Source: a virus. Taken from it: a DNA stretch of 64,000 nt. The notes under the pieces are model-generated. The model searched no databases, was not told where the DNA came from, and was given only the letters and a program-made list of their open reading frames with translations. Below, piece by piece: positions 1 through 64,000 of the stretch; the first letter of the stretch is position 1, and each line of letters opens with the position of its first letter. Where the stretch lies: positions 1 through 64,000 of the IMG/VR virus record IMGVR_UViG_3300029319_008653. One strand, written 5' to 3'. Made by a program: the position numbers and the translations under genes.

Positions 1-2
1 AA

Positions 3-218
3 ATGGGAGAGATGGAACCTTTAGATGATGAGGAAGAGGAAGATGAGCAATTTAATGTTTCCTCTTACATGAAACTAAACGATTTTGATAAAAGGAAAGA
101 CGAAGAGGAGCAAGTAGCTTTATCACCTCAAGAAGTTGCACGTAGAATGCAAGAACAAAGAAGGTCTGAGTTACAAAACTTTTATCGTCAAGAAAGACTT
201 AATCGTCACGGTTATTAA
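3..218 (+). CDS. Hypothetical acidic protein, possibly 5'-truncated by the window edge
   Basis: A 71-residue reading frame with a run of Asp/Glu at residues 6-14 and a charged helical C-terminal half (Arg, Glu and Gln rich, residues 35-65). The ATG lies two bases from the edge, so the true start may be upstream. It converges with and overlaps the end of queC by 20 bp, as other convergent pairs in this window do. I do not recognise the family. Confidence 0.5.
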   Translation: MGEMEPLDDEEEEDEQFNVSSYMKLNDFDKRKDEEEQVALSPQEVARRMQEQRRSELQNFYRQERLNRHGY

Positions 219-960
219 GTTTAATATCTCTACAATTATTATCCAAATATAATTGATTTAATTTTTCTTGCTGAATATATTCTAGAGGGTCTTTATAACC
301 AGCATCAATAAAGCCTCTTAATCGTAAAGCACTACTTGCAGATTCAGCATCACAAGGATATTTTCCAGAATAACAAGTATAAGTAAGTCCAAAATCTACA
401 CCTAAGGATATACCTTCTTCAATAATTTCTTTTTTAGACATTTCAATAAGAGGTGCTTTGATAGTAATTCTATTCTCTCTATTTAATGCAGTTACTTTAT
501 TAATTTGATCTACAAACTCCTCTGAACCATCCCAGTAACCTGCTAAACTATCAGCCTGTGCAGCACCATACCATACTTCGTCAGCTTTTACTGCTTCAGC
601 TTGAGAGCACAACATACTTAAAAACATTAAGTTACGAAAAGGTACATATGATTTAGGTTGTGCTTCACCCATTACATCATTTACGTTAGGTGTTTCTATA
701 TCATCATTAGTAAGAGAGGAAGTAGGTGCTATATCTTTAATAAATTTAGCATCTAATCTTGTATTATAGAATTTAACATTATCAAAATGCTTTTTAGCAT
801 TAAACAATTGATCTAAGATTCTATCAAGTTCACGACTATGACGTTGACCATAATCAAAAGTTACAGTAAAAACTTCTTCCGCTTCAGTTGCAGCTTTATG
901 TAACAATACAGCAGAATCCATTCCACCGCTTAACGTTACTACGATTCTCTTATTAACCAT
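199..960 (-). CDS. queC: QueC-like 7-cyano-7-deazaguanine synthase with incomplete zinc site
   Basis: QueC converts 7-carboxy-7-deazaguanine (CDG) to preQ0 using ATP and ammonia. The PP-loop ATPase motif SGGMDS is at residues 10-15, followed by the family motif FDYGQRH. The start at 960 (MVNKRIVV) gives 253 residues, close to the normal length, and overlaps the upstream small gene by 8 bp; a longer frame upstream is out of register with the family. The C-terminal zinc site is odd. QueC normally carries four Cys (CG.CDSC type). Here only Cys196 and Cys203 remain, and the next two are replaced within DAESASSAL (204-212), just before the conserved GF. The fold is certain; full preQ0 activity is not. 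It lies in the uvsX transcription unit. Confidence 0.88.
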   Translation of the reverse strand: MVNKRIVVTLSGGMDSAVLLHKAATEAEEVFTVTFDYGQRHSRELDRILDQLFNAKKHFDNVKFYNTRLDAKFIKDIAPTSSLTNDDIETPNVNDVMGEAQPKSYVPFRNLMFLSMLCSQAEAVKADEVWYGAAQADSLAGYWDGSEEFVDQINKVTALNRENRITIKAPLIEMSKKEIIEEGISLGVDFGLTYTCYSGKYPCDAESASSALRLRGFIDAGYKDPLEYIQQEKLNQLYLDNNCRDIKLNNRDD

Positions 961-1114
961 TTTTTTTCGCTTTATTTTTCTTAATAGCTTCATCAACTTT
1001 TTGCGTAACCATTAAGTTTACCGTTTCATTAAATACAAGAGGCCCTCTAGATCTCCCGTATAGTTTTCCGACCCCTCTTTTTTGAGATCTACCTTCTAAT
1101 ATTCGTTTACTCAT
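953..1114 (-). CDS. Small basic hypothetical protein (53 aa) between uvsX and queC
   Basis: The frame starts MSKRILEGRSQKRG and is rich in Lys, Arg and Gly in its first half, with a Lys-rich amphipathic C-terminus. Its stop overlaps the queC start by 8 bp and the spacing to the next small gene upstream is short, so it fits the tight operon between uvsX and queC. No family is recognised. A TATAAT-like sequence precedes the ATG. Gene status rests on packing and the start/stop overlap. Confidence 0.55.
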   Translation of the reverse strand: MSKRILEGRSQKRGVGKLYGRSRGPLVFNETVNLMVTQKVDEAIKKNKAKKNG

Positions 1115-1136
1115 ACCAAATTATATATATGTTCCT

Positions 1137-1304
1137 TTAAGTTAACTTTGTCCATAGCCGTTCGAACAACCAATGAACATATGTCATAATCATTGCCATA
1201 GTTAATCCAAACCCCGTAACGTGCCAGTCACCAAACCAAAACCTTGCAGCGGCAGTATAACATAGAATTGAAAATATTCGCCAGATTATAACTTTTTTAG
1301 CCAT
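1137..1304 (-). CDS. Small DUF2061-like membrane protein (55 aa)
   Basis: Begins MAKKVIIWRIFS and contains hydrophobic, aromatic-rich segments at about residues 5-20 and 30-45, ending in HWLFERLW. The basic start, internal G/T segment and closing H-x-x-x-E-R-x-W resemble the DUF2061 family of small predicted inner-membrane proteins. The start codon overlaps the last 8 bp of uvsX, implying translational coupling. Function is unknown; the family match is from memory. Confidence 0.6.
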   Translation of the reverse strand: MAKKVIIWRIFSILCYTAAARFWFGDWHVTGFGLTMAMIMTYVHWLFERLWTKLT

Positions 1305-2400
1305 CAAAGTCTAGGTCGTTAACCTCGTCGGGTATTTCTTCATCATCAGAACCGTTACCATACTTCCATTCAGATTTAATTTTTTCTTCAATTACAGGAA
1401 TTATAGTATTATCCCAAAGGTCGTCATTATCTTTCCACTTTGAATAGTATCCTAACTTAGTACCATCTGGTAATTGATAAGTAGCTCCAGTCTGATTAAC
1501 GGCTCCTAGCCCAACTGCGAGATCTAAAAGACCATAAATTTTATTTAGCCCCTTATCAAAAGATAGATACATTTCTCCTTCAAGATACTGCTTTACGAAA
1601 CGATTCTTTACTGTTAAAGCTCTAAGAATAACACCAGAATATTTTTTCTGACCTACTGCTAATTTACCATCTGTATTATTATCTTCCTTAACAGGTTTAC
1701 GAGCAAGCTGAACGGTTACGGAAGGTAAATATACAGCAGCTTTACCTCCGGGCATATCCTTAACTAAAGAAGGAAACATAGCAGCGGGGTCTTCAAAGAT
1801 ATGATTAGTAGCTAATATAGTAGTTTTAGTTAAACCGGCTAGTTGAGTACAAGTACGTAATAGAGATTTCATAGCTTTAGCTCTACTACCCATATCAGCA
1901 CTAACATTATGCTTTTCCATTCTACCTATCTGCAATTGACTTTCCATATTACCAAGAGAGTCTATAGCAATAATAAATTTACCTTCTTGTCCTTTTTCTT
2001 TTACTTTAGTTAAAAAGTCATAAATTGTATTACGACATTCTTCAATACTAAAAGTAGGTACATATTTTACTTTACTTGTATCAAGACCTAAATTCTCTGC
2101 ACCATCACTATCAATAGCATTTTCGCTATCAAATATAACAGGGATTAGTCCTTCTTTTTGAGCGTTAGCTAAAATTTTCTGAATAATAAATGACTTACCC
2201 GTCATACTAGGACCAGCAAACATAGTCATTCTACTTTTAGGTACCCCGCCAAATAATGAACCTGAGATAATTCCATTTAATACCATTGAACCGGTATCAA
2301 TATAACCATCTACATTACTAAGAGCGCTTTCATTTAAAAACGAAGCATAAGGATTTTTTTTATCTATTACCGACAATATGTCGTCTATATCTTTACTCAT
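1297..2400 (-). CDS. uvsX: UvsX-like RecA family recombinase
   Basis: Strand-exchange protein for recombination-dependent replication and repair, the T4 counterpart of RecA. The Walker A motif GPSMTGKS is at residues 63-70 and the Walker B-like stretch FIIAIDSLGNMES is near residue 145. The length (367 aa) and acidic C-terminal tail (DDEEIPDEVNDLDFD) match T4 UvsX rather than bacterial RecA. It has its own sigma70-like promoter and leads a unit with a small membrane protein, a small basic protein and queC. UvsY and UvsW, its partners, are encoded at 13.4-11.6 kb. Confidence 0.95.
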   Translation of the reverse strand: MSKDIDDILSVIDKKNPYASFLNESALSNVDGYIDTGSMVLNGIISGSLFGGVPKSRMTMFAGPSMTGKSFIIQKILANAQKEGLIPVIFDSENAIDSDGAENLGLDTSKVKYVPTFSIEECRNTIYDFLTKVKEKGQEGKFIIAIDSLGNMESQLQIGRMEKHNVSADMGSRAKAMKSLLRTCTQLAGLTKTTILATNHIFEDPAAMFPSLVKDMPGGKAAVYLPSVTVQLARKPVKEDNNTDGKLAVGQKKYSGVILRALTVKNRFVKQYLEGEMYLSFDKGLNKIYGLLDLAVGLGAVNQTGATYQLPDGTKLGYYSKWKDNDDLWDNTIIPVIEEKIKSEWKYGNGSDDEEIPDEVNDLDFDG

Positions 2401-2406
2401 ACTATT

Positions 2407-2434
2407 ATTATAGTATATCGTTTGTATCTTTCAA
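2407..2434 (-). promoter_or_regulatory. Early/middle promoter of uvsX
   Basis: On the minus strand TTGAAA, a 16-bp spacer and TATAAT lie just upstream of the uvsX ATG. The promoter is embedded in the 3' end of the upstream coding region. Confidence 0.7.
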
Positions 2435-2917
2435 CAGTTTTTTTATCTTTACTGAAATATAATTACTCTTCCATTTATACTCTTCAAAAAACTCTTTCCA
2501 CTTTATAATTATATCTCTATTTTTTATTAAACGTTCATTATTAAGTTTATCATCTGTGACCTCGCCATACTTAATAGCTCTTTCTATTGCATTATTAATA
2601 ATATCTAAATCAGTTAAATTAGATACTTCACCTGAAGGAGGAGCGGGCTCGTATACTGGAGTTTCTTCTTTCTCTTTTAAGACATTTAATTTAGATTCCA
2701 AGTCTTTAATCTTTTCTTTTAAATCGTTAATTTCAGCATCCTTACCAGTTACAATATTATGAATAGCTAGATTAGCTTCTTTTCTTACCTGTTCGTTTAT
2801 TTCAGCACGTGCAGCTTCTATAGCTTGTTCATTCTGCTTAGCAAAATATGAGGTATTATCAGACGGCGGTCGCCAAGATCTAGTAGCATTGTTCGGTAAT
2901 GGTTCCCATTCACTCAT
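2408..2917 (-). CDS. Hypothetical coiled-coil protein with late promoter
   Basis: A 169-residue protein with a Pro/Asn-rich N-terminus (residues 1-25), a long charged heptad-like helix (about 28-90, Lys/Glu/Asp with spaced Leu and Ile) and a basic C-terminal helical region. The middle carries a Pro-rich break (EPAPPSGEV). A TATAAATA-type box ends 5 nt before the ATG, suggesting late expression and possibly a virion or assembly role. No family recognised. Confidence 0.7.
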   Translation of the reverse strand: MSEWEPLPNNATRSWRPPSDNTSYFAKQNEQAIEAARAEINEQVRKEANLAIHNIVTGKDAEINDLKEKIKDLESKLNVLKEKEETPVYEPAPPSGEVSNLTDLDIINNAIERAIKYGEVTDDKLNNERLIKNRDIIIKWKEFFEEYKWKSNYISVKIKKLLKDTNDIL

Positions 2918-2922
2918 AATAA

Positions 2923-2929
2923 TATTTAT
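2923..2929 (-). promoter_or_regulatory. Late promoter box (ATAAATA), leaderless spacing
   Basis: Minus-strand ATAAATA followed by TTATT and the ATG at 2917, so the 5-nt gap leaves no room for a Shine-Dalgarno site. Confidence 0.65.
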
Positions 2930-2936
2930 TTAGAGC

Positions 2937-2963
2937 AAAAAAAAAGCCAACTGATAGTTGGCT
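2937..2963 (-). terminator. Rho-independent terminator
   Basis: On the minus strand the stem GCCAAC/GTTGGC (one more A-T pair possible) with a 5-nt loop is followed by nine T. It ends the structured RNA candidate. Confidence 0.9.
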
Positions 2964-3185
2964 CTTAGTCAGAAGATTGAGGAGTAGCGACCTCCTCCAG
3001 CTTCCTAGATATACAACGGGATTTACTCTTTACCCGCATCGCCTGAGCTGCAACGCCCTGCAGCTAACCTTATAGTAGTTTTATCCTACGAACTCGGTTT
3101 ACTCTGTATGGTTCTCTCCACTTGGCCGTCCCCATCAAGCTCCGATACCTTACCCACCTATAAGCAGGGGTTATTCGGTCATATA
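2937..3185 (-). ncRNA. Candidate structured non-coding RNA, about 250 nt
   Basis: This gap has no convincing reading frame, is about 48% GC by hand count over 2941-3180 against roughly 30% around it, and ends in a strong terminator read on the minus strand. Hairpins include 7-bp AGCTGCA/TGCAGCT (3046-3065), GAGGAG/CTCCTC (2979-2997), CGGG/CCCG (3017-3036), GTAG/CTAC (3075-3089) and ACCC/GGGT (3152-3171). A possible promoter (TTGACG, 17 bp, GATATA) lies at 3184-3212 within the end of the upstream gene. I could not match it to tRNA, tmRNA, RNase P, 6S or 4.5S RNA. The class is unknown. Confidence 0.7.
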
Positions 3186-3201
3186 TATCTTAAATCGTTT
3201 T

Positions 3202-3567
3202 TTATTCGTCAAATAGTTTAATTACTTCTGGTTCTTCTGCTTGTGCAGGTGGTTGTTCAACCAGAACTGGATTAACAATCTTTTCGTATTGCTCAATAAT
3301 ACGTGGATCGACTTCAAAATTTGACCCTACACCAATAGCTGTCTTACTGTAGACAAACTCTGAATCTCTTTTATCGCCCTCTGTGGGGGAAATAAACTCA
3401 GCAAAAAATAGAGGAAATAACTGTACAGCCATTTGACCATTTTCTTGTTGCTGTACCGTAATCATAACCGGATTCTGAACTGTTAGGTCTGTATCAGTTT
3501 CGGAAGTAATAGATCCGAAAATTGAACGGCCTGCGTTATCAATAAATGTCTTGTATGTCTTTTGCAT
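3202..3567 (-). CDS. Hypothetical protein, possibly a small beta-barrel fold
   Basis: 121 residues. The first 55 show alternating beta-type segments (FGSITSETDTDLTVQNPVMITV...) that faintly recall Sm-like barrels of T4-like marine phages, then an acidic, Pro/Glu-rich tail (about residues 95-121). The fold idea is only an impression. It has an early-type promoter and sits directly upstream of the structured RNA. Confidence 0.6.
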   Translation of the reverse strand: MQKTYKTFIDNAGRSIFGSITSETDTDLTVQNPVMITVQQQENGQMAVQLFPLFFAEFISPTEGDKRDSEFVYSKTAIGVGSNFEVDPRIIEQYEKIVNPVLVEQPPAQAEEPEVIKLFDE

Positions 3568-3573
3568 ATATAT

Positions 3574-3601
3574 ATTTTAGTATACAGTATCCAATAATCA
3601 A
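3574..3601 (-). promoter_or_regulatory. Early/middle promoter
   Basis: Minus-strand TTGATT, 16 bp, TAAAAT ahead of the gene starting at 3567. The sequence around its -10 box is nearly the same as that before the HAD gene at 61344. Confidence 0.6.
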
Positions 3602-3605
3602 CTAA

Positions 3606-3977
3606 TTATTTTAATAAACCTTTATCTTTTAATTCTTTTCTTATTTTAGTAGCACTTATACTATGAATGTCTTTTCCTAAATTATGTTCAGTAAAAGTAT
3701 AACCGACGCCTCTACCATAACTTATATCAATAATATTAGGTACTTTAATTACAATATAATCTTTTTCATTAGTGAACCCTTCAAAAAATAATGCATCGAT
3801 AATATTAAGATAAACTTGATCAAAGTCAAAAGGGTTGTTTTCATCGTCAATATCTCTAACCATTATAGCTACTTGACCAGTTTTAGAAAAAGCTTTTTTA
3901 AATAGTTCTGAATGACCTTTGTGCCAAGGTTGCCACCTACCTAACATTTGAACTGTTGGCTTTTTATAATTAAACAT
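3606..3977 (-). CDS. Nucleotidyltransferase of the HxGH (NMNAT/cytidylyltransferase-like) superfamily
   Basis: A 123-residue protein with the catalytic motif GRWQPWHKGH at about residues 12-21 and a C-terminal SATKIR motif near residue 109, matching the ISSTxxR element of this superfamily. These enzymes transfer AMP or CMP to a phosphorylated substrate; the substrate is not readable here. The start overlaps the end of the kinase-like gene by 8 bp, implying a coupled two-step pathway. Small phage members are about this size. Confidence 0.85.
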   Translation of the reverse strand: MFNYKKPTVQMLGRWQPWHKGHSELFKKAFSKTGQVAIMVRDIDDENNPFDFDQVYLNIIDALFFEGFTNEKDYIVIKVPNIIDISYGRGVGYTFTEHNLGKDIHSISATKIRKELKDKGLLK

Positions 3978-4377
3978 TATTTATTTTTTGTAAAATTTCA
4001 AAAGGGTTATTTTCAGACCATTCAGTTACCTTATGATCATATTCGGTAGGTATTTCAAATATTCTGTTAGTATCTTCAAATCTTCCTTTAATAATCGTAT
4101 TCATCCATATAGTGTAGTCAGCATTAAAATCGCTTCTAGCACGTTCAGTAGGACATACAAAATCAGCTATTGCAATTTTATTTGCTTTAACGACACCGTC
4201 TGAAAGGTATCTCATTCGATTGGCTTGTCTAATTCTACCCTCCATAGAAAAATCCCAATCATTATATTCCTCTCTTATACTATCTGCATTTAACCATACC
4301 CCTTTAGTAAGTTCGGATAGTTTTTTAGCTAAGGTTGATTTACCGCTTCCTGGAAGACCAAATATAAGTATTTTCAT
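3970..4377 (-). CDS. P-loop kinase, adenylylsulfate-kinase-like
   Basis: 135 residues with Walker A GLPGSGKST at positions 7-15 and LNADSIR (about 29-35), the substrate-site motif of APS kinase-like proteins, then IADFVCPTERARSDF near the middle, also typical of that group. It probably phosphorylates a small metabolite rather than APS itself. The overlapping downstream nucleotidyltransferase suggests phosphorylation followed by nucleotidyl transfer. A weak early promoter precedes it. Confidence 0.8.
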   Translation of the reverse strand: MKILIFGLPGSGKSTLAKKLSELTKGVWLNADSIREEYNDWDFSMEGRIRQANRMRYLSDGVVKANKIAIADFVCPTERARSDFNADYTIWMNTIIKGRFEDTNRIFEIPTEYDHKVTEWSENNPFEILQKINNV

Positions 4378-4382
4378 ATATC

Positions 4383-4410
4383 TATATATGAGATTAACTT
4401 AAAAGATCAA
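4383..4410 (-). promoter_or_regulatory. Possible early promoter, weak -10
   Basis: Minus-strand TTGATC, 16 bp, TATATA ahead of the kinase gene. The -10 match is poor, so support is mainly from spacing. Confidence 0.35.
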
Positions 4411-6952
4411 ATAGATTAGTTTGAACTGCGCTACCAGGTTTTTGTACCGGCCAATCTACGTTTTCATAAAAACGTTCAATAGCAGCAAATATAATTTTTT
4501 CAAACATTAGTTCATAATCTACATTAAACTTTTCTTCAAATTCTTTCGGATAATAATATTTGTATGCTATATTACCAATATTAAAGGGATTAGGTTTCTG
4601 AACATAGAAGTATCTAACTTTATCACCACTACCTATTTTTTCATACTCATTATCAATATTAAATTTTTTAAGAAATAGATTATAATAGTAAGCAGCTTTT
4701 ACATGATTCGGCATACCTTTAACAGTTTTAAACTCATTACATTTATAAGCATATTTTTCATACTTTTTTATACCCGAAACAAAAGCTATATCTTCAACAG
4801 GCAGACTTTTAAATACTTTATACGTTTCATTTAATATTTTATTAGTCTCATTTATATCTTGAGTAGATAGCATAGTTTCAATAATACTTTTTACTCGAGG
4901 TTTAATCGCTTCCGGCATAGTACTTCTTACTACTTCTACACCTGTATATTTAAATTTATTAACGGGTATGCCTTCATCATCTAATACTCTAATTACATAA
5001 CGTTTTTTCTGCAAGAATACTCCGACATCCGCAATCATCTCACGCTTAAAAACAAATCTACAATCTTTAGAGTTTAGAGACTTACTACCCCATACTTTAA
5101 TCTCATCATTTAAAAAATCTTCAATACGTTGAACTTCTTCATGAAGTTCTTTAGTTAAATTACCTTCATTATCAATAAAATCTATATCAGTATTATCAAT
5201 AATATGCTTAATAGAAATATAAGATGAATCGGTATCATTATATATTACACTATCATTAAGCATTTTTTCATCTTCAATACCTACGCGTTTAGTAATATAC
5301 TTTTTAAGAAGTTCGTTAGACATCTTAATTACAGCTTGACCAGTTAGAGTAATTGAAGAAGCTATATCATCATCTCCGAAAGGTGCATTCTTATTACCGA
5401 AATAGCCATAAATCGAATTAATAAAAATCTTAATACAGAGCTGCTTAGAATCTAATTGATCTATCTTAACTTTAGTTTTAGGGTCTTTAGTTTTAGAATA
5501 CTCTCGACGAAGCTTACCAAGTTCTTTCTTTATCTTTACACGCTTACCATAGTACTCATCTAAAATTTCAGGCATTACACCTTTACGTTTTTGAGTAAAC
5601 AATACATTAGCTCGACTTATTGCTATATCTTCATCACTAACAAATTTAATAAACTTATTAACAGGAAGAGTAAAAACTTTACCATTAACATGACGTATAG
5701 TTATTTCTTTATCGTTTTTATCTTCGATCTTACCTACTTTAGTCTCAGGAGACATATTAAGAGATATCATTACATTCGGATATAGAGAATTAGCATCAAA
5801 CGATATAATATCTTTTTGAAACCCTTTCAAAGGTTCGCCTACATAAGCCCCAGGATTTTTACCCGTATCTTCGTTTCGTATAAAAGTAGGTATAACTTGA
5901 TTACGTCTCCTACCTCTAATAGCAGTAGCACCATTAATAACTGATAATGCACCCATTGCAGCTTCAAAAGTAGTAAGTCCGGAATAAGCTAACATTCGAA
6001 TCAAGTCAATGTATTTTAACTTTACATCTAAGTTTTTAAGCAGTCTAACGTCTTGAATATTATAATCAATAAACGTCTTCCAGTCATCATCAGCTAACCC
6101 AGCAAGATTCGTATTACCGTAATCTACTTTCTTCTCACCTAACTCTAATTCGCCAATAGCGTCCAGTTTATAGCTTTCTCTTAAACCAACAGAGAACTTT
6201 TTATATACGTCAAGATAATCCAATAACGATATACCATCTATATACCACTTAGTCTGTTCTTTACCAAATGCTCCATGTATAACTCTACTATGTACGTTAC
6301 CCAAGGGAGACATACGATTAACCCAGTCATCTCCTAATATACGACGACATCTATTAATAATATAAGGTATATCAAAAAACTCAGAGTTCCAACCAGATAA
6401 TATATCAGGAAAGTCTGCTTCTAAATATTCAACAAACTTTTTAAATATATCTTGTTCAGTAGGACAGTATATATACTCTACATCATCTTGAGTACTAACA
6501 TAAGGTTTTAATCCCCAGGTAATAAACTTATCAGCTAAAGAGTCATAAATCGTTATAACATTACAAACATGATTAGCAGTTTGTATATCCGGAAAATCGT
6601 CAGGAGAATAAGTCTCAATATCTATAAACATTGTCTTTATAGGATACTCATTAAACTCAGGCTCTTCATTTTTCTGCCAGTAAGTATCAACTAAAAATTG
6701 TTGATGAGCAGGTAGGTTATCAAATACTCTTTTAATACCAGATTCTTTTAGAAAGCGATAACGATTATATTGAGTTGCGAACTTCTTTTTAGCTACTTTA
6801 GTACCATATATTGATTCATAGCTACCATTACCTTCTATGTATAAGTAAGGTTCTACCGAAGCTTCGTACCTAATACGTTTACCATCTTCGTCCCAAGTAA
6901 ACAGAGTTACATTACCTTCACGACCATTATAAACTACATTACGATAACTCAC
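4394..6952 (-). CDS. 43: Family B DNA polymerase, T4 gp43-like
   Basis: Replicative polymerase with 3'-5' exonuclease, 852 residues. Exo motifs are visible in order: FIDIETYSPDDF (about 110), GWNSEFFDIPY (about 190) and YNIQDVRLL (about 293). Polymerase motifs follow: DANSLYPNV (about 400), INSIYGYFGN (about 515) and the catalytic YNDTDSS (about 572). All key acidic residues are present. It ends in a hydrophobic tail (QTNLFDLLS) like the clamp-binding tail of T4-type polymerases. The start is GTG at 6952, preceded by GGAACTATTATATAATA, which contains a good -10 box. Confidence 0.96.
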   Translation of the reverse strand: MSYRNVVYNGREGNVTLFTWDEDGKRIRYEASVEPYLYIEGNGSYESIYGTKVAKKKFATQYNRYRFLKESGIKRVFDNLPAHQQFLVDTYWQKNEEPEFNEYPIKTMFIDIETYSPDDFPDIQTANHVCNVITIYDSLADKFITWGLKPYVSTQDDVEYIYCPTEQDIFKKFVEYLEADFPDILSGWNSEFFDIPYIINRCRRILGDDWVNRMSPLGNVHSRVIHGAFGKEQTKWYIDGISLLDYLDVYKKFSVGLRESYKLDAIGELELGEKKVDYGNTNLAGLADDDWKTFIDYNIQDVRLLKNLDVKLKYIDLIRMLAYSGLTTFEAAMGALSVINGATAIRGRRRNQVIPTFIRNEDTGKNPGAYVGEPLKGFQKDIISFDANSLYPNVMISLNMSPETKVGKIEDKNDKEITIRHVNGKVFTLPVNKFIKFVSDEDIAISRANVLFTQKRKGVMPEILDEYYGKRVKIKKELGKLRREYSKTKDPKTKVKIDQLDSKQLCIKIFINSIYGYFGNKNAPFGDDDIASSITLTGQAVIKMSNELLKKYITKRVGIEDEKMLNDSVIYNDTDSSYISIKHIIDNTDIDFIDNEGNLTKELHEEVQRIEDFLNDEIKVWGSKSLNSKDCRFVFKREMIADVGVFLQKKRYVIRVLDDEGIPVNKFKYTGVEVVRSTMPEAIKPRVKSIIETMLSTQDINETNKILNETYKVFKSLPVEDIAFVSGIKKYEKYAYKCNEFKTVKGMPNHVKAAYYYNLFLKKFNIDNEYEKIGSGDKVRYFYVQKPNPFNIGNIAYKYYYPKEFEEKFNVDYELMFEKIIFAAIERFYENVDWPVQKPGSAVQTNLFDLLS

Positions 6953-6973
6953 ATATCTATTATATAATAGTTC

Positions 6974-8212
6974 CTAGTTATATCTACTTAAATTTACTCT
7001 CTTCGGATCACCTACGCCATATTGATATAATTCCATGTAACAATCAATATTTTTATCATCCTCTAGCCATCGAGTATCAGCATAACTACTAGCTTTTTTA
7101 CAAATAGATTTATAACGTTTAGTATCTTTTAATGTTTGTTCAATACGTGCGATCATTTCATCACCGGTTTTAAACTTAATAGGCGCATTTTCATATGTAC
7201 AAATATCTTGACAAGCAATAGGTAAACCAAGTGCACATGCTTCTATATATTTTAAATCAGATTTAGATCTATTAAAGGTATTATCTTGTAATGGAGCTAC
7301 AATCATATTAACGTTTAGATCATATAATTTTTGCCCATATTCGTATAATCTCGTCCACGGATGGTATTCAATTTTACCTGCTTCTACCAACTGTTTAAGA
7401 GGTAGTGGAAAAGCACCTAAAAATACCCATTGATACTTATCGACTGTTTTTGCTATAACTTGATTCACATGAGCAAAGTCGTCATTTTGTTTTACTCTAT
7501 TATCAACATCAAAATGAGCTCCTGAACCTGCATATAATATTCTAGGTTTACGTTTATTTTTTTCTAGACTTAGCATAGTACGAGCTAGATCGGAACGACC
7601 ACCTATCCAAAATTTTGGCATAAAGTTAGGTATAATAGTTACATTAGGATTACCGGACTTATCTCTATAATAGTCTCTCATAAAGGGACATGTTACTGTG
7701 ATCTCATCACATATTTTCATTATCTCACATGAAGATTTTCTTATATCATCGCCTTCAAAAGCAGTTTTATATTTGTTATAGCCAGGAATATCTTCCCTAA
7801 ACATAATATCATCAATTTCATAAATTAATCTAATATTATTTTTATCACAAACCTTTCTTAGATACTTTACAAAATCTAACTGAGTTGGTGTTGCTTGACG
7901 TTGAATTCTAATACCCTTCGTCATGACGTAATATCTTTCATCACCATTCATTACAGTAGTACCGTGAACAACAGCTTTTTGATGCGCGTTCATTACTTGT
8001 TCTGGCCATATCATACGCCAATGCCCGCAACCAGAATAATCAGCATAATAATTTAAAAAACGAGGAACTTTTAATTCAGGCAATTCTGGCTCAGGCCTCT
8101 TTTTAGGTATTTGCTGTACTGGTGGTGGAGCTTGAACTCTTTGAAAAGGAGCTGCTACTGGTCTACCAGGCATTCCGGTCGGCTGAAAAGGTAATTGTCC
8201 CGTATGAATCAT
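6974..8212 (-). CDS. GT-B fold glycosyltransferase with proline-rich N-terminus
   Basis: 412 residues. Residues 1-50 are Pro/Gln rich and probably disordered. The catalytic part starts with YSGCGHWRMIWP and carries the C-terminal nucleotide-sugar element KSDLKYIEACALGLP (about 335-350), where Glu is the usual donor-binding residue of GT4-like enzymes. It sits between gp43 and gp46, unlike the other glycosyltransferases, which are clustered. Its target is unknown; location within replication genes makes DNA, as for T4 alpha/beta-GT, one possibility among several. Confidence 0.82.
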   Translation of the reverse strand: MIHTGQLPFQPTGMPGRPVAAPFQRVQAPPPVQQIPKKRPEPELPELKVPRFLNYYADYSGCGHWRMIWPEQVMNAHQKAVVHGTTVMNGDERYYVMTKGIRIQRQATPTQLDFVKYLRKVCDKNNIRLIYEIDDIMFREDIPGYNKYKTAFEGDDIRKSSCEIMKICDEITVTCPFMRDYYRDKSGNPNVTIIPNFMPKFWIGGRSDLARTMLSLEKNKRKPRILYAGSGAHFDVDNRVKQNDDFAHVNQVIAKTVDKYQWVFLGAFPLPLKQLVEAGKIEYHPWTRLYEYGQKLYDLNVNMIVAPLQDNTFNRSKSDLKYIEACALGLPIACQDICTYENAPIKFKTGDEMIARIEQTLKDTKRYKSICKKASSYADTRWLEDDKNIDCYMELYQYGVGDPKRVNLSRYN

Positions 8213-8237
8213 ATATATAGTTAATTGTTATTTTTTC

Positions 8238-10043
8238 TTAATCAACGAAATTAACACGCTTAGTTATACCGTTATGCTTTTCTAAAAATATAATATCACC
8301 AGTAGCTGATTTTATGCTTTCTTTTCTATGGCTTATAACAAATACACATTCATTAAGTTTCTCTACTCTCTCGTTTAGTATTTCTAAAACTAAATCTACA
8401 CCTTTTTCATCTAAGCTACTATCGAATAATTCATCATAAAAACTTAAGTTATAATGAACGTCGCCTTGAGCTTTTCTCATATCCATAAACGAAAATAAAC
8501 AAGCTAAGTCAATAGCTTTTCTCTCAGCACCTGAAAAGTTATTATATAAACAAATTTTACCTTTTTCATTTAGTATCTCTTCTTCAAAATATTCATTAAA
8601 AACACAAATACTATTACTATCTAATTTTTTAAGATAATGAGTTAGTTTAGAATTAAAGTTTCTAAGAATCTTTTTAACAATATAGCTCTTAACCCCTTCT
8701 TCACTTACAATAAATTTAACTACATCTAATAGATCTATATTCTTTTTAATATTATTAATATCAATAGTAATATTGTTAATTTTATCTTCTAAGGTTTTTA
8801 CTATTGTTTCAAAAGTATTAGTTTCACTATTAACATTCTCAAGCTCTTCTTCCATTTCACTAATACATCTGTTAATATATTCTATAGATTCTTCTATATG
8901 ACCTATACCGTACTTTTGCTTTTCAATGTTACTAATTTTATTTTCTACTATAGTTTTAGCTTCTTCTATTTTACCTATAGCAATTTTTAAATCTTTAACA
9001 TCATCACTTAAGCTTTCAATAATAGAGTTATTAGTTGTAATAGTATCTTTAAGTTTATTCTTTTCTTTCTCTATTAACTCAATATCATGATCTTCCATAG
9101 CTCTTAAACATACCGGGCAAGTTTCTTCTTCTGTACCCATCCGTTTCAAAGTAGCTGCATCATTCTTTAAATTAATTTTCATGGTAATTATATCTCTTTC
9201 GAGTTTATCTTTAATACCAGTTTTTTCTTTTATAGCCTCATTTAATTCAATAAGTTTATTTTTAAATGGAGTATCGTCTAGCTTTTTAATACTTTCTAAT
9301 TTTTCATTTGCGTTACCAAGATCGGTTTTATGCTGCAGTAAATTATCTCTTAACGTTTTTGTTTTATTAGTACGATCAGTATCAAAGTTATCACTTTGAG
9401 TTTTTTGTACATCGAGATAATTATTACTCTCTTCTAATCTAGTAATATTAATATCAAAATCTTGCTTTATTTGACTTTGATCACTTCTTAGTTCAATTAA
9501 CATTTTAGAGAATATTTCTAGGTTAAAGATCTTTTCAATAAACTTTCTCTTTTCGACTTTATTTTTAGCCATAAAAGGTATATGATTATTCAAAGTCATA
9601 ATAACGCAATTTTGAAATACTTCAGGCGATGAGGACAATACTGCTTCAATATAAGCATTAGTATTAACTATAGTATCTCTTGTCTTATCATTTCCGTTTT
9701 TAAATATTGTACATTTAGAAGGACCTAGTGTTCTAATAATATGAAAGTCGTTCTGACCGTGACCAGGATCATCTACGGTAAATAATAGCTCGACGGTAGT
9801 TTTACCGTCAGTTAAATTATTAGGAATAAATTGCTTACGAATCTCTCTTAAAGTAGTACCAAAGATAGCAAAATACAAAGCATCAGCTATAGTACTTTTA
9901 CCTACACCATTTCTTCTATCTTCTTTATCTCTATTAATACCAGTTACAATATGAAGACCTTTAGTAAAATCTACTTTTACTTCATCATCACCAACTGATA
10001 AAAAATTTCTTATCTTAAGTTCTTTAAAGTTAACGTACTTCAT
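8238..10043 (-). CDS. 46: gp46-like recombination endonuclease subunit (SbcC/Rad50-like)
   Basis: SMC-type ATPase that works with gp47 to resect DNA ends. Walker A RRNGVGKST is at about residues 43-51, long coiled coils flank a zinc-hook CPVC near residue 308, and the C-terminus has the signature-like FSGAERKAIDLA, Walker B FYDELFDSSLD and the D-loop. The 601-residue length is close to T4 gp46. The start overlaps the stop of gp47 by one base. Confidence 0.95.
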   Translation of the reverse strand: MKYVNFKELKIRNFLSVGDDEVKVDFTKGLHIVTGINRDKEDRRNGVGKSTIADALYFAIFGTTLREIRKQFIPNNLTDGKTTVELLFTVDDPGHGQNDFHIIRTLGPSKCTIFKNGNDKTRDTIVNTNAYIEAVLSSSPEVFQNCVIMTLNNHIPFMAKNKVEKRKFIEKIFNLEIFSKMLIELRSDQSQIKQDFDINITRLEESNNYLDVQKTQSDNFDTDRTNKTKTLRDNLLQHKTDLGNANEKLESIKKLDDTPFKNKLIELNEAIKEKTGIKDKLERDIITMKINLKNDAATLKRMGTEEETCPVCLRAMEDHDIELIEKEKNKLKDTITTNNSIIESLSDDVKDLKIAIGKIEEAKTIVENKISNIEKQKYGIGHIEESIEYINRCISEMEEELENVNSETNTFETIVKTLEDKINNITIDINNIKKNIDLLDVVKFIVSEEGVKSYIVKKILRNFNSKLTHYLKKLDSNSICVFNEYFEEEILNEKGKICLYNNFSGAERKAIDLACLFSFMDMRKAQGDVHYNLSFYDELFDSSLDEKGVDLVLEILNERVEKLNECVFVISHRKESIKSATGDIIFLEKHNGITKRVNFVD

Positions 10044-11086
10044 TAAGCAATCCTATTATATAAGTCAGTTGTATACTTTACAACTTCGCTTTTATTATCT
10101 ATATCTAATAAATTAACAAACTCTGTTATAGCTTCTATAATATCTACACCAGAAAGATCAAACTCTCCTTCTTCAGAAAATTTAACCTTATTATAATTTA
10201 CATCATAATCTATTCGTATATCTGCAGGTTTATAGCTAGCAAGTTTAGTAACTAATAAATCCATATGTTCAGAATTAATATTTTTATCTATAATTAGCTT
10301 AATAATATTTCCTGCTATTACATTATTAAAATATGATACAGGGTCTTTTTCAGTTATTAATTTTGATAGATATACTTTAATATGCTTAGGTGTAAGTATA
10401 TTATCGATAAATTCATAACTAAGATCATTGGTATCTAATATATAAAATCCTTTAGATTGCATTGAATCGCCAAAATCCATTTCATATGGATTACCAACAT
10501 ATATAATTTCACTATTACCAAAATTACGCTTAGCTCTTAAATGAAAATGGCCGGAAAATACTAGAGGAGCTTTCTCAGCTAAATCTTCAGGATTATCACC
10601 GTGATCACATATCTTAAAAGAGTTCATTTTAAAATTTTCAAGTTCAAAATGACCGAAGACTAAATCACATTTAGGTATATCTATTAACTTAGTACCCCAA
10701 GGACAGAAAGCAGCTTTTCTTTTATTATCATACCAATCTAAAATAGTAAGATTATCATAAACTCTAATATTTTTATAACCTTTTAAAATGCTTAAACTAT
10801 TAATTTCACTTGTATCTTTATACCAAGCATCATGGTTACCGGTAATCATTACAATATCAAAATCTTCAAACTTATCCAAAAAGTCCTTTGCAAAGTTTAG
10901 AGTTTTTACACTTATTTCATCGCGATAATGAAAGAAGTCTCCGCAAAAGATAATACGATTTATGTCTCGATTTTTAAGCTCTGTAATATACCAATCAGCC
11001 CATTGATTAGCTACACCTAACCAGAAGTCACTATTTTGATGTACACCGAGATGTATATCGGAAAAAATTGCTACTTTATCTGACAT
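10043..11086 (-). CDS. 47: gp47-like recombination endonuclease subunit (SbcD/Mre11-like)
   Basis: Metallophosphoesterase nuclease partner of gp46. The motifs are in order: FSDIHLG (7-13), CGDFFHYRDE (about 48), TGNHDAWY (about 82), FGHFE (about 145) and SGHFHLRAK (about 180). All metal ligands are present over 347 residues. It shares one base with gp46 downstream and one with the gp55-like gene upstream. Confidence 0.95.
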   Translation of the reverse strand: MSDKVAIFSDIHLGVHQNSDFWLGVANQWADWYITELKNRDINRIIFCGDFFHYRDEISVKTLNFAKDFLDKFEDFDIVMITGNHDAWYKDTSEINSLSILKGYKNIRVYDNLTILDWYDNKRKAAFCPWGTKLIDIPKCDLVFGHFELENFKMNSFKICDHGDNPEDLAEKAPLVFSGHFHLRAKRNFGNSEIIYVGNPYEMDFGDSMQSKGFYILDTNDLSYEFIDNILTPKHIKVYLSKLITEKDPVSYFNNVIAGNIIKLIIDKNINSEHMDLLVTKLASYKPADIRIDYDVNYNKVKFSEEGEFDLSGVDIIEAITEFVNLLDIDNKSEVVKYTTDLYNRIA

Positions 11087-11571
11087 TAATCAACTATATC
11101 GTCACTATTAGGCTTTATGTATACCATGCCATCTGAAGAGTTAGCCATTTCTTTTTCATATACCATTTCTTTATACTCAGTAATAGTATTATGATGCTTC
11201 TTTTCTTTTTTAATACGATTTATAAACGCATGAAAAGCAATAGTAGTAAAATATGAAAAAGGATTATAGTCTGATTCTACATTAAACTTTTTATTTTTTA
11301 AAGCAGTATACATTTTTACTAATGCATCCCCTATCATTTCATCTTTGTATGTGTAGTTAATAAAGTTAGATTTATTACCTAAACCATATGCTATTCTTCT
11401 TAACGATTCAGCCAAACTAGGCGGGCAATATTCAGTCTCGTAATAATCTTGTATTTCTTGCTTAAAGATAGGCGGATTAACGTAATATTGATCTATCTTT
11501 GGCTTAGGCCCTCTTTTTTTAGGAGCCGGTTTATCTTCTACACTTTTAGTAGTAACTTTTTCTTTAGCCAT
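11086..11571 (-). CDS. 55: gp55-like late-transcription sigma factor
   Basis: T4 gp55 directs host RNA polymerase to TATAAATA late promoters. This 161-residue protein has the sigma-2-like core: YKDEMIGDALVKMYTALKN (about 75-95) and NPFSYFTTIAFHAFINRIKKE (about 102-122). The Lys/Pro-rich N-terminus is variable in this family. The match to the many late boxes in the window supports the call. Own promoter TTGATA-16-TACAAT. Confidence 0.9.
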   Translation of the reverse strand: MAKEKVTTKSVEDKPAPKKRGPKPKIDQYYVNPPIFKQEIQDYYETEYCPPSLAESLRRIAYGLGNKSNFINYTYKDEMIGDALVKMYTALKNKKFNVESDYNPFSYFTTIAFHAFINRIKKEKKHHNTITEYKEMVYEKEMANSSDGMVYIKPNSDDIVD

Positions 11572-11577
11572 ATATTA

Positions 11578-11605
11578 ATTGTAGTATATATTTATTGGTT
11601 ATCAA
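11578..11605 (-). promoter_or_regulatory. Early/middle promoter of gp55-like gene
   Basis: Minus-strand TTGATA, 16 bp, TACAAT. The spacer also contains ATAAATA, but at 15 nt from the ATG it does not have the late-gene spacing. Confidence 0.6.
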
Positions 11606-13027
11606 CTATTTCTCCAGTAGAAAAGAAGTATTATATGGTATCTTCTCTTGAGAATATATTTCTTTTCTCTTTTCAACATGACGTTCACCGTATCGTAAAC
11701 TATCTGCTAAATCTATAATAGATAATTTATCTTTACTATCATGCAATCTTAACCCCCTACCAATAGATTGAATAGTTCTTATAGAGCTTTTACCCCCAGC
11801 AGCAAAAACAATCATATGTATATTTTTTATATTAATACCGGTACTAAAAATAGAACTCATTGCAATACAAACTACATTATTATTATCTTCCATAATTTTT
11901 TTAATTCTATCTCGCTCTTCAACTTCTACTTCACCTTTAACAAAGAAGATCTGTTTATCTTCATTCTGTAATTCAGTATATAAAGTATCACCATGAGCAA
12001 TATGGTTAACTAATATTAATATATTATTATTAAAATTTACAGTTAATTGATTTATTACTTTATTCCTAAAATTATTATTATAGATAAAGTCTAACTCAGC
12101 TCGATAATTATCTTGACCTGATACATAGGTAGGTTTAGTTTTATATTTTAATTCAATAATAGATGCTCTCGCTACAGTTAAATGTTTTTCGGTTCTTAGA
12201 CTAAAACTATCTTTTTCATATATAACACTACCTATCTTTCCTATTAAGTTCCATTCATCAGGCTTATGATCAGGTAAAGTTCCGGTTAAACCAAACTTAT
12301 GTACAGTTCTAATAGATTGAATCATTTTACTAACTTTATTACTCTTTTTAACTTTATGACACTCATCAACTACTACAACATCAACGTCTTTTAACCATTC
12401 ATTATCTTTAAATTGACTTTGTAATATGCCTAAATTAGCTATAATAACATCAGCAGTTAAATCAGGTTTTATACTACCAGTCCATTTAGTAAATTTAAAT
12501 AAAGCATTATACTCTACAAAGTCTTTATAAGTCTGATTAACTAGTCCTAAGTCAGGTACAATTAATAAACATTTTAAATTATTTTTACGCTGTAAATACA
12601 TGCTCATTAATAATGAACATATAGTAAGAGTTTTACCAGCACCAGTACCCATTTTTAAAATACCTCTACCAAACGTAATAGCTTTCTTACAAGCATCTTC
12701 TTGATAATCTCTTAATTTATGAGTTAAACTATCGTAAACTCTTGCATCATCTAAAGTAGGTTTAACTCTACTCGGAATAACAGGGTCAATACTAAGCTCT
12801 TCATTAGGGTATGTTTCTTTTATATATCTTACTATATCATAAAACATTCCTTCTTCAAAAAGACCAGTAGGTGTAATACCGTATATTTTAGGATTAGCGT
12901 AAAATCTTGCTCTACCACGTAAACGAAATCGAGCAGTCTCATCTTTTATACTAAAATGGTCTCTTATTTCATTAAATTTTTCACCTTTAAGGCGAATCTT
13001 ATTTTTATCATAAGTAAGTTCGATCAT
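11606..13027 (-). CDS. uvsW: UvsW-like superfamily 2 helicase
   Basis: T4 UvsW unwinds branched DNA and R-loops and helps switch from origin- to recombination-dependent replication. Walker A KMGTGAGKT is near residue 125, the DECH box VVDECHKVKKS near 223, the SAT-like GLTGTLPD near 250, and motif VI SIGRGLRLHD near 430. The 473-residue length fits. It overlaps the uvsY stop by 4 bp. Confidence 0.94.
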   Translation of the reverse strand: MIELTYDKNKIRLKGEKFNEIRDHFSIKDETARFRLRGRARFYANPKIYGITPTGLFEEGMFYDIVRYIKETYPNEELSIDPVIPSRVKPTLDDARVYDSLTHKLRDYQEDACKKAITFGRGILKMGTGAGKTLTICSLLMSMYLQRKNNLKCLLIVPDLGLVNQTYKDFVEYNALFKFTKWTGSIKPDLTADVIIANLGILQSQFKDNEWLKDVDVVVVDECHKVKKSNKVSKMIQSIRTVHKFGLTGTLPDHKPDEWNLIGKIGSVIYEKDSFSLRTEKHLTVARASIIELKYKTKPTYVSGQDNYRAELDFIYNNNFRNKVINQLTVNFNNNILILVNHIAHGDTLYTELQNEDKQIFFVKGEVEVEERDRIKKIMEDNNNVVCIAMSSIFSTGINIKNIHMIVFAAGGKSSIRTIQSIGRGLRLHDSKDKLSIIDLADSLRYGERHVEKRKEIYSQEKIPYNTSFLLEK

Positions 13028-13419
13028 AATGTTTCCATCTTTATAATCTCGATAATATTTTTAATATCGAAACTTAAAGAACTAAACGTTTTTTCAGTCT
13101 TTTCTAAAAACTCTACTATAAGTTCTTGCTCATCTATACGTCGCTGTACATCTAACATATCGGGATGATTCCATGCAGTTTTTTCAGCTACCGGTATAGT
13201 TACTTTTACAGGGGATTTAGTTCGTATATCTTCTACTATTTTTTTCTTTAATTCATATCTTTCAGCTTTAAGATTAATAATAGTTCTTTTATGGTTGATT
13301 AGTTTACTGACCCAAAAATGCTTTCGCGAAGGTGTCTTCATGGACACATCTTTAATATTAAATTGATCTACAGCTAGATCTTTTTCAATCTCTTTTATAT
13401 ATTGGTCTATAACTTTCAC
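13024..13419 (-). CDS. uvsY: UvsY-like recombination mediator
   Basis: UvsY loads UvsX onto gp32-coated single-stranded DNA. This 131-residue protein has the arrangement known from marine T4-like UvsY: basic N-terminal region with HFWVSKLINHKR (about 35-46), a central charged helix, and the C-terminal EFLEKTEKTFSSLSFDIKNIIEIIKMET. The start is GTG. It is directly upstream of uvsW in one operon. Confidence 0.85.
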   Translation of the reverse strand: MKVIDQYIKEIEKDLAVDQFNIKDVSMKTPSRKHFWVSKLINHKRTIINLKAERYELKKKIVEDIRTKSPVKVTIPVAEKTAWNHPDMLDVQRRIDEQELIVEFLEKTEKTFSSLSFDIKNIIEIIKMETL

Positions 13420-13425
13420 TATTAT

Positions 13426-13453
13426 ATTATAAATACTAATATGTCTAATTCAA
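13426..13453 (-). promoter_or_regulatory. Early/middle promoter of uvsY-uvsW
   Basis: Minus-strand TTGAAT, 16 bp, TATAAT. It overlaps the plus-strand late box and the first codons of the gene starting at 13441. Confidence 0.65.
13428..13435 (+). promoter_or_regulatory. Late promoter box TATAAATA
   Basis: A full TATAAATA followed by CTAAT and the ATG at 13441. Confidence 0.75.
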
Positions 13454-14814
13454 GTAGTATTTATGGTAAAAGATTTCGTGTTACTCTGCAAGAGGGTGCA
13501 TTAGATTTAATAAAGCAAAAAATTGAAAGAGCTATAACGTTTAAAGAATTTATGAATAGTTTAGTAGGTAAAACTAGACAACAAATATTTGATGCGGGTT
13601 CTTACGCTTTTTTATTTACAGGTAACAAATATGGTATGACTAGTGCTTTTTCTGATGAAAAAAATCCTGAAGTACTTATGACTAGATTTTTACAAAATTT
13701 AGGAAATTATCTTAATAAAAAAGCAGATAAAATAAGATCCGGTGCAGCTAATACAGAGGAGTTTAAAAAGAAATATGATTACTATGGTGAACATAAAGAT
13801 AATGAAAGAAAAAGATTTGAATTAGGTAGAAAAGCAATAAGTTTACCAGATGGTCCAGAAAAAGATGCTGCGCGTAAAGAGTTTTATGCTTTTAGTAATG
13901 ATAGTAAATATTCAATAGCTCGAGATGAATTAACAAAAAAAGAAGATAAAATGATGGAAGATTTTCATAATGCTCCGATCGAACGAGAGGATGTAAAAAA
14001 CGACGGATCTGGCGATTATGTAAAATTAGGATTAATGTTTCAAAGAATATTGAGAATGCAAAAAGGTTTAAATGAAAAATTAGATCCTAAAAAGCATGAT
14101 GCAGGTGATTACGTAAAAGATTTTGCTAAATCTAAAGCCCCACAATTTAAAGGTAAGTCTAAAAAGAAAAAAAGAGAAATGGCTATAGCTGCTTATCTTG
14201 ATGCTAAAGATGAAAGCGAAGAAGGTAGATCAATCTTAGATATGCAAAAAACTCCCTCAGGTGTACCTATAAACAACGTCATAAAAAAAATACAACCATA
14301 TATAAAAAGAATAGTAGATATGGGTATAACTGATCCAGAACATGTTTATCAGTATCTAAAAAACAAATTAGCCCTTGATATTCCACATCATTTAGAAGGA
14401 AATCCATATTTTTTAAAACGTGTTCGTGAAATGGTTGCTAAAGTTCAGGGTAAAAAAATAAAGTCAGGATTAACTGACTCACCATACGACCCTATTGATG
14501 AAAATATTAAAGTTAGAAAAAATAAACAAGGGTTAATGGGATCAAAAACCCGAATTCATAAAGATAAAAAAAAAGAACTATCTAAAAAATTAGGTAGAAA
14601 AAAAATAAAAGATGAAGATGATAATACTGTAGGTGGCGGTGCTCTAGGACCCGCTGCTGCAGCTGGTAATACACAAGGTGATTTTTATGCGACTGGCGAC
14701 TTTAGAGTACCGAAAATGCTAGGCAATGTAGTACAAAAAAGGACTCCACCCGAATTAGTAGCTACTAAAGTTTCCGGCAAGAAGAAACGTAGAAAAAGTA
14801 AGAAGAAGAAGTAA
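13441..14814 (+). CDS. Hypothetical Lys-rich late protein (457 aa)
   Basis: The start at 13441 (MSNSSSIYGKRF) is chosen because the late box ends 5 nt before it; the longer frame would begin upstream of that promoter. It has a charged central domain with many Lys/Asp/Glu helices, a Gly/Ala-rich linker (GGGALGPAAAAG, about residue 400) and a very basic C-terminal tail of Lys and Arg. FRVTLQEGAL near residue 14 resembles a T4 prohead protease site. Probably DNA- or capsid-associated; family not recognised. Confidence 0.8.
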   Translation: MSNSSSIYGKRFRVTLQEGALDLIKQKIERAITFKEFMNSLVGKTRQQIFDAGSYAFLFTGNKYGMTSAFSDEKNPEVLMTRFLQNLGNYLNKKADKIRSGAANTEEFKKKYDYYGEHKDNERKRFELGRKAISLPDGPEKDAARKEFYAFSNDSKYSIARDELTKKEDKMMEDFHNAPIEREDVKNDGSGDYVKLGLMFQRILRMQKGLNEKLDPKKHDAGDYVKDFAKSKAPQFKGKSKKKKREMAIAAYLDAKDESEEGRSILDMQKTPSGVPINNVIKKIQPYIKRIVDMGITDPEHVYQYLKNKLALDIPHHLEGNPYFLKRVREMVAKVQGKKIKSGLTDSPYDPIDENIKVRKNKQGLMGSKTRIHKDKKKELSKKLGRKKIKDEDDNTVGGGALGPAAAAGNTQGDFYATGDFRVPKMLGNVVQKRTPPELVATKVSGKKKRRKSKKKK

Positions 14815-14822
14815 TTACTTAC

Positions 14823-15257
14823 GTGGCTGATACAGGACATTGGAAAGTATACGGGGATATCCCCGAAAATGCTTATGGTTTTATATATGAGATAGTTAAT
14901 ACTACTAATCATAAAAAATATATAGGTAAAAAACAAATGGTTAGAAAGATCAGACGTAACCCTCTAAAAGGTAAAAAAAGAAAGCGTATAGATTATATAG
15001 AAAGTGATTGGAAAACATATACCGGCTCTTCTGATGCATTAAACAGTGATATTGCTAGTCAGGGTATTGATAAATTCATATTTAAAATTTTAAAATTTTG
15101 CGATAGTAAGTTTGAATTAAGCTATTTTGAAGCAAAAATGCAATTTGAAAAAGATGTATTGCTAAATGAAGACTACTATAATGGTATTATAAACTGTAGA
15201 ATAGGAAAAGCCCCGAGAGTTTTTTTGGAACAGTATTATAATAAAGATAATGACTAG
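14823..15257 (+). CDS. GIY-YIG-like nuclease domain protein
   Basis: 144 residues from a GTG start. GFIYEIVN (18-25) and KKYIGKKQ (about 30-37) form the GIY-YIG core, followed by a Lys-rich insertion and the conserved FELSYFEAKMQFEKDVL helix (about 97-114) with the Glu expected for catalysis. Similar stand-alone proteins occur in T4-like phages (seg-type). It lies between two hypothetical genes with no split gene nearby, so homing behaviour is not evident. Its stop overlaps the next gene by 8 bp. Confidence 0.75.
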   Translation: MADTGHWKVYGDIPENAYGFIYEIVNTTNHKKYIGKKQMVRKIRRNPLKGKKRKRIDYIESDWKTYTGSSDALNSDIASQGIDKFIFKILKFCDSKFELSYFEAKMQFEKDVLLNEDYYNGIINCRIGKAPRVFLEQYYNKDND

Positions 15258-15810
15258 TTTAGATTTAGGTGTATATAATCTTTCTTTAATAAACTGTAAT
15301 AATATTCTTTCGGGTAATATTAGTTATAACTTAGTTAATGATCTCGCTGAATATGGTTTATTAGGTTCAAAATTTAGTAAAATAGATTGTAAAAAACTAT
15401 TATATCATCACGTAATATATGAATTATGTGAAGCTATTTTAAAAGATACAAGTAAAAAGAAACATGTTCTCTTTTTTAATAATACTCAATTAGAAGAGTC
15501 CCCTTTAACTGAATTTTATACCGAAGAAGATATTATTAAACAAATGACCCATATTCTAAATAGAATGAGAAGTATGTTACCTATTAAAGTATATATTAGT
15601 AGATATAGCTTGCCTTATTTTGATCATTTATTAAAGACAAGACATGGAAGAGGTCAAATGTTATTAAATGATATACAAAAAGATACTTCAAAAGACTTTG
15701 ATAGATTTACTTTTAGTAAAGTTAAAGCTTTTACTAAGCGCTATGATCTTACTTGGCTTAATAATGATTATTTTAACAGGCTGTCAACTAAGTTTCTACT
15801 TATTAAATAA
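15250..15810 (+). CDS. Hypothetical protein (186 aa)
   Basis: No recognised family. Mixed alpha/beta composition with a helical centre (ITHILNRMRSM region, about 97-115). Overlaps the GIY-YIG gene start-to-stop and belongs to the same late plus-strand unit. Its stop codon lies inside the late box of the next gene. Confidence 0.7.
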   Translation: MTSLDLGVYNLSLINCNNILSGNISYNLVNDLAEYGLLGSKFSKIDCKKLLYHHVIYELCEAILKDTSKKKHVLFFNNTQLEESPLTEFYTEEDIIKQMTHILNRMRSMLPIKVYISRYSLPYFDHLLKTRHGRGQMLLNDIQKDTSKDFDRFTFSKVKAFTKRYDLTWLNNDYFNRLSTKFLLIK

Positions 15811-15813
15811 ATA
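15807..15813 (+). promoter_or_regulatory. Late promoter box ATAAATA
   Basis: ATAAATA, then ATAAT and the ATG at 15819. The box overlaps the stop codon of the upstream gene. Confidence 0.65.
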
Positions 15814-15818
15814 ATAAT

Positions 15819-16304
15819 ATGGACAAGTTTACTCAGTTTGCAAATAAAGTTTTAATGGAGTATGGTACGGTGATAGGATCTTCAGCAGAAGAGATGGAAC
15901 CTACTCAAAAACACGGCGATATAGAAATGCAATTAACCAAAATGCTCGGTGGTAGGGACAGAAGATCCTATATCAGAGCAGGAAAATGCGTAATGACAGG
16001 TCAGGATGCAGGTCCTTTTAGAGATGAACTTTCAGAAAGAGAATATATGATTTCTGGATTGGGTCAAGAAGCTCAAGATATGATATTCAAAGATGAAGAT
16101 GATGAAAAGGCAAAGCATATTGAAGATAATGAAATTAATGCCACTGATTTAAAAACTTTAGAAACAGTTAAAGCATTAGCGGGAGGAAAAGCTAAAGGAG
16201 GCTTGAATCCGTTTGATAGACCTGAAAGAGATATTCAAAAAGCATATGGTCAAATGCTTAGTAAGGTAGCAAAACAAGTTAAGGACGTAGCGAAGAAAAT
16301 ATAA
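15819..16304 (+). CDS. Hypothetical late protein with capsid-targeting-like leader
   Basis: 161 residues. The leader MDKFTQFANKVLMEYG fits the repeated pattern M-x-x-F...L-x-E seen on many late proteins here and in T4 internal head proteins. The rest is charged, with EMQLTKMLGGRDRRSYIRAGK in the middle and a basic C-terminal helix. First gene of a four-gene late unit ending with the ligase/NMNAT fusion. Function unknown. Confidence 0.75.
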   Translation: MDKFTQFANKVLMEYGTVIGSSAEEMEPTQKHGDIEMQLTKMLGGRDRRSYIRAGKCVMTGQDAGPFRDELSEREYMISGLGQEAQDMIFKDEDDEKAKHIEDNEINATDLKTLETVKALAGGKAKGGLNPFDRPERDIQKAYGQMLSKVAKQVKDVAKKI

Positions 16305-16627
16305 TGAGAAACTTTTTAAATACTTTATATAATACAGGACTAATCAAAGAACAGGATGCAGCGCCTGCTCCAGCTCCAGAAACTGAAGTTGATGTTAATG
16401 TATCTGAAACTGAACCCGCTCCTACTGAAGAAGTTGTACCTTTATCTCCAGAAAGCGAAGTTATGCTTGTACGTATGCTAAAGAAAGCATTAGTAATGAA
16501 GATAGATCCGGATGATGTTACTCAAATTAGTAACTTTTCAGATATTAATGAGAAAAATGCTAAGCAAGTTTTACAACAAATAATTAATATCATGAAAAAC
16601 TATTCACTAGACATTGATATTGATTAA
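16304..16627 (+). CDS. Hypothetical late protein with leader and Pro/Glu-rich linker
   Basis: 107 residues. Leader MRNFLNTLYNTGLIKEQD, then a Pro/Ala/Glu-rich linker (about 20-46), then a compact helical region (about 48-107) including LVRMLKKALVMKI. The stop of the previous gene overlaps its ATG. The leader again ends in a hydrophobic-x-Glu, as prohead protease sites do. No family recognised. Confidence 0.7.
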   Translation: MRNFLNTLYNTGLIKEQDAAPAPAPETEVDVNVSETEPAPTEEVVPLSPESEVMLVRMLKKALVMKIDPDDVTQISNFSDINEKNAKQVLQQIINIMKNYSLDIDID

Positions 16628-16628
16628 A

Positions 16629-17657
16629 ATGAGTTGGAAACCACTAGATGAAATTTATTTAAAGGAAACTGCTGGAATTAGCGTTCCTGTATTACCGCGG
16701 CAGCAGATGTTTAAGGAAGCAACTGCTAAAGAGGTAATAGCTTTAATAAATGATTTAGAAGATCAAGGATTACTTAAAGATTCTGACGAATTAGATACAG
16801 TTATGCAGTATCTAAGTAAAAAACCTTTTCAAAAAAAGCTTTCTGAGTATCTATCTAAGCAAAATTTAACTGCAAATACTATATCTGAAGGTAATATTCA
16901 AGATATAATAATGGATACTTTAGCAAAAAATAATGATATAGCCCAGTACTCTAAATATATTGAAAAACCTGCAAAATTAAATGCTCTAGGTACTAGAGGT
17001 CAGTTAATTGATAAAGCTAGTGAAATAACTAAATTAAAACCTGAAACTATTAGAGATTTAATTAACTTAATAGGTACTGAAAGTGGTAGAGGAGTAGGTA
17101 GAGCCGAAATAGCACTTGCTACTTTATTCGATGATGTTAAAATGAGCGCTTCAAAGGGTGATTTAGATTGGAATGGTCAGTATCTAGAGGTAAAAGCTAC
17201 TAGTGCACGTTTAGGAAAGAGGGACAGAGCATCTACTAACTTTAATAATACTGCTTTAGGTAAATTAGCACAAGAAAATGGTTTAACTGATAAAAGAATA
17301 GATGTTTTAGTAGCAAATCTAGCTAATATAAAAGAAATAGATGTGCAACGACTTAAAAGTTCATTAAAAGAGTTCGTATCTAATGAATATCCTCATAATA
17401 ATAAAGATTTAATTGAAGATGTAAATTTAAAAGATCCTGCAGCTGTTAGAAAAGCAGTTACTAAAATTTATTTTAATAATTATGCTGCGGGTGAAGGTGT
17501 AGATTCGTTTATTTTTGTAAATACAAGTAATAATAGATTTTTTAGTAGATTTACTCTTTTTACTAAAGATCAAATTAATGATTTAATTGATCAAAATATT
17601 ATAAAGAGCGGTGTTATAACCACTTTAGATTTAGATCCATCACTCGGTACAATATAA
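16629..17657 (+). CDS. PD-(D/E)XK nuclease-like protein with leader
   Basis: The start is placed at 16629 (MSWKPLDEIYLKETAG), just after the preceding stop; the frame is 342 residues. A nuclease core is suggested by GRAEIALATLF, then GDLDWNGQYLEVKATSARLG (about 180-199), where Asp and E-V-K match the PD-(D/E)XK pattern. The leader ends IYLKETAG, again hydrophobic-x-x-Glu before small residues. It sits between leader-bearing genes and overlaps the fusion gene by one base. A packaged nuclease is possible; activity is inferred. Confidence 0.7.
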   Translation: MSWKPLDEIYLKETAGISVPVLPRQQMFKEATAKEVIALINDLEDQGLLKDSDELDTVMQYLSKKPFQKKLSEYLSKQNLTANTISEGNIQDIIMDTLAKNNDIAQYSKYIEKPAKLNALGTRGQLIDKASEITKLKPETIRDLINLIGTESGRGVGRAEIALATLFDDVKMSASKGDLDWNGQYLEVKATSARLGKRDRASTNFNNTALGKLAQENGLTDKRIDVLVANLANIKEIDVQRLKSSLKEFVSNEYPHNNKDLIEDVNLKDPAAVRKAVTKIYFNNYAAGEGVDSFIFVNTSNNRFFSRFTLFTKDQINDLIDQNIIKSGVITTLDLDPSLGTI

Positions 17658-19468
17658 TGAAAACTTTTAAAAATTATATATTAAACGAAGGAGGAGCAGC
17701 CGGTCATATGGCTCATCCTTTCGATTTACCCCGTATACAAAAAGGTACAGATCTAAAAAGGTTCTTTTTAAATAGCGTACGTTCAATCGAGAAAAATCCT
17801 CCTTCAGTTAAGATAGATGGTGTTAATGCTAGTTTTAGATTAATTGATAAGGATGGTAAGAGAGAGTTTGCTTTAGATAGAGGTTCAATGAAACCTTTAG
17901 ACCTAGAAGGTATTACTTTAGATAAACTAACAGATAGATTTGGCGAAGGTCATGGTATGGTTAATGCAGGTAATAAGCTGTTAACCATTATGAATAATGC
18001 ATTAAATGATATTGAACCTGAACTTAAAAAGTTAGGTATGTGGGATAACTCTAATAGATTTTTCAATACTGAGTTTGTAGAAGGCCAATCCAATGTACTA
18101 CAATATGATAATGATTTTTTAGCTATTCACGGTATAAATGAATTTTATCAAGCAACACCTAAAAGAAGAGCTAGTAAAGAAATAGATTATAACACTAAAG
18201 CATTGCAAACCTTAATAAGCAAGTTAAACAAGTATGCAGAACCGTATAATTTTAAAGTATATGGTAGTATACCGGCAAAACTAACTAAAAAACCTAATTT
18301 TGAACACGTATTAGGTAAAAATTTTACTATAAATTTAAAAAATGAACGTATTTCTAAGCCATTAGTACAATTTTTAATGGATGCTGATAATCCTTTCAAT
18401 ACAATGATTGAATTAGAAGATGGTAAACGTGTTGGAGCGTTAAGTAAATTTGTATACTTACAGATCCTAAATGGTGTACCAGTAGATACCTTTGTAAAAG
18501 ATGAAGAAGACTACCAGAAAGCTATAGATGGTGCTGTTTTTTATCATGCAACAAGAGTTTTAGGTGATGAACTCCTTACAACATTAACTTCAGATATGGG
18601 AGATGTAAAATATCATGAAGGTATTGTAATTAGAGACCCACAATTTGGTGATAAACCTGTAAAAGTAACTGGAGAGTTTATTGTTGGTGGTATGGACTCT
18701 AAATTTAGAAGTGAAAATAATGAAATGCTTCCTTATTATTCTAATTACATAAAAAATCCTCCAGTTAGGGGCGATTTTTATGGAAAAGGTAGATTTAGAA
18801 CTACACCCAACCCCATAGGAGAAACTTTTGATGAGTTATATTCTTCTGTAATGCTGTTTGAACTAGACCAAGTTATGGCAGAAGATATAATTGTTATATA
18901 TCCAGGAAGATTTCATCCATTCCATAAAGGTCATGCATCGGTTTATAATAAATTATCTGAAAAGTTTCCTAACGCCGATATATACATAACTACATCTAAT
19001 AAAACTGATGGAGATAAGTCTCCGTTTACATTTGATGAGAAAAAAACTATGATGGTCAGCGCAGGTGTTGATCCAGATAAGGTTGTTGAAGTAAAAAATC
19101 CTTATAATCCAGTAGAGATACTTCAAAGATATGATAGTGACTCTTCTAAAGTTATTTTTGCTATATCTGCTAAGGATATGGAAGGGCCAGGTGCTAGATT
19201 CAAGTTTGGTACTAAAAAGGACGGCAGTCCTTCCTATTTTCAACCTTTTGTAAGTGTTAGAGAGTCAGAATTTATGGGTAAGCACGGATATATTGATACT
19301 TTACCTACTATAGATTTTAGAATTAACGATAATCCGGTAAGAAGTGCTTCTGAAGTAAGAAATCTATACAAGAATGCAGATCCAGAAACAAGAAAAAAGA
19401 TAATTCATGGTTTATACGGTTCAGTTGATAGAGATATAATGAATATCTTTAATGCGAAGTTTAATTAA
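17657..19468 (+). CDS. Fusion: nucleotidyl-lysine (ligase-like) domain plus NMNAT-like nucleotidyltransferase
   Basis: 603 residues in two parts. The N-terminal part has VKIDG (51-55), the Lys-x-Asp-Gly motif of DNA/RNA ligases, then LDRGSMKP, FFNTEFVEGQ, YHEGIVIRDP and VKVTGEFI, consistent with further ligase motifs. The C-terminal part (about 413-603) has YPGRFHPFHKGH and DNPVRSASEVR, the HxGH and ISSTxxR elements of NMNAT-type enzymes. The leader MKTFKNYILNEGG closely resembles T4 internal-protein leaders. It may act in nucleic-acid repair or NAD metabolism. Last gene of its late unit. Confidence 0.82.
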   Translation: MKTFKNYILNEGGAAGHMAHPFDLPRIQKGTDLKRFFLNSVRSIEKNPPSVKIDGVNASFRLIDKDGKREFALDRGSMKPLDLEGITLDKLTDRFGEGHGMVNAGNKLLTIMNNALNDIEPELKKLGMWDNSNRFFNTEFVEGQSNVLQYDNDFLAIHGINEFYQATPKRRASKEIDYNTKALQTLISKLNKYAEPYNFKVYGSIPAKLTKKPNFEHVLGKNFTINLKNERISKPLVQFLMDADNPFNTMIELEDGKRVGALSKFVYLQILNGVPVDTFVKDEEDYQKAIDGAVFYHATRVLGDELLTTLTSDMGDVKYHEGIVIRDPQFGDKPVKVTGEFIVGGMDSKFRSENNEMLPYYSNYIKNPPVRGDFYGKGRFRTTPNPIGETFDELYSSVMLFELDQVMAEDIIVIYPGRFHPFHKGHASVYNKLSEKFPNADIYITTSNKTDGDKSPFTFDEKKTMMVSAGVDPDKVVEVKNPYNPVEILQRYDSDSSKVIFAISAKDMEGPGARFKFGTKKDGSPSYFQPFVSVRESEFMGKHGYIDTLPTIDFRINDNPVRSASEVRNLYKNADPETRKKIIHGLYGSVDRDIMNIFNAKFN

Positions 19469-20283
19469 CCATGAGGACCAGGTTGAGTCATCTTATCTTC
19501 GATAAAATCGTCTAATTCTTTACCTTTTAGACCTTTTTTCTTACCTTCATTATGATATTTTATCATTAATTCCTCATTTACATCATCTTCGTCGTCTTCT
19601 GTACCGCCAAATCCAGTATTCATAGCTGTTTGTGTACCTTTATCGGTGTCTAGCTCGACTGATTGCTGATTTCTAGGCTCTTCTTGATCAGAATCTTTTT
19701 CTTCCTCATCACTATAGCATGGCTCTTTAGTAGGGAAGTTATCTTCATAATCTAGATAATGATAAACTGATGATAGATAGTCAGCTGCTTTAGTTATTTT
19801 ACTAGCTACCCATCCTTCTAAGTAATCACTTTCAGGATGATTACCTATATGGTGGAATAATTTAGCGGCATACTCATTAGCTTTAAGCAATTCTAATCTA
19901 GCCATATCTATTTCGCCATCATAAATTTGCCTACCTTCTCTATCATCTCCTTCGTCTGCGCATCCACAATCTTCTTTTTCTCCAGCTTGTATATAAACAG
20001 CTTCATCTTCGATAGGAGCTTCAGTTTTTCTTTTAAAAGGTGTAGTGCTTCCAATAGAAGTTATTCTAATCATAGATGGTGTATTAGGACCAAGACCTAA
20101 GTCATCTTCTTCTTTGGTTTCCGGCTCTTCTTTTATTTTAGGCATCTCTTCCTTAGCCTTCTGTAGCTTCATAAAAGAAGATATTCTATCATCTTCTTCG
20201 CCTTCAAAACCTTTAAGACTTCTTACCTTTTCATTCATACTTACGTATGCTTCAAAAATTAGATCGCTTTCTTTATTAGCCAT
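19465..20283 (-). CDS. Conserved-looking acidic late protein
   Basis: 272 residues, very acidic, with long Asp/Glu runs around 55-70 and 190-235. A more ordered segment, MARLELLKANEYAAKLF...WVASKITKAADYLSSVYHYLD (about 125-180), recalls a protein I associate with marine T4-like phages of unknown function. The N-terminus (SDLIFEAYVSMNE) is leader-like. It has a late box 5 nt from its ATG. Convergent with the fusion gene, overlapping by 4 bp. Confidence 0.75.
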   Translation of the reverse strand: MANKESDLIFEAYVSMNEKVRSLKGFEGEEDDRISSFMKLQKAKEEMPKIKEEPETKEEDDLGLGPNTPSMIRITSIGSTTPFKRKTEAPIEDEAVYIQAGEKEDCGCADEGDDREGRQIYDGEIDMARLELLKANEYAAKLFHHIGNHPESDYLEGWVASKITKAADYLSSVYHYLDYEDNFPTKEPCYSDEEEKDSDQEEPRNQQSVELDTDKGTQTAMNTGFGGTEDDEDDVNEELMIKYHNEGKKKGLKGKELDDFIEDKMTQPGPHG

Positions 20284-20288
20284 ATTAT

Positions 20289-20295
20289 TATTTAT
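20289..20295 (-). promoter_or_regulatory. Late promoter box ATAAATA (minus)
   Basis: Minus-strand TATAAATA, then ATAAT and the ATG at 20283. It is back to back with the plus-strand box at 20304. Confidence 0.75.
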
Positions 20296-20303
20296 AAAAT
20301 TTA

Positions 20304-20310
20304 ATAAATA
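20304..20310 (+). promoter_or_regulatory. Late promoter box ATAAATA (plus)
   Basis: ATAAATA, then ATTAC and the ATG at 20316. Confidence 0.7.
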
Positions 20311-20315
20311 ATTAC

Positions 20316-20636
20316 ATGAAGTTCAATGATGAGGTACTATCCCTACTGGAATCTTTTGAAGAGGATGCAGAATATAGAGGGCGTAAAGTTAAGCTTAACA
20401 AGCCTATGCGAGGCGACGTTAAGAAGTTTAAAGTATACGTTAAAGACCCCAAGACTGGTAATATTAAAAAGGTTAATTTTGGTCATGGTGGTACTTCAGC
20501 TAAGCGCAGAGGTGAAAAGACTATGAAGATACGTAAAAGTAATCCACAAAGACGTAAATCTTTTAGAGCTAGGCATAACTGCGATAACCCCGGTCCTAAA
20601 ACTAAAGCCAGATATTGGTCATGCAGAAAATGGTAA
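20316..20636 (+). CDS. Small very basic late protein with leader and Cys pair
   Basis: 106 residues. Leader MKFNDEVLSLLESFEED is followed by a strongly basic body (GRKVKLNKPMRG; RKSNPQRRKSFRARHNCD) and a C-terminus ARYWSCRKW. This body resembles a small conserved protein of marine T4-like phages. The charge suggests DNA binding, and leader plus late box suggest a head-internal protein. First of four similar genes in a row. Confidence 0.78.
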   Translation: MKFNDEVLSLLESFEEDAEYRGRKVKLNKPMRGDVKKFKVYVKDPKTGNIKKVNFGHGGTSAKRRGEKTMKIRKSNPQRRKSFRARHNCDNPGPKTKARYWSCRKW

Positions 20637-20637
20637 T

Positions 20638-21390
20638 ATGAAAAAATTTAAAACATACTTTGAAGAAACAGAAATAGAAAGTCTTGAAGCATTAATTGCT
20701 AATCCTGACCCAAGTCGAGTAAAAATGTACGGCGGGGGCACAGAATATGTTGATATGCTTAAGAAAAAATTAGAAAAAGCTAAAAAATCTCATTCTAAAG
20801 AAGATGAAGAAGTTGAAGAATTATCAGAAGATAAATTTTTTAGTAGATTTACTGACTTTGGTATAAGCTATAAAGGCTATCATTTAGAAGTAGAGCAAGA
20901 TGAAGAACCTAATGAAAGATATTTTTATTATGGTACAATATATAACCCGGAGGGTAAGAGTATGAAATTACCTCCAAGAGATATAGGTGCAGGTAGTGAA
21001 GATTTTGTAACTACTATGGGTAGTATAAAAGCTAAAGAATTTAAAATGTATATTGATAAAATCTCTGCTGACAATGAAGATGCAGAGAAAAAAAGTAAGT
21101 TCAAAATTTATAAGGGTAAGGATTATAAAGTAAAAGTAGAGAGAGGTAAAAAGTTTACTAAAAATGGTATATATATGAAAGTATATTATCAAAATCCTAG
21201 CCTATCTAAAGCTAGACAAAAACAAATAGCCAATCAAATACATAGAGCTGTATCCGATGAAGAACATCCAGAAGATGCACAAGATCGTTGTAAAAGAAAA
21301 GCAGATCAAGTTTATGGTAAGAAAACTTCTGCTTATAAATCAGGTGCTATAGTAAGATGCCGTCAAGGTAAAATTTGGAAGAAAAAATGA
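20638..21390 (+). CDS. Basic late protein with leader and DUF5872-like C-terminus
   Basis: 250 residues. Leader MKKFKTYFEETEIES, an acidic linker (EDEEVEELSED, about 55-65), a beta-rich middle (about 70-145) and a basic end with DRCKRKADQVYGKKTSAYKS (about 219-238) closing in GKIWKKK. The final segment recalls DUF5872-type proteins of T4-like phages. It overlaps the next small gene by 4 bp (ATGA). Confidence 0.75.
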   Translation: MKKFKTYFEETEIESLEALIANPDPSRVKMYGGGTEYVDMLKKKLEKAKKSHSKEDEEVEELSEDKFFSRFTDFGISYKGYHLEVEQDEEPNERYFYYGTIYNPEGKSMKLPPRDIGAGSEDFVTTMGSIKAKEFKMYIDKISADNEDAEKKSKFKIYKGKDYKVKVERGKKFTKNGIYMKVYYQNPSLSKARQKQIANQIHRAVSDEEHPEDAQDRCKRKADQVYGKKTSAYKSGAIVRCRQGKIWKKK

Positions 21391-21539
21391 GAGAATTTGA
21401 TACAGTATTGGAAGGCCTTTGGGCTAATATTAACAAAGCTAGAGCTTCTGGTAAAAAGAGTAAAGCTTGGAAAAATGATCCTAAGTATAGAAAGAAGCTA
21501 AAGAAAGCAGTTAAAAAATTAGAAAAAGGTTCACGATGA
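21387..21539 (+). CDS. Very small basic protein (50 aa) with leader
   Basis: Starts MREFDTVLEGLWANI and then is almost entirely Lys/Arg with Ala, Ser and Leu, ending KKAVKKLEKGSR. ATGA overlaps join it to both neighbours, and its first four residues are the same as those of the next gene. VLEG would suit a prohead protease. Likely a head-internal or DNA-condensing peptide; inferred from context. Confidence 0.65.
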   Translation: MREFDTVLEGLWANINKARASGKKSKAWKNDPKYRKKLKKAVKKLEKGSR

Positions 21540-21826
21540 GAGAGTTTGATAAATTAGCTGAACAGTATCTTACTGAAATAAATGAAGCTAGTGATTCTCT
21601 TCGACAATGGTTTAAAAGAGGGGGCACTGATCCTAAGACCGGTAAAAAATTTAAAGGTTGGATAAATTGCAAGACGGGCGGGCCCTGTGGCCGTAAGTCT
21701 AGAAAATCCGGTGGTAGTTACCCTGCATGCAGACCTACAAAAGCAGAATGCAATAAAATAAAAGGCAAGATGTACCAGAAAAAGAGCTCTAAAAGAGTTA
21801 ACTGGAAAAAGAAAAAGAAGAAATAA
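21536..21826 (+). CDS. DUF5872-like basic Cys-containing late protein
   Basis: 96 residues. Leader MREFDKLAEQYLTEINEASD contains INEAS, a good prohead protease-like site. The body has SLRQWFKRGG, CKTGGPCGRKSRKSGG (about 47-62) and PACRPTKAECNK, a Cys pattern known in DUF5872 proteins of T4-like marine phages, and ends in Lys. It converges with the next minus-strand gene without a visible terminator. Confidence 0.8.
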   Translation: MREFDKLAEQYLTEINEASDSLRQWFKRGGTDPKTGKKFKGWINCKTGGPCGRKSRKSGGSYPACRPTKAECNKIKGKMYQKKSSKRVNWKKKKKK

Positions 21827-22063
21827 TTAAGAAGTTTCTCTAAAAACAAAAGTTAGTCTTGGACCAGGTATAATAAAATCTATAACTGAATTAGCTGGAG
21901 CTGTTAAATTAATCCATTCTTGTAAAAGTTCGGGATCGCCTCCAATATCTTTTTCAGTTATAGTAACTGTTTCACCATATGGGTTAGTTGTTGTTATATA
22001 ATTACCTGAACCCAATGCTGATGTTGCTGGTACTACTGCTACTGTAAAATCTCCTGCTGCCAT
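21827..22063 (-). CDS. Small hypothetical late protein (78 aa)
   Basis: Begins MAAGDFTVAVVPATS and is beta-type with Gly, Thr and Val and no strong charge, like small virion decoration or fibre-associated proteins. It has a late box 5 nt from the start. No family recognised. Confidence 0.65.
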   Translation of the reverse strand: MAAGDFTVAVVPATSALGSGNYITTTNPYGETVTITEKDIGGDPELLQEWINLTAPANSVIDFIIPGPRLTFVFRETS

Positions 22064-22068
22064 ATTAT

Positions 22069-22075
22069 TATTTAT
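22069..22075 (-). promoter_or_regulatory. Late promoter box ATAAATA (minus)
   Basis: Minus-strand ATAAATA, then ATAAT and the ATG at 22063. Confidence 0.7.
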
Positions 22076-22103
22076 TGTCGGCTTGTCATTTCTCTATTAA
22101 AGT

Positions 22104-22110
22104 ATAAATA
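22104..22110 (+). promoter_or_regulatory. Late promoter box TATAAATA (plus)
   Basis: TATAAATA (from 22103), then TTAAT and the ATG at 22116. It is divergent from the box at 22069-22075. Confidence 0.75.
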
Positions 22111-22115
22111 TTAAT

Positions 22116-22763
22116 ATGCCTGATTTTTTTATAGATGCATGTCCTAACTGTGCAGTTTGCAATTCTGATATACGTGTAGTACGTAATAGACACCATACAC
22201 CATCAGGATTTGTTAATCAAAAAGGTGATGTACCATATCAAGATGTACCCTTTAAGACTGAAATGGAATTTTTAAGAAATACATGCAGAATGCCAGGTAA
22301 AGATTTAAATAAACTTGATATATGTGCATCTGAATTCAGATATGCTTCTATGTTATCATTTGGAGCAAATGTAGGCAATACAACTTTTCATACTTATAGT
22401 AAGAGTACAGATGGATCTATTTGTATTACTGTATGCGCCAATACAGTAAATAATGAAATAGGAACTGGAGACAAATACTATGCATTTAGTAGAGATGATG
22501 GTAAGACTTTTGATATAGCTTCAGTTAATACAAATACTAAAAATTTCGGTTCACTTAGAGCAGGTAGATATAGTATTTGTGTTAGAGACCAAACAGTTAC
22601 TCGAGCTGGTTGTTCGCGATCTACAGTAGCGGGTACTATGGTAACAGTAGGAAACGGCGGGGGAGGCTCCGGTGCTTCCAATGCTCAAGGCGCTGGTGCT
22701 ACTTTTTCTGGGCGACCAGGTTATGATGATACAGAGCGAACATACGGTTTGCCATCTAACTAA
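22116..22763 (+). CDS. Cys-rich hypothetical late protein with Gly-rich tail
   Basis: 215 residues. CPNCAVCNSD (9-18) gives C-x2-C-x2-C, and further Cys occur near 62, 76, 110, 115 and elsewhere. The middle is beta-rich and the end is a Gly/Ser/Ala-rich tail with GNGGGGSG. A virion surface role is plausible from the late promoter, but no homology is claimed. Its stop overlaps the next start. Confidence 0.7.
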   Translation: MPDFFIDACPNCAVCNSDIRVVRNRHHTPSGFVNQKGDVPYQDVPFKTEMEFLRNTCRMPGKDLNKLDICASEFRYASMLSFGANVGNTTFHTYSKSTDGSICITVCANTVNNEIGTGDKYYAFSRDDGKTFDIASVNTNTKNFGSLRAGRYSICVRDQTVTRAGCSRSTVAGTMVTVGNGGGGSGASNAQGAGATFSGRPGYDDTERTYGLPSN

Positions 22764-23320
22764 TGAATATAGATTTTTTAAGAAAACATTATAAAGATGA
22801 ACCTTTTCAGCATGGATTAGGATTTATGATACTAAAAATGAAAAGTAACTCTCAGTTAAATTTTCATACTAATTTAGTTTCAGGGCCTTCAAAATCTCCC
22901 CATAGTCATACTGCAAATTTTAACAGTAAGTGTTTATTCGGTGAATTAAAAAATATTATATATGATTATAAAGAAGTCACAGCCAGTGATTGGGCCTTAG
23001 TAAGTGTAACATGCAGAGAAGGAGATAAACCTGAGGTAATTAATAATAATATAAAACCGGTAATTATTTCAGAACAAATACAAAGAAAAGGAGATACAAT
23101 ATCTCACTTTTATAAAAATATACATGATTTTAAACTACTATCTAAACATGCGTGTACAAGAATGACTACTACTAATACACCGCAGCATTCTCAGAAACCA
23201 CTAGCTATAAAAGATAAAAATATAGAATGGATTTGTCCTTATGAAAATAGAGGTACGCCTGAAGAAAATTGGGATATTATCGATCAAATTTTAAGAGATC
23301 AAGATAATGTTTTATCATAA
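22763..23320 (+). CDS. Cupin-like hypothetical protein
   Basis: 185 residues. FHTNLVSGPSKSPHSHTANFNSKCLFGELKN (within 33-65) has His spacing and a following Gly typical of a first cupin metal motif, and the later part contains another His-rich stretch (TISHFYKNIHDF). Metal dependence and substrate are unknown. It overlaps the nucleotidyltransferase-like gene downstream by 14 bp, suggesting joint action. Confidence 0.55.
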   Translation: MNIDFLRKHYKDEPFQHGLGFMILKMKSNSQLNFHTNLVSGPSKSPHSHTANFNSKCLFGELKNIIYDYKEVTASDWALVSVTCREGDKPEVINNNIKPVIISEQIQRKGDTISHFYKNIHDFKLLSKHACTRMTTTNTPQHSQKPLAIKDKNIEWICPYENRGTPEENWDIIDQILRDQDNVLS

Positions 23321-23843
23321 AAGAGGAGATATAATTAGCACAACTCCATGCTGCCAGCCTTCGAAAGATGTTTTTAATAACTGGCTAAAAGAATGGAGCA
23401 AGCTTCCATATTACAATAAATATGATTTATATTTAACCGGTGCTTTTTGTCAAAATTATTTTTTAAATAAAAATATAGATACTTTTGATATAGATTTATT
23501 TCTTACGGGTAAACCAAAAACAAAAACTGATTATTATATTTTAAAAAATTTATTAGAAAAAGGTATTGAGATTGGGTATAAAAATAAACTTTTAATAGAT
23601 ATATATTGGAGAAAAGAACTTCCAACATTTAAAAAATTCTGTACTACTAGAATAGTAACCTATACTGAAATAATTTATAAATCAGATACCAGTGCAAGTA
23701 CGTATCATATACCAGGTTGTATAAAAGAATTAATACCAGGATTATATGTAGTAGAAGATGATCCGTTACCTAATTATAAAAAATTTATTTCTAAAAATTA
23801 TGAACTAGCGTGTAAAAGGGTAGATGTATCTCTACTTGATTAA
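23307..23843 (+). CDS. Pol-beta-type nucleotidyltransferase-like protein
   Basis: 178 residues. YLTGAFCQNYFL followed by DTFDIDLFLTG (about 58-68) and, further on, LLIDIYW (about 96-102) match the G-x-x...D-x-D...D layout of minimal nucleotidyltransferases. The second helix is Lys rich. No toxin/antitoxin partner is visible; the neighbour is cupin-like. Substrate unknown. Confidence 0.5.
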   Translation: MFYHKRGDIISTTPCCQPSKDVFNNWLKEWSKLPYYNKYDLYLTGAFCQNYFLNKNIDTFDIDLFLTGKPKTKTDYYILKNLLEKGIEIGYKNKLLIDIYWRKELPTFKKFCTTRIVTYTEIIYKSDTSASTYHIPGCIKELIPGLYVVEDDPLPNYKKFISKNYELACKRVDVSLLD

Positions 23844-23856
23844 TAAAAGCTATTTT

Positions 23857-23863
23857 CTAAATA
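23857..23863 (+). promoter_or_regulatory. Possible degenerate late box (CTAAATA)
   Basis: CTAAATA, 6 nt, then the ATG at 23870. The first base differs from the consensus used by other late genes. Confidence 0.35.
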
Positions 23864-23869
23864 TTCTTA

Positions 23870-24733
23870 ATGGATAATAATAATTCAATTTTAAGAGATA
23901 TCTATGAAAACTTTATTCTTGAAATGGAATATAACCACCCGGATGGAGAAAGACATTATGGTTATATAACTAGAAATCCTGAGTATTTAGAAGGAGATAT
24001 TCAGCCAGACGAAGATGACAATTATGTAGTTTATGATCTACTTACTAAAAAATGGATACGAAGCAGCACTACTAGTAGTGCATTCTTTACTGTAACCTGC
24101 CCAGATATAAACGGAGAAGACGGTAAACCTTTAAAGAATCCTTTCGCTCTAGCAGATATTTCAGATAAAGAAATAATAGATAATGCTAATACTTCCTTGC
24201 TTTTAAAAATTAAAGCTAGACAAACAGCAATTAATGAAGCTTTAAAAGAAATTAAAGATATAATTACGATAAATGAAGAGGTTAAATTATATTATTATTC
24301 ATTATTTTCAGCATATGGCTTTAGAGAGTATAGTAATAAAGATGCAAATCTTTTAGCTATCCTAGCTATTGCCGAGCAACCTTATATTAAAGTATTACAA
24401 AATAAGCCTACTAAGGAAGAACTTAAAATTGCACAGACTAATTGGCTAAAGGTTATAGATGAAAAAATTGCTTTTTCACTATCGGAATTAGATAATGAAA
24501 AAAAGCAGCTCGACCCTAATAATGAAGAATACGAGTATGAAGTTGAAGAAATAGAAACTATAAAAGGACTAATAAAAGATCTCCACGATGAGTATGAAGC
24601 TAAATTAAAAGACACGGTAGATTATAAGGATGTATTACAAGTATGGCCTCCTCTCTTATTACCACGACCTGCTTATATTGAAAAGTGGATAAAATTAGAG
24701 CATGCTTTTCCATATGAAAATAAATCTGAGTAA
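23870..24733 (+). CDS. Hypothetical acidic protein with coiled-coil C-terminal half
   Basis: 287 residues. The N-terminus (ILRDIYENFILEMEYNHPDGE) is leader-like, followed by a short beta region including YVVYDLLTKKWIR (about 52-64), and long Glu/Lys/Leu helices from about 105 to 250. DKEIIDNANTSLLLKIKARQ resembles chaperone or tail-assembly helices, but this is only an impression. It precedes the first glycan cluster. Confidence 0.65.
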   Translation: MDNNNSILRDIYENFILEMEYNHPDGERHYGYITRNPEYLEGDIQPDEDDNYVVYDLLTKKWIRSSTTSSAFFTVTCPDINGEDGKPLKNPFALADISDKEIIDNANTSLLLKIKARQTAINEALKEIKDIITINEEVKLYYYSLFSAYGFREYSNKDANLLAILAIAEQPYIKVLQNKPTKEELKIAQTNWLKVIDEKIAFSLSELDNEKKQLDPNNEEYEYEVEEIETIKGLIKDLHDEYEAKLKDTVDYKDVLQVWPPLLLPRPAYIEKWIKLEHAFPYENKSE

Positions 24734-25592
24734 AAACGTTACATATGATAAAATTCTCATAGGCAAACTTTATCAAGAAAAATATTTTTTTAATAATGAA
24801 TATCCACAAGATGATAAAGTATATGATTTAATATCGTCATATTATAGTATAGATAAAAAGTTTATAGCTATTGGTTATGGTTCTGCTGATGTTCTAAATA
24901 GAATTATAGGTAATTTATCTTTAGATGATTTATTTGTTATAGAGCCTACATTTCATGGAGCTGAAAGATTTTGCCGGTATCATAATGTTATGTATATACC
25001 GTGGAAGTATAAAAATTTTAATCAAATAGATATAGAAGATATTCCAAGCAACTGTAATGTGTATATAGCTAATCCTAATGGTAATAATGGGCACGCTTTT
25101 AGCTTAGATAGTTTAAAAAAATTATTAAAGAGAAGCAAATTGCTTATTATTGACGAGGCTTATATAGATTATGGAGGTGAAAGTATTATAAAAGAGAGAG
25201 CTTCTAATTTAATAGTATTAAGAACTTTTAGTAAAAGTTTAGGATTACCAGATATACGATGCGGTTTTGCTGTTGCGTCGGAAAATAATATTAATTTAAT
25301 TAGAAGTACTGAATTGCCATATTGCTCTACCGGTAGAACTGAAAAAATATTAAAAAAATATATAAATCAAATACCTGATACTGTTGAAAGAATGATAGCT
25401 GCTAGAAATTTTGTTGAAAGCAAATTTGAATGTATAAAATCTAAAGGAAATTATGTTCTACTAAATAAAAAATACGAATCTTTATTTAAAGATAAAGCTA
25501 TAATATCATATAGAGATAAGTTTTTAAGAATAGCATTAACTAATAAGGAGTTTTTTGAAAAGATATGGGAAGAAAATCTAAAGAAACATTAA
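24714..25592 (+). CDS. Fold-type I PLP aminotransferase, HisC-like
   Basis: The start at 24714 (MKINLSKN) is preferred over 24702. 292 residues, somewhat shorter than HisC. GSADVLNR (about 55), NPNGNNGH (about 115), LLIIDEAYIDYG (about 140) and FSKSLGLPDIRCGF, whose Lys is the PLP anchor, are all present. Substrate could be an amino-sugar precursor or a phosphorylated amino alcohol; a true histidine role is unlikely given the glycan neighbourhood. It opens the cluster and overlaps the preceding gene. Confidence 0.85.
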   Translation: MKINLSKNVTYDKILIGKLYQEKYFFNNEYPQDDKVYDLISSYYSIDKKFIAIGYGSADVLNRIIGNLSLDDLFVIEPTFHGAERFCRYHNVMYIPWKYKNFNQIDIEDIPSNCNVYIANPNGNNGHAFSLDSLKKLLKRSKLLIIDEAYIDYGGESIIKERASNLIVLRTFSKSLGLPDIRCGFAVASENNINLIRSTELPYCSTGRTEKILKKYINQIPDTVERMIAARNFVESKFECIKSKGNYVLLNKKYESLFKDKAIISYRDKFLRIALTNKEFFEKIWEENLKKH

Positions 25593-25777
25593 AAAAAGAA
25601 TTTAAAAATGCTAGAGTTAAGTATATGCGTATAATGAACGATTTTGCGCGCTGCCATCCTAACAGTAAAAGATATTCAGAAATACAAGAAAAGGTAATGA
25701 TAGCAGAAGAGAATTGCGTCTTATTAAATCGTAAAATACATAACTGGAAGCATGGTGATTGTGATAAATTAATTTAA
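25565..25777 (+). CDS. Small hypothetical helical protein (70 aa)
   Basis: Basic, helical and with no recognised domain; MGRKSKETLKKEFKNARVKY at the start. It overlaps the aminotransferase by 28 bp and the radical SAM gene by one base, so it is probably translated with them. Confidence 0.6.
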   Translation: MGRKSKETLKKEFKNARVKYMRIMNDFARCHPNSKRYSEIQEKVMIAEENCVLLNRKIHNWKHGDCDKLI

Positions 25778-26607
25778 TGAATATTGAAACATTTAGAGAC
25801 CTACAAGCTACTAATGTTAATTTAAATAATAAATTTTCTATGCTTCGAATGGTAGAAATTAATCCTACAGAGTTATGTAATAGAAAATGTTCTTTCTGTC
25901 CCCGATCAAATAGACGAGTTTATCCTAATAGAAATAAACATATATCAGTAAAAACTATTGAGCATTTATGTAAAGGTTTAAAAGATATCAATTTTAATAA
26001 TAGAATAGGTTTTGTAGGATTTGGAGAGCCTCTTTTATGTAAAACTTTAATACCGTGTATAAAAAAAGTAAAAGAAATAATACCTGATATAGAATGGCTA
26101 GAAATAAACACTAACGGTGATAAATTAACTGCTGAAAAAATTAAAGAATTGTATGAAGCAGGATTAACAAATATCACAATTAGCATGTATGATAGTGATA
26201 AAACGGATTATTTTAAAGAATTAAAAGGCAGTATACCCATAGATCTTATTTTTAGACATCATTATAATCCTGAAACTAATTATAATTTGAACATAGTGAA
26301 TAGAAAGGAAATATTACAAAAGAAAAATAAAATTCATTCTAAAGATAGCTGCTTTTTACCTTTTTATAAATTAATGCTTGACTGGAATGGAGATGTACTA
26401 CTATGTAATAATGATTGGTCAAGGCAAAATAAATTTGGTAACGTAAATTATGATACCATTAAAAATATTTGGTTTGGTGAAGCTTTAAATAATTTTCGTA
26501 AAAAATTACTTTCAACAAGAAAAGCATGCGGACCTTGTAGGTATTGCTCTATAGATGGAAAGCTTAGAGGAATTGATTCAGTAGAATTATTTCTTAATTA
26601 CTATTAA
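25777..26607 (+). CDS. Radical SAM protein with SPASM-like C-terminus
   Basis: 276 residues. CNRKCSFC (30-37) is the CX3CX2C iron-sulfur motif. GFGEP (about 76-80) is the GGE-like SAM-binding element, and a C-terminal Cys-rich region LLCNNDW...ACGPCRYC (about 207-262) resembles the auxiliary-cluster site of SPASM proteins. Such enzymes act on peptides or sugars; the neighbouring glycosyltransferases favour a sugar or glycan step, but this is inference. No small precursor peptide gene was found. Confidence 0.85.
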   Translation: MNIETFRDLQATNVNLNNKFSMLRMVEINPTELCNRKCSFCPRSNRRVYPNRNKHISVKTIEHLCKGLKDINFNNRIGFVGFGEPLLCKTLIPCIKKVKEIIPDIEWLEINTNGDKLTAEKIKELYEAGLTNITISMYDSDKTDYFKELKGSIPIDLIFRHHYNPETNYNLNIVNRKEILQKKNKIHSKDSCFLPFYKLMLDWNGDVLLCNNDWSRQNKFGNVNYDTIKNIWFGEALNNFRKKLLSTRKACGPCRYCSIDGKLRGIDSVELFLNYY

Positions 26608-27285
26608 ATGAGTACGCAAGTTAATGTATTTATAGGTCTAGATGAGCCACATAAAATATCATATGATACATGTAAGTATAGTATTTTATCTAAAAATAAA
26701 AAATATAAACTTAATATTAAGCCTATAAATTATAATACTGTAACTGATTATAAAAAAAAGAAGTCTAAAGACGAATCTACACAGTTTTCTTTTGCAAGAT
26801 TTTGGACACCTTATGAGAGCAATTTTAAAGGTATTAGTATATTTGTTGATGGCGATTTTTTATTTTTAGATTCTATAGATAGTTTAATTGACTTATATGA
26901 TCCTAAAAAAGCAGTTATGGTATGTAAGCATGACTATATTCCTACTAATACTATTAAAATGGATGGTAAAAAACAGACTATATATCCTAGAAAAAATTGG
27001 AGTAGTTTAATAATTTTTAATAATGAGCATCCAAAAAATAAAACTCTAGAGCCATGGTTGCTTAACGACTTAACAGGAGCTTATTTACATAGATTTATGT
27101 GGCTAGTAGATAGAGATATAGGAAGCTTACCTCTTGAATGGAATTGGCTAGTGGGGTATTATGAAGAATTAAAGGAATTTAAGCCTAAAGCATTACATTT
27201 TACTGAAGGTGGTCCGTGGTTAGAAGAATATAAAAATTGTCCTTACAATAAAATATGGAGATCAGTACAGAATGAAATACATTGA
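26608..27285 (+). CDS. Glycosyltransferase-like protein (GT-A, DxD)
   Basis: 225 residues. SFARFWTPYESNFKGISIFVDGDFLFLDSI (within 50-82) contains the DGD metal motif typical of GT8-like enzymes, and NWSSLIIFNNEHP (about 132) plus WNWLVGYYEE fit members seen in marine phage and bacterial clusters. Donor and acceptor are unknown. It overlaps the next radical SAM gene by 14 bp. Confidence 0.8.
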   Translation: MSTQVNVFIGLDEPHKISYDTCKYSILSKNKKYKLNIKPINYNTVTDYKKKKSKDESTQFSFARFWTPYESNFKGISIFVDGDFLFLDSIDSLIDLYDPKKAVMVCKHDYIPTNTIKMDGKKQTIYPRKNWSSLIIFNNEHPKNKTLEPWLLNDLTGAYLHRFMWLVDRDIGSLPLEWNWLVGYYEELKEFKPKALHFTEGGPWLEEYKNCPYNKIWRSVQNEIH

Positions 27286-28216
27286 CAATTTTTTGCATAG
27301 TCATGATAAAGAAGTAGATGAGGGTAAATTTAAAGCTCATACTCTTAATGAACGATTTGGAAAGATGGTTAATATGCAAACTATTTTTAATTGTAATTTA
27401 AATTGTAAGTTTTGTAGAGGATCTATACCTAACGTAAAAGAATTATCTAAAGTTAAAACTATGTCTCAAAGTAATTTTGAATTATTTGTAAATAAATTTG
27501 CTGATTATGGAATTAAGTTTATTGAATTAACTCCTGCTATAGGAGAGCCATTTTTAGATTTAGAATTTAATAAAAAATTATTATATTTAGAAGAAAAAAA
27601 AGATATAGAGCATTATCTTGTTACTACTAATTTAACCTTATTGCAACCAAAACATTTTAAACTTATAAAAGACTTGAAAAAACTTATACTGACGGTTTCT
27701 TTATATGGTTACGATGATAGTTCTTATTATGAAAATACTAACCGAAAAGTTTTTAAAAAATTTAAAGATAAGTTTGATATACTTTTTGATCTTTTAAATG
27801 AAAATGTTAATTTTTTATTAGAAATAAATTTAAGATGTGGTAGAGATCTTAAAGATTTTCCTAAAAATGATTTATATATTAAACTTCTTAAGCTTAATAA
27901 ATTAGATAATGTTAAAATAAATCAAGAAGATCTTTATAACCATAATAGAGGCAATAATTTAAAAAATTTTAAAACAAAAAAAGGATGCAGATCAGGTATT
28001 TGTCCCTTCGGCCCCGGCGTGGGAGGTGGTGTTTTACCAAATGGAGACTTTTTATTTTGCCCTTTTAATGATATTAATAATACTGGTATAGTGGGCAATC
28101 TCTTTAAACAATCATTAGAAGAAATTTATGATAGCGATGGCTGGAATAAAGTTGTTAGCGATCAAAAACAAAGTAAATATACAGGTATATGCGAGAATTG
28201 TACAGAGACCTGGTAG
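27272..28216 (+). CDS. Second radical SAM protein with SPASM-like C-terminus
   Basis: 314 residues. The cluster motif CNLNCKFC is near 42-49, and GCRSGICPFGPGVGGG, LFCPFND and CENC at the C-terminus are auxiliary-cluster candidates. It differs from the first radical SAM protein in the spacing between motifs, so it is not a simple duplicate. Alternates with glycosyltransferase genes. Confidence 0.85.
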   Translation: MKYIDNFLHSHDKEVDEGKFKAHTLNERFGKMVNMQTIFNCNLNCKFCRGSIPNVKELSKVKTMSQSNFELFVNKFADYGIKFIELTPAIGEPFLDLEFNKKLLYLEEKKDIEHYLVTTNLTLLQPKHFKLIKDLKKLILTVSLYGYDDSSYYENTNRKVFKKFKDKFDILFDLLNENVNFLLEINLRCGRDLKDFPKNDLYIKLLKLNKLDNVKINQEDLYNHNRGNNLKNFKTKKGCRSGICPFGPGVGGGVLPNGDFLFCPFNDINNTGIVGNLFKQSLEEIYDSDGWNKVVSDQKQSKYTGICENCTETW

Positions 28217-28998
28217 ATAAAAACGTTATAACTTTTACTACAGATAAAAACTATCTGCCGTTTGCTAAAATATTAGTAAATTCAATTAAAAAAAATTCAC
28301 CTAATTTAGAAATAGTAGGTAGATTTGTTAATTGTAGTGATAATGATCTATTAGAATTTAAAAATATTAGTATTATCTCAGATACTAAAAAATTATCTAC
28401 TATCCGTAACTTAAAGACTAAAGAAGGCTTATATGCCGTAGATACTGAAGATCTTACTTTAAAAAATAAAACTAGCGTAAAGCCGCTTAAATTATTCTAT
28501 AGTGAACTTATAGCATATTGTTCAAATATAAAGTTTAATACTATAAAAAATCTTTTAAAGCATAATATTAAGAATGTTTTATATCTTGATGTGGACTCTA
28601 TTGTAAGGGGCAGACTGGATACTCTTTTTGAAGATTTAAATAACCATGAATTTTGTTTTTATAAAGATAAACCTTATAGTGAGCAATTAGATACAAAGCG
28701 ATTAGAAGATGAAGATTTTCTTTATCATGGTGGATTAATAGGAGTTCATAATAATAGTAACACGAATAATATAATTAACTGGGCTTGTGATATAGTAGAG
28801 GAAGATATTTTTGATTGGGATGTAGATGAGAGAATTATAACAGGATTTTTAAATAAATCTAATAGTATAAAAAATATTAATGTAAAATTTAAAGATGAAA
28901 TGCTAGAAACCAATTCAATTATTTGGTCAGGCTCTGGCAATACTAAATTTACTCAAGATCGTTATATAGAAGAAAGTAAAAAATATGGCACTTTATAA
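28189..28998 (+). CDS. Glycosyltransferase, member 1 of a three-gene paralogous family
   Basis: 269 residues. VLYLDVDSIVRG (about 126-137) provides the DxD-type metal site and IIWSGSG (about 244-250) is a conserved C-terminal element shared with the genes at 34518 and 35203. The start overlaps the radical SAM gene by 28 bp; the paralogs suggest the first few residues may not matter. GT8-like fold is likely. Confidence 0.82.
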   Translation: MRELYRDLVDKNVITFTTDKNYLPFAKILVNSIKKNSPNLEIVGRFVNCSDNDLLEFKNISIISDTKKLSTIRNLKTKEGLYAVDTEDLTLKNKTSVKPLKLFYSELIAYCSNIKFNTIKNLLKHNIKNVLYLDVDSIVRGRLDTLFEDLNNHEFCFYKDKPYSEQLDTKRLEDEDFLYHGGLIGVHNNSNTNNIINWACDIVEEDIFDWDVDERIITGFLNKSNSIKNINVKFKDEMLETNSIIWSGSGNTKFTQDRYIEESKKYGTL

Positions 28999-29521
28999 TA
29001 TAAAAGATAATTTTCTTACTGAAACTAATAGGCTTAAAATAAAGAAAAGATTAGAAGAGTCTACATTATGGGGTAAGTTTGGAGATAGAGAAGCTTTTAC
29101 TTTTACGTTTATCAAAAATAATATTCCGGAAGACTTTAAAGCATTTGTAACACAAAAACATAATGTATATCAATTTGTAGCTTTAAAGGTTAAAGAAGGA
29201 GGAGCTATCGAAGACCATATAGATGATGATTTTGCTGAAAGCTTTAAAAAATATCAACCAGGTGCTATTGTAGGTTTACCTGAAACAACAGTATATTATG
29301 TCGATATTGATAATTCAATGAAAGGTGGTAATTTAATAGTAGAGGGTGAAACTATTAAGCCTACAACCAATAAGGCTGTAATACTTTCACCTGGCTGTTC
29401 ACATAAGGTATCTAATATGGAAGCTGGTTGCAACCCCCGACTAACAATTGTATGTGAAAAATATCGTATTTTAAGTAAGTTCTTACCGCATATAAAAACT
29501 CCAAATTATAAAAGCGGTTAA
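28985..29521 (+). CDS. 2-oxoglutarate/Fe(II) oxygenase-like protein
   Basis: 178 residues. DHIDDD (about 78-83) gives the His and Asp ligands, SHKV (about 139) the second His and PRLTIVCE (about 150) the Arg that binds 2-oxoglutarate. VYYVDIDNSMKGGNL is the typical core strand. Likely hydroxylates a sugar or other small group attached in this pathway. Overlaps the glycosyltransferase by 14 bp. Confidence 0.78.
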   Translation: MALYNIKDNFLTETNRLKIKKRLEESTLWGKFGDREAFTFTFIKNNIPEDFKAFVTQKHNVYQFVALKVKEGGAIEDHIDDDFAESFKKYQPGAIVGLPETTVYYVDIDNSMKGGNLIVEGETIKPTTNKAVILSPGCSHKVSNMEAGCNPRLTIVCEKYRILSKFLPHIKTPNYKSG

Positions 29522-29524
29522 ATC

Positions 29525-29552
29525 TTGAATATTTAAAAGTATATACTATAAT
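29525..29552 (+). promoter_or_regulatory. Early/middle promoter within the glycan cluster
   Basis: TTGAAT, 16 bp, TATAAT upstream of the epimerase gene. It starts a second glycan unit. Confidence 0.7.
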
Positions 29553-29559
29553 TGTAAGA

Positions 29560-30465
29560 ATGAAGATAGCTATAGTTGGCGGATCAGGATTTATCGGAAG
29601 ACATACAGCCCAAGAATTAAGAGAACATGGGCACGATGTAACTATTTTTGATAAAGTAGAGGGCGTAGATGCATTAGATATGGATAAGCTGTATTATGCA
29701 TTTAAACGATCTTTACCGTTTGATGCTGTTTATATGTTTGCTGCAATATCGGATAGTAAGGAAAACCTTACTGATATTCAGTATGCAGTTCATACTAACA
29801 TAATGTGTTTAACTAATACTCTTAAAGTATGTGAGTGTTTTAATATACCAAGAATAATATTTTCATCTACCGTATGGGTTTATAGTGTTTCGCAATCTGA
29901 GTATAATACTGAAGAGAATATGCTTCCTATTACTGAATCTGATCATATATATACAACGTGTAAGTTAGCTTGTGAAAGTATAGTAAAAAATTATTGTGCT
30001 GTTAGAGATATTGATTATACTATTTTACGATATGGTATTGCGTATGGTCCAGATTGTCATCCTGATATGATTCTATCAAAATTTATAACTAATGCATTAA
30101 ATGGTAAAAAGTTAATTATAACTGGTAATGGAGATACTTTTAGAAATTTTTTATACGTAACCGACCATGCTAGAGGTAATCGATTGGCTTTAGATGATGC
30201 AGCCCGAAATCAAATTATTAATCTAGAAGGCCCTGAGAAGGTAACTTTAAAAGAAGTAGCAGCACGTGTTAAAGAATTACATAGTAAAGATACTACTATT
30301 ATTTTTACTAGCGAGAGACATGGAGATTATAAGGGTAAGCATGTAAGTAATTCTAAAGCTAAGTCATTATTAGACTGGGAACCGAAAGTATCATTTAAAG
30401 AAGGTTCAAAACAATTATATGAGTATATCAAAAAAAATATTAATAGTAGCGCCGCATGCAGATGA
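29560..30465 (+). CDS. NAD-dependent sugar epimerase/dehydratase (extended SDR)
   Basis: 301 residues. GGSGFIGRH (7-15) is the NAD-binding motif, FSSTVWVY (about 104) holds the catalytic Thr/Ser, and YTTCK (about 130) is the Y-x-x-x-K pair. LRYGIAYGP and GNGDTFRNFLYVTD are sugar-binding elements of UDP-glucose epimerase-like enzymes. Exact substrate unknown. Overlaps the PIG-L gene by 47 bp. Confidence 0.88.
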   Translation: MKIAIVGGSGFIGRHTAQELREHGHDVTIFDKVEGVDALDMDKLYYAFKRSLPFDAVYMFAAISDSKENLTDIQYAVHTNIMCLTNTLKVCECFNIPRIIFSSTVWVYSVSQSEYNTEENMLPITESDHIYTTCKLACESIVKNYCAVRDIDYTILRYGIAYGPDCHPDMILSKFITNALNGKKLIITGNGDTFRNFLYVTDHARGNRLALDDAARNQIINLEGPEKVTLKEVAARVKELHSKDTTIIFTSERHGDYKGKHVSNSKAKSLLDWEPKVSFKEGSKQLYEYIKKNINSSAACR

Positions 30466-31048
30466 TGAAGTTCTTGGAGTAGGTGGTACTACATCTAAAA
30501 TGCTTTCAGATGGTCATGACGTCCATTTAATTGTATGTTCAAAAAGATCTAATGATCTTAAAGAATATGAAGAAGCTATGGTACATTATACTAATTTTAC
30601 TTGGTTAGAATTTAATGATGAAAGGTTAAATTTAGTAAAAAATCATCTATTAAAAGAAATAGAAAAAATTTATAATAAAGTACAGCCTGATATAGTTTTT
30701 ATACCTAATAAAGATGATTTTAATTTAGATCATAAAGCTGTATATGAGGTATGTGAGATAGTATGTCGAAGATATCAAGAGTATCCTCCGGAGATGGTGT
30801 TAATGTATGAAGTACCATCATCGACCACTCAGTCTTTTGATAACAACTTTAAATGTAATTATTATGTCTCTCTAACAGAAGAAGAAGTACAAAATAAAGC
30901 TAATATATTTTTAAAATATACAAATGAAATAAGAGAGTTTCCTAATCCTAGAAATAGTGAAGGTATTCATTTATATTCACGATTTAGAGGAATGGAATGT
31001 AGTGCACAATATGCTGAGGGCTTTAATTTAATATATAGTAAATTATAA
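30419..31048 (+). CDS. PIG-L/LmbE family deacetylase
   Basis: 209 residues. APHADDEVLGVGG (11-23) carries the His-x-Asp-Asp zinc motif, and PNKDDFNLDHKAVY (about 97-110) the second metal element. Members remove N-acetyl groups from GlcNAc-type sugars. It pairs naturally with the downstream DegT aminotransferase and the upstream epimerase in amino-sugar handling. Confidence 0.88.
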   Translation: MSISKKILIVAPHADDEVLGVGGTTSKMLSDGHDVHLIVCSKRSNDLKEYEEAMVHYTNFTWLEFNDERLNLVKNHLLKEIEKIYNKVQPDIVFIPNKDDFNLDHKAVYEVCEIVCRRYQEYPPEMVLMYEVPSSTTQSFDNNFKCNYYVSLTEEEVQNKANIFLKYTNEIREFPNPRNSEGIHLYSRFRGMECSAQYAEGFNLIYSKL

Positions 31049-31686
31049 TGGACACGGTTTGGGATAATGTTGATAAATTTGAGCATCTTATTGCAGATTA
31101 TGCTGGTAGTAATTATGCAATAGCAGTTGATAGCTGTACTAATGCTCTCTTTTTATCGTTAAAATATTGTAAAGATGTCTTAAAGTACAATGATGAGTTT
31201 GTTGAAATACCTAAACGTACTTATATTTCCGTACCAATGCAGGCTATACATGCAGGTTATAAGATAAAATTTTTAGATAAGTCGTGGTCTGGTGCTTATA
31301 AATTAGATAGCTTACCTATAGTTGATTCAGCCCAAAGATTTTGCAGTCAAATGTATGAAGAAGATACTTTTTATTGTCTGTCATTTAATTATAAAAAAAT
31401 ACTTTCAACTGGTAAAGGAGGTATGATTTTAACTAACGATGAATATGCAGCAGAGTGGTTTAAAAGAATGAGGTATGATGGAAGGCCCTCAATATATTAT
31501 AATGATATGTTAAAAATGCCCGTAAAAGAAGTAGGCTATCATATGTATATGACACCTGAACAAGCAGTAACCGGTATACAAAATTTTTATTCTTTAGATA
31601 AAAGTAGAGATAGTGATAGTTCTTGTAGTAAAGATTATAAAGTTGATCTATCTGCCTTAGAATGTTTTAAACATGATATTATTTGA
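31048..31686 (+). CDS. DegT/DnrJ/EryC1-like aminotransferase, short form
   Basis: 212 residues, much shorter than the 360-400 usual for the family. AVDSCTNALFLSLK (about 26-39) and CLSFNYKKILSTGKGGMILTND (within 109-131) match the PLP-binding core, with Lys in the N-Y-K-K segment as the likely anchor. The C-terminal small domain is reduced to about 45 residues. Could be a working minimal form or a degraded gene; no frameshift was seen. Confidence 0.78.
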   Translation: MDTVWDNVDKFEHLIADYAGSNYAIAVDSCTNALFLSLKYCKDVLKYNDEFVEIPKRTYISVPMQAIHAGYKIKFLDKSWSGAYKLDSLPIVDSAQRFCSQMYEEDTFYCLSFNYKKILSTGKGGMILTNDEYAAEWFKRMRYDGRPSIYYNDMLKMPVKEVGYHMYMTPEQAVTGIQNFYSLDKSRDSDSSCSKDYKVDLSALECFKHDII

Positions 31687-32638
31687 TACAATAAAATGTT
31701 TTACTAATTGTAAGACCTTATCAGCTGAGGCTAAAAATTATGATAACTTTATAGATTTAGTAAGTTCAAAATATAAAAAAGAAACTCATAACTTTAAAAC
31801 ATACAGTAAGTTTACTATACGAAAAAATTCAATATTAGTAAATCAACGACAATATAATAAGCTTGCTGAAAGAGAAAATACCGGTAATTTAGAATGGCCA
31901 AATTTATTTGAATATAATGATCAATATAGTATAGTTACAGACGGTAAGTTTAAATTAAAAAATAAATTAATTTCATACCTATATAATATATCTGACTGTA
32001 AACCTCACAGTAAAGAATATACTAATCCGAATATAAGATCTCTAGTTTTATATTTTAGAGATGGTAGTTTTGAAGAGTATAGAAATATGGGTAGAGAGTG
32101 TTACGGAGTAGATCACTATGAATTTCTAGCAATATATTATTTTATAAAAAAATATATAGAAGATGGTAAAAGTAAGTTATTTAGCAATATTTTTATAGTT
32201 AGTCAAAATAATAAAATACCAAATTATTTTTATGATATATTTCCAGATATTCAAATTAGAGAAGAATGGGCAGATAAGTTTATAATTAATACATCCATAT
32301 TTGCAAATACAATTCATTTTTGTGGTAATCAATTACCAGAAAATTTTCTTTATAATATACCTATTGTATGTGAATCGTTTAGACAGCAGTATAAATTTAT
32401 TAATAAAATAAAAAATAAAATATTTTTACCTTTCTTTTATTATACTGGATGGGTAGAAGATGATATACATTATATTGATGATAAAGATTTTAATGAACAT
32501 GCTATAACATATAAGGAAATATCAAAAAGTAAAACTCTTAAGAGTGAAAATACTACTGTAGAAAATATATATTTTTATCTTGGTAAAGCAATACAAGAAT
32601 TAGAAAATAAACTTATAGCGGACGAAATATGCGAATAA
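31673..32638 (+). CDS. Hypothetical protein of the glycan cluster (321 aa)
   Basis: Not recognised. AT-rich, with many Lys, Asn and Ile, and alternating segments like SLVLYFRDGSFEEYRNMG and NIFIVSQNNKIPNYFYDIFPDI that could be a Rossmann-type glycosyltransferase. Overlaps both neighbours by 10-14 bp, so it belongs to the pathway. Confidence 0.65.
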   Translation: MILFDTIKCFTNCKTLSAEAKNYDNFIDLVSSKYKKETHNFKTYSKFTIRKNSILVNQRQYNKLAERENTGNLEWPNLFEYNDQYSIVTDGKFKLKNKLISYLYNISDCKPHSKEYTNPNIRSLVLYFRDGSFEEYRNMGRECYGVDHYEFLAIYYFIKKYIEDGKSKLFSNIFIVSQNNKIPNYFYDIFPDIQIREEWADKFIINTSIFANTIHFCGNQLPENFLYNIPIVCESFRQQYKFINKIKNKIFLPFFYYTGWVEDDIHYIDDKDFNEHAITYKEISKSKTLKSENTTVENIYFYLGKAIQELENKLIADEICE

Positions 32639-33462
32639 TAATTTTAGGTAATGGAAATGCAGGTAAGTTTTTATTTGATTATTTTTCAAATAGATTTGAT
32701 AGTGTTATAAACTTAACCAGGAAAGATTTTGACGCTGTTAATATAGATACAAATAAATTTAAAAGTATAATTAAAGAAAATGATGTTGTAATAAACTGTG
32801 TTGGTATCTTAAAACCTAATATTAAAAAGGTAGGTGAATTTACTACATATAAAATTAATGCTATTTTTCCGAATATAATTTATAATATATGTAAGTTTAA
32901 CTCAGCGCATTTTATACATATTTGTTCTGATTGTGTTTATAAAGGAGATGTAGGAAACTATTCTGAGGAAGTACCTCCTGATGCTACAGATATATATGCT
33001 CTTTCTAAAAGTATGGTTAATAGGGGTATAATTTTAAGAACATCATTTATTGGCAGTAAAGGTGGTCTAATGAAGTGGGTTTTAGATAATAAAAATAAAC
33101 AAATTGATGGTTATGAAAACTGTTTATGGAATGGTATTACAACCTTAGAACTTGCTAAGCGTATAAAAGAAATAATAGAATATCAAAATTTTTGGACAGG
33201 TGTAAGGCATCTCCATAATCCTAAAACTATTAGTAAATATGAGCTATGTTGTTTGATTAATAAAATTTATAATTTAAATATATCTATAAGAAACATTAAA
33301 GCTACTGAAATAGAAGGTACTAAAATTAATGGAGTATTAGATAGGTCTCTATCTACTAAATGTAATAATTGGATATCAAATAAAATACCTTGTATAGAGC
33401 AGCAAATAAAAGAGTTATATGAATTTGAAAGTAAACAGTCACAACGAATGGGATCAACTTGA
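32629..33462 (+). CDS. RmlD-like NAD(P)-dependent sugar reductase
   Basis: 277 residues. IILGNGNAGKFL (3-14) is the Rossmann motif, VINCVGI (about 55) and HICSDCVYKGDVGNYSE (within 99-115) followed by DIYALSK give the catalytic T/S and Y-x-x-x-K. This layout matches dTDP-4-dehydrorhamnose reductase-like enzymes. Substrate specificity cannot be read. Overlaps the amidinotransferase start by 44 bp. Confidence 0.8.
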   Translation: MRIIILGNGNAGKFLFDYFSNRFDSVINLTRKDFDAVNIDTNKFKSIIKENDVVINCVGILKPNIKKVGEFTTYKINAIFPNIIYNICKFNSAHFIHICSDCVYKGDVGNYSEEVPPDATDIYALSKSMVNRGIILRTSFIGSKGGLMKWVLDNKNKQIDGYENCLWNGITTLELAKRIKEIIEYQNFWTGVRHLHNPKTISKYELCCLINKIYNLNISIRNIKATEIEGTKINGVLDRSLSTKCNNWISNKIPCIEQQIKELYEFESKQSQRMGST

Positions 33463-34525
33463 AGAAGTTATAGTTGGCGACGGTTTTCCTACTACTCTAC
33501 CTACATTAGATTATTCGTTTAAACTTTTCTTTCATGAAAATATTAGAGATGATAATGGAGCGTATCAATATGGTGATGAATTTATTTCTAAAAGACATGT
33601 TGAAGAACATAAGGAGGATTTAGAAACATTTGTTAATACTCTTAAGAATCTTAATATAATAGTTAAAAGACCTAAAGTACCAAAACGTTTAGAAACCGTT
33701 AAAACTCCATGGTTTGAAAGTAATAATCACCCAGCTCTAAACGTAAGAGATATGGCTATGGTAGTTGGTGATACTATTATTGAATCTCCTCCAACGTGTC
33801 GATATCGTTATTTTGAAAATGATTTTTTAAAACATTTATTTTTAGAATATTTTAAGCAGGGAGGTAAATGGGTACAGGCACCTAAACCTTTAATGTTAGA
33901 TAAAAGTTTTGATCTCTCTTGGATAGATGAAACAACGGGTGAGAGACAAGAATACGAAAAAATCCAAAAATCATCTCATTTTATGGAGTATGGTTTAGAA
34001 ATTATGTTTGATACTGCAAACTGTATGAGACTTGGCAAGCATATTCTAATGAATGTAGGTAATAAAAATCAAGAGCTTGGTGCTAAGTGGTTACAGGATA
34101 CTGTAGGAGATACATATAAAGTTATTACAACAACTATAGCTGATTCTCACATAGACTCTAGCTTTCTACCTCTAAGACCAGGGCTTGCTATTATTACTAA
34201 AGAGTATATAAGAGAAAAACTTCCTAAGGAATTACAAGATTGGGATTTAATTTATATACCTATGCGTGAGAGAACTGAAGAAGAATTCTTAAAGCAAGGA
34301 TTAAGGCTAGCGTCTCCTCGAATAGAATTAAATGTTTTATCAATCTCTCCTGAATTAATTATATGTCATTCACAATATGAAAGTGAGTTAAATAAAGTTC
34401 TTAAAAAATATAATATAGAAGCTCTCGGTACTCCATTTAGACATTGTGAAATATTCGGAGGTGCACATCATTGTACTACGTTAGATATTAGAAGAAAAAG
34501 TAAACTGGAAAATTATTTTGAATAA
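33419..34525 (+). CDS. Glycine amidinotransferase-like protein
   Basis: 368 residues. HNEWDQLEEVIVG (8-20) is the family N-terminal motif. DSHIDSSFLPLRPG (within 241-254) contains the catalytic His region, and GGAHHCTTLDIRR (near 345) the catalytic Cys. Family members move an amidino group from arginine to an amine (AGAT, StrB). In a glycan cluster the acceptor could be an amino sugar or amino-cyclitol. Unusual in a phage. Confidence 0.86.
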   Translation: MNLKVNSHNEWDQLEEVIVGDGFPTTLPTLDYSFKLFFHENIRDDNGAYQYGDEFISKRHVEEHKEDLETFVNTLKNLNIIVKRPKVPKRLETVKTPWFESNNHPALNVRDMAMVVGDTIIESPPTCRYRYFENDFLKHLFLEYFKQGGKWVQAPKPLMLDKSFDLSWIDETTGERQEYEKIQKSSHFMEYGLEIMFDTANCMRLGKHILMNVGNKNQELGAKWLQDTVGDTYKVITTTIADSHIDSSFLPLRPGLAIITKEYIREKLPKELQDWDLIYIPMRERTEEEFLKQGLRLASPRIELNVLSISPELIICHSQYESELNKVLKKYNIEALGTPFRHCEIFGGAHHCTTLDIRRKSKLENYFE

Positions 34526-35225
34526 AAACGCTATAACATTTACATCCGATAGTAACTATATGAATTATACTATTAATTTATTAAAATCTATTGAAAAGAA
34601 CTGCAAAGGTATAGAAGTTTATTACAGAGGGGTTAATATTACGTCTGAAGAAGAATATGAATTAAATAAATTTGATATTAATTGTTGCAGAGATAAAAGA
34701 AATTTATCTACAAAGAGAGATTTAATAAAAAGTAAAGATAATCAGTTATTAGTTAATAATAAACCTATTATTAGTCAAATACTCTATAGCGAAGCTATAG
34801 CTTATACGTGTCATAGTAGATTCAAAAATATTAGTTATCTATTAAAAAAAGGATATGATACTATTTTAGCATTAGATGCAGATAGTTATATTAATAAAAA
34901 TATAGATAATCTTTTTGAAAATTATAAACAATATGACTTATGCTCTATACCTGAAGGTAAAGATTTTTTTCGTAACGAGGGCCTACTTTTAATTAATAAT
35001 AGTAAAAATATAAAAAGATTTTTTAAAGAAGTTGAGCGATATCTCTTTAAGCAAGGTCATTTTAAAGAATGGGATAGTGATGGTTATATTATGGAGAAGC
35101 TGCAAAAAATATATAAATTAAATCTTGGTGCGTTAGACCCCCTCTATAAAAGTAAGCCGGATAAAAATGCATATATATGGTCAGGTGATGGGATTATAAA
35201 GCATGAAACAAATATTATCAAATAA
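34518..35225 (+). CDS. Glycosyltransferase, member 2 of the paralogous family
   Basis: 235 residues from a TTG start that overlaps the amidinotransferase. LALDADSYINK (about 118-128) is the metal site, and AYIWSGDG near the end matches the IWSGSG of member 1. It is shorter by about 35-45 residues in the middle. Confidence 0.8.
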   Translation: MNKNAITFTSDSNYMNYTINLLKSIEKNCKGIEVYYRGVNITSEEEYELNKFDINCCRDKRNLSTKRDLIKSKDNQLLVNNKPIISQILYSEAIAYTCHSRFKNISYLLKKGYDTILALDADSYINKNIDNLFENYKQYDLCSIPEGKDFFRNEGLLLINNSKNIKRFFKEVERYLFKQGHFKEWDSDGYIMEKLQKIYKLNLGALDPLYKSKPDKNAYIWSGDGIIKHETNIIK

Positions 35226-36051
35226 AGAATTTATTTTTACCTGTACAGCAGATAAAAACTATATTGATTTTATATATAGTTTATCAAGCAGTATAAATGC
35301 TAACTGTCCCGATATACCCCTACATATACGTTTAGTAAATATTCATGAAAATGATAAACAAATAATATCTGCCGTTATTAAAGAAAGAAATAAAAATTCA
35401 ATAATTGAATTTGATGATAAAATATTATCTAATAATAGAAAGTATTTTAGAAGTAAGGATGAACTTCTCTATGGTAAATCTATTAATGACTCATTAAAGA
35501 TTAAAAGAAGTAGTAAAACATTTAAGAATGTAAATAATAATTATTTTTTAATGAGTGAGCAGCAGTGCTATACATCGAATACAAGATTTAGAAATATTAT
35601 TAAACTTTTAGAAGATGGCTATAATTACGTAATATATCTTGATGCAGATACTATTGTACGAAAAAATATTTACGATTTGAAAGATATTCTTATATCATAT
35701 GATCTTACATGCAATATAAATGATTGTAAGAGATATTCAAATAATAAGTGTTGGGAGTTAAGCTTTTTAGGAGTAAAAAAATCTAATCGCTCTATTCACT
35801 TTATAAATCAATGTAAAAAATTAGCTGAAAATGATATGCTTGATTGGGATTCAGATCAAAACTCCATTGAAGAAATCTATTCTAATAATTTTAAAGATCT
35901 TACAGTTAATAGTAATATAAAATATATAGAGGATATAGGTCAGCTACATAATAAAGAGCATTTAACAGACAGCTATATATGGGCAGGAAGTGGTTTTAAT
36001 AAAATAAACAATGATAAGTTTATAAATGAGTTAGAAAAATATTATGAATAA
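35203..36051 (+). CDS. Glycosyltransferase, member 3 of the paralogous family
   Basis: 282 residues. YVIYLDADTIVRKN (within 143-157) supplies the metal site and SYIWAGSGFNK near 261 the shared end motif. Overlaps members on both sides by about 8-23 bp. Probably arose by tandem duplication with member 2. Confidence 0.8.
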   Translation: MKQILSNKEFIFTCTADKNYIDFIYSLSSSINANCPDIPLHIRLVNIHENDKQIISAVIKERNKNSIIEFDDKILSNNRKYFRSKDELLYGKSINDSLKIKRSSKTFKNVNNNYFLMSEQQCYTSNTRFRNIIKLLEDGYNYVIYLDADTIVRKNIYDLKDILISYDLTCNINDCKRYSNNKCWELSFLGVKKSNRSIHFINQCKKLAENDMLDWDSDQNSIEEIYSNNFKDLTVNSNIKYIEDIGQLHNKEHLTDSYIWAGSGFNKINNDKFINELEKYYE

Positions 36052-36745
36052 TATTAATATATGTTATACAATTAATAATAATAAAAAATATATAGACCTA
36101 ACTTTAGAATCTATATCTTCTATTAAAAAATTCTTTCGTTCTAAAAAGTATAGGTTAAATTTTTTTATTATAAGTGAAGATAAATTAAATGTACCTGATT
36201 ATATTACTAATATTATATCACCTTATAAAGATATACCTCTTATGCATCAAAGAATTTATATATCTGAATTATTAAATGTAGATAGAGTTATTTTTCTTGA
36301 TAGTGATACATATATAACTACCTGTTTATCTAAATTATGGGAAATAGATATGCAAGATAAAATTATTGGTATGTCTCCTCACTATCATATTAATACAATC
36401 AATGAATGTATAGAGTTGTTTGACATTAGAAATGAAGTAAAGGAGTATTCATTTTTATTTAAAGAGCAATATTTTAATGCAGGTGTAGTATTACTAGATT
36501 GTAAGAAGTGGATTAAAAATGATCTAACTAATATTTGTAAAGATTTTTTAAATATTATAAAAGATACAAAGCATTATAAAAATGAAGAGTTTACTTATAA
36601 TATAGCTTTAAGAAATCATATACATGTGTTAGATGAGTTATGGAATTATTTTCCTCGTTCTGATTTTAAACGTCCTAAAATTTTACATTATTATGGAATA
36701 TATAACAAGGATAAACCTAAGCATAACGAAGTATATAGTGGTTAA
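36044..36745 (+). CDS. GT8-like glycosyltransferase
   Basis: 233 residues. VDRVIFLDSDTYIT (within 75-89) has the D-x-D motif; FNAGVVLLDCKKW (about 146-158) and an ending ILHYYG (about 217-222) are hallmarks of GT8 enzymes such as glycogenin and LPS galactosyltransferases. Last gene of the first glycan locus. Confidence 0.88.
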   Translation: MNNINICYTINNNKKYIDLTLESISSIKKFFRSKKYRLNFFIISEDKLNVPDYITNIISPYKDIPLMHQRIYISELLNVDRVIFLDSDTYITTCLSKLWEIDMQDKIIGMSPHYHINTINECIELFDIRNEVKEYSFLFKEQYFNAGVVLLDCKKWIKNDLTNICKDFLNIIKDTKHYKNEEFTYNIALRNHIHVLDELWNYFPRSDFKRPKILHYYGIYNKDKPKHNEVYSG

Positions 36746-36758
36746 TTAAAACACGTTA

Positions 36759-36766
36759 TATAAATA
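36759..36766 (+). promoter_or_regulatory. Late promoter box TATAAATA
   Basis: TATAAATA, then ATTTT and the ATG at 36772. Confidence 0.75.
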
Positions 36767-36771
36767 ATTTT

Positions 36772-36969
36772 ATGAATGAAGAAATAGAATATAGTATTAA
36801 AGATCTAAGTGAAAACTTTGAACATTTTAATGTGGATGTAAGTAGTTTTCTTGAAAAAGGAAATAAATCTGCTGCTACTAGAGCACGTAAATCTTTATTA
36901 GAAATATCTAAGCTTTGTAAAGATATAAGAAAGCAAATTCAAGACATAAAGAACAGTAGCGAAGCATAA
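36772..36969 (+). CDS. Hc1/histone H1-like small protein
   Basis: 65 residues. FLEKGNKSAATRARKSLLEISKLCKDIRKQI (within 26-56) matches the bacterial histone H1-like Hc1 motif (GNKxAxTRARKxL). It would bind DNA, possibly within the virion or on the host nucleoid. The late box is 5 nt before the ATG. Confidence 0.8.
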   Translation: MNEEIEYSIKDLSENFEHFNVDVSSFLEKGNKSAATRARKSLLEISKLCKDIRKQIQDIKNSSEA

Positions 36970-36972
36970 ATA
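36966..36972 (+). promoter_or_regulatory. Late promoter box ATAAATA before a GTG start
   Basis: ATAAATA, then ATAAT and GTG at 36978. It overlaps the stop codon of the Hc1-like gene. The fixed 5-nt spacing supports the GTG start. Confidence 0.65.
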
Positions 36973-36977
36973 ATAAT

Positions 36978-37394
36978 GTGATTTCGTTTAAAATTTTTTA
37001 TGAAAAAAATAAACCTCTAGGTTTAATAGAAACTATAACTTTTGAGGAATTGGGGCCCATTGAAGCTAAAGTAGATAGCGGTAATGGTGCTTATAATGTG
37101 CTGCATGGTCTTAATATTATTGAAGATGATGGCCATGTAACTTTCGATACTGTTAATAATAAAACTCTTAAGAAAAAATTAGTAGAACATATTGATATTA
37201 ATATAGGTTCTGGAAATATAGAAAAAAGACCTGTAGTAAAATTTGATATCGAAATCGGAGATAAAAAATATCCAGGAACAAAGTTCTCTATTGGAGATAG
37301 AGAAGCTAACGAATATAAGATCTTAGTAGGTAAAGGTTTTATTGAAAAGCTTGGAGGTCTTATTGACGTTAACGCAGAAAATAATCTTGATTAA
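36978..37394 (+). CDS. Retropepsin-like/putative ATP-dependent zinc protease family protein
   Basis: 138 residues. GPIEAKVDSGNGAYNVLHG (within 26-45) aligns with the D-[ST]-G active-site loop of the family usually annotated as ATP-dependent zinc protease, in which Asp-Ser/Thr-Gly is typical of retropepsins. RPVVKFDIEIGD and YKILVGKGFIEKLGGLIDV complete the fold. The N-terminus (ISFKIFYEKN) is leader-like. Possibly a maturation protease; role unproven. Confidence 0.75.
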   Translation: MISFKIFYEKNKPLGLIETITFEELGPIEAKVDSGNGAYNVLHGLNIIEDDGHVTFDTVNNKTLKKKLVEHIDINIGSGNIEKRPVVKFDIEIGDKKYPGTKFSIGDREANEYKILVGKGFIEKLGGLIDVNAENNLD

Positions 37395-37921
37395 TACCAA
37401 GATGGTTTTTTTGTACCTGTCCAAGTAGCGAATGGTTTATCTTTTCTAATATATTCCTTATACTTTTCTAATGTAGATAGTTTATCAAACTCAGGATTTT
37501 TTCTGCATTCACAGTTATCACTTATAGCAACTGCAAATGGTGTTCTACTTTGTTTAGTAATATTAGTATTATGTATATTATTACCGCACCATTCAATAAA
37601 AGATAAAGTATGATGAGGTTTACTATCGGGCCATCTAAAATCTCTTTCTTTAAACATCCTTAATGTATGATCTACTAACCATTTAAAGTTATCTTTAGAT
37701 TCTCTAGTCCATTTACTACATTGGTGATTAAAATAACCTCTACCACTCTTACGAGGTTTACCAAGTTTAGTACGCGGGCAATCTTTATGATTTAATACTT
37801 CTTGATCAAATGCATGAGCTAACATTATAGCTCCTTCTATTTGCATTTTAGATCTTACATGCTGATCGCAAAGTTCAATTGCTGCTATATCAGGATCATC
37901 ATTAGTACAAAATATATTCAT
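37391..37921 (-). CDS. Conserved phage protein of unknown function
   Basis: 176 residues. AIELCDQHVRSKMQIEGAIMLAHAF (within 14-39) is a pattern I know from a widespread family of phage hypothetical proteins; later parts hold SGRGYFNHQCSKWTRES and several conserved Trp, Cys and His. No enzyme function known to me. GGAACTAGAATATAAT precedes the start. Converges with the retropepsin-like gene, overlapping by 4 bp. Confidence 0.65.
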   Translation of the reverse strand: MNIFCTNDDPDIAAIELCDQHVRSKMQIEGAIMLAHAFDQEVLNHKDCPRTKLGKPRKSGRGYFNHQCSKWTRESKDNFKWLVDHTLRMFKERDFRWPDSKPHHTLSFIEWCGNNIHNTNITKQSRTPFAVAISDNCECRKNPEFDKLSTLEKYKEYIRKDKPFATWTGTKKPSWY

Positions 37922-37942
37922 ACAATGATTATATTCTAGTTC

Positions 37943-38992
37943 CTATCGTAAGCCAGTAGATTCAAATACATCTCTCGCTACACCAGCAGAAAAGCCTCCT
38001 TCTATACCTTTAACAATAACAGATATAGCATTATGACTATGAAGACTTTCATTATGAGAAGCTACAATTTTAAAGTCTTTAATACGAGACTCACTATTAA
38101 GTTTTTCATATAGTAACCTTACAGCATCTTCTACAAACTTAAGAAATGCACCGTTCTTTTCAGCAAAAGCTTGCTCATCTTCTCTCTTAACCATAACTTG
38201 AGTTTCAGTCTGCAAAGCAGCTAAGCATAGTTCTTGAATATCTTCAATCCATAACATATCGTCAAACTTAACACTAACACGAGCTACACTTCTTTGACTA
38301 TGAGGTACAGTAGCGCGATTACGATACTTTTCAGCATGCTCACTTAACTCAAAACTACAAGGACAAGCAGAAGAGTAAACAAAGTCAAAATGAATATATT
38401 TCTTAAACTCACCATCTTTAGTAAGATCACCTTCGAATACAACATCATAATATTGATAGCCTTCTAAACCACTACGTAAACTTTTTTGCTTGATAGGATA
38501 TGAAATCTTAAGCATTATACGAGAATCAAATACTTTAAGATTTTCTTTATAAGTTTCTAATACATCTTTAATTTTATCAATACTAAATATCTCATCTTTA
38601 TGATCATAAAAGCTTCTCATAATACGAGACATATTAATACCTTTCTTATGAGCTTCTAATGATACACTACCAGTTACACTAGTTTCTAATTCAATAGTTT
38701 TACCATCTCTCTTTTTATAATTAAGAGGTAATCTAAAATTATGTATACCAACTTGCTGAATAGGTACAGCTGCACCTTGAATTAAACTAGAAGGACCATT
38801 TTGAAGATCGGGTAGAGAAGATATATATTTTTTATCGGCATTAACATTATCATCATAAACTCTTATAGGAGGAAAATAGCCTTTAGCAAACTCTTCTCCC
38901 ATAATTTCCTTAGCAATAACATCTTTTTCACCAGTTAGTTCATCATCTTCACCTAACCACTCATAACCAGTATCTGAAACTTTTTTACTCAT
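37943..38992 (-). CDS. folE2: GTP cyclohydrolase FolE2 (type IB)
   Basis: 349 residues. Converts GTP to dihydroneopterin triphosphate, the entry step to 7-deazaguanines. SLPDLQ (about 59), VPIQQVGIHNF (about 75-86) and SACPCS (about 208-213), with the metal-binding Cys, are characteristic. QRSVARVSVKFDD and SHNESLHSHNAI complete the active site. It has a TTGATT-16-TATAAT promoter and AGAGG before the ATG. Partners queD, queE and queC are elsewhere in the window. Confidence 0.92.
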   Translation of the reverse strand: MSKKVSDTGYEWLGEDDELTGEKDVIAKEIMGEEFAKGYFPPIRVYDDNVNADKKYISSLPDLQNGPSSLIQGAAVPIQQVGIHNFRLPLNYKKRDGKTIELETSVTGSVSLEAHKKGINMSRIMRSFYDHKDEIFSIDKIKDVLETYKENLKVFDSRIMLKISYPIKQKSLRSGLEGYQYYDVVFEGDLTKDGEFKKYIHFDFVYSSACPCSFELSEHAEKYRNRATVPHSQRSVARVSVKFDDMLWIEDIQELCLAALQTETQVMVKREDEQAFAEKNGAFLKFVEDAVRLLYEKLNSESRIKDFKIVASHNESLHSHNAISVIVKGIEGGFSAGVARDVFESTGLR

Positions 38993-38998
38993 ACCTCT

Positions 38999-39026
38999 AT
39001 TATATAGTATTAGACTAAAAAATCAA
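38999..39026 (-). promoter_or_regulatory. Early/middle promoter of folE2
   Basis: Minus-strand TTGATT, 16 bp, TATAAT. Its -35 abuts the late box of the divergent gene. Confidence 0.7.
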
Positions 39027-39032
39027 TAAATA
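39026..39032 (+). promoter_or_regulatory. Late box ATAAATA with 8-nt spacing
   Basis: ATAAATA, then 8 nt, then the ATG at 39041. Confidence 0.55.
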
Positions 39033-39040
39033 AAATTGAT

Positions 39041-41278
39041 ATGAGTAGTTTTTTAAAAAAAATCAATGAGTATAAAGCACCTGTAATGGCTCCGAAATCA
39101 GAAGATGATAGTGCTGCCATGGCAGGTATGAAGACAGGATTTGATAAACCAAAACAAGCTGTTGCTTCAGCAGGTAGAAAAGTTACCGGTGTAATGGGTA
39201 GAGTAGCCTCGGGGTTAGGAAAAGTTAAAAAAGCTGCTGATATGATTAAAACTGTAGGTACAGGTGAATGGAGTATAGATAATTTATTAGACGGAATGAT
39301 TAAAAAAGCTAGAGATCAGCAATCAGGAAAAATAACTTTATTCGGTCAACCGGGTCACAACTTAGTAATGTTAGGTAAAGGTTATATTGAATCTATAAAA
39401 TCTATGCAAGGTAAAGAGCCTGATGAAATAGTAGATGATACAGAAGCAGTTGATGTAGAAAAATCTGTAGAAAAAGGTGATGTTGAAACTAAAAAAGAAG
39501 GTGATGTAGAGACAAAAAAAGAAGGTGATGTAGAGACTAAAAAAGAAAGTTTTCTTGATAAAGTTGATAATCTTCTTTTTGAAGTAACAAAAGCTGAAGG
39601 TGATAAAATAAGAGCGAAAGCTGAAGAATTAGGTATACCTATAAAAACTAAATCAGGTAAACCTATAGGACCTGCAAGATTACAAGGTAGAATAGATAGA
39701 AAATTAGCAGAATTAAAGGCAGATGAAAAACAAAGAAAATTAGATCTTACAGATGATGACAAAGCGGTGAATAAAGCAACTGATGCTAAAGAATCAGAAA
39801 AAGAAACTAAAGAAGAAACTAAAGAAGATACTAAAGAAAAAACCAAAGAAGATGCTAAAGAAGAAACCAAAGAAGATACTAAGAAAAGTACTGGTGATAA
39901 AACGTTTAAACCAATTGGTGATACGGTAAGCGCAAAAGCTAGATTAACACCGTTAGTTGCAGATGTACTAGGTGTTAAAGATGAAGAGTTGGTTAGATAT
40001 ACAAATTATATATCAAAAAATTTCGGTGCAGTATTAACAGCAATTCAAAAAGCTTATGGACCAGATTCTGAATATGCTAAAAAAGAAGACAGTAAGCCTT
40101 TAGATTTTACATTTGAATTGAAGGGATTTGGGAGAATTTCAGATAAGGAGCAAGAAGATTTAAAGAAAAAACAAGAAACTAAAGAGGTAAAAGAATCAAC
40201 TATTTTAAAATTAATAGAAGAAAGCGTTGCAACTGATATAGCTGATAAAGCTGGAAGAGACGGTGCAGAAAAATTAGTTAAAGGTATGGAAGCTATATAC
40301 CCAGGTAAACAAATTACTTTTAAAACACCTGAACCGGATCCTAAGCCTGAACCTGAACCAGAAGATGAACCTGAAGTTGAACAAGATATTCTAACTACTG
40401 CTACTAAATTTTCACTAGTTAACGGAAAGGATTATGGAGAAGAGAGACAATATACATTAAAGCCTCAAGAAGATAAAGTTGGTGAATATCTTACAGCAAA
40501 GGGTATAAAGTTTATTACATATGTACAAAAACCAAAACCAAGAGCACTTACCGGCGGTAAAGGTGGTCAAATAGGTTCAAATTTTGAATTATCTAAATCC
40601 TCTCAAGGTAGATTAATTGCCTATGATGATGAAAATCAAGTAATATCTCAGTTAAATGTTGATGCTCCATATGAGTGGAATTCAACTGAAAAGGCATATT
40701 CATTATCTCGAAATAATACAGTTAAAATAGGACCTGACCCTGCTAAAGGCGAAATGGGATTTGCTACTGATGCTGAAGAAATATATTTTTCTGACCCCAA
40801 TAGAAAATATATAACGTTAGTTAAAGATCGAAAACAAGCGGATGAATCACTAAAAAATGCTAATTACCCCGGCAATAAAATATTACTTGGAGGAGACTTA
40901 AGAGCAGAGTTTGATCAAAAACTATTTAAAAAATATGCTATAGTTAGAACTGATGAAGAAGGTAATTTTATAGTTAATGTAAGGCAGCCTTTACCTTTAG
41001 CTCCTGCTGATGTTTTAGAAATGCAAAAACGTAATAGAGCTTTAGCTGGTCCAAGTGCTGGTAAAACTGCTACTGGCGGTACAGGAAAAACTGAAACTAC
41101 TACAACGACTACAACGACGACTACACCAGGAGTTAAAAAAGATGTTAAGCAAGGTCAAGGTGTTCTAATTGATCCAACTACGGGTAAACCAATAACAGGT
41201 GAGAGAGTACCTAAAGATCAGAATGAAGAAGAAAAAGTAGTAAGTAAATATTTGGAAAAAATAGAAGAATATTTATAA
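39041..41278 (+). CDS. Large hypothetical late protein with low-complexity repeats
   Basis: 745 residues. The leader-like start MSSFLKKINEYKAPV is followed by a Gly/Lys region, three copies of GDVETKKE (about residues 146-169), a KEETKEDTKE-type array (about 253-284), a Pro/Glu hinge (PEPDPKPEPEPEDEPEVE) and a Thr-rich run (about 686-697). Two more ordered blocks lie between. Probably a structural or head-core protein; family not recognised. Confidence 0.75.
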   Translation: MSSFLKKINEYKAPVMAPKSEDDSAAMAGMKTGFDKPKQAVASAGRKVTGVMGRVASGLGKVKKAADMIKTVGTGEWSIDNLLDGMIKKARDQQSGKITLFGQPGHNLVMLGKGYIESIKSMQGKEPDEIVDDTEAVDVEKSVEKGDVETKKEGDVETKKEGDVETKKESFLDKVDNLLFEVTKAEGDKIRAKAEELGIPIKTKSGKPIGPARLQGRIDRKLAELKADEKQRKLDLTDDDKAVNKATDAKESEKETKEETKEDTKEKTKEDAKEETKEDTKKSTGDKTFKPIGDTVSAKARLTPLVADVLGVKDEELVRYTNYISKNFGAVLTAIQKAYGPDSEYAKKEDSKPLDFTFELKGFGRISDKEQEDLKKKQETKEVKESTILKLIEESVATDIADKAGRDGAEKLVKGMEAIYPGKQITFKTPEPDPKPEPEPEDEPEVEQDILTTATKFSLVNGKDYGEERQYTLKPQEDKVGEYLTAKGIKFITYVQKPKPRALTGGKGGQIGSNFELSKSSQGRLIAYDDENQVISQLNVDAPYEWNSTEKAYSLSRNNTVKIGPDPAKGEMGFATDAEEIYFSDPNRKYITLVKDRKQADESLKNANYPGNKILLGGDLRAEFDQKLFKKYAIVRTDEEGNFIVNVRQPLPLAPADVLEMQKRNRALAGPSAGKTATGGTGKTETTTTTTTTTTPGVKKDVKQGQGVLIDPTTGKPITGERVPKDQNEEEKVVSKYLEKIEEYL
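39476..39547 (+). repeat. Three tandem 24-bp repeats inside the coding region
   Basis: Copies at 39476-39499, 39500-39523 and 39524-39547, each encoding GDVETKKE, differ by a few silent bases. Confidence 0.9.
39798..39890 (+). repeat. Imperfect K-E-E-T-K-E-D-T coding repeats
   Basis: A run of degenerate 12-15 bp units encoding alternating Lys/Glu/Thr/Asp in the same gene. It also produces a long false antisense frame. Confidence 0.75.
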
Positions 41279-41365
41279 ACAAGCCTCCTCTTTCTTTCTT
41301 CTTATCTAAAGATATTTTAACAAACAGTTTTTAAAAGGCAACTAACTTTTTTTATTTTTTTATAG

Positions 41366-41393
41366 TTGAATATAGTTAAGTATATATTATAAT
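41366..41393 (+). promoter_or_regulatory. Early/middle promoter of queD
   Basis: TTGAAT, 16 bp, TATAAT upstream of the ATG at 41400. The rest of the 121-bp gap (41279-41399) holds pyrimidine-rich sequence and no clear terminator. Confidence 0.7.
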
Positions 41394-41399
41394 ATTGGT

Positions 41400-42107
41400 A
41401 TGAGTTATTTTAAATCAACAAAAATTATTCCTATGGGGTCTACTGCGTTTCGTCAATGGAGAGCTGGTAGTCATTGTAAATTTATTCATGGTTATCGCTT
41501 ACAGACTAAGCTTTGGTTTGGTTTAAATAAAGGCGCTACGCTTGATGATAAAAATTGGGTCTTTGATTTCGGTGGTTGTAAAGAGATCAAAAAGCTTTTA
41601 GAAGATCAATTTGATCATACGTTTTGTGCAGCAGCTGATGATCCTGAATTAGAAACTTTTCAACAACTAGATGCTTCCGGTCTAATTCAATTAAGAGTTA
41701 TGGATGGTGTTGGTATTGAGAAGACTGCTGAATGGGTATATCAAGCTGTTAGTAAGTATGTTAAAGAATCTACTAATGGTAGAGTTAAGATTGATAAGGT
41801 AGAAGTTTGGGAACATGAAGGCAATAGTGCTATCTATGATACTCGACTTAATACTTTAAATAATACAGATTCTAGTTATGTAGATCATAGAATCTTTAAT
41901 AAAGATAAGGCACATGAAAAGGCTTTAGAAGAGGATAAGCGAAGAGAATGCTTATGCAAAGAAGAGTCAGTTGAAGAAAAACCACCAGTGGAAGTAAAGC
42001 AAAGCAATCCTACTCCACAAGGACCGGTACCTGCACCTTCAACATCACAAAATGTTACTAAAGGTGGAATGAGTAACCCATTTGCAGGTACATCATGGGG
42101 TGATTAA
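41400..42107 (+). CDS. queD: QueD/PTPS family 6-carboxytetrahydropterin synthase-like protein
   Basis: 235 residues, longer than usual because of a Pro/Ser-rich tail from about 185. FRQWRAGSHCKFIHGY (within 18-33) covers the catalytic Cys and part of the zinc site; FDFGGCKEIK, FDHTF and VWEHEGNSAIY match the family. The normal HGH is HGY, and the first zinc His is not in its usual place; this QWRA-type variant occurs in marine phages as I recall. It would act between FolE2 and QueE. Confidence 0.85.
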   Translation: MSYFKSTKIIPMGSTAFRQWRAGSHCKFIHGYRLQTKLWFGLNKGATLDDKNWVFDFGGCKEIKKLLEDQFDHTFCAAADDPELETFQQLDASGLIQLRVMDGVGIEKTAEWVYQAVSKYVKESTNGRVKIDKVEVWEHEGNSAIYDTRLNTLNNTDSSYVDHRIFNKDKAHEKALEEDKRRECLCKEESVEEKPPVEVKQSNPTPQGPVPAPSTSQNVTKGGMSNPFAGTSWGD

Positions 42108-42316
42108 TGAACGGTATACCTAGAGAAAGAGACCCTAATCTCGTAAAACTTGAAAACGATGTCTTTGGTAAAATGACACAAAAATTACGAGAGTCTCTTC
42201 CTCCGGAAGTTCAGGATCAACCTAAAAAATCAGATACTACTCATGTAAGTTTTGAAGATGCCTTACGTGAACTATCATCACTCGATAGTCTCAAGCCTAC
42301 TGACGATAAATCTTAG
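42107..42316 (+). CDS. Small hypothetical protein (69 aa)
   Basis: Charged, with HVSFEDALRELSSLDSL near the C-terminus. The start overlaps the queD stop by one base, and the end converges with phoH over 39 bp. No family recognised. Confidence 0.6.
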   Translation: MNGIPRERDPNLVKLENDVFGKMTQKLRESLPPEVQDQPKKSDTTHVSFEDALRELSSLDSLKPTDDKS

Positions 42317-43036
42317 AATTTTACTCCTAACAATATCAGTTTTATCAAACTTATACACGTTAATACCCTCGTCGGAACATTCTAATGAGCTAAAAGCATT
42401 AAGTATTTTACCGTAACCGCTTTTACCGTTAATATCTGATTGTAAAGTATCACCTACTATAATATATTTTGAGTTATGACCGAACCTAGTCATTATAGTA
42501 GTTAGTTCGCTTAATGTAAGATTTTGTGCCTCATCAATTATAACACAAGAGTTCCTAAAAGTTAATCCTCTTGTAAAATTAACAGGAACACATTTTACAT
42601 AACCTTTAGCAAATAGATTATTTGATACACCGGGTGGTAATAATTCATCTAATTTATCAATTAACGGCATAGACCACGGGGCAAATTTTGCTTCCACTTC
42701 ACCAGGTAAGGAACCTAACTGTCTAGAAGCGCTTTCTACTATAGATCTAATGTAAACTATTTCTTCAATAGCTTGTGTTTTTAATAAGTTTAGTGCAGCT
42801 AGCACTGCGATATACGTTTTAGCTGTACCTGCGGGCCCGTCTACTACACACATATGTGTGTCATTATTAGCTTCTGCATCCTCAAGGAATTTAAGTTGTT
42901 GACCGGTGAGTTTATAATGATGATTAATCTTAAAATCCAGATCCCAATCACGTGAAGATCTGGTATTATGCATTTGCTTTACGGCTTGTCTTTTTACTAT
43001 TTTTGTACCTTTTACGGCACTAGATTTCTTTGCCAT
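42278..43036 (-). CDS. phoH: PhoH-like P-loop ATPase
   Basis: 252 residues from MAKKSSAVKG. GPAGTAKT (about 67-74) is Walker A, VYIRSIVESASRQLGSLPGE is the PhoH-specific segment and CVIIDEAQNLT (about 166-176) Walker B. Common in marine myophages; its role is uncertain (phosphate stress or RNA metabolism). A longer frame begins two codons upstream at a GTG. Confidence 0.92.
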   Translation of the reverse strand: MAKKSSAVKGTKIVKRQAVKQMHNTRSSRDWDLDFKINHHYKLTGQQLKFLEDAEANNDTHMCVVDGPAGTAKTYIAVLAALNLLKTQAIEEIVYIRSIVESASRQLGSLPGEVEAKFAPWSMPLIDKLDELLPPGVSNNLFAKGYVKCVPVNFTRGLTFRNSCVIIDEAQNLTLSELTTIMTRFGHNSKYIIVGDTLQSDINGKSGYGKILNAFSSLECSDEGINVYKFDKTDIVRSKILRFIVSRLETIE

Positions 43037-43043
43037 ATACACA

Positions 43044-43050
43044 TATTTAT
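43044..43050 (-). promoter_or_regulatory. Late-type box ATAAATA before phoH, 7-nt spacing
   Basis: Minus-strand TATAAATA, then 7 nt and the ATG at 43036. A TATTATAG sequence upstream could be an additional early -10. Confidence 0.5.
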
Positions 43051-43112
43051 ACTATAATATAGGGGTATTTCGTAGTAAAAAAATGAGTCATAAATTAATA
43101 AATAAAGTAATC

Positions 43113-43140
43113 TTGATTACTAGAGGAACTATTATATAAT
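43113..43140 (+). promoter_or_regulatory. Early/middle promoter of queE and polyamine genes
   Basis: TTGATT, 16 bp, TATAAT; GGAACTATTATATAATA is the same sequence seen before gp43. Confidence 0.7.
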
Positions 43141-43146
43141 AAAATT

Positions 43147-43890
43147 ATGGGATTAGATACGTTAAGTTTAAGTGATGATAAAGTGTTTTATACTCTAGAA
43201 GGAGAAGGTCTGCATATTGGTCAACCTTCTGTTTTTATGAGATTAGCAATGTGTAATTTAACCTGTAAAGGTTTTGCATCTGAAGATTCTCCGCATGGTT
43301 GCGATTCATTCGTATCATGGTCAGTAAAGAATAAATTTACTTATGAAGATTTAAATTGGTACTTCGAAGATAATGGATTCGATGAAGAATTAAAGAAAGG
43401 TGCTATATTAAAAATAACTGGCGGTGAACCTATGCTGCAACAACGTAGACTATTAGAATGGTTACCTACTTTTGAAGAATGGTTTAAGTTTAAGCCTCGT
43501 ATAGATTTTGAAAGTAATTCAAGTATTATGCCTAAAGAAGAATGGATTACTGATTGGAATGCTACTTTTACTCTATCTCCTAAGATGAGTAATAATGGAG
43601 ATCCTGAAGCTCGTAGATATAAGCCCGAAGTATTAAAATGGCATAATAGTCATAAAGAAAGTTGTTTTAAGTTTGTTATTAATGAACCTAGTGATCTAAT
43701 AGAACTAACGCAAAAATATATTGACCCGGGTTATGTTGATAGAGATAAAATTTGGTTAATGCCTTGTTGTGGTTCAAGAGAAGAACATACAGAAAAATCT
43801 GCTATGGTAGCTGATTTGTGTAAAAGATATCATTTTAAATTTAGTCCTAGATTGCAGTTAGTTATTTGGGACATGGCACTAAAAGTATAA
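43147..43890 (+). CDS. queE: QueE, 7-carboxy-7-deazaguanine synthase (radical SAM)
   Basis: 247 residues. FYTLEGEGLHIGQPSVFMRLAMCNLTCKGF (within 11-40) is the QueE signature, with CNLTC followed by 12 residues and then CDS (about 53), an extended form of the cluster motif. KITGGEPMLQQRRL (about 91-104) binds SAM. It makes CDG from 6-carboxytetrahydropterin. First gene of an early unit continuing into spermidine genes. Confidence 0.92.
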   Translation: MGLDTLSLSDDKVFYTLEGEGLHIGQPSVFMRLAMCNLTCKGFASEDSPHGCDSFVSWSVKNKFTYEDLNWYFEDNGFDEELKKGAILKITGGEPMLQQRRLLEWLPTFEEWFKFKPRIDFESNSSIMPKEEWITDWNATFTLSPKMSNNGDPEARRYKPEVLKWHNSHKESCFKFVINEPSDLIELTQKYIDPGYVDRDKIWLMPCCGSREEHTEKSAMVADLCKRYHFKFSPRLQLVIWDMALKV

Positions 43891-43891
43891 A

Positions 43892-44239
43892 ATGAGGTAT
43901 CTAGCTAATCACCAGTTAATTGAATTATATGATTGCGATCAAGATCTGCTAGAAAATGATACGTACGTAAAAAAAACATTTAAAGAAGCGGCTAAATTAG
44001 CTAATGCTACTGTTGTAAGCGAAAAGTTTCATAACTTTAGCCCTTATGGTTTAACGGGTGTTTTAGTAATTACTGAAAGCCATATTAGTATACATACATG
44101 GCCAGAGCATAAATATGTTGCAGTAGATGTATTTAGTTGCGACGATAAAGTAGATCATAAAAAGATATTAAATCATTTAAAAGTAAATTTATTTAGCACT
44201 AGAACAAAATCCAAATCAGTAAAAAGAGGAAAAGTATGA
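43892..44239 (+). CDS. speD: S-adenosylmethionine decarboxylase, canonical SpeD/SpeH type
   Basis: 115 residues. TESHISIHTWPEH puts the processing Glu62-Ser63 pair, His68, Trp70, Glu72 and Cys83 at the same numbers as in the Thermotoga enzyme, so self-cleavage to a pyruvoyl group and decarboxylation of SAM are expected. It supplies the aminopropyl donor for the SpeE homolog downstream. ATGA overlap with the next gene. Confidence 0.93.
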   Translation: MRYLANHQLIELYDCDQDLLENDTYVKKTFKEAAKLANATVVSEKFHNFSPYGLTGVLVITESHISIHTWPEHKYVAVDVFSCDDKVDHKKILNHLKVNLFSTRTKSKSVKRGKV

Positions 44240-44616
44240 CAGAAGAAGAATTTAATAAAGATGAATTATGGGGCATGTCTTTGTCACTAGATCTTTATGA
44301 TTGTAATCCCGATACAATTAGGGATGCAGATAAAATTAAAGAGTATGTAAAAGAGCTTTGTGATAATGTTATTGATATGAAAAGATATGGAGAGTGTCAA
44401 GTAGTTCACTTTGGTGATGATCCGAAAGTTACAGGATTTTCTATGACTCAACTAATTGAAACTTCTTTAGTATCAGGCCATTTTGCTAATAATACTAATG
44501 CTGCATATCTTGATATTTTTTCATGCAAATGGTATGATGTACGTAAAGTAAAACAATTTAGCAAAAGATTTTTTGAAGCAGATGTATGTATAACAAACGT
44601 AAGCGAACGTCAATGA
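44236..44616 (+). CDS. Second SpeD homolog, probably with altered substrate
   Basis: 126 residues. The processing Ser77 (by alignment to Cys97), His82 and Cys97 are kept, but Glu62, Trp70 and Glu72 of SpeD become Thr76, Ala84 and Asn86. Work on viral SpeD homologs showed that some decarboxylate ornithine or arginine. Between a canonical SpeD and SpeE, such an activity would complete the route to spermidine. It could instead be a divergent SAM decarboxylase. AGAGGA precedes the ATG. Confidence 0.82.
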   Translation: MTEEEFNKDELWGMSLSLDLYDCNPDTIRDADKIKEYVKELCDNVIDMKRYGECQVVHFGDDPKVTGFSMTQLIETSLVSGHFANNTNAAYLDIFSCKWYDVRKVKQFSKRFFEADVCITNVSERQ

Positions 44617-45428
44617 TAGATGATAGTTGGGATAAAAAGAATGGTAGTTCTATCCATATAGAAGGAAATTTAATAGAACTATTTAACTCTAAATATCAAC
44701 GCATAGAAGTTTATAATACTAAACGTTTTGGTAAACTATTAAAGCTTGATGGAGTAATTCAATTAACTGAATTTGATGAAGCTAACTATCATGAGATGAT
44801 AGCGCATGTACCTTTAAACATTCATAATACCCCTGATAATGTATTAGTTATAGGTGGTGGCGACGGAGGAGCTATACGTGAGATTCTTAAGCATAAACAT
44901 GTTAAAACTATTGATCTCGTTGAAATAGATAACTTTGTAATAGATATATCAAAAAAGCATTTTCCGTACGTATCACAAGGATTAGATGATAGTAAAGTTA
45001 CTATTATAAATGAAGATGGTGCAGAATATATTAAGAAATGTAAAGATTTATATGATGTAATTATTATAGATTCTACTGATCCATTTAGTGTAGGAGAATC
45101 TTTATTTAAAGAAGAGTTTTATAAAAATCTTAAAGTTGCATTAAAACCTAAGGGTATTGTAGTATCGCAATCTGAAAGTATGTTCTACAATAAGGATCTT
45201 ATTAAGGATATGTACCTATTTAAACGTAAACATTTTAATGCTGTGAGATATTATTATACTTTAGTACCTACATATCCTTCCGGTACTATAGGGTTTCATT
45301 TTTGTTCTGATGGTAATTATTTACCTATAGATATAAATGATGATTTTAATAGAATCCCAGATCTAAAATATTACAACGAAATGATACATAAGAGTAGTTT
45401 TTTAACACCTAACGGGGTAAATACTTAA
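44613..45428 (+). CDS. speE: Spermidine synthase-like aminopropyltransferase
   Basis: The start at 44613 uses an ATGA overlap; 271 residues. LVIGGGDGGAIREILKH (about 78-94) binds decarboxylated SAM, DLVEID (about 102) and IIIDSTDPFS (about 148) hold catalytic Asp residues. YTLVPTYPSGTIGF is the C-terminal substrate region. It would use putrescine or a related diamine. Confidence 0.92.
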   Translation: MIDDSWDKKNGSSIHIEGNLIELFNSKYQRIEVYNTKRFGKLLKLDGVIQLTEFDEANYHEMIAHVPLNIHNTPDNVLVIGGGDGGAIREILKHKHVKTIDLVEIDNFVIDISKKHFPYVSQGLDDSKVTIINEDGAEYIKKCKDLYDVIIIDSTDPFSVGESLFKEEFYKNLKVALKPKGIVVSQSESMFYNKDLIKDMYLFKRKHFNAVRYYYTLVPTYPSGTIGFHFCSDGNYLPIDINDDFNRIPDLKYYNEMIHKSSFLTPNGVNT

Positions 45429-46085
45429 ATGTCACAATTAATTACTAATCTACCAAATAATAAAGTTTGGGTACGAAAAGAGTTTCTTAGAGACGGTAAA
45501 GACGGTCACGGTGAGTTTGTTGAAGGTCACTGGGTTACTGCTAAAAGTATAGTTGGCAGAGCGTTTTACTTTGAAACTTATCTGCCTGAATATGGCGCAT
45601 TATATGATAAGCTTCCTATAAATGCATTTGTTTCATCACCAGAAATGCCTGATAAGGATTACCCTTTACATGACTTACAATTTTGGAATTGTATGGATTA
45701 TGGTGTAACTTGTGTATATAAACATTTTATAGGTAGTATGGATTTTGAAGTTTTTACTCGTTCACATGATATTGTTAAAGGTACATATCTCTTTACTTTA
45801 GATAACTATCATGCATCTGCTGATGAAGTTGATTATAGCTGTTCTGAAGTACCAGCTGAGCACAAATCTTTTAACTGCTTAGAGCTAGAAAACGGTCAAT
45901 ACGCTTTATATCCCAATAATAGAATGAGAGTATATGATAACTCTCTAACACCGAAAGACCCTAAGATGCCTGATTTCTTAGTTAGTACTGACTATTATCA
46001 AGTAGAGAGTGGCTATACCTATAGATTAGGTGATACTGATGAGTATTTTTGGAAAACAAAGGACGATTCTAAGTCTAAAAAATAA
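45429..46085 (+). CDS. Conserved T4-like phage protein of unknown function
   Basis: 218 residues. VWVRKEFLRDGKDGHGEFVEGHWV (within 13-36), FYFETYLPEYGALYDKLPINAFV and ALYPNNRMRVYDNSLTP match, from memory, a conserved hypothetical protein of marine T4-like phages. Beta-rich. GGTAAATA with a 5-nt gap before the ATG is a weak late box. Followed by a strong terminator. Confidence 0.75.
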   Translation: MSQLITNLPNNKVWVRKEFLRDGKDGHGEFVEGHWVTAKSIVGRAFYFETYLPEYGALYDKLPINAFVSSPEMPDKDYPLHDLQFWNCMDYGVTCVYKHFIGSMDFEVFTRSHDIVKGTYLFTLDNYHASADEVDYSCSEVPAEHKSFNCLELENGQYALYPNNRMRVYDNSLTPKDPKMPDFLVSTDYYQVESGYTYRLGDTDEYFWKTKDDSKSKK

Positions 46086-46120
46086 AAAAAAGCCGTTATT
46101 AATAACGGCTTTTTTAATGT
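46086..46120. terminator. Bidirectional Rho-independent terminator
   Basis: A perfect 10-bp palindromic stem AGCCGTTATT/AATAACGGCT flanked by A and T runs separates two convergent genes and can act on both strands. Confidence 0.92.
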
Positions 46121-46136
46121 TTGGTAGTCTTAAATT

Positions 46137-46826
46137 TTATACATAACCTGGTCTGTGCAAGTTACCTCTTAATTCTTGAGGTACTGCATCATATCCCCAA
46201 CCATACAGTCCAGTAAGTAGTCCTGTATTTGTTTGTTGGCTATAAGGAATATTTTCACCTGGCTCACCAAAATTACCAGCTGAGTGGAAGGTAAAGAATG
46301 TTGACCTTCTGGTTAAGTTATTATAAATTGCAAATGTAACGCTAGCTGATTGAGCTTCTGTCATTGAATCATTTATTGAAAATCCTTCAGCGATATCAAA
46401 ACCAACTATTAGACCTCCATTATCAGCAGGTACTGTACCTACTAGAGATGCAAACTCCGGACCTGGATATTCTTCAGGTGGAATATGTGCTGATACTGAT
46501 TGTAAAGTAGTACCGCCGGCTGTACCAGTTTGAGTAATAATAGGCACTGCTTCACCAAATCCATATCCTTTATATTCTGGAGTAAAGTTTTCTACCTTAG
46601 AACCATTATATTGATCTAATACGTTATTACCTGTAGCAGGAATTAAAAGCGTATAAATAGCAGTTTGTTGATTAGTAGTCGGATCAGTATAAAATGCAGA
46701 TGCTGGAGCTGTAAAATTACCTTCCTGACCTGTATAAATTGATGTATCGACAGCACCGCCATCAAGGAAGGTACTTGCTTGTCCTCCAGATATGGCCATT
46801 GATAAAAAGTATGGTGTTATTGGCAT
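46137..46826 (-). CDS. Hypothetical virion-type late protein
   Basis: 229 residues, Gly/Thr/Ser/Ala rich and beta-type, with few Lys, unlike most neighbours. Regions such as GGAVDTSIYTGQEG and YKGYGFGEAVPIITQTGTAGG resemble small tail-fibre or decoration proteins. Late box 5 nt before ATG. No specific family. Confidence 0.7.
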   Translation of the reverse strand: MPITPYFLSMAISGGQASTFLDGGAVDTSIYTGQEGNFTAPASAFYTDPTTNQQTAIYTLLIPATGNNVLDQYNGSKVENFTPEYKGYGFGEAVPIITQTGTAGGTTLQSVSAHIPPEEYPGPEFASLVGTVPADNGGLIVGFDIAEGFSINDSMTEAQSASVTFAIYNNLTRRSTFFTFHSAGNFGEPGENIPYSQQTNTGLLTGLYGWGYDAVPQELRGNLHRPGYV

Positions 46827-46830
46827 AATA

Positions 46831-47076
46831 TTATTTATTCTCCTCTTTCTGTCTTTTTAAGAATTCCATTGTAATTAATCTGGTACTCCAGGTAGGGTGC
46901 TCTTCTGCAATCTGCGCTCTAATAGCTGCTTCCGATGAATTAGAACTTGTAAATAAAGAAGTTAGTTGTTTAACTAATTTAGATTTAGTTAATCTTCTAT
47001 CTAGTTCTACACCTTTTGTACGACCTAGAGCCTCCAGTTCTTCTTTCGATAGTTTTTTTAAATCCTCTGCTGTCAT
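46831..47076 (-). CDS. Small HeH/SAP-like helical protein (81 aa)
   Basis: MTAEDLKKLSKEELEALGRTKGVELDRRLTKSKLVKQLTSL resembles the helix-extended-loop-helix (SAP/LEM or Rho N-terminal) fold, which often binds nucleic acid. The start at 47076 follows a late box by 5 nt; a longer frame would run into the divergent gene. Confidence 0.7.
   Translation of the reverse strand: MTAEDLKKLSKEELEALGRTKGVELDRRLTKSKLVKQLTSLFTSSNSSEAAIRAQIAEEHPTWSTRLITMEFLKRQKEENK
46832..46838 (-). promoter_or_regulatory. Late promoter box ATAAATA
   Basis: Minus-strand ATAAATA, then ATATT and the ATG at 46826. Confidence 0.7.
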
Positions 47077-47081
47077 ATTAT

Positions 47082-47088
47082 TATTTAT
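47082..47088 (-). promoter_or_regulatory. Late promoter box ATAAATA
   Basis: Minus-strand ATAAATA, then ATAAT and the ATG at 47076. Confidence 0.7.
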
Positions 47089-47125
47089 TGTTGCAACGTA
47101 TATTTTAATTGATAAGTAATAATCT

Positions 47126-47326
47126 ATGACAACATTAATTACATTAGCAATATTCGTGGCAGGTTTTATCGTTGGTGCACTAGTTACTAGAAAAAATCTT
47201 AAAGAGGTTAATGCTGTAGTAGCTGAAGCAAAAGAATTTGCGGCAAAGGTCGATGCTAAGCTCGACGATTTGCAGGCTCCAAAAAAGCCAGCCACGCGTG
47301 GACGTAAACCAAAGTCTACGAAATAA
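47126..47326 (+). CDS. Small single-pass membrane protein with basic tail (66 aa)
   Basis: Residues 2-21 form one hydrophobic segment (LITLAIFVAGFIVGALV), then an Ala/Glu/Lys helix, then RGRKPKSTK, which resembles an AT-hook. Followed by its own terminator. Function unknown; membrane location inferred. Confidence 0.72.
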   Translation: MTTLITLAIFVAGFIVGALVTRKNLKEVNAVVAEAKEFAAKVDAKLDDLQAPKKPATRGRKPKSTK

Positions 47327-47355
47327 TTAAAAACTTATCTAAGATAAATTATTAC

Positions 47356-47376
47356 CCCCGCTATGCGGGGTTTTTT
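47356..47376 (+). terminator. Rho-independent terminator
   Basis: Stem CCCCGC/GCGGGG with loop TAT and a run of six T. Confidence 0.92.
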
Positions 47377-47452
47377 ATTGATCATAATGTCTGAGTACAG
47401 CTGTACCTATAACCATTAAAGATAATAGTATAAAAAAAGCATCTATAGTCAT
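47375..47452 (-). CDS. Very small membrane peptide (25 aa) downstream of the holin-like gene
   Basis: MTIDAFFILLSLMVIGTAV is a single hydrophobic segment ending in RHYDQ. It lies 3 bp after the holin-like stop on the same strand. The size and position could fit a lysis accessory peptide, but it may be chance. Confidence 0.4.
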   Translation of the reverse strand: MTIDAFFILLSLMVIGTAVLRHYDQ

Positions 47453-47455
47453 TTT

Positions 47456-47935
47456 TTATTTCCCACCCGGGGTAAAGTAGAATCCGACGATAGCTCCCAA
47501 AGTGGCGATCGAGACAAGAGAAATGTGTCCCGTTGTGATAGTCGTTGTGATATCACTCCCCGAGGGGAATTTAACAAGTCCCCAAAGGAAGGTGAAGGCT
47601 TCTTTTGATTCTGGAGGGGTGAATGTGACCAATTCGACTCCGGGGAAGAGGGTGCAGAGAATTGAAATGGCCGCGAAGTTTGACATCCCGATAAGAGCAA
47701 TAAGCCTACGAGTATGACGGGTAAACATACCATGGTCTGCATTTGCATCACCAAAAACTGCTTTTTGAAAGTCAACATCTGCTTTATGCATAGCCATGTC
47801 TCTAACAAGCTCTCTCTTGGCTGCTGTTTCTTTAGCTGCTGTAATTCCTTGGAAAATACCCCCCAGTATTTTAAGCATTGAGCCCATACCAGTTGCACCA
47901 AGCGTCGATAATAACATTGTAATAAGTCCTGACAT
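47456..47935 (-). CDS. Holin-like membrane protein
   Basis: 159 residues. An N-terminal Gly/Ala/Ile segment (GATGMGSMLKILGGIFQGITAA), a central hydrophobic helix (RRLIALIGMSNFAAISILCTLF, about 75-98) and a final one (ISLVSIATLGAIVGFYFTPGGK) give two or three membrane passes, like GTA holin-type proteins. Expected role: membrane permeabilisation at lysis. A TATAAATA box shared with the NUDIX gene lies upstream. Confidence 0.72.
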   Translation of the reverse strand: MSGLITMLLSTLGATGMGSMLKILGGIFQGITAAKETAAKRELVRDMAMHKADVDFQKAVFGDANADHGMFTRHTRRLIALIGMSNFAAISILCTLFPGVELVTFTPPESKEAFTFLWGLVKFPSGSDITTTITTGHISLVSIATLGAIVGFYFTPGGK

Positions 47936-47960
47936 AACATTTTACTTCTAAATTTCTCTA

Positions 47961-47974
47961 TATAAATATTTATA
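47961..47974. promoter_or_regulatory. Palindromic bidirectional late promoter
   Basis: TATAAATATTTATA reads TATAAATA on both strands. The plus copy is 5 nt from the NUDIX ATG at 47974; the minus copy drives the holin-like gene with a leader of about 25-30 nt. Confidence 0.75.
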
Positions 47975-48423
47975 TGACCTCTACTGGAATGGCTAATAAT
48001 CAAAGACCTAAATCAGACTCTAATACATCAGCGAAGATTATTGCTTTTTACAGAGGAAGGGTACTATTATTAAAAAATAAAGATAAAACGTATGAACTGC
48101 CTGGTGGTCATATAAAAATTGGTGAACCTACTATAGTTGGTGCTAAAAGAGAGTTCAAAGAAGAAACGGGACTCGATGTTACGAGGTTAAAATCATTAAT
48201 AAATACGCCTACAAGAAAGATTTATACAGGATTTTTAGCTATTAATCGTGTTACTATTAGTAAGGAGCATATCGGCTTTATATTTGTACCATTAAATAAA
48301 TTAAAGAAGTATAATTTAAATATAAAGGCTAAGAGCGATCTTAGACTATTTTTAAATAAACGAGAAAAACTTAAAAATAATGATGAACTTTCAGACATTT
48401 TACCAGATTCTACAGGAAGCTGA
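47974..48423 (+). CDS. NUDIX hydrolase
   Basis: 149 residues. GGHIKIGEPTIVGAKREFKEETGL (within 46-70) is the NUDIX box with REFKEE; YELPGGH precedes it. It cleaves a nucleoside diphosphate-linked substrate. Leaderless late start; heads a unit with two basic leader-bearing proteins and SOD. Substrate unknown. Confidence 0.88.
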   Translation: MTSTGMANNQRPKSDSNTSAKIIAFYRGRVLLLKNKDKTYELPGGHIKIGEPTIVGAKREFKEETGLDVTRLKSLINTPTRKIYTGFLAINRVTISKEHIGFIFVPLNKLKKYNLNIKAKSDLRLFLNKREKLKNNDELSDILPDSTGS

Positions 48424-48742
48424 TCCAAAAAAAGGTACGGGAAAAAAACCTAAAGGGTCGGGTAGGAGATTATACACAGATGAAAATCCTAAAGATACTG
48501 TTAGTGTAAAGTTTAGTACAGTTTCAGATATAAGAGATACTTTAAGTAAAACTTCTTTTAAGTCTAAATCTCATGCTAGGCAGTCACAAATTATAAATTT
48601 AATTCATCAAAGAGTAAGAGCGGCAAAAGGTAGAGTAAAAGACCCGGTTAAGAAAAAGAGACTTAATGCAGCGTATAAATATATTAGTGGTCGTAAAGAG
48701 GCTAGTAAGCGAAAAACCCAGAGAATGAAGAAAAAGAAATGA
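48383..48742 (+). CDS. Small basic late protein with leader
   Basis: 119 residues (MNFQTFYQILQEADPKKG). ILQE-AD is an excellent match to T4 gp21-type cleavage sites. The body has KGSGRRLYTDENPKDTVSVKF and HARQSQIINLIHQRVRAAKGR, then a Lys/Arg tail. Recalls a conserved marine T4-like phage protein. Probably DNA-binding and head-internal. It overlaps NUDIX by 41 bp. Confidence 0.78.
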   Translation: MNFQTFYQILQEADPKKGTGKKPKGSGRRLYTDENPKDTVSVKFSTVSDIRDTLSKTSFKSKSHARQSQIINLIHQRVRAAKGRVKDPVKKKRLNAAYKYISGRKEASKRKTQRMKKKK

Positions 48743-48942
48743 TAACATTTAGTACATATTTTTTAGAGAACTTTAAGGATAAAAAAGTTAAAGGTAAGAG
48801 CAGACCCGGTAGAGTAAAAAGAGCAGGAGCAAGCTGTAAAGGGTCTGTAAGTGAGCTAAGACGTAAAGCTAAAAAATATGGAGGCGAAAAAGGCAAGATG
48901 TATCATTGGTGCGCTAATATGAAAGGCGGTAAAAAGAAATGA
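48739..48942 (+). CDS. Very small basic late protein with leader and Cys
   Basis: 67 residues. Leader MITFSTYFLENFKDKK, then GKSRPGRVKRAGASCKGSV, AKKYGGEKGKMYHWCANMKGGKKK. The conserved GASCKGS and YHWCANMK recall a phage family of unknown function. ATGA overlaps join it to both neighbours. Confidence 0.75.
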   Translation: MITFSTYFLENFKDKKVKGKSRPGRVKRAGASCKGSVSELRRKAKKYGGEKGKMYHWCANMKGGKKK

Positions 48943-49562
48943 AGTATGATCAAATAGCAGATTTAATTTTAGAAAAAGTTGGTGGATATAAACCTGTTAA
49001 GTTACCCTATGCATTGGATGCTTTAGAGCCTGTTATAGATGAAAAAATAATGAATTTTCATTATAATAAGCATTATAAAGGTTATATTAAAAAACTTAAT
49101 GATGCACTATCTAATACGGAAAAAGACTTAGTAGATGTAGTAAAATCAGCTGCAAATAAAAAAGATGCAATTCGTAATAATGCAGGTGGAGCGTATAATC
49201 ACCAAATATTCTGGTTCATGATGAAGCCAGGCGGGAGTAAATTTGAAGGTGAAATAAAAGAGAAAATAGAGAAGCAATTCGGTAGTTTTGATAGCTTTAA
49301 AAAAGATTTTGTTGAGCAGGCTAAGGGAGTTTTTGGCTCTGGTTGGTTATGGTTAGTTCAGAAAGGAAATAAACTTAAATTTATTCCTACACATAATCAA
49401 GACAATCCATTAATGTTTGATAAGGATGTAAAAATACTTCTTGGTGTTGATGTTTGGGAGCATTCTTATTATATTCAATATGGTCCAGATAGAGAAAAAT
49501 ATCTTAAGAACTTTTTAAAGATAGTTGATTGGTCTTACTGTAATCAACAATTAACTCAATAA
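48939..49562 (+). CDS. sodA/B: Fe/Mn superoxide dismutase with N-terminal leader
   Basis: 207 residues. The SOD domain starts near residue 20 (VKLPYALDALEP). Metal ligands are seen in FHYNKHY (His41), AYNHQIFW, and DVWEHSYY (Asp and His). GVFGSGWLWLV is the family core. Residues 1-18, MKYDQIADLILEKVGG, are absent from ordinary SODs and resemble the leaders of its basic late neighbours. It detoxifies superoxide. Virion location is an inference. Converges with the next gene over 7 bp. Confidence 0.92.
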   Translation: MKYDQIADLILEKVGGYKPVKLPYALDALEPVIDEKIMNFHYNKHYKGYIKKLNDALSNTEKDLVDVVKSAANKKDAIRNNAGGAYNHQIFWFMMKPGGSKFEGEIKEKIEKQFGSFDSFKKDFVEQAKGVFGSGWLWLVQKGNKLKFIPTHNQDNPLMFDKDVKILLGVDVWEHSYYIQYGPDREKYLKNFLKIVDWSYCNQQLTQ

Positions 49563-50284
49563 TTAAATGAAGGTGTCGGATTTTTATAATCTGCAATTAC
49601 TTCAATAATTTCATTCTTCATATAATTTACATGAATTGGTTTCCAATAAGGAGTTTCTTCACCATCATCACTGAATCGTTTTTGTTTGTAAAATATAACT
49701 AACCCGTCACATTTTTTATTAGTCATTTTTTCATATAGATATGCGTATAAAGATAACTGCAATGCATATGTATTAAACTCACAAACAGTTAAATGAGATA
49801 ATGGACCTATCATATACTCATTAAAACTACTATGAAAATTAAAACGCTTATTAGTTTTAAAGTCTCCAAGCATAAAACTTTTCTCTTTTTCATAGACTAA
49901 GTCAGCAGTACCAGCTATATTGTCCTCAACGTTATACATTCTTTCCTCAGCCTTAAACGTTTTATAACCACTAAAAATACTATTGGCTTCCTGCTCATAT
50001 GATTTATATAGGTAATAATGCTCATCCTCTTTTTTACCTTCGACAAGAAAATCTTCCATAACTTTATGAATAGCAGTACCATAGTCACAAGCTTTATTTT
50101 TTTCTTTTTCCCATAGATCTAGTACAAAGTCGACATCTAAACCTTCTCTCTTTGCTACTCGAGTAGCATTTTCTTTTTTATCAAATTTAGGTTTATATTT
50201 TCCAAGAAGGGTAGTAACTGAAATTAATTCTCTACCGTTTTCAGTATTAACATATGTATGGGTACCTTCGTTAAAATAAATCAT
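49556..50284 (-). CDS. PD-(D/E)XK exonuclease (RecB/Cas4-like)
   Basis: 242 residues. GTAIHKVMEDFL (about 69-80), GTADLVYEKEKSFMLGDFKTNKRF (within 131-155, with Asp and D-x-K) and YALQLSLYAYLYEK are the motifs of RecB-type nucleases. It has its own early promoter, interlocked with the next gene's. Likely DNA degradation or repair. Confidence 0.85.
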   Translation of the reverse strand: MIYFNEGTHTYVNTENGRELISVTTLLGKYKPKFDKKENATRVAKREGLDVDFVLDLWEKEKNKACDYGTAIHKVMEDFLVEGKKEDEHYYLYKSYEQEANSIFSGYKTFKAEERMYNVEDNIAGTADLVYEKEKSFMLGDFKTNKRFNFHSSFNEYMIGPLSHLTVCEFNTYALQLSLYAYLYEKMTNKKCDGLVIFYKQKRFSDDGEETPYWKPIHVNYMKNEIIEVIADYKNPTPSFNY

Positions 50285-50290
50285 ATATAT

Positions 50291-50318
50291 ATTATAACGT
50301 ATAGAGTTGAAATATCAA
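50291..50318 (-). promoter_or_regulatory. Early/middle promoter of the RecB-like gene
   Basis: Minus-strand TTGATA, 16 bp, TATAAT. It overlaps the plus-strand promoter of the next gene. Confidence 0.7.
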
Positions 50319-50334
50319 ATAGATATATTAAATT
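50307..50334 (+). promoter_or_regulatory. Early/middle promoter of the P-loop protein
   Basis: TTGAAA, 16 bp, TAAATT. It rules out starts upstream of about 50337 for the next gene. Confidence 0.55.
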
Positions 50335-50342
50335 ATATGTAT

Positions 50343-51206
50343 ATGAGAATTGCAATTAGTGGGTCAGGATGCCAAGGTAAAACTACTCTTATAAAGGATT
50401 TTTTAGCTCAATGGAAAAATTATAAACCTGAGAGTGAAACTTATAGAGAGATTATTGAAAAAGAAGACCTTCCTCATAGTAAGTTAGCTACTAAAGACTC
50501 GCAATGGAAAATTCTTAATCATATGATTGACGAATTACTTACATGGAAAAAAGACTCTCACCGTGTAATGGATCGATGTCCGATCGATAATCTCGTTTAT
50601 TCTTTATGGTGTTATGAAAAAGGTGTAGGTAATATTGATAAAGAATTTATTGATAAATGTATACCTTTAGTTTGTGAAAGTATGAAAAATCTAGATATTA
50701 TTTTCTTTATACCAATAACAAAAGCTGCACCAGTAGAGTTAGTTAATGATAATATGAGAGAAGTTGATCCTATCTATATAAAAGAAATAGATAATATTTT
50801 TAAGATGATAGGCGCTCAACATATTGAAAATAATGGAAGAAATCCATTCTTTCCTAAAGATGATGCACCCGGTTGGATTGAAGTATTTGGTGATAGACAA
50901 ACACGTATAGCTATGATTAAACAATACCTTGATGATGACGGTGATCTTATTGGAGGTACAGAAGAAAGTTTAAATGAGCTTATTAATCCGCATGACGGGC
51001 AACCTCTTGGTGGGTTAGACCCCGAGTCTCAAGAAGGTAGATTGGCTATGGAAAAACTTCTTAAACTACAGAAGCAAGCTCAAGTTGAAGAAAAGGAGTT
51101 AGCTGCTCAAAGACAAATGATTAAAGATACTCTAGGCGAGGATATCGATGATGAAAAACTTCGCGGGGTATATGATAGTAAAATTAATAAAGATAGATTT
51201 AATTAA
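50343..51206 (+). CDS. P-loop ATPase/kinase-like protein
   Basis: The start at 50343 (MRIAISGSGCQGKTT) is chosen because the promoter -10 lies just upstream; 50337 is possible. 287 residues. Walker A GSGCQGKTT is at 7-15, VMDRCPIDNLVYS (about 70) resembles nucleotide kinases, and a charged helical C-terminus follows from about 200. Substrate unknown. Confidence 0.82.
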   Translation: MRIAISGSGCQGKTTLIKDFLAQWKNYKPESETYREIIEKEDLPHSKLATKDSQWKILNHMIDELLTWKKDSHRVMDRCPIDNLVYSLWCYEKGVGNIDKEFIDKCIPLVCESMKNLDIIFFIPITKAAPVELVNDNMREVDPIYIKEIDNIFKMIGAQHIENNGRNPFFPKDDAPGWIEVFGDRQTRIAMIKQYLDDDGDLIGGTEESLNELINPHDGQPLGGLDPESQEGRLAMEKLLKLQKQAQVEEKELAAQRQMIKDTLGEDIDDEKLRGVYDSKINKDRFN

Positions 51207-51208
51207 TA

Positions 51209-51496
51209 TTATAATGCTTTAAGCATAATATGATAATCTACACCATTAATAGTTATAGGTAAACCATTTGTTGCAGCACCGGCAGTTTGCGTTGGTACAG
51301 TTTCAGGAAACAATACACCAGATATAGTCGCTACATTAGTAATAGCACTTTTAAATGTTGTATTATCCGTACCAATAACAAAGTTTTTAAAATCTAACTT
51401 ACTTGTCGCATTAGGAGATTGAACAATAATAAAATCTCCGTTAACTATTTGTGATACTACGGGTAATTGATCTATACTTACTTCTGAACTTGCCAT
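51209..51496 (-). CDS. Small hypothetical late protein (95 aa)
   Basis: Ser/Thr/Val-rich and beta-type, beginning MASSEVSIDQLPVVSQ with NGDFIIVQSPNATSKLDF. Such sequences often occur in tail-fibre proteins. Late box 6 nt from the ATG. No family recognised. Confidence 0.65.
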   Translation of the reverse strand: MASSEVSIDQLPVVSQIVNGDFIIVQSPNATSKLDFKNFVIGTDNTTFKSAITNVATISGVLFPETVPTQTAGAATNGLPITINGVDYHIMLKAL

Positions 51497-51517
51497 ATAA
51501 ATTATTTATACTAAATT
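51490..51517 (+). promoter_or_regulatory. Possible early promoter of the second glycan cluster
   Basis: TTGCCA, 16 bp, TAAATT before the ATG at 51525. Weaker than the others. Confidence 0.45.
51503..51510 (-). promoter_or_regulatory. Late promoter box TATAAATA, 6-nt spacing
   Basis: Minus-strand TATAAATA, then ATTTAT and the ATG at 51496. Confidence 0.7.
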
Positions 51518-51524
51518 ATATATA

Positions 51525-52310
51525 ATGTCAAAGATTGGTATAGGAATAATAACATGTAATCGAACAGATTTTTTACAAACTTGTATCGATAGTATAAACA
51601 AAGATTGGTATGATGAGTTTGTTATAGTTAATGACGGTGAAATGCCCGTTAAAAATAATAGTTTTAACATTATAAATAACCCTAAAAATTTAGGTGTTTG
51701 TAAATCAAAAAATATAGCACTAAAATATTTGCTAGATAATAGCTGCGATCATATCTTTCTAGTAGAAGATGATATGAAGTTTACCGGGAATATATTTAAA
51801 GAATATATAGAAGCGAGTAAAACTACAGGTATACAGCATTTTATGTTTGGTTATCACGGACCTGCAAATAAAGGTGGTATAAGTGGAGGTAAACCTCAAC
51901 CAAGAAAAATTATTGATTATGGTAAAATAAAAATAGCACTAAACCAACACTGCGTGGGAGCAGTTTGCTACTATACTCGAAAATCTTTAGAGGATACTGG
52001 AATTTTTGACGAACAGTTTGATAAAAATAATTTTGAACATGTAGAGCATTCATATAGATTAGCTAAGGACGGTTATAGTACACCTTATTGGTGGTGGGCA
52101 GATATAGCTAATAGTTTAGACTTTGTACAAGAGCAAGCCTGTAGTGAAGATAACTCAGCTATCAGAAGAGGAGATGATTGGCAACAGAGTATAATTGATA
52201 GTGCGTATATCTTTAAATCAAAACACGGGGTAATGCCTGCTTGGAATGACTGCGTACCAGATACTTCAGTTAAAGATGTTGTTGAAATATTAAGGAAGTT
52301 TAAGAAATGA
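51525..52310 (+). CDS. GT2 family glycosyltransferase
   Basis: 261 residues. IGIITCNRTDFLQTCIDSI (within 5-24), then VIVNDG, NPKNLGVCKSKN and FLVEDDMKF (about 84-92), the D-x-D region, are GT2 hallmarks. No membrane segment, so a soluble enzyme. First gene of the second glycan locus; overlaps the next by 4 bp. Confidence 0.88.
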   Translation: MSKIGIGIITCNRTDFLQTCIDSINKDWYDEFVIVNDGEMPVKNNSFNIINNPKNLGVCKSKNIALKYLLDNSCDHIFLVEDDMKFTGNIFKEYIEASKTTGIQHFMFGYHGPANKGGISGGKPQPRKIIDYGKIKIALNQHCVGAVCYYTRKSLEDTGIFDEQFDKNNFEHVEHSYRLAKDGYSTPYWWWADIANSLDFVQEQACSEDNSAIRRGDDWQQSIIDSAYIFKSKHGVMPAWNDCVPDTSVKDVVEILRKFKK

Positions 52311-53041
52311 AAATATCTCTATTATGTCCCAGTCGAGAAAGACTTAATAAATTTTTAACTTTTACTAGTAGTATTTTTTGTACAGCTAACAATATTAAAA
52401 ATATAGAGATAGTTTTAGGTGTAGATGAAGATGATCCTAAATTTAACGAATATAAAAGAATAGCTAAAAATCTTTCTTTTATCAAATTTACAACATTTAA
52501 GAAAGGCTTCTTCAAAAATGAAGGACTTTCCGGACTTTGGAATATTATGGCTCAAGTATGTAACGGCGATATAGTTGCAATGGTAGGTGATGATATGATC
52601 TTTCAAACTAATGACTGGGATAAAGAAATTATTGATACTTTTGAATCCAAAAAAGATCCAATATGGCTTATACACTGTAATGATGGCATGAGAGGACCTG
52701 GTAATAAATATGCGAATGTAGCTCCTATGGCTGTAAACTCATTTGTGCACCGTGCTTATATTAATGCAGTAGGTAGATATGTGCAGACAGAAGAACCAGC
52801 CATATTTCAAGATACATTCTTAGATAGACTTTTTGGTAGTTTAAATCGAAAAATTTATTTTCATAATATCATGATAAAACATCTACACTTTTCTGAGGGC
52901 GGTACGAAAGACAAAACTTCAGAAGCTTTAGAAGCTACCAGGGTAGGTATATGGGATAATGAAAACCTGTTTAAAGAAAAATTATTACCGGTAATGCAAA
53001 AAGAAATTAAAATTCTTAAAGACCTATATAAAATTAAATGA
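52307..53041 (+). CDS. GT2-like glycosyltransferase
   Basis: 244 residues. ISLLCPSRERLNKFL (3-17), VLGVDEDDP (about 42) and VAMVGDDMIF (about 87-96) form a GT-A core with a metal site. KHLHFSEGGTKD near the end holds His residues found in related marine phage enzymes. Overlaps both neighbours by 4 bp. Confidence 0.78.
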   Translation: MKISLLCPSRERLNKFLTFTSSIFCTANNIKNIEIVLGVDEDDPKFNEYKRIAKNLSFIKFTTFKKGFFKNEGLSGLWNIMAQVCNGDIVAMVGDDMIFQTNDWDKEIIDTFESKKDPIWLIHCNDGMRGPGNKYANVAPMAVNSFVHRAYINAVGRYVQTEEPAIFQDTFLDRLFGSLNRKIYFHNIMIKHLHFSEGGTKDKTSEALEATRVGIWDNENLFKEKLLPVMQKEIKILKDLYKIK

Positions 53042-53691
53042 TAATATATACACATTATAGCAATTCGCACGAAGATTTATATAAAAATTATTTTAAAGAT
53101 TCTTTACGTAAAATATATACTAAAGATGAAGTTAAAATAAGAGCTGCAAAGCATCGTCAAACAACTAAAGATGGTACCTTTATGGAGCAAGGTTGGTTAG
53201 ATAGTATGGACTTTAAGCTACAAGTTATCTTAAAAGCTATAGAAGAAAACTGGAACGACTATTTTATTTTTGCAGATACTGATATTGTTTTTTACAAGGA
53301 GTTTATAGATGACCTATTAATAGAAATAAAAGGATTTGATATTGCTTGTCAAAATGATTGTGAATCTTTATGTGCTGGGTTTTTTATTGCCAGGGGAAAC
53401 GAAAGAGTAAAAAATTTATTTCTTAAAATAAGAGAAAATTATCGTAATATGGTAAACGACCAAGTTGCTTTAAATAGGTTTAAAAATATTATAAACTATA
53501 AACTATTAGATAAAGAAGAATATTATACTATTGGAAACTTTTTTGATAATGTTAACGGTACGCATATATGGGACGGGGTAACTAAAATAAAACCTCCTCG
53601 GGATATGAGAATACATCATGCTAATTATGTAGAAGGTGTAGGTCAAAAGAAAAAAATTATAGAAATGATTAGATCAGAATATAACAAATGA
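53038..53691 (+). CDS. Nucleotide-diphospho-sugar transferase (GT77-like)
   Basis: 217 residues. YFIFADTDIVFYK (about 79-91) holds the D-x-D site and CESLCAGFFIARGNERVKNLF (within 109-130) matches the family. Soluble. Donor unknown. Confidence 0.82.
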   Translation: MIIYTHYSNSHEDLYKNYFKDSLRKIYTKDEVKIRAAKHRQTTKDGTFMEQGWLDSMDFKLQVILKAIEENWNDYFIFADTDIVFYKEFIDDLLIEIKGFDIACQNDCESLCAGFFIARGNERVKNLFLKIRENYRNMVNDQVALNRFKNIINYKLLDKEEYYTIGNFFDNVNGTHIWDGVTKIKPPRDMRIHHANYVEGVGQKKKIIEMIRSEYNK

Positions 53692-54527
53692 TAAGTTTTT
53701 TCGAAGATATATTTCAATATGAAAGTTTTCCTACAGAGTATGAATGTTATAAAGTACTTTCTGATATAGATAACTATATAGCAGTACCATGGACTCAAAT
53801 TTTAAATAGTCATTGGTTTAACTTTCCAGGTAATAAAGGTAGAGATTATTTTTTAAGAGAAATTAGTAAGTATAAAGTAAAAACGGAAAATAATTTTACT
53901 ATATGTCAGCATGATAGTTTTAAACAACTAGAACTATATTTTAAACATCTTAATATAACTAAAGTATTTTGTACGCTTCATAGTAAACAAGATAAAATAG
54001 ATGGTGTAGATCTTATACCTATTTCATTTGCTTTTAATAAAGAATTTAGTAATGATAAAAAGAAAGATATTTTAGTATCATTTGTAGGCGCATCTACTAC
54101 ACACCCTCTTCGTGAAACTGTAAAAAAATCATTTACCGGTCCTAATTTTATATATAGAGATAGCTACCATATTGATAGTAGAGATCAAGATAAAGAAGAA
54201 CTAGAACTGCAGTATAAGAATATTATGGAAAGATCAATTTTTACCTTATGTCCGAGAGGCTCATCACCTTCATCTGTAAGATTTTGGGAAAGTTTATCTG
54301 CAGGTACTATTCCAGTATTAATAAGCGACGACTGGGCCTTACCTGAATGGGATTGGGACAATACAATAGTAAAAATACCTGAGAAAGATATTGCTAATCT
54401 CACAACTATGAAATTAAATGTTTTATTAGAGCCGTTAAATCATAAAAAAATGAAAGAAAAATGTCTCGAGGCATATAATAAATTTAAAAAACAAAACTTT
54501 AGAGAGTACGTTTTACAAAGCTTGTAA
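53688..54527 (+). CDS. Exostosin-like (GT47-like) glycosyltransferase
   Basis: 279 residues. ERSIFTLCPRGSSPSSVRFWESLSAGTIPVL (within 182-213) is the conserved C-terminal exostosin motif with nucleotide-binding Arg and Glu. VSFVGA and HPLRETV precede it. A second, diverged member is at 58716. Confidence 0.87.
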   Translation: MISFFEDIFQYESFPTEYECYKVLSDIDNYIAVPWTQILNSHWFNFPGNKGRDYFLREISKYKVKTENNFTICQHDSFKQLELYFKHLNITKVFCTLHSKQDKIDGVDLIPISFAFNKEFSNDKKKDILVSFVGASTTHPLRETVKKSFTGPNFIYRDSYHIDSRDQDKEELELQYKNIMERSIFTLCPRGSSPSSVRFWESLSAGTIPVLISDDWALPEWDWDNTIVKIPEKDIANLTTMKLNVLLEPLNHKKMKEKCLEAYNKFKKQNFREYVLQSL

Positions 54528-54554
54528 TTAAATTTTATTGCAGTAAGTAATATT

Positions 54555-55379
54555 ATGAGTACGCATGTTGACGGTAATAACTTTATATCCCATTATCTTA
54601 AAAATAATAAACCATTTTGTGCTGGTAAAATTGGAGGCACGGAATTAAAATTATTTTTTGCTAATCTTAATCGTTTAGATATACCTATTGATTTAAAATT
54701 AGAAGCTGAAAATGTATCTGGTCTAGTGCCTACTAATCAAGATACTCTTAAGTGGTTTAGTGATGTATTTGGAAAAGCAGTTAATGATAGTGACTTACTT
54801 GCAAAGTGGAGTCGTATCATACCTGCTTTAGAGGCAAAAATGATAGATGAATCCGGAGCATATTCAACACCTCTACAGCATCTTGAGCCTTACTTTCATG
54901 ATGATCCATGGAGTAATTATTTAGAAGATAAAAAAGTTTTAGTCTTTTCGCCTTTTGCTAAGAGTATAGAAAAAAATTATAAAAATCTTGATAAAATTTG
55001 GAACGGTAAAATTAAAGCTAACTTTAAATTGAAAGCTATAACATACCCTACATCTATCACTATTACAGAAGATACTTCATATAATAACTATAAAGAAATT
55101 TACGATAAATATATAGAAATTATACAAACAGAAGATTTTGACGTTGGTATATTTGGTACAGGTTATACTGGGCTACTATTTGCAGCTGAAAGTAAAAGAC
55201 AAGGTAAAGCAGGTATTCATATGGGAGGGTCGACTCAATGCTTATTTGGTGTCTTAGGTAATAGATGGAAAGCAAATAAAGATTTTGATAATCTTATTAA
55301 CGAATATTGGGTACCCCCGACACCTGATGAGACTCCCAAAGGTGTTAGTAAAGTAGAAGATGCTTGTTACTGGGGATAA
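54555..55379 (+). CDS. GT-D fold (DUF1792-like) glycosyltransferase
   Basis: 274 residues. CAGKIGGTELKLFF (about 22-35) corresponds to the D/G-E region of GT-D enzymes, and DVGIFGTGYTGLLFAAESKRQGKAGIHMGGSTQCLFGVLGNRW (within 196-240) matches their characteristic C-terminal half. Intact. Overlaps the fucosyltransferase start by 16 bp. Confidence 0.78.
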   Translation: MSTHVDGNNFISHYLKNNKPFCAGKIGGTELKLFFANLNRLDIPIDLKLEAENVSGLVPTNQDTLKWFSDVFGKAVNDSDLLAKWSRIIPALEAKMIDESGAYSTPLQHLEPYFHDDPWSNYLEDKKVLVFSPFAKSIEKNYKNLDKIWNGKIKANFKLKAITYPTSITITEDTSYNNYKEIYDKYIEIIQTEDFDVGIFGTGYTGLLFAAESKRQGKAGIHMGGSTQCLFGVLGNRWKANKDFDNLINEYWVPPTPDETPKGVSKVEDACYWG

Positions 55380-56149
55380 TGAGAGTAATAGTAAAATATG
55401 ACCCATATAACAGATTGGGTAACCGAATGTTTCAATATGCTTTCGGGTACTTATTATCTAAAAAATATAACTGTCCTTTACTATGCAATGACGATCTACC
55501 AAATTTTGGAATTAAATCTGAGAGATATACATATATAGATCCAAATGTATTTGTTAGCAGAAGTGTAGGTAATCAATATTTTGATTTTACTAAACTTGAT
55601 AACTTTGATGGTGATGTAGTGCTAGATGGTCATTTACAAAAGATAGATTATTATAAAGATCATAAGGAAGAATTAAGAAAAGTTTTTGGTATAAAGAATT
55701 TAGAGATGAAAAACTCTGAAAAACTTATCTTACATATAAGAGAAACTGATTATAAGGTTTTGGATATATTTTTAGGTTATGATTTTTATAAAAAGTTTAT
55801 CGAAAGTACAGGCTATACAGATATAGCTATTGTAACTGATAATCCTAAAGGAGAAACTATTCAGCGTTTATTAAGTGAAGGTTGTACTCTTAATACTGAT
55901 GGTGTTGAATCACCGTTTTTACATCATGGGGATCGCAGAGCAATAGATGACTTTTTAACTTTACTATATAGCGAAAATATTGCAATATCTCAATCATCCT
56001 TTGCATGGTGGGGCGCATTTCTTGGATATCATAATAAAGTATTTTTTCCTTTTAGTACTACATCCAAGCAATGCTGGGCTTTGAAACCTGAAAGAGAAGA
56101 TGTGGATTTGTATATTGATGAACCCAGTTCTATAAAGTTTGTATTATGA
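55364..56149 (+). CDS. GT11 family alpha-1,2-fucosyltransferase-like protein
   Basis: 261 residues. RLGNRMFQYAFGYLLSKK (within 12-31), LILHIRETDY (about 122-131, donor-binding) and DDFLTLLYSENIAISQSSFAWWGAFLG (within 197-225) are the three GT11 motifs. It would need GDP-fucose or a similar donor; a Gmd-like enzyme is encoded two genes downstream. Confidence 0.9.
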   Translation: MLLGIMRVIVKYDPYNRLGNRMFQYAFGYLLSKKYNCPLLCNDDLPNFGIKSERYTYIDPNVFVSRSVGNQYFDFTKLDNFDGDVVLDGHLQKIDYYKDHKEELRKVFGIKNLEMKNSEKLILHIRETDYKVLDIFLGYDFYKKFIESTGYTDIAIVTDNPKGETIQRLLSEGCTLNTDGVESPFLHHGDRRAIDDFLTLLYSENIAISQSSFAWWGAFLGYHNKVFFPFSTTSKQCWALKPEREDVDLYIDEPSSIKFVL

Positions 56150-56964
56150 AATATTTTTTAGCTCATTTTGATACTAAGTTTCCAGATTATGTAAATTATT
56201 GCGTAAAGCAAATTCATAAGCATGATCCAAAAAATGATGTATATATCTGTGGAGATTATAAGCCAAGTTTTATAGAAGAGGATTATACTTTTATACATAG
56301 ATCAGATTTAGACTTGCCAGATTTTTCTTATCTTAAAGACGCTAGCGATCCATTATGGCATACTTCTTTATTAAGAGTATTTGCTATTAACAACTTTATG
56401 CGGAAATATAATTATGAAGGAATAATACATTTTGATAACGATGTAATGATTTTTGGTAATTTTGAAAATATAAAAAATAATTTTAAAAAAGAAAATTATA
56501 TAACACCACATAAATCTACCGAATATGCATTTGGATTTTCTTATATAAACAACAAGGAAAAATTTAATGAGCTATGCGCAAAGATTTTAGAATTAATATC
56601 TAAAGGAGAAAATAAAGTTAAAGATTTAACGGGAGATGAAGCTCATGAGATGAGATTATTAGGATACTGTGCAGATGGATTAATTGTTCCGCTTCCCGTC
56701 CATCCAAGTTTAGGCAGTATTGATAATTGTATTTTCGACCCCTCATCTTGGGGTCAATATGTAGCCGGTACACCTGCAGGTCATAGTAGAGGTTTTATAG
56801 ATGAAAAACAATTAGTAGGGAGTATCTTATCTAAGGAGGAGGAAAAGCCTACTCTATTATATAAAAAGTCTAGCGATACATATCATATAAAATTTAAAGA
56901 CAGAATCTATCAAGTTTTTAATTTACATATACATAAGAAAAATTTAAAAGTTTTTAGTAAATGA
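56146..56964 (+). CDS. GT-A type glycosyltransferase-like protein
   Basis: 272 residues. IIHFDNDVMIFGNF (about 94-107) contains the metal-type D-N-D motif; LLRVFAINNFM is the preceding helix typical of this fold. The C-terminal third (about 200-272) contains HPSLGSIDNCIFDPSSWGQYV. Specific family uncertain. Confidence 0.75.
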   Translation: MKYFLAHFDTKFPDYVNYCVKQIHKHDPKNDVYICGDYKPSFIEEDYTFIHRSDLDLPDFSYLKDASDPLWHTSLLRVFAINNFMRKYNYEGIIHFDNDVMIFGNFENIKNNFKKENYITPHKSTEYAFGFSYINNKEKFNELCAKILELISKGENKVKDLTGDEAHEMRLLGYCADGLIVPLPVHPSLGSIDNCIFDPSSWGQYVAGTPAGHSRGFIDEKQLVGSILSKEEEKPTLLYKKSSDTYHIKFKDRIYQVFNLHIHKKNLKVFSK

Positions 56965-57722
56965 AGAAAATAGTTATATATCAAGAGTGGGGAGGATTAG
57001 GGGATAATCTAGCTCATACCACTATACCAAAGCTTTGCGAGAAATACGGTTATGAATGTTTTTTAAGCAAACAAAATAATTTTAGAAATAAAGATATTAA
57101 GGATTTACTTTTTAAAGACATACCAACAATTGATGAAGTTAATACAAGTTGGGTAGATAACTATACTGTAACGCAGAGTAAAGAATGGAATCATATTAGA
57201 AGTATACAGCTAGGGTATGGGTTTAAAGAAGCACCATACTCATATCCATTTATTAATTATGAACCTAAATTTATTAAAGAATTAAAAGATATAACACTTA
57301 TGGATTTATCTGGTTTATACTATTTTAAATATTTTAGCCATATCTTTACTGAACAAAATTTAACTAGATTATATAATAAGATATTGTCATTGAATAATAA
57401 TTTTGGTAAAGTAAAGACTGTACAGAAACCTAATATATCATGTAATGAAGTTATAATATCTGAAGAAAAATATTCAATTAATAATTTATTCGATTATTGT
57501 GATGCAATATATTCATGTAAAAATTTTATTACGGTAGATTCTGGTCAATCAAATTTAGCTAGCTGTATAAAAAATCAGTTTTTAGAAAATAAAAAGCTTA
57601 ATATTTATACAATAGGTTTACAAAAAAATTTACCACCTAATAATTATAATTCATATTTTTATCTTAATACAAACCATATAGCTTTAGATACAGGCCGAAT
57701 GTATAAGGCTCTTGATTATTAA
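56961..57722 (+). CDS. GT-B/GT9-like glycosyltransferase
   Basis: 253 residues. YQEWGGLGDNLAHTTIPKLC (within 7-27) and FITVDSGQSNLASC (about 188-201) resemble heptosyltransferase-like (GT9) proteins, where a Gly-rich N-terminus and a D-S/T-G-x-x-H/N motif bind the donor. Divergent; could be a sialyl- or ADP-heptose-type transferase. The split heptose-activation module at 59.5-61.3 kb makes heptose an attractive guess. Confidence 0.65.
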   Translation: MKKIVIYQEWGGLGDNLAHTTIPKLCEKYGYECFLSKQNNFRNKDIKDLLFKDIPTIDEVNTSWVDNYTVTQSKEWNHIRSIQLGYGFKEAPYSYPFINYEPKFIKELKDITLMDLSGLYYFKYFSHIFTEQNLTRLYNKILSLNNNFGKVKTVQKPNISCNEVIISEEKYSINNLFDYCDAIYSCKNFITVDSGQSNLASCIKNQFLENKKLNIYTIGLQKNLPPNNYNSYFYLNTNHIALDTGRMYKALDY

Positions 57723-57739
57723 CTTATATAGTATAAAAT
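57712..57739 (+). promoter_or_regulatory. Early/middle promoter of the Gmd-like gene
   Basis: TTGATT, 16 bp, TAAAAT just upstream of the ATG at 57745. Confidence 0.6.
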
Positions 57740-57744
57740 AAGTT

Positions 57745-58719
57745 ATGAGCAAATATTTAATTACTGGTATAACTGGGTTTGCAGGTCCCCATCTAGCTAA
57801 CCTACTTCTTGAGGAGGGCCATGAAGTTCATGGCATAGTACGAACACCCAATGGTAGAGAGCTTGATTTAGTAGATATAATTAGCGTAGAGAATTTAGAA
57901 AAAATAAAGTTTCATCACATCGATCTTAAACATTATTATGGAGTAAAAAAATTATTTGATAATTATGAATTTGATGGGGTATTTCATTTAGCAGCTCAAT
58001 CACACCCACCAACGAGTTTTAAAGATCCAGTTTTAACTTGGGAAGAAAATGTCAACGGTACAGTAAACTTAATAACAGCTCTCGAAGGCAGTAAGACAAG
58101 ATTTATGTTCTGCTCTACTAGTGAAGTATACGGAGACACTTGTAAAGATGTAGGATTATTAAAAGTAGATACACCATTAATACCTAGTAACCCCTATGGT
58201 ACTTCTAAAGCTGCAATGGATATGTATGTAAGAGAGCGCAGTGCTAATGGTTATTTAGATGGTTTCGTAACTAGAGCATTTAGTCATACTGGTCCTCGTA
58301 GAGGTAAGATTTTTAGTATTAGCTCAGATGCATATCAGATTGCTAATATGGTTTTAGGAAGACAAGAATTAGTTTTAAAAATAGGAAATCTACAAACTGA
58401 AAGAGTAGTTATAGATGTAAGAGACTGTGTAAACGCTTATTATAAATTAATGTTAAATCCTGAAACTAAAGGAATGGCATTTAATGTTTGCGGAAGCGAT
58501 GTTCATAAAATGCAGCACTACACAGATCTACTAATTGAAAAATCTGGTTTAAAAGGAGTAGAACAAAAAATTTATGAACCTTACTATCGACCTATTGATA
58601 TACAGGTTCAGATAGGAGATTCAAGTGAACTAACTAATATGACAGGATGGAAGCCTGAAATATCTCTAGAACAAACAATGGGAGATTTATTATCATATTG
58701 GGTAGATAAACTCAAATGA
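57745..58719 (+). CDS. gmd: GDP-mannose 4,6-dehydratase-like protein (extended SDR)
   Basis: 324 residues. GITGFAGPHLANLL (8-21) binds NAD(P); CSTSEVYGD (about 128-136) and NPYGTSKAAMD (about 151-161) give catalytic Thr/Ser, Tyr and Lys. It is most like Gmd/Rmd enzymes, but the dehydratase Glu cannot be verified by eye; a GDP-4-keto-6-deoxymannose reductase is possible. It would provide a 6-deoxyhexose for the GT11 enzyme. Confidence 0.8.
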   Translation: MSKYLITGITGFAGPHLANLLLEEGHEVHGIVRTPNGRELDLVDIISVENLEKIKFHHIDLKHYYGVKKLFDNYEFDGVFHLAAQSHPPTSFKDPVLTWEENVNGTVNLITALEGSKTRFMFCSTSEVYGDTCKDVGLLKVDTPLIPSNPYGTSKAAMDMYVRERSANGYLDGFVTRAFSHTGPRRGKIFSISSDAYQIANMVLGRQELVLKIGNLQTERVVIDVRDCVNAYYKLMLNPETKGMAFNVCGSDVHKMQHYTDLLIEKSGLKGVEQKIYEPYYRPIDIQVQIGDSSELTNMTGWKPEISLEQTMGDLLSYWVDKLK

Positions 58720-59564
58720 TATGCGGTGAACAATTTCAGTTATTATCGGAAGTTAGCTTTCATGGAGAGTTAACTGATAATATAATTATAGAACAGAATA
58801 ATTCTATACCTCAAAATCTTTTAAAGATAAGCGATACTGATCCTTTAGAAATTAAAAAATATAATTGTATTTTTATATATACTCATTTTGCAGAAGAATT
58901 TTTTAATAAATTTTTTAATCATTTAAATGAGGGCGTTACAATTATAACACATAATTCAGATGCTGGTATAGATAGTAAATTTTTACCTTATCTTAATTCA
59001 AGTAAAATAAAAAAATGGTACTGCCAAAATAGACTTATTGATCATCGTAAATTATTTTCCATACCTATAGGCATAGCTAACAGTCAATGGGGGCATGGAG
59101 ATTTCGATACTATTGCTAAAATAAGAGATGAAAAAAATTATAAAAATAATTTAGTTTTTAAAAATTTTAGTATCGGTACAAATGTAGTTGAAAGAAAAGA
59201 ATGTGACCATTTTACTTCAATGAATAATATAAAAATGAGCCCTAATACTCCTAATATAGATTATTGGCGGAATATATCTAAAAGTGCATTTACTATTTCT
59301 CCTCCCGGAAATGGAGTTGATTGTCATAGAATATGGGAGTGTTTATATTTACGATCGATACCTATAGTAAAATATCATAAAGCTTTAAATCAATTTAATC
59401 ATCTACCTATATACTTTGTTAAAAATTGGGATGAAGTAACAATACCAAATTTAAGAGATAAATTATCAGATAACTTAAAAAAGATGCACGAAAAATTTAT
59501 TAAAGATTTTAAGAATATAAAAGAATTAGATATTAATTATTGGAAATCTTTATTGCTTTCATAA
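58716..59564 (+). CDS. Exostosin-like glycosyltransferase, second copy
   Basis: 282 residues. SKSAFTISPPGNGVDCHRIWECLYLRSIPIV (within 186-217) parallels the C-terminal motif of the gene at 53688, though overall identity is low. Overlaps the Gmd-like gene by 4 bp and converges with the kinase gene over 32 bp. Confidence 0.82.
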   Translation: MICGEQFQLLSEVSFHGELTDNIIIEQNNSIPQNLLKISDTDPLEIKKYNCIFIYTHFAEEFFNKFFNHLNEGVTIITHNSDAGIDSKFLPYLNSSKIKKWYCQNRLIDHRKLFSIPIGIANSQWGHGDFDTIAKIRDEKNYKNNLVFKNFSIGTNVVERKECDHFTSMNNIKMSPNTPNIDYWRNISKSAFTISPPGNGVDCHRIWECLYLRSIPIVKYHKALNQFNHLPIYFVKNWDEVTIPNLRDKLSDNLKKMHEKFIKDFKNIKELDINYWKSLLLS

Positions 59565-60312
59565 TATCTTTTTCAGATAAAGTATATACTCCTGGTTTAG
59601 TAACTGATATACCTGCGCAGATATTAGCAAATTTTATACTATCCTCAATACTATTATCTAACATATAATAAAATAAGCTAGCTAAAAATACATCTCCGGC
59701 TCCACAAACATCAAATACATCTACTGCTTTAGATTTATAAATTTTATTATTAAATCTAGCTCCTTTAGCTCCTAATGTTGTTATAACTGTATTTGAACTG
59801 TCAATATTATAAGCACTTTCCTCTTCAAGATCATTAATTTTTATAATGCAATTTTTAAAGCAGGATAAATCTTTTTTCTTACTATCAACAAATATAGGTT
59901 TACCTTTAAATTTTTCACATAAAAAAGTGCAATCTTCGGGACGCAAAAATCCCTTATTATAATCACTTATAATTAAATGGGTATAATTATTAGATATATT
60001 TCTATTAAGAGTAGATTTTATTTTGGGGTCTTGATCTATTCTTATTAAATGCTGTTTGCTTTTTACATCTAAAATTCTAGTTTTAATTATCTCTTCTTCA
60101 TGAGTTAAAAGATCAACATTTACCTTATCTAAACCTAAAGTAAACATAAACAATGCTTTTAAATTTCCTAAAACGTTTAAACTCATTCCAGGATTCATAT
60201 CTTCGGATAATTTCTTAATTACAGGTACTGGAGCCTCGGGACTTATTCTATCTACAGAGCCCTCTATATAAACATCAGTACAGCAATCTCCTACTAGTAA
60301 AATATTATTCAT
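59533..60312 (-). CDS. PfkB-type sugar kinase, HldE-N (heptose kinase)-like, shortened
   Basis: 259 residues. VDRISPEAPVPVIK (20-33) is the HldE/RfaE1 signature and DVCGAGDVFLA (about 201-211) the catalytic GAGD motif. It is about 60 residues shorter than the usual domain, with a gap after the N-terminal part, and GGAANV is changed to GMSLNV. The kinase should phosphorylate a sugar phosphate at C1. Last gene of a four-gene minus operon. Confidence 0.82.
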   Translation of the reverse strand: MNNILLVGDCCTDVYIEGSVDRISPEAPVPVIKKLSEDMNPGMSLNVLGNLKALFMFTLGLDKVNVDLLTHEEEIIKTRILDVKSKQHLIRIDQDPKIKSTLNRNISNNYTHLIISDYNKGFLRPEDCTFLCEKFKGKPIFVDSKKKDLSCFKNCIIKINDLEEESAYNIDSSNTVITTLGAKGARFNNKIYKSKAVDVFDVCGAGDVFLASLFYYMLDNSIEDSIKFANICAGISVTKPGVYTLSEKDIMKAIKISNN

Positions 60313-60691
60313 TATTTTTTAAAATATTTGTAGTTGAATGACCATCAACAAAATTAAAAATTTTAACTTCTGCTATACCGTTGCCTACTACTTCATCGTG
60401 AGTATAGTCTCCACCTTTAACGATAATATCTGGTTTAATTTTAAAAATTAAATTATATGGAGTATCCTCTTCAAATATAATAACCTCATCTACGCATCGT
60501 AGAGCTTCTAGCATTTCTTTTCTTAAGCTTTGAGTATTGAAAGGCCTGTCTTTTCCTTTTAATTTTTTAACACTAGTATCACTATTAAGACCTACAATTA
60601 AGTAGTCACCCTGCTTTTTAGCATACTCTAAACATCTTACATGCCCTATATGTAAGATATCAAAACAACCATTTGTAAAAACCTTAATCAC
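60305..60691 (-). CDS. HldE-C/RfaE2-like nucleotidyltransferase
   Basis: 128 residues. TNGCFDILHIGHVRCL (6-21), with HxGH, VGLNSDTSVKKLKGKDRP (about 33-50) and IVKGGDY (about 88) are characteristic of the adenylyltransferase half of HldE. GHSTTNIL at the end is the ISST-like element. It is a separate gene overlapping the kinase by 8 bp, instead of the usual fusion. Confidence 0.88.
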   Translation of the reverse strand: MIKVFTNGCFDILHIGHVRCLEYAKKQGDYLIVGLNSDTSVKKLKGKDRPFNTQSLRKEMLEALRCVDEVIIFEEDTPYNLIFKIKPDIIVKGGDYTHDEVVGNGIAEVKIFNFVDGHSTTNILKNNE

Positions 60692-61043
60692 CTTTTATAA
60701 TTCTTATACTATCTGATTCAAAATGTTGAGTCGAAAATTCAAGCATTTCAGTATCTTCTAATGCTTTCATTTGGTGTCTTAATCCAGGCTTTACATAAAA
60801 ATTATCACCCGGTTCAAGTATAACTTTTTGAGCTGTATCAATATTATTATACTCGCTAAAAGTAACTTCTAATTTACCCGTTCTAATATAAAAAACTTCA
60901 TCCTTTATATTATGATAATGCCAAGAACATTTTTTACCTCGAGTAAAGAATAAAATCTTACCACAATATTCTTCTTTATTGACTATCCATTTTTCGTAGC
61001 CCCAGCCCTTAGGTACAAACTTAATGTCCGAAAAATTCTTCAT
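60684..61043 (-). CDS. Cupin-fold protein, mannose-6-phosphate isomerase type II-like
   Basis: 119 residues from MKNFSDIKFVPKG (a longer start at 61061 is possible). KGWGYEKWI, SWHYHNIKDEVFYIRTGKLEV (within 42-62) and PGLRHQMKAL form a single cupin metal site. Similar small cupins accompany nucleotidyltransferases in sugar activation. Overlaps both neighbours. Confidence 0.8.
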   Translation of the reverse strand: MKNFSDIKFVPKGWGYEKWIVNKEEYCGKILFFTRGKKCSWHYHNIKDEVFYIRTGKLEVTFSEYNNIDTAQKVILEPGDNFYVKPGLRHQMKALEDTEMLEFSTQHFESDSIRIIKGD

Positions 61044-61344
61044 CTGTAAATCCTTTATCATCTATATACATATCAGCAGCTGGCTTACCCATAAAAAGCT
61101 CATGATATTTTACACCCCAACTGGCTAGCTGTTTTTCGGTTATTAATCTTAAGTCTAACTCTGCTTTTTTAGTATCATTATTATATCTACCCATACCTCT
61201 TGCCGTATGTAATATTATTTTATTGTCTTCTTCGTTAAACAATCTATTTATATGATCTATTCTATATGTAATAGGCTGGGCTTCTTCATAGTTTCCATCC
61301 GTTAAAGTACAAATAGTACCGTCTATATCAAAACAATAAATCAT
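61021..61344 (-). CDS. HAD-superfamily phosphatase-like protein
   Basis: 107 residues. CFDIDGTICT (4-13) holds the nucleophile Asp and acid/base Asp, LHTARGMGR (about 45-53) motif II and MYIDDKGF (about 91-98) the acidic motif. In this operon it could be a GmhB-like phosphatase acting between kinase and nucleotidyltransferase, although small capsule-linked HAD proteins also exist. Confidence 0.85.
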   Translation of the reverse strand: MIYCFDIDGTICTLTDGNYEEAQPITYRIDHINRLFNEEDNKIILHTARGMGRYNNDTKKAELDLRLITEKQLASWGVKYHELFMGKPAADMYIDDKGFTDEEFFGH

Positions 61345-61350
61345 ATATAT

Positions 61351-61378
61351 ATTTTAGTATATAAATTGGAAATTTCAA
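61351..61378 (-). promoter_or_regulatory. Early/middle promoter of the HAD-cupin-HldE-like operon
   Basis: Minus-strand TTGAAA, 16 bp, TAAAAT. It is interlocked with the plus-strand promoter. Confidence 0.7.
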
Positions 61379-61394
61379 GGAACTATAGTATAAT
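61366..61394 (+). promoter_or_regulatory. Early/middle promoter of the HAD/DUF366 unit
   Basis: TTGGAA, 17 bp, TATAAT upstream of the ATG at 61402. Confidence 0.65.
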
Positions 61395-61401
61395 ATAGAA
61401 A

Positions 61402-61803
61402 ATGAAACAAGTAAAAATAACAGAAACAGCTCCTAAGACTATCTTTTGCGATATTGATGGTACTTTGATTAAACACCCTAATCACGATGGGAAGCAAAGG
61501 CTTTTTAAAATTCCAAAGCCTACACATGAAGCAGAGGCTTTACCTGGTACTCTAGATAAATTATGGGACTGGGAAAGTAAAGGATATAATATTATCCTAA
61601 CAACAGGTCGTAAGGAATCAATGCGATCTGAAACTGAAAAACAATTAAAAGAAATAGGTCTATTTTGGGACCAACTTGTGATGGGATTAGGTAGCGGTCG
61701 TAGATATGTTATTAATGATCTTGAACCAGGTACAGAAGCTAACACCGCTAATGCAATTAATCTTGAAAGAGATGCTGGCATTGGTACTATAGAGGAGCTA
61801 TAA
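61402..61803 (+). CDS. HAD-superfamily phosphatase-like protein, second copy
   Basis: 133 residues. IFCDIDGTLIKH (13-24), LTTGRKESMR (about 66-75) and a final NDLEPG are HAD motifs. It differs from the divergent neighbour, sharing only family motifs. Precedes DUF366 in the same unit. Confidence 0.85.
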   Translation: MKQVKITETAPKTIFCDIDGTLIKHPNHDGKQRLFKIPKPTHEAEALPGTLDKLWDWESKGYNIILTTGRKESMRSETEKQLKEIGLFWDQLVMGLGSGRRYVINDLEPGTEANTANAINLERDAGIGTIEEL

Positions 61804-61810
61804 TTATATT

Positions 61811-62401
61811 ATGATTATTGAAGATATTAAAGTTTATGACGGTCCGTTAATTCATAAGCGTTTTGCTTATGACTTTTTTAGAAATAATACTTTACCTATT
61901 GGTAATATTATTTCATTTAGATGTCCTATGGACGTTAACGTAAGCGGTATGATTGATCAAGAAGACGTACTTCAAGGTGATTATATCTATAGTGAAGATG
62001 CTATAAACTTTTGTTGGGAAATACCTAACTTAGATAAGTTTGGTGCAGTAGCATTTCAACGACTTTTAAATACTCAGATTGCTAATATCTTATCTTCTAA
62101 GTACATTAAGAAACCTATTGAAGTAGATGGCGACGACCTAATGGTTCATGATGAGTTTACCGGTAGTGATAATAAGTTACAAAAGGTAGGTAAATGTAGT
62201 GTAAGTATTACGTACTCTAAAGATAATGTAGCTATTGGTCATACAGGTATTAATATTAATGCTGGTCGTAAAGCTCCTTCATTTGCTTATAGTACTAAAC
62301 TTAGTGACGATGAAGCTAGTAAATTTATGCAAGAAGTTATAGATCTCTTCTATGGTATGGTAGATGATATGTTTATAGCTACTACAAAAATTAATCTGTG
62401 A
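61811..62401 (+). CDS. DUF366-like protein, candidate DpdL (7-deazaguanine metabolism)
   Basis: 196 residues. IKVYDGPLIHKRFAYDFF (within 6-24), ISFRCPMDVNVSGMIDQEDVL (within 34-55) and VDGDDLMVHD (about 104-113) agree with the archaeal/bacterial family DUF366 as I remember it. A DUF366-type protein (DpdL) has been proposed to decarboxylate CDG in phages carrying deazaguanine DNA bases; the link is from memory. It would complement folE2, queD and queE in this genome. Confidence 0.65.
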   Translation: MIIEDIKVYDGPLIHKRFAYDFFRNNTLPIGNIISFRCPMDVNVSGMIDQEDVLQGDYIYSEDAINFCWEIPNLDKFGAVAFQRLLNTQIANILSSKYIKKPIEVDGDDLMVHDEFTGSDNKLQKVGKCSVSITYSKDNVAIGHTGININAGRKAPSFAYSTKLSDDEASKFMQEVIDLFYGMVDDMFIATTKINL

Positions 62402-62760
62402 ATATATTTCAATATATAAATAGTTTACTCTTTAGTAAGAAAAAAATTGATATGAACTGCGATGATGAGTCGCAGTTTAATCTGTATATGGTTAATAGGT
62501 GGGGTAGTATGTATTCTCCTGAAATAGCTAATTATATAAACGAGACTAGTAATAAGTATTGGAGTTTGTTTAATGATAAAATATCTCAATATGAATACAT
62601 ATATAATATATTACCTCGGTTAAAATATAAGCGTCTCTCTTATATAAAGAAGATAAAAAAAGAGAAAAAGAAGAAGGAAGATGAGCCTATAATTCCAGAA
62701 TTTTCTTCTAAGCGAGAATATAAAATGTATGTTGATTTGGAAACTACCGTTAATAAGTAG
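62398..62760 (+). CDS. gp62-like clamp-loader small subunit (tentative)
   Basis: 120 residues. YMVNRWGSMYSPEIANYINETSNKYW (within 29-55) and YIYNILPRLKYKRLSYIKKIKKE (within 67-90) resemble the small clamp-loader subunits of T4-like phages, where V-N-R-x-x-S is recurrent. The remaining clamp genes are not in view. GTG start with a 4-bp overlap. Confidence 0.45.
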   Translation: MNIFQYINSLLFSKKKIDMNCDDESQFNLYMVNRWGSMYSPEIANYINETSNKYWSLFNDKISQYEYIYNILPRLKYKRLSYIKKIKKEKKKKEDEPIIPEFSSKREYKMYVDLETTVNK

Positions 62761-62765
62761 TTTAT

Positions 62766-63215
62766 ATGACACAAGCATCAATTGACCATCTAGCACCAAA
62801 AAGAAGCCTTATTGATCTCGCAGGGCATGATAAGCGAGAGTTTGATATAGGAGATGATTACAAACTTTCATTTGTATATGATGATATTATTCTTGTTGAA
62901 TTCGTAGATACAGGAGACGAAGGAGCAGGAGATGTAATTGAAAGAGGTGGTATTTTTGTACCTACCAATAGCTTAACTAAAGCTTGGAGAAAAGCAAAAG
63001 TAATCCTAGCAGGTCCTCAATGCGCGTATACCAAAGTAGGAGACATAGTAATGTTTCCTAATGACAAAGGAGCCAGCGTAGCAAATATGGAGATAGACGG
63101 CTATGGCAAAGTTAAAGACGGTATGTTCTTAAATGAACAAAGGTTATTCGGTATATGTGTTAAAAAAGGTGATAAAAAAATAACACGTAAGAAGAATAAA
63201 AATGCCTCAAGTTAG
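62766..63215 (+). CDS. 31: GroES/gp31-like co-chaperonin
   Basis: 149 residues. DDIILVEFVDTGD (about 38-50), RGGIFVPTNSLTKAWRKAKVILAGP (within 60-85) and VGDIVMFPNDKGA (about 93-105) follow the co-chaperonin barrel. T4 gp31 replaces GroES to fold the capsid protein gp23. Overlaps the next gene by 14 bp. Confidence 0.8.
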   Translation: MTQASIDHLAPKRSLIDLAGHDKREFDIGDDYKLSFVYDDIILVEFVDTGDEGAGDVIERGGIFVPTNSLTKAWRKAKVILAGPQCAYTKVGDIVMFPNDKGASVANMEIDGYGKVKDGMFLNEQRLFGICVKKGDKKITRKKNKNASS

Positions 63216-63567
63216 TCTATCATCTTTAAGAGAAACATTACTGTCTAACGTTTGCGAGATTAAATTTGCTAAACGAACAAGTCCAGAACTACGTACTATG
63301 CTCTGTACTTTAGATACTGCACTACTTAATAGTATTAATGGACGTACTACTTTAAATTTTAAACCACCTACACAGGCACCAGATTATAATCCTGAATCTA
63401 AAAATCTTTTATTAGTTTGGGATATTATTATGCAAAATTGGAGAATGGTTAGCATGGATAATTGTAACTTAATTAAAACCATTCCACGAGATGAGTTTTG
63501 GGAATATTTTAACGAGTTTATCTATCCAATGACATTGGAAGAGAAAAACGCGTTTATGGGAAGATGA
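63202..63567 (+). CDS. SH3-type beta-barrel protein (DUF2693-like)
   Basis: 121 residues. LRETLLSNVCEIKFAKRTSPELRTMLCTLD (within 9-38) and LLVWDIIMQNWRMVSMDN (within 69-87) fit the small barrel-fold proteins common in T4-like phages. Function unknown. Overlaps neighbours at both ends. Confidence 0.72.
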   Translation: MPQVSLSSLRETLLSNVCEIKFAKRTSPELRTMLCTLDTALLNSINGRTTLNFKPPTQAPDYNPESKNLLLVWDIIMQNWRMVSMDNCNLIKTIPRDEFWEYFNEFIYPMTLEEKNAFMGR

Positions 63568-63908
63568 ATATAGTAGAAAAAATAGAAACAAGTCTTCAGA
63601 ATTATCTATTAAGAGATGTTATTTTCTTTATAGATGGAGGCAAAACTTTAAAAAAAGGAAAGCTAATTTTATTTAAATTTAAAGAGTTTCATTATGTTTT
63701 TACATTAAAAAATGAGAAAGAAGAGCTTAAGGTATATGAAATACCATATCCTTATAATACAGAATTTAAGGACGATCATACACGTTTTTCATATAGCTTA
63801 GAACATTTTACATTACCAGAAAGTGAATTATATTATCGTACTAAGCTTCTGGATAAAAGTAACTGCGATAAATTATTTGATCAGACACTTGTTTTATCTG
63901 CTATATAG
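63564..63908 (+). CDS. Hypothetical protein (114 aa)
   Basis: No recognised domain. Alternating beta segments (DVIFFIDGGKTLKKGKLILF; HYVFTLKNEKEELKVYEI) and aromatic residues suggest a small beta fold. Overlaps the preceding gene by 4 bp. Confidence 0.6.
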   Translation: MNIVEKIETSLQNYLLRDVIFFIDGGKTLKKGKLILFKFKEFHYVFTLKNEKEELKVYEIPYPYNTEFKDDHTRFSYSLEHFTLPESELYYRTKLLDKSNCDKLFDQTLVLSAI

Positions 63909-63916
63909 TATATAAT
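63889..63916 (+). promoter_or_regulatory. Early/middle promoter of the last gene
   Basis: TTGTTT, 16 bp, TATAAT upstream of the ATG at 63923. Confidence 0.55.
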
Positions 63917-63922
63917 CTATAT

Positions 63923-64000
63923 ATGTTAGGTCGCTTTCTATCTAAATTTCCTGAGGGATATACTCCGAGCAAACAGCAAGTAAAGCTAATAAAGAGTATT
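63923..64000 (+). CDS. Probable helicase/ATPase, N-terminus only (cut by window edge)
   Basis: Only 26 residues are visible: MLGRFLSKFPEGYTPSKQQVKL and so on. G-Y/F-T-P-x-x-Q-Q-x-x-L-L/I-K is typical of the Q-motif-like N-terminus of SF2 helicases in marine T4-like phages. The rest lies outside. Confidence 0.5.
   Translation, partial: MLGRFLSKFPEGYTPSKQQVKLIKSI

Follow-up and report, generated by a model that had tools for sequence, protein, structure and literature searches.

A short N-terminal leader is shared by otherwise unrelated proteins encoded in the window (the whole stretch of 64,000 nucleotides analysed here, part of a 93-kb contig), and it is real rather than a product of chance. 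We consider it highly probable that it serves as a T4-type capsid-targeting sequence (CTS) whose cargo is delivered together with the DNA to the next cell. The tag very likely loads unrelated proteins, enzymes included, into the head for delivery to the next host, and it is probably removable; docking, cleavage, packaging and injection in the phage itself, as well as the use of each cargo, we infer. On the best reading of the data, the range of cargo and of leader length is much wider than in the known coliphage CTS set. The modular head-packaging tag proposed in the earlier note is supported by the presence of a gp21 gene, by the modularity of the leader in relatives and by the virions of cyanophage S-CREM2.

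All 13 leader N-termini that the earlier note had listed are found as ORF starts at the positions given there, even if the formula given for them is loose. To quantify the pattern, the 134 genes of the contig were scanned, with each N-terminus shuffled as a control, for a strict form (M-x-x-F-x-x-[FY]) and a looser form (an aromatic residue at 3-4, a hydrophobic residue three positions further, and [LIVMF]-x-E after that within the first 20 residues). The strict form occurs in 7/134 genes versus 0.68 expected from shuffled N-termini (p<=0.0002); its carriers are 15819, 17657, 20638, 36978 and 48739, plus 65569 and 66188 beyond the window. The looser form, in which the gp21 motif L/I-x-E closes the leader, is present in 13 of the 134 proteins versus 2.3 after shuffling (maximum 11 in 5000 shuffles), and at 5/414 internal methionines (1.2%) versus 9.7% of true starts. 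Chance as the source of the similarity is ruled out by the shuffle and internal-methionine counts, by the relatives and by the S-CREM2 virion data. A de novo EM motif search over the N-termini was overfitted and was set aside. Aromatic or hydrophobic residues are present at about positions 4 and 7, with several of the listed leaders needing a shift; the poor fits are 39041 (Lys at 7), 16629 (Trp3), 20316 and 48939 (aromatic at 3) and 16304. The start codon of 36978 is GTG, 48383 starts at the second of two ATGs, and 16629 at an ATG within a longer TTG ORF. Leaders range from 9 to 17 aa, and the tagged genes cluster at 15819-21826, 48383-49562 and 65569-66941, the last region holding three more cases (65569, 66188 and, on the minus strand, 66705).

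The first cluster opens on the plus strand, as do all leaders below unless stated, with MDKFTQFANKVLME/ (15819..15860; a slash marks the junction) on a 161-aa protein, with ATAAATA 5 nt ahead of its ATG; the pattern is kept in L013, L006, L011 and L012 (MDKYTQFANKILFE, MDNYTQLANKILNE, MDKFTVKASGILNE and MDKFTRTANHILSE). An acidic 107-aa protein follows, with the leader MRNFLNTLYNTGLIKE/ (16304..16351; orthologues MTKFLKRIYDLDLINE and MKFIEQIDKLLAE), and then MSWKPLDEIYLKE/ (16629..16667) on a 342-aa putative PD-(D/E)XK-like nuclease. The nuclease assignment made in the earlier note has motif support and remains a motif-based guess: the Pfam search yielded no family and Foldseek with the model no significant match, the weak likenesses being to lambda exonuclease, Rai1/DXO and PvuII. 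A search for relatives of this protein returned one locus; in alignment A1 the slot is occupied by two dissimilar bodies (18-22% identity) with MSW[KR]xLxxxY and a GDL..G..[IL]E[VL]K motif in common. The leader MKTFKNYILNE/ (17657..17689) precedes a 603-aa ligase-like/NMNAT-like fusion. Here the NMNAT half of the original claim holds, with a CTP_transf/NMNAT-like domain (PF01467, E=2e-8), and the ligase part is suggested by motifs and weak fold matches; matches to the protein model reach E>=3e-3 at best and are mostly of the NMNAT/PPAT type, with RNA ligases far lower. Basic proteins of 106, 250, 50 and 96 aa complete the cluster, with the leaders MKFNDEVLSLLE/ (20316..20351), MKKFKTYFEE/ (20638..20667; G002 relative MRSFKTFFEQLKAKSHEDEDAQDRCKRKA), MREFDTVLE/ (21387..21413; MNKFDTILE/GLWANIN in L012) and MREFDKLAEQYLTEINE/ (21536..21586). 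In the same region, on the minus strand, a 272-aa acidic protein carries a second leader class, MANKESDLIFE/AY (20251..20283), with the orthologues MANKDNDLIFE/AY and MAKVESGLIFE/AY.

Further downstream, MISFKIFYE/ (36978..37004; MITFKQFFE/, MKSFKQFFE/ and MINFKTFYE/ in relatives) leads a PF05618-like protein, a putative ATP-dependent zinc protease, and MSSFLKKINE/ (39041..39070; orthologues MSDFLKLVQE/AT and MSNFLKLVQE/VT) a 745-aa low-complexity protein that is a weak member of the set. The second cluster comprises a basic 119-aa protein with MNFQTFYQILQE/AD (48383..48418; MKFTTLVEKILLE/ADPKKGTGKKPKGSGRR in the G034 relative), a basic 67-aa protein with MITFSTYFLE/ (48739..48768; MIKFNTFFE/NYADGKVKGKS in G002) and an Fe/Mn superoxide dismutase (SOD) with MKYDQIADLILE/ (48939..48974), whose relatives read LVLE/SLGGYKP, LLLE/ELNGYKP and LLIE/GVGYYKP. 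The SOD body is unequivocal (PF02777, E=4e-35; PF00081, E=1e-24), and solved SODs align with it only from query residue 12-21 onward. A lysozyme-like tagged protein is encoded beyond the window. The bodies do belong to distinct families (SOD, CTP_transf, PF05618, lysozyme-like), and their basic character is likewise borne out: tagged bodies have a median pI of 9.0 and the remaining proteins one of 6.1 (p=0.007 in a charge test), and many tagged bodies are small with a pI of about 11, which makes them strongly basic.

Across relatives, body and leader change independently of each other, but the pattern and its L-x-E junction persist. In the 21536 family, body identity is 0.87 versus 0.44 for the leader, which is swapped for unrelated sequences: relatives carry 22 distinct short leaders, and 22/22 checked short junctions end in [LVF]-x-E, a count that takes no account of kinship among relatives and concerns a motif as brief as L-x-E. 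The 20316 body is 83-93% identical in relatives, with its N-terminal region exchanged for unrelated sequence; the C-terminal body of about 40 aa of 20638 is joined almost directly to a leader in G002; and in G008 and G010 the halves of the ligase-NMNAT fusion are encoded by separate genes, each with its own leader, a natural analogue of a leader fused to a foreign protein. The same body is found with wholly different leaders or none, and several phages retain a SOD with the extra N-terminal leader. An excess of leaders is also seen in T4, KVP40, HTVC008M, P-SSM2 and G034, and none in SPO1 and phiKZ in the same comparison. The gp21 phages G012, G016, G033 and BUCT-ZZ01 show no excess of the leader form, which implies that the tag is not universal among gp21 phages or that other leader forms are used.

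The contig encodes T4-type head genes. The gp21-like protease gene, whose presence had been proposed as a check, lies at 83329-83997 (PF03420, E=1e-33) and is adjoined by gp22-, gp23- and gp20-like genes, with E-values of 1e-87 for PF07068 and 1e-98 for PF07230. The gp22-like scaffold, next to gp21, scores below the cut-off (PF25623, E=4e-4) and begins MKNISDILRE/A; gp23 has the expected cut site CLNE/AGPD (LNE/A). With this conserved head gene module the phage fits the T4-like myoviruses (gp23/gp21/gp20 clade). None of the GenBank phages matched reaches 60% identity with its gp23 (about 34% at best among the matches listed), and megablast of 15001-39000 against GenBank phages returned no matches. 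A gp21 gene is present in every tested contig of at least 129 kb that bears the SOD, ligase/NMNAT, 21536 or 20316 bodies.

The prediction that tagged proteins are found in virions holds in the related T4-like cyanophage S-CREM2, where the tag coincides with the published proteome of CsCl-purified virions. Strict T4-CTS-like N-termini occur in five S-CREM2 ORFs detected in virions (5/5) versus 0/167 undetected ORFs (Fisher p=6.5e-4); the five carriers are a SAM hydrolase, a kinase, an NMNAT-like enzyme and two hypotheticals. Among non-structural virion proteins 7/28 are tagged, versus 2/167 of the undetected (p=1.8e-5). Virion NMNAT-like proteins of other phages begin MKKFSAFLNE/A (S-SM1), MKSFLQFLKE/A (S-SCSM1) and MRFRQFIIE/A (S-SZBM1).

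We propose that, during prohead formation late in infection, the first 9-17 residues would dock to the gp22-type scaffold core through their aromatic/hydrophobic face (around positions 4 and 7). Cleavage by the gp21-type protease behind the Glu of [L/I/V/F]-x-E would then free the mature body within the head. The leader peptide would exit along with fragments of the scaffold, DNA would fill the space around the cargo, and both would enter the next cell together. This set would comprise small basic DNA-binding-like proteins, SOD, the ligase-like/NMNAT-like enzyme, the probable nuclease and the PF05618-like and lysozyme-like proteins; plausible uses are protection from the outset, counter-defence and metabolic takeover.

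Could the leader send proteins to the prohead core for head assembly instead, as core components or in DNA condensation, with the bodies mostly degraded or retained? The many small, basic, core- or DNA-binding-like bodies and the leader-like start of the scaffold itself speak for this, but it is not obvious what SOD, the NMNAT-like enzyme, the kinase and the SAM hydrolase would do in assembly, and we regard this reading as unlikely. It is a good deal less probable that the leader addresses another assembly or compartment of the infected cell, such as the membrane or a replication body, and that co-purification accounts for the detection in virions. Cleavage in the phage itself is inferred, and the S-CREM2 authors themselves cautioned that abundant cell proteins might co-purify with virions; yet the scissile [LIVF]xE junction is kept even where the leader is swapped, the S-CREM2 tag tracks virion presence, and position and sequence agree with the T4 CTS.

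Constraints on the DNA near the start codon, from translation or promoters, make a very improbable source of the likeness. TATAAATA-like elements do lie 5 nt ahead of several tagged genes, and the aromatic anchor codon is TTT in 12/13 leaders; in G000 by itself the link between tag and late promoter is weak (p=0.28), but it is present in seven pooled genomes (p=0.004). However, many tagged genes sit within operons without the TATAAATA element, untagged late genes have it without the leader, and the same protein pattern recurs in the S-CREM2 genome at 48% GC. Descent from diverged paralogues with a common ancestral N-terminus, for which the clustering might speak, is hardly credible because the body families are unrelated, and one body can occur with wholly different leaders or none. 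Both ideas were rejected on the evidence from relatives, S-CREM2 and shuffles.

The capsid-targeting reading gives a sequence rule that predicts the head-carried proteins of a T4-like ocean phage, and it offers a way to explain why certain enzymes turn up time and again in cyanophage virions, where their presence had been doubted as contamination. If SOD, NMNAT-ligase, nuclease and lysozyme-like proteins are indeed natural cargo, metabolic and anti-defence enzymes would act before phage gene expression; the leaders also offer many natural tags for protein-delivery engineering. More tentatively, marine T4-like phages might possibly use a modular address code in which there are several classes of leader, specific to lineages, and a separate gp22 core reads each class. 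Such a code would load heads with a fast-changing enzyme payload (NMNAT-ligase, SOD, nuclease, kinase, SAM hydrolase) that equips the phage for a first strike against the defences of the host and against stress. The classes considered there are of the M-x-x-F-x-x-F/Y, MTQKELLE/MSMSQKEVLE (the slash here separating variants) and x-D-x-L-L/I-x-E-A-Y types.

Finally, we would place the leader among known systems. The basic idea of a capsid-targeting leader is already known from T4, while the literature searched appears to contain no report of the enzyme cargo, of the leader variants or of the link to virion enzymes, and we found in it no explanation of how cyanophage virion enzymes enter the head. 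An N-terminal signal is also known from phage P1, in which the first 30 residues of DarB suffice for capsid targeting (PMC9024508) and direct the protein and a fused reporter into the capsid; phage and sequence are different. T4-like cyanophages carry the same leader form on virion-detected enzymes (the NMNAT-like/cytidylyltransferase T4-GC190, SAM hydrolase, APH/ChoK kinase), and their NMNAT-like cargo is common to the window's fusion, which adds a ligase-like domain. The closest counterparts are the internal proteins IPI-III of T4 (CTS MKTYQEFIAE/A, cut by gp21). In IPIII, targeting depends on residues 4 and 7 and cutting on residues 8 and 10, and the gp21 motif is L/I-x-E (PMC9026906). The present leaders agree at these positions, L021 (MKTFKQYISE) being nearest. 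Common to both are the N-terminal site, the aromatic/hydrophobic residues at about 4 and 7, the hydrophobic-x-Glu end, diverse and often basic bodies, and a phage with gp21, gp22 and gp23. Unlike T4, the present phage is uncultured and marine; its leaders vary in length (9 to 17 aa) and have had their sequences replaced, and among its cargo are enzymes that can be recognised as such (SOD, ligase/NMNAT-like, PF05618-like, lysozyme-like).

All 13 N-termini that the earlier note had read as carrying a shared, T4-type capsid-targeting leader are present in the window, which spans bases 1-64000 of a virus contig totalling 93,039 bases; additional cases lie beyond it at 65569 (MQTFEEFYNQKMLE), 66188 (MEHFDNYCNEQLKMLE) and 66705 on the minus strand (MDFNSTVKKILE). 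ORF calling relied on a basic script, and some start positions could be wrong; those of 17657 and 48383 were corrected by hand. The pattern is not due to chance: the strict form M-x-x-F-x-x-[FY] opens 7 of 134 contig proteins (0.68 in shuffles), and the loose form, with an aromatic residue at position 3-4, a hydrophobic one three residues on and [LIVMF]-x-E by residue 20, opens 13 of 134 (2.3 in shuffles), or 9.7% of starts versus 1.2% of internal methionines. The loose test is also positive in T4 (15 vs 5.0), KVP40 (18 vs 5.6), HTVC008M (10 vs 3.0), P-SSM2 (11 vs 5.0) and the relatives G001, G002, G004, G010 and G034. No excess was found in SPO1 and phiKZ or in the gp21 phages BUCT-ZZ01, G012, G016 and G033, indicating a leader that is common, yet not universal, in gp21 phages.

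The leader had further been proposed to be modular, and in relatives, which are phylogenetically non-independent, the loose pattern is kept in 30 of 41 hand-listed orthologue N-termini; most others retain the aromatic residue and L-x-E with shifted spacing. Relatives of the ligase-like/NMNAT-like fusion at 17657 carry MKTFKQYYNTILNE/, MKTFNELYNLINE/, MKSFKQFIINE/, MKKFSEYFKLIAE/ or MITFKQFLLE/ (slash, proposed gp21 cut) before the same GGAAGHMAHPFD body. Where the fusion is split (loci L021 and L022), the second gene has a separate leader (MKTFKQYISE/; MKFDLLVEEIL..), and the L023 relative is without one. AlphaFold confidence is very low for the fusion leader (mean pLDDT 22, residues 1-10) and high for the adjoining body, as would be expected of a detachable tail. 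In the 21536 family, mean identity is 87% in the body and 44% in the leader, and all 22 distinct short leaders, again from non-independent relatives, end in [LVF]-x-E with the body directly after; MTQKELLE and MSMSQKEVLE are otherwise unlike the rest. The 20316 family has its entire N-terminal region swapped, the body still being about 80-93% identical. Solved SODs align to the contig SOD from query residues 12-21 onward only, and its leader is kept in other phages (LVLE/SLGGYKP, LLLE/ELNGYKP, LLIE/GVGYYKP). Three fusion relatives show the reverse domain order, NMNAT-like first (L014 2052, L015 5986, L018 566).

A gp21-like protease gene, which the earlier note had suggested looking for, lies at 83329-83997 (PF03420, E=1e-33). 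It adjoins a gp22-like scaffold gene (82310-83161; weak PF25623 match), with gp23 at 80704-82224 and gp20 at 86412-88181. Both CLNE/AGPD near residue 60 of the contig gp23 and the scaffold N-terminus MKNISDILRE/A fit the gp21 motif L/I-x-E. In the T4 IPIII leader, targeting depends on residues 4 and 7, and cutting is governed by residues 8 and 10 (PMC9026906). PF03420 is present in every tested contig of at least 129 kb bearing SOD, fusion, 21536 or 20316 bodies; it is often absent from shorter fragments, and absent from two contigs of 110-115 kb.

Evidence for the tag in virions comes from related phages. The T4-like cyanophage S-CREM2 has PF03420 and a published virion proteome (PMC10665884 Table 3), whose 52 detected proteins were translated. 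Among them, a SAM hydrolase (MKDFDSFLEE), a kinase (MKRFDAFLTE), a cytidylyltransferase (MKNFSSFLTE) and the hypothetical proteins ORF13 (MKDLHSFLTE) and ORF136 (MQTFSMFFSE) start with such a sequence, and RFASFMAE/A lies inside the first 26 residues of an annotated Cas9-type nuclease. The strict IPIII-like 10-mer occurs in 5 S-CREM2 ORFs versus 0.06 expected, all 5 in the virion set and none among the 167 undetected ORFs (p=6.5e-4); the tag is found on 7 of 28 non-structural virion proteins versus 2 of 167 undetected ORFs (p=1.8e-5). On a text search, that paper proved to mention neither capsid targeting nor internal proteins nor leaders. NMNAT-like enzymes have been reported in the virions of S-SM1 (PMC3037559; N-terminus MKKFSAFLNE/A), S-SCSM1 (PMC9602691; N-terminus MKSFLQFLKE/A) and S-SZBM1 (PMC9146016; N-terminus MRFRQFIIE/A). 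Earlier authors rated this carriage as possible or likely and weighed co-purification; the tag argues for true packaging.

The tag, its excess and modularity, the protease, the cut motif and the coincidence of tag and virion in relatives are the observed part of the capsid-targeting reading, under which a tagged protein would dock on the core, lose its leader and be injected as cargo. Guesses at cargo roles can be made from family names: at entry, the NMNAT-like protein might repair or supply NAD and the SOD might protect against superoxide, and the protein with GDL..ExK is a possible nuclease. The 66188 protein resembles a phage endolysin (7q47, E=1e-11).

Other leader classes were also seen. 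One, x-D-x-L-[LI]-x-E/A[YF], is common to unrelated proteins of G037 (8368, 8588, 8838, 10193, 54202 and 123009; 6 vs 0.35 expected) and occurs on one protein in the window, at 19465-20283 on the minus strand (MANKESDLIFE/AY). The N-terminus MK.LL.NWRK[FY][IL]..E, on unrelated proteins including HAD-like phosphatases (L017 850; L023 995 and 1981), is possibly a third tag type; of these two contigs, gp21 was found in that of L023 only. SODs of other viral contigs (L024-L103) have a longer N-terminal extension ending LLITE/MKKIGIEKLPY, perhaps another cleaved leader, and two such contigs (G016, G021) encode gp21. The gene slot 16629-17657, taken together with its counterparts in L006, L008 and L011, is filled by one or other of two dissimilar nuclease-like bodies (18-22% identity), each after the same MSW[KR] leader. 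Long gene runs at 22116-36745 and 51525-61803 have, by eye, putative sugar, radical-SAM and glycosyl-transfer functions of the surface polysaccharide type.

The T4-late-promoter-like [N]ATAAATA stands within 60 nt upstream of 28 of 134 genes and exactly 5 nt upstream of the start codon in 15; genes with it include 15819, 20316, 20283(-), 22116, 36772, 36978 and 47974 in the window and 65569, 83997(-) and 88181(-) beyond. The distance from the strict TATAAATA to the start is 13-52 nt for T4 and 22-51 nt for P-SSM2, but mostly 5-8 nt for this contig, G034, G037 and G033, and partly so for HTVC008M; such short spacing suggests that a marine T4-like clade makes leaderless late mRNAs.

A literature search, with subscription sources largely outside it and priority hence unproven, found no report of CTS-tagged enzymes in marine phages and none tying the tag to virion enzymes. 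Capsid-targeting sequences on T-even internal proteins are already known, including the idea of diverse proteins with the CTS alone in common (PMC3012670), and a comparable N-terminal signal is found on DarB of P1 (PMC9024508).
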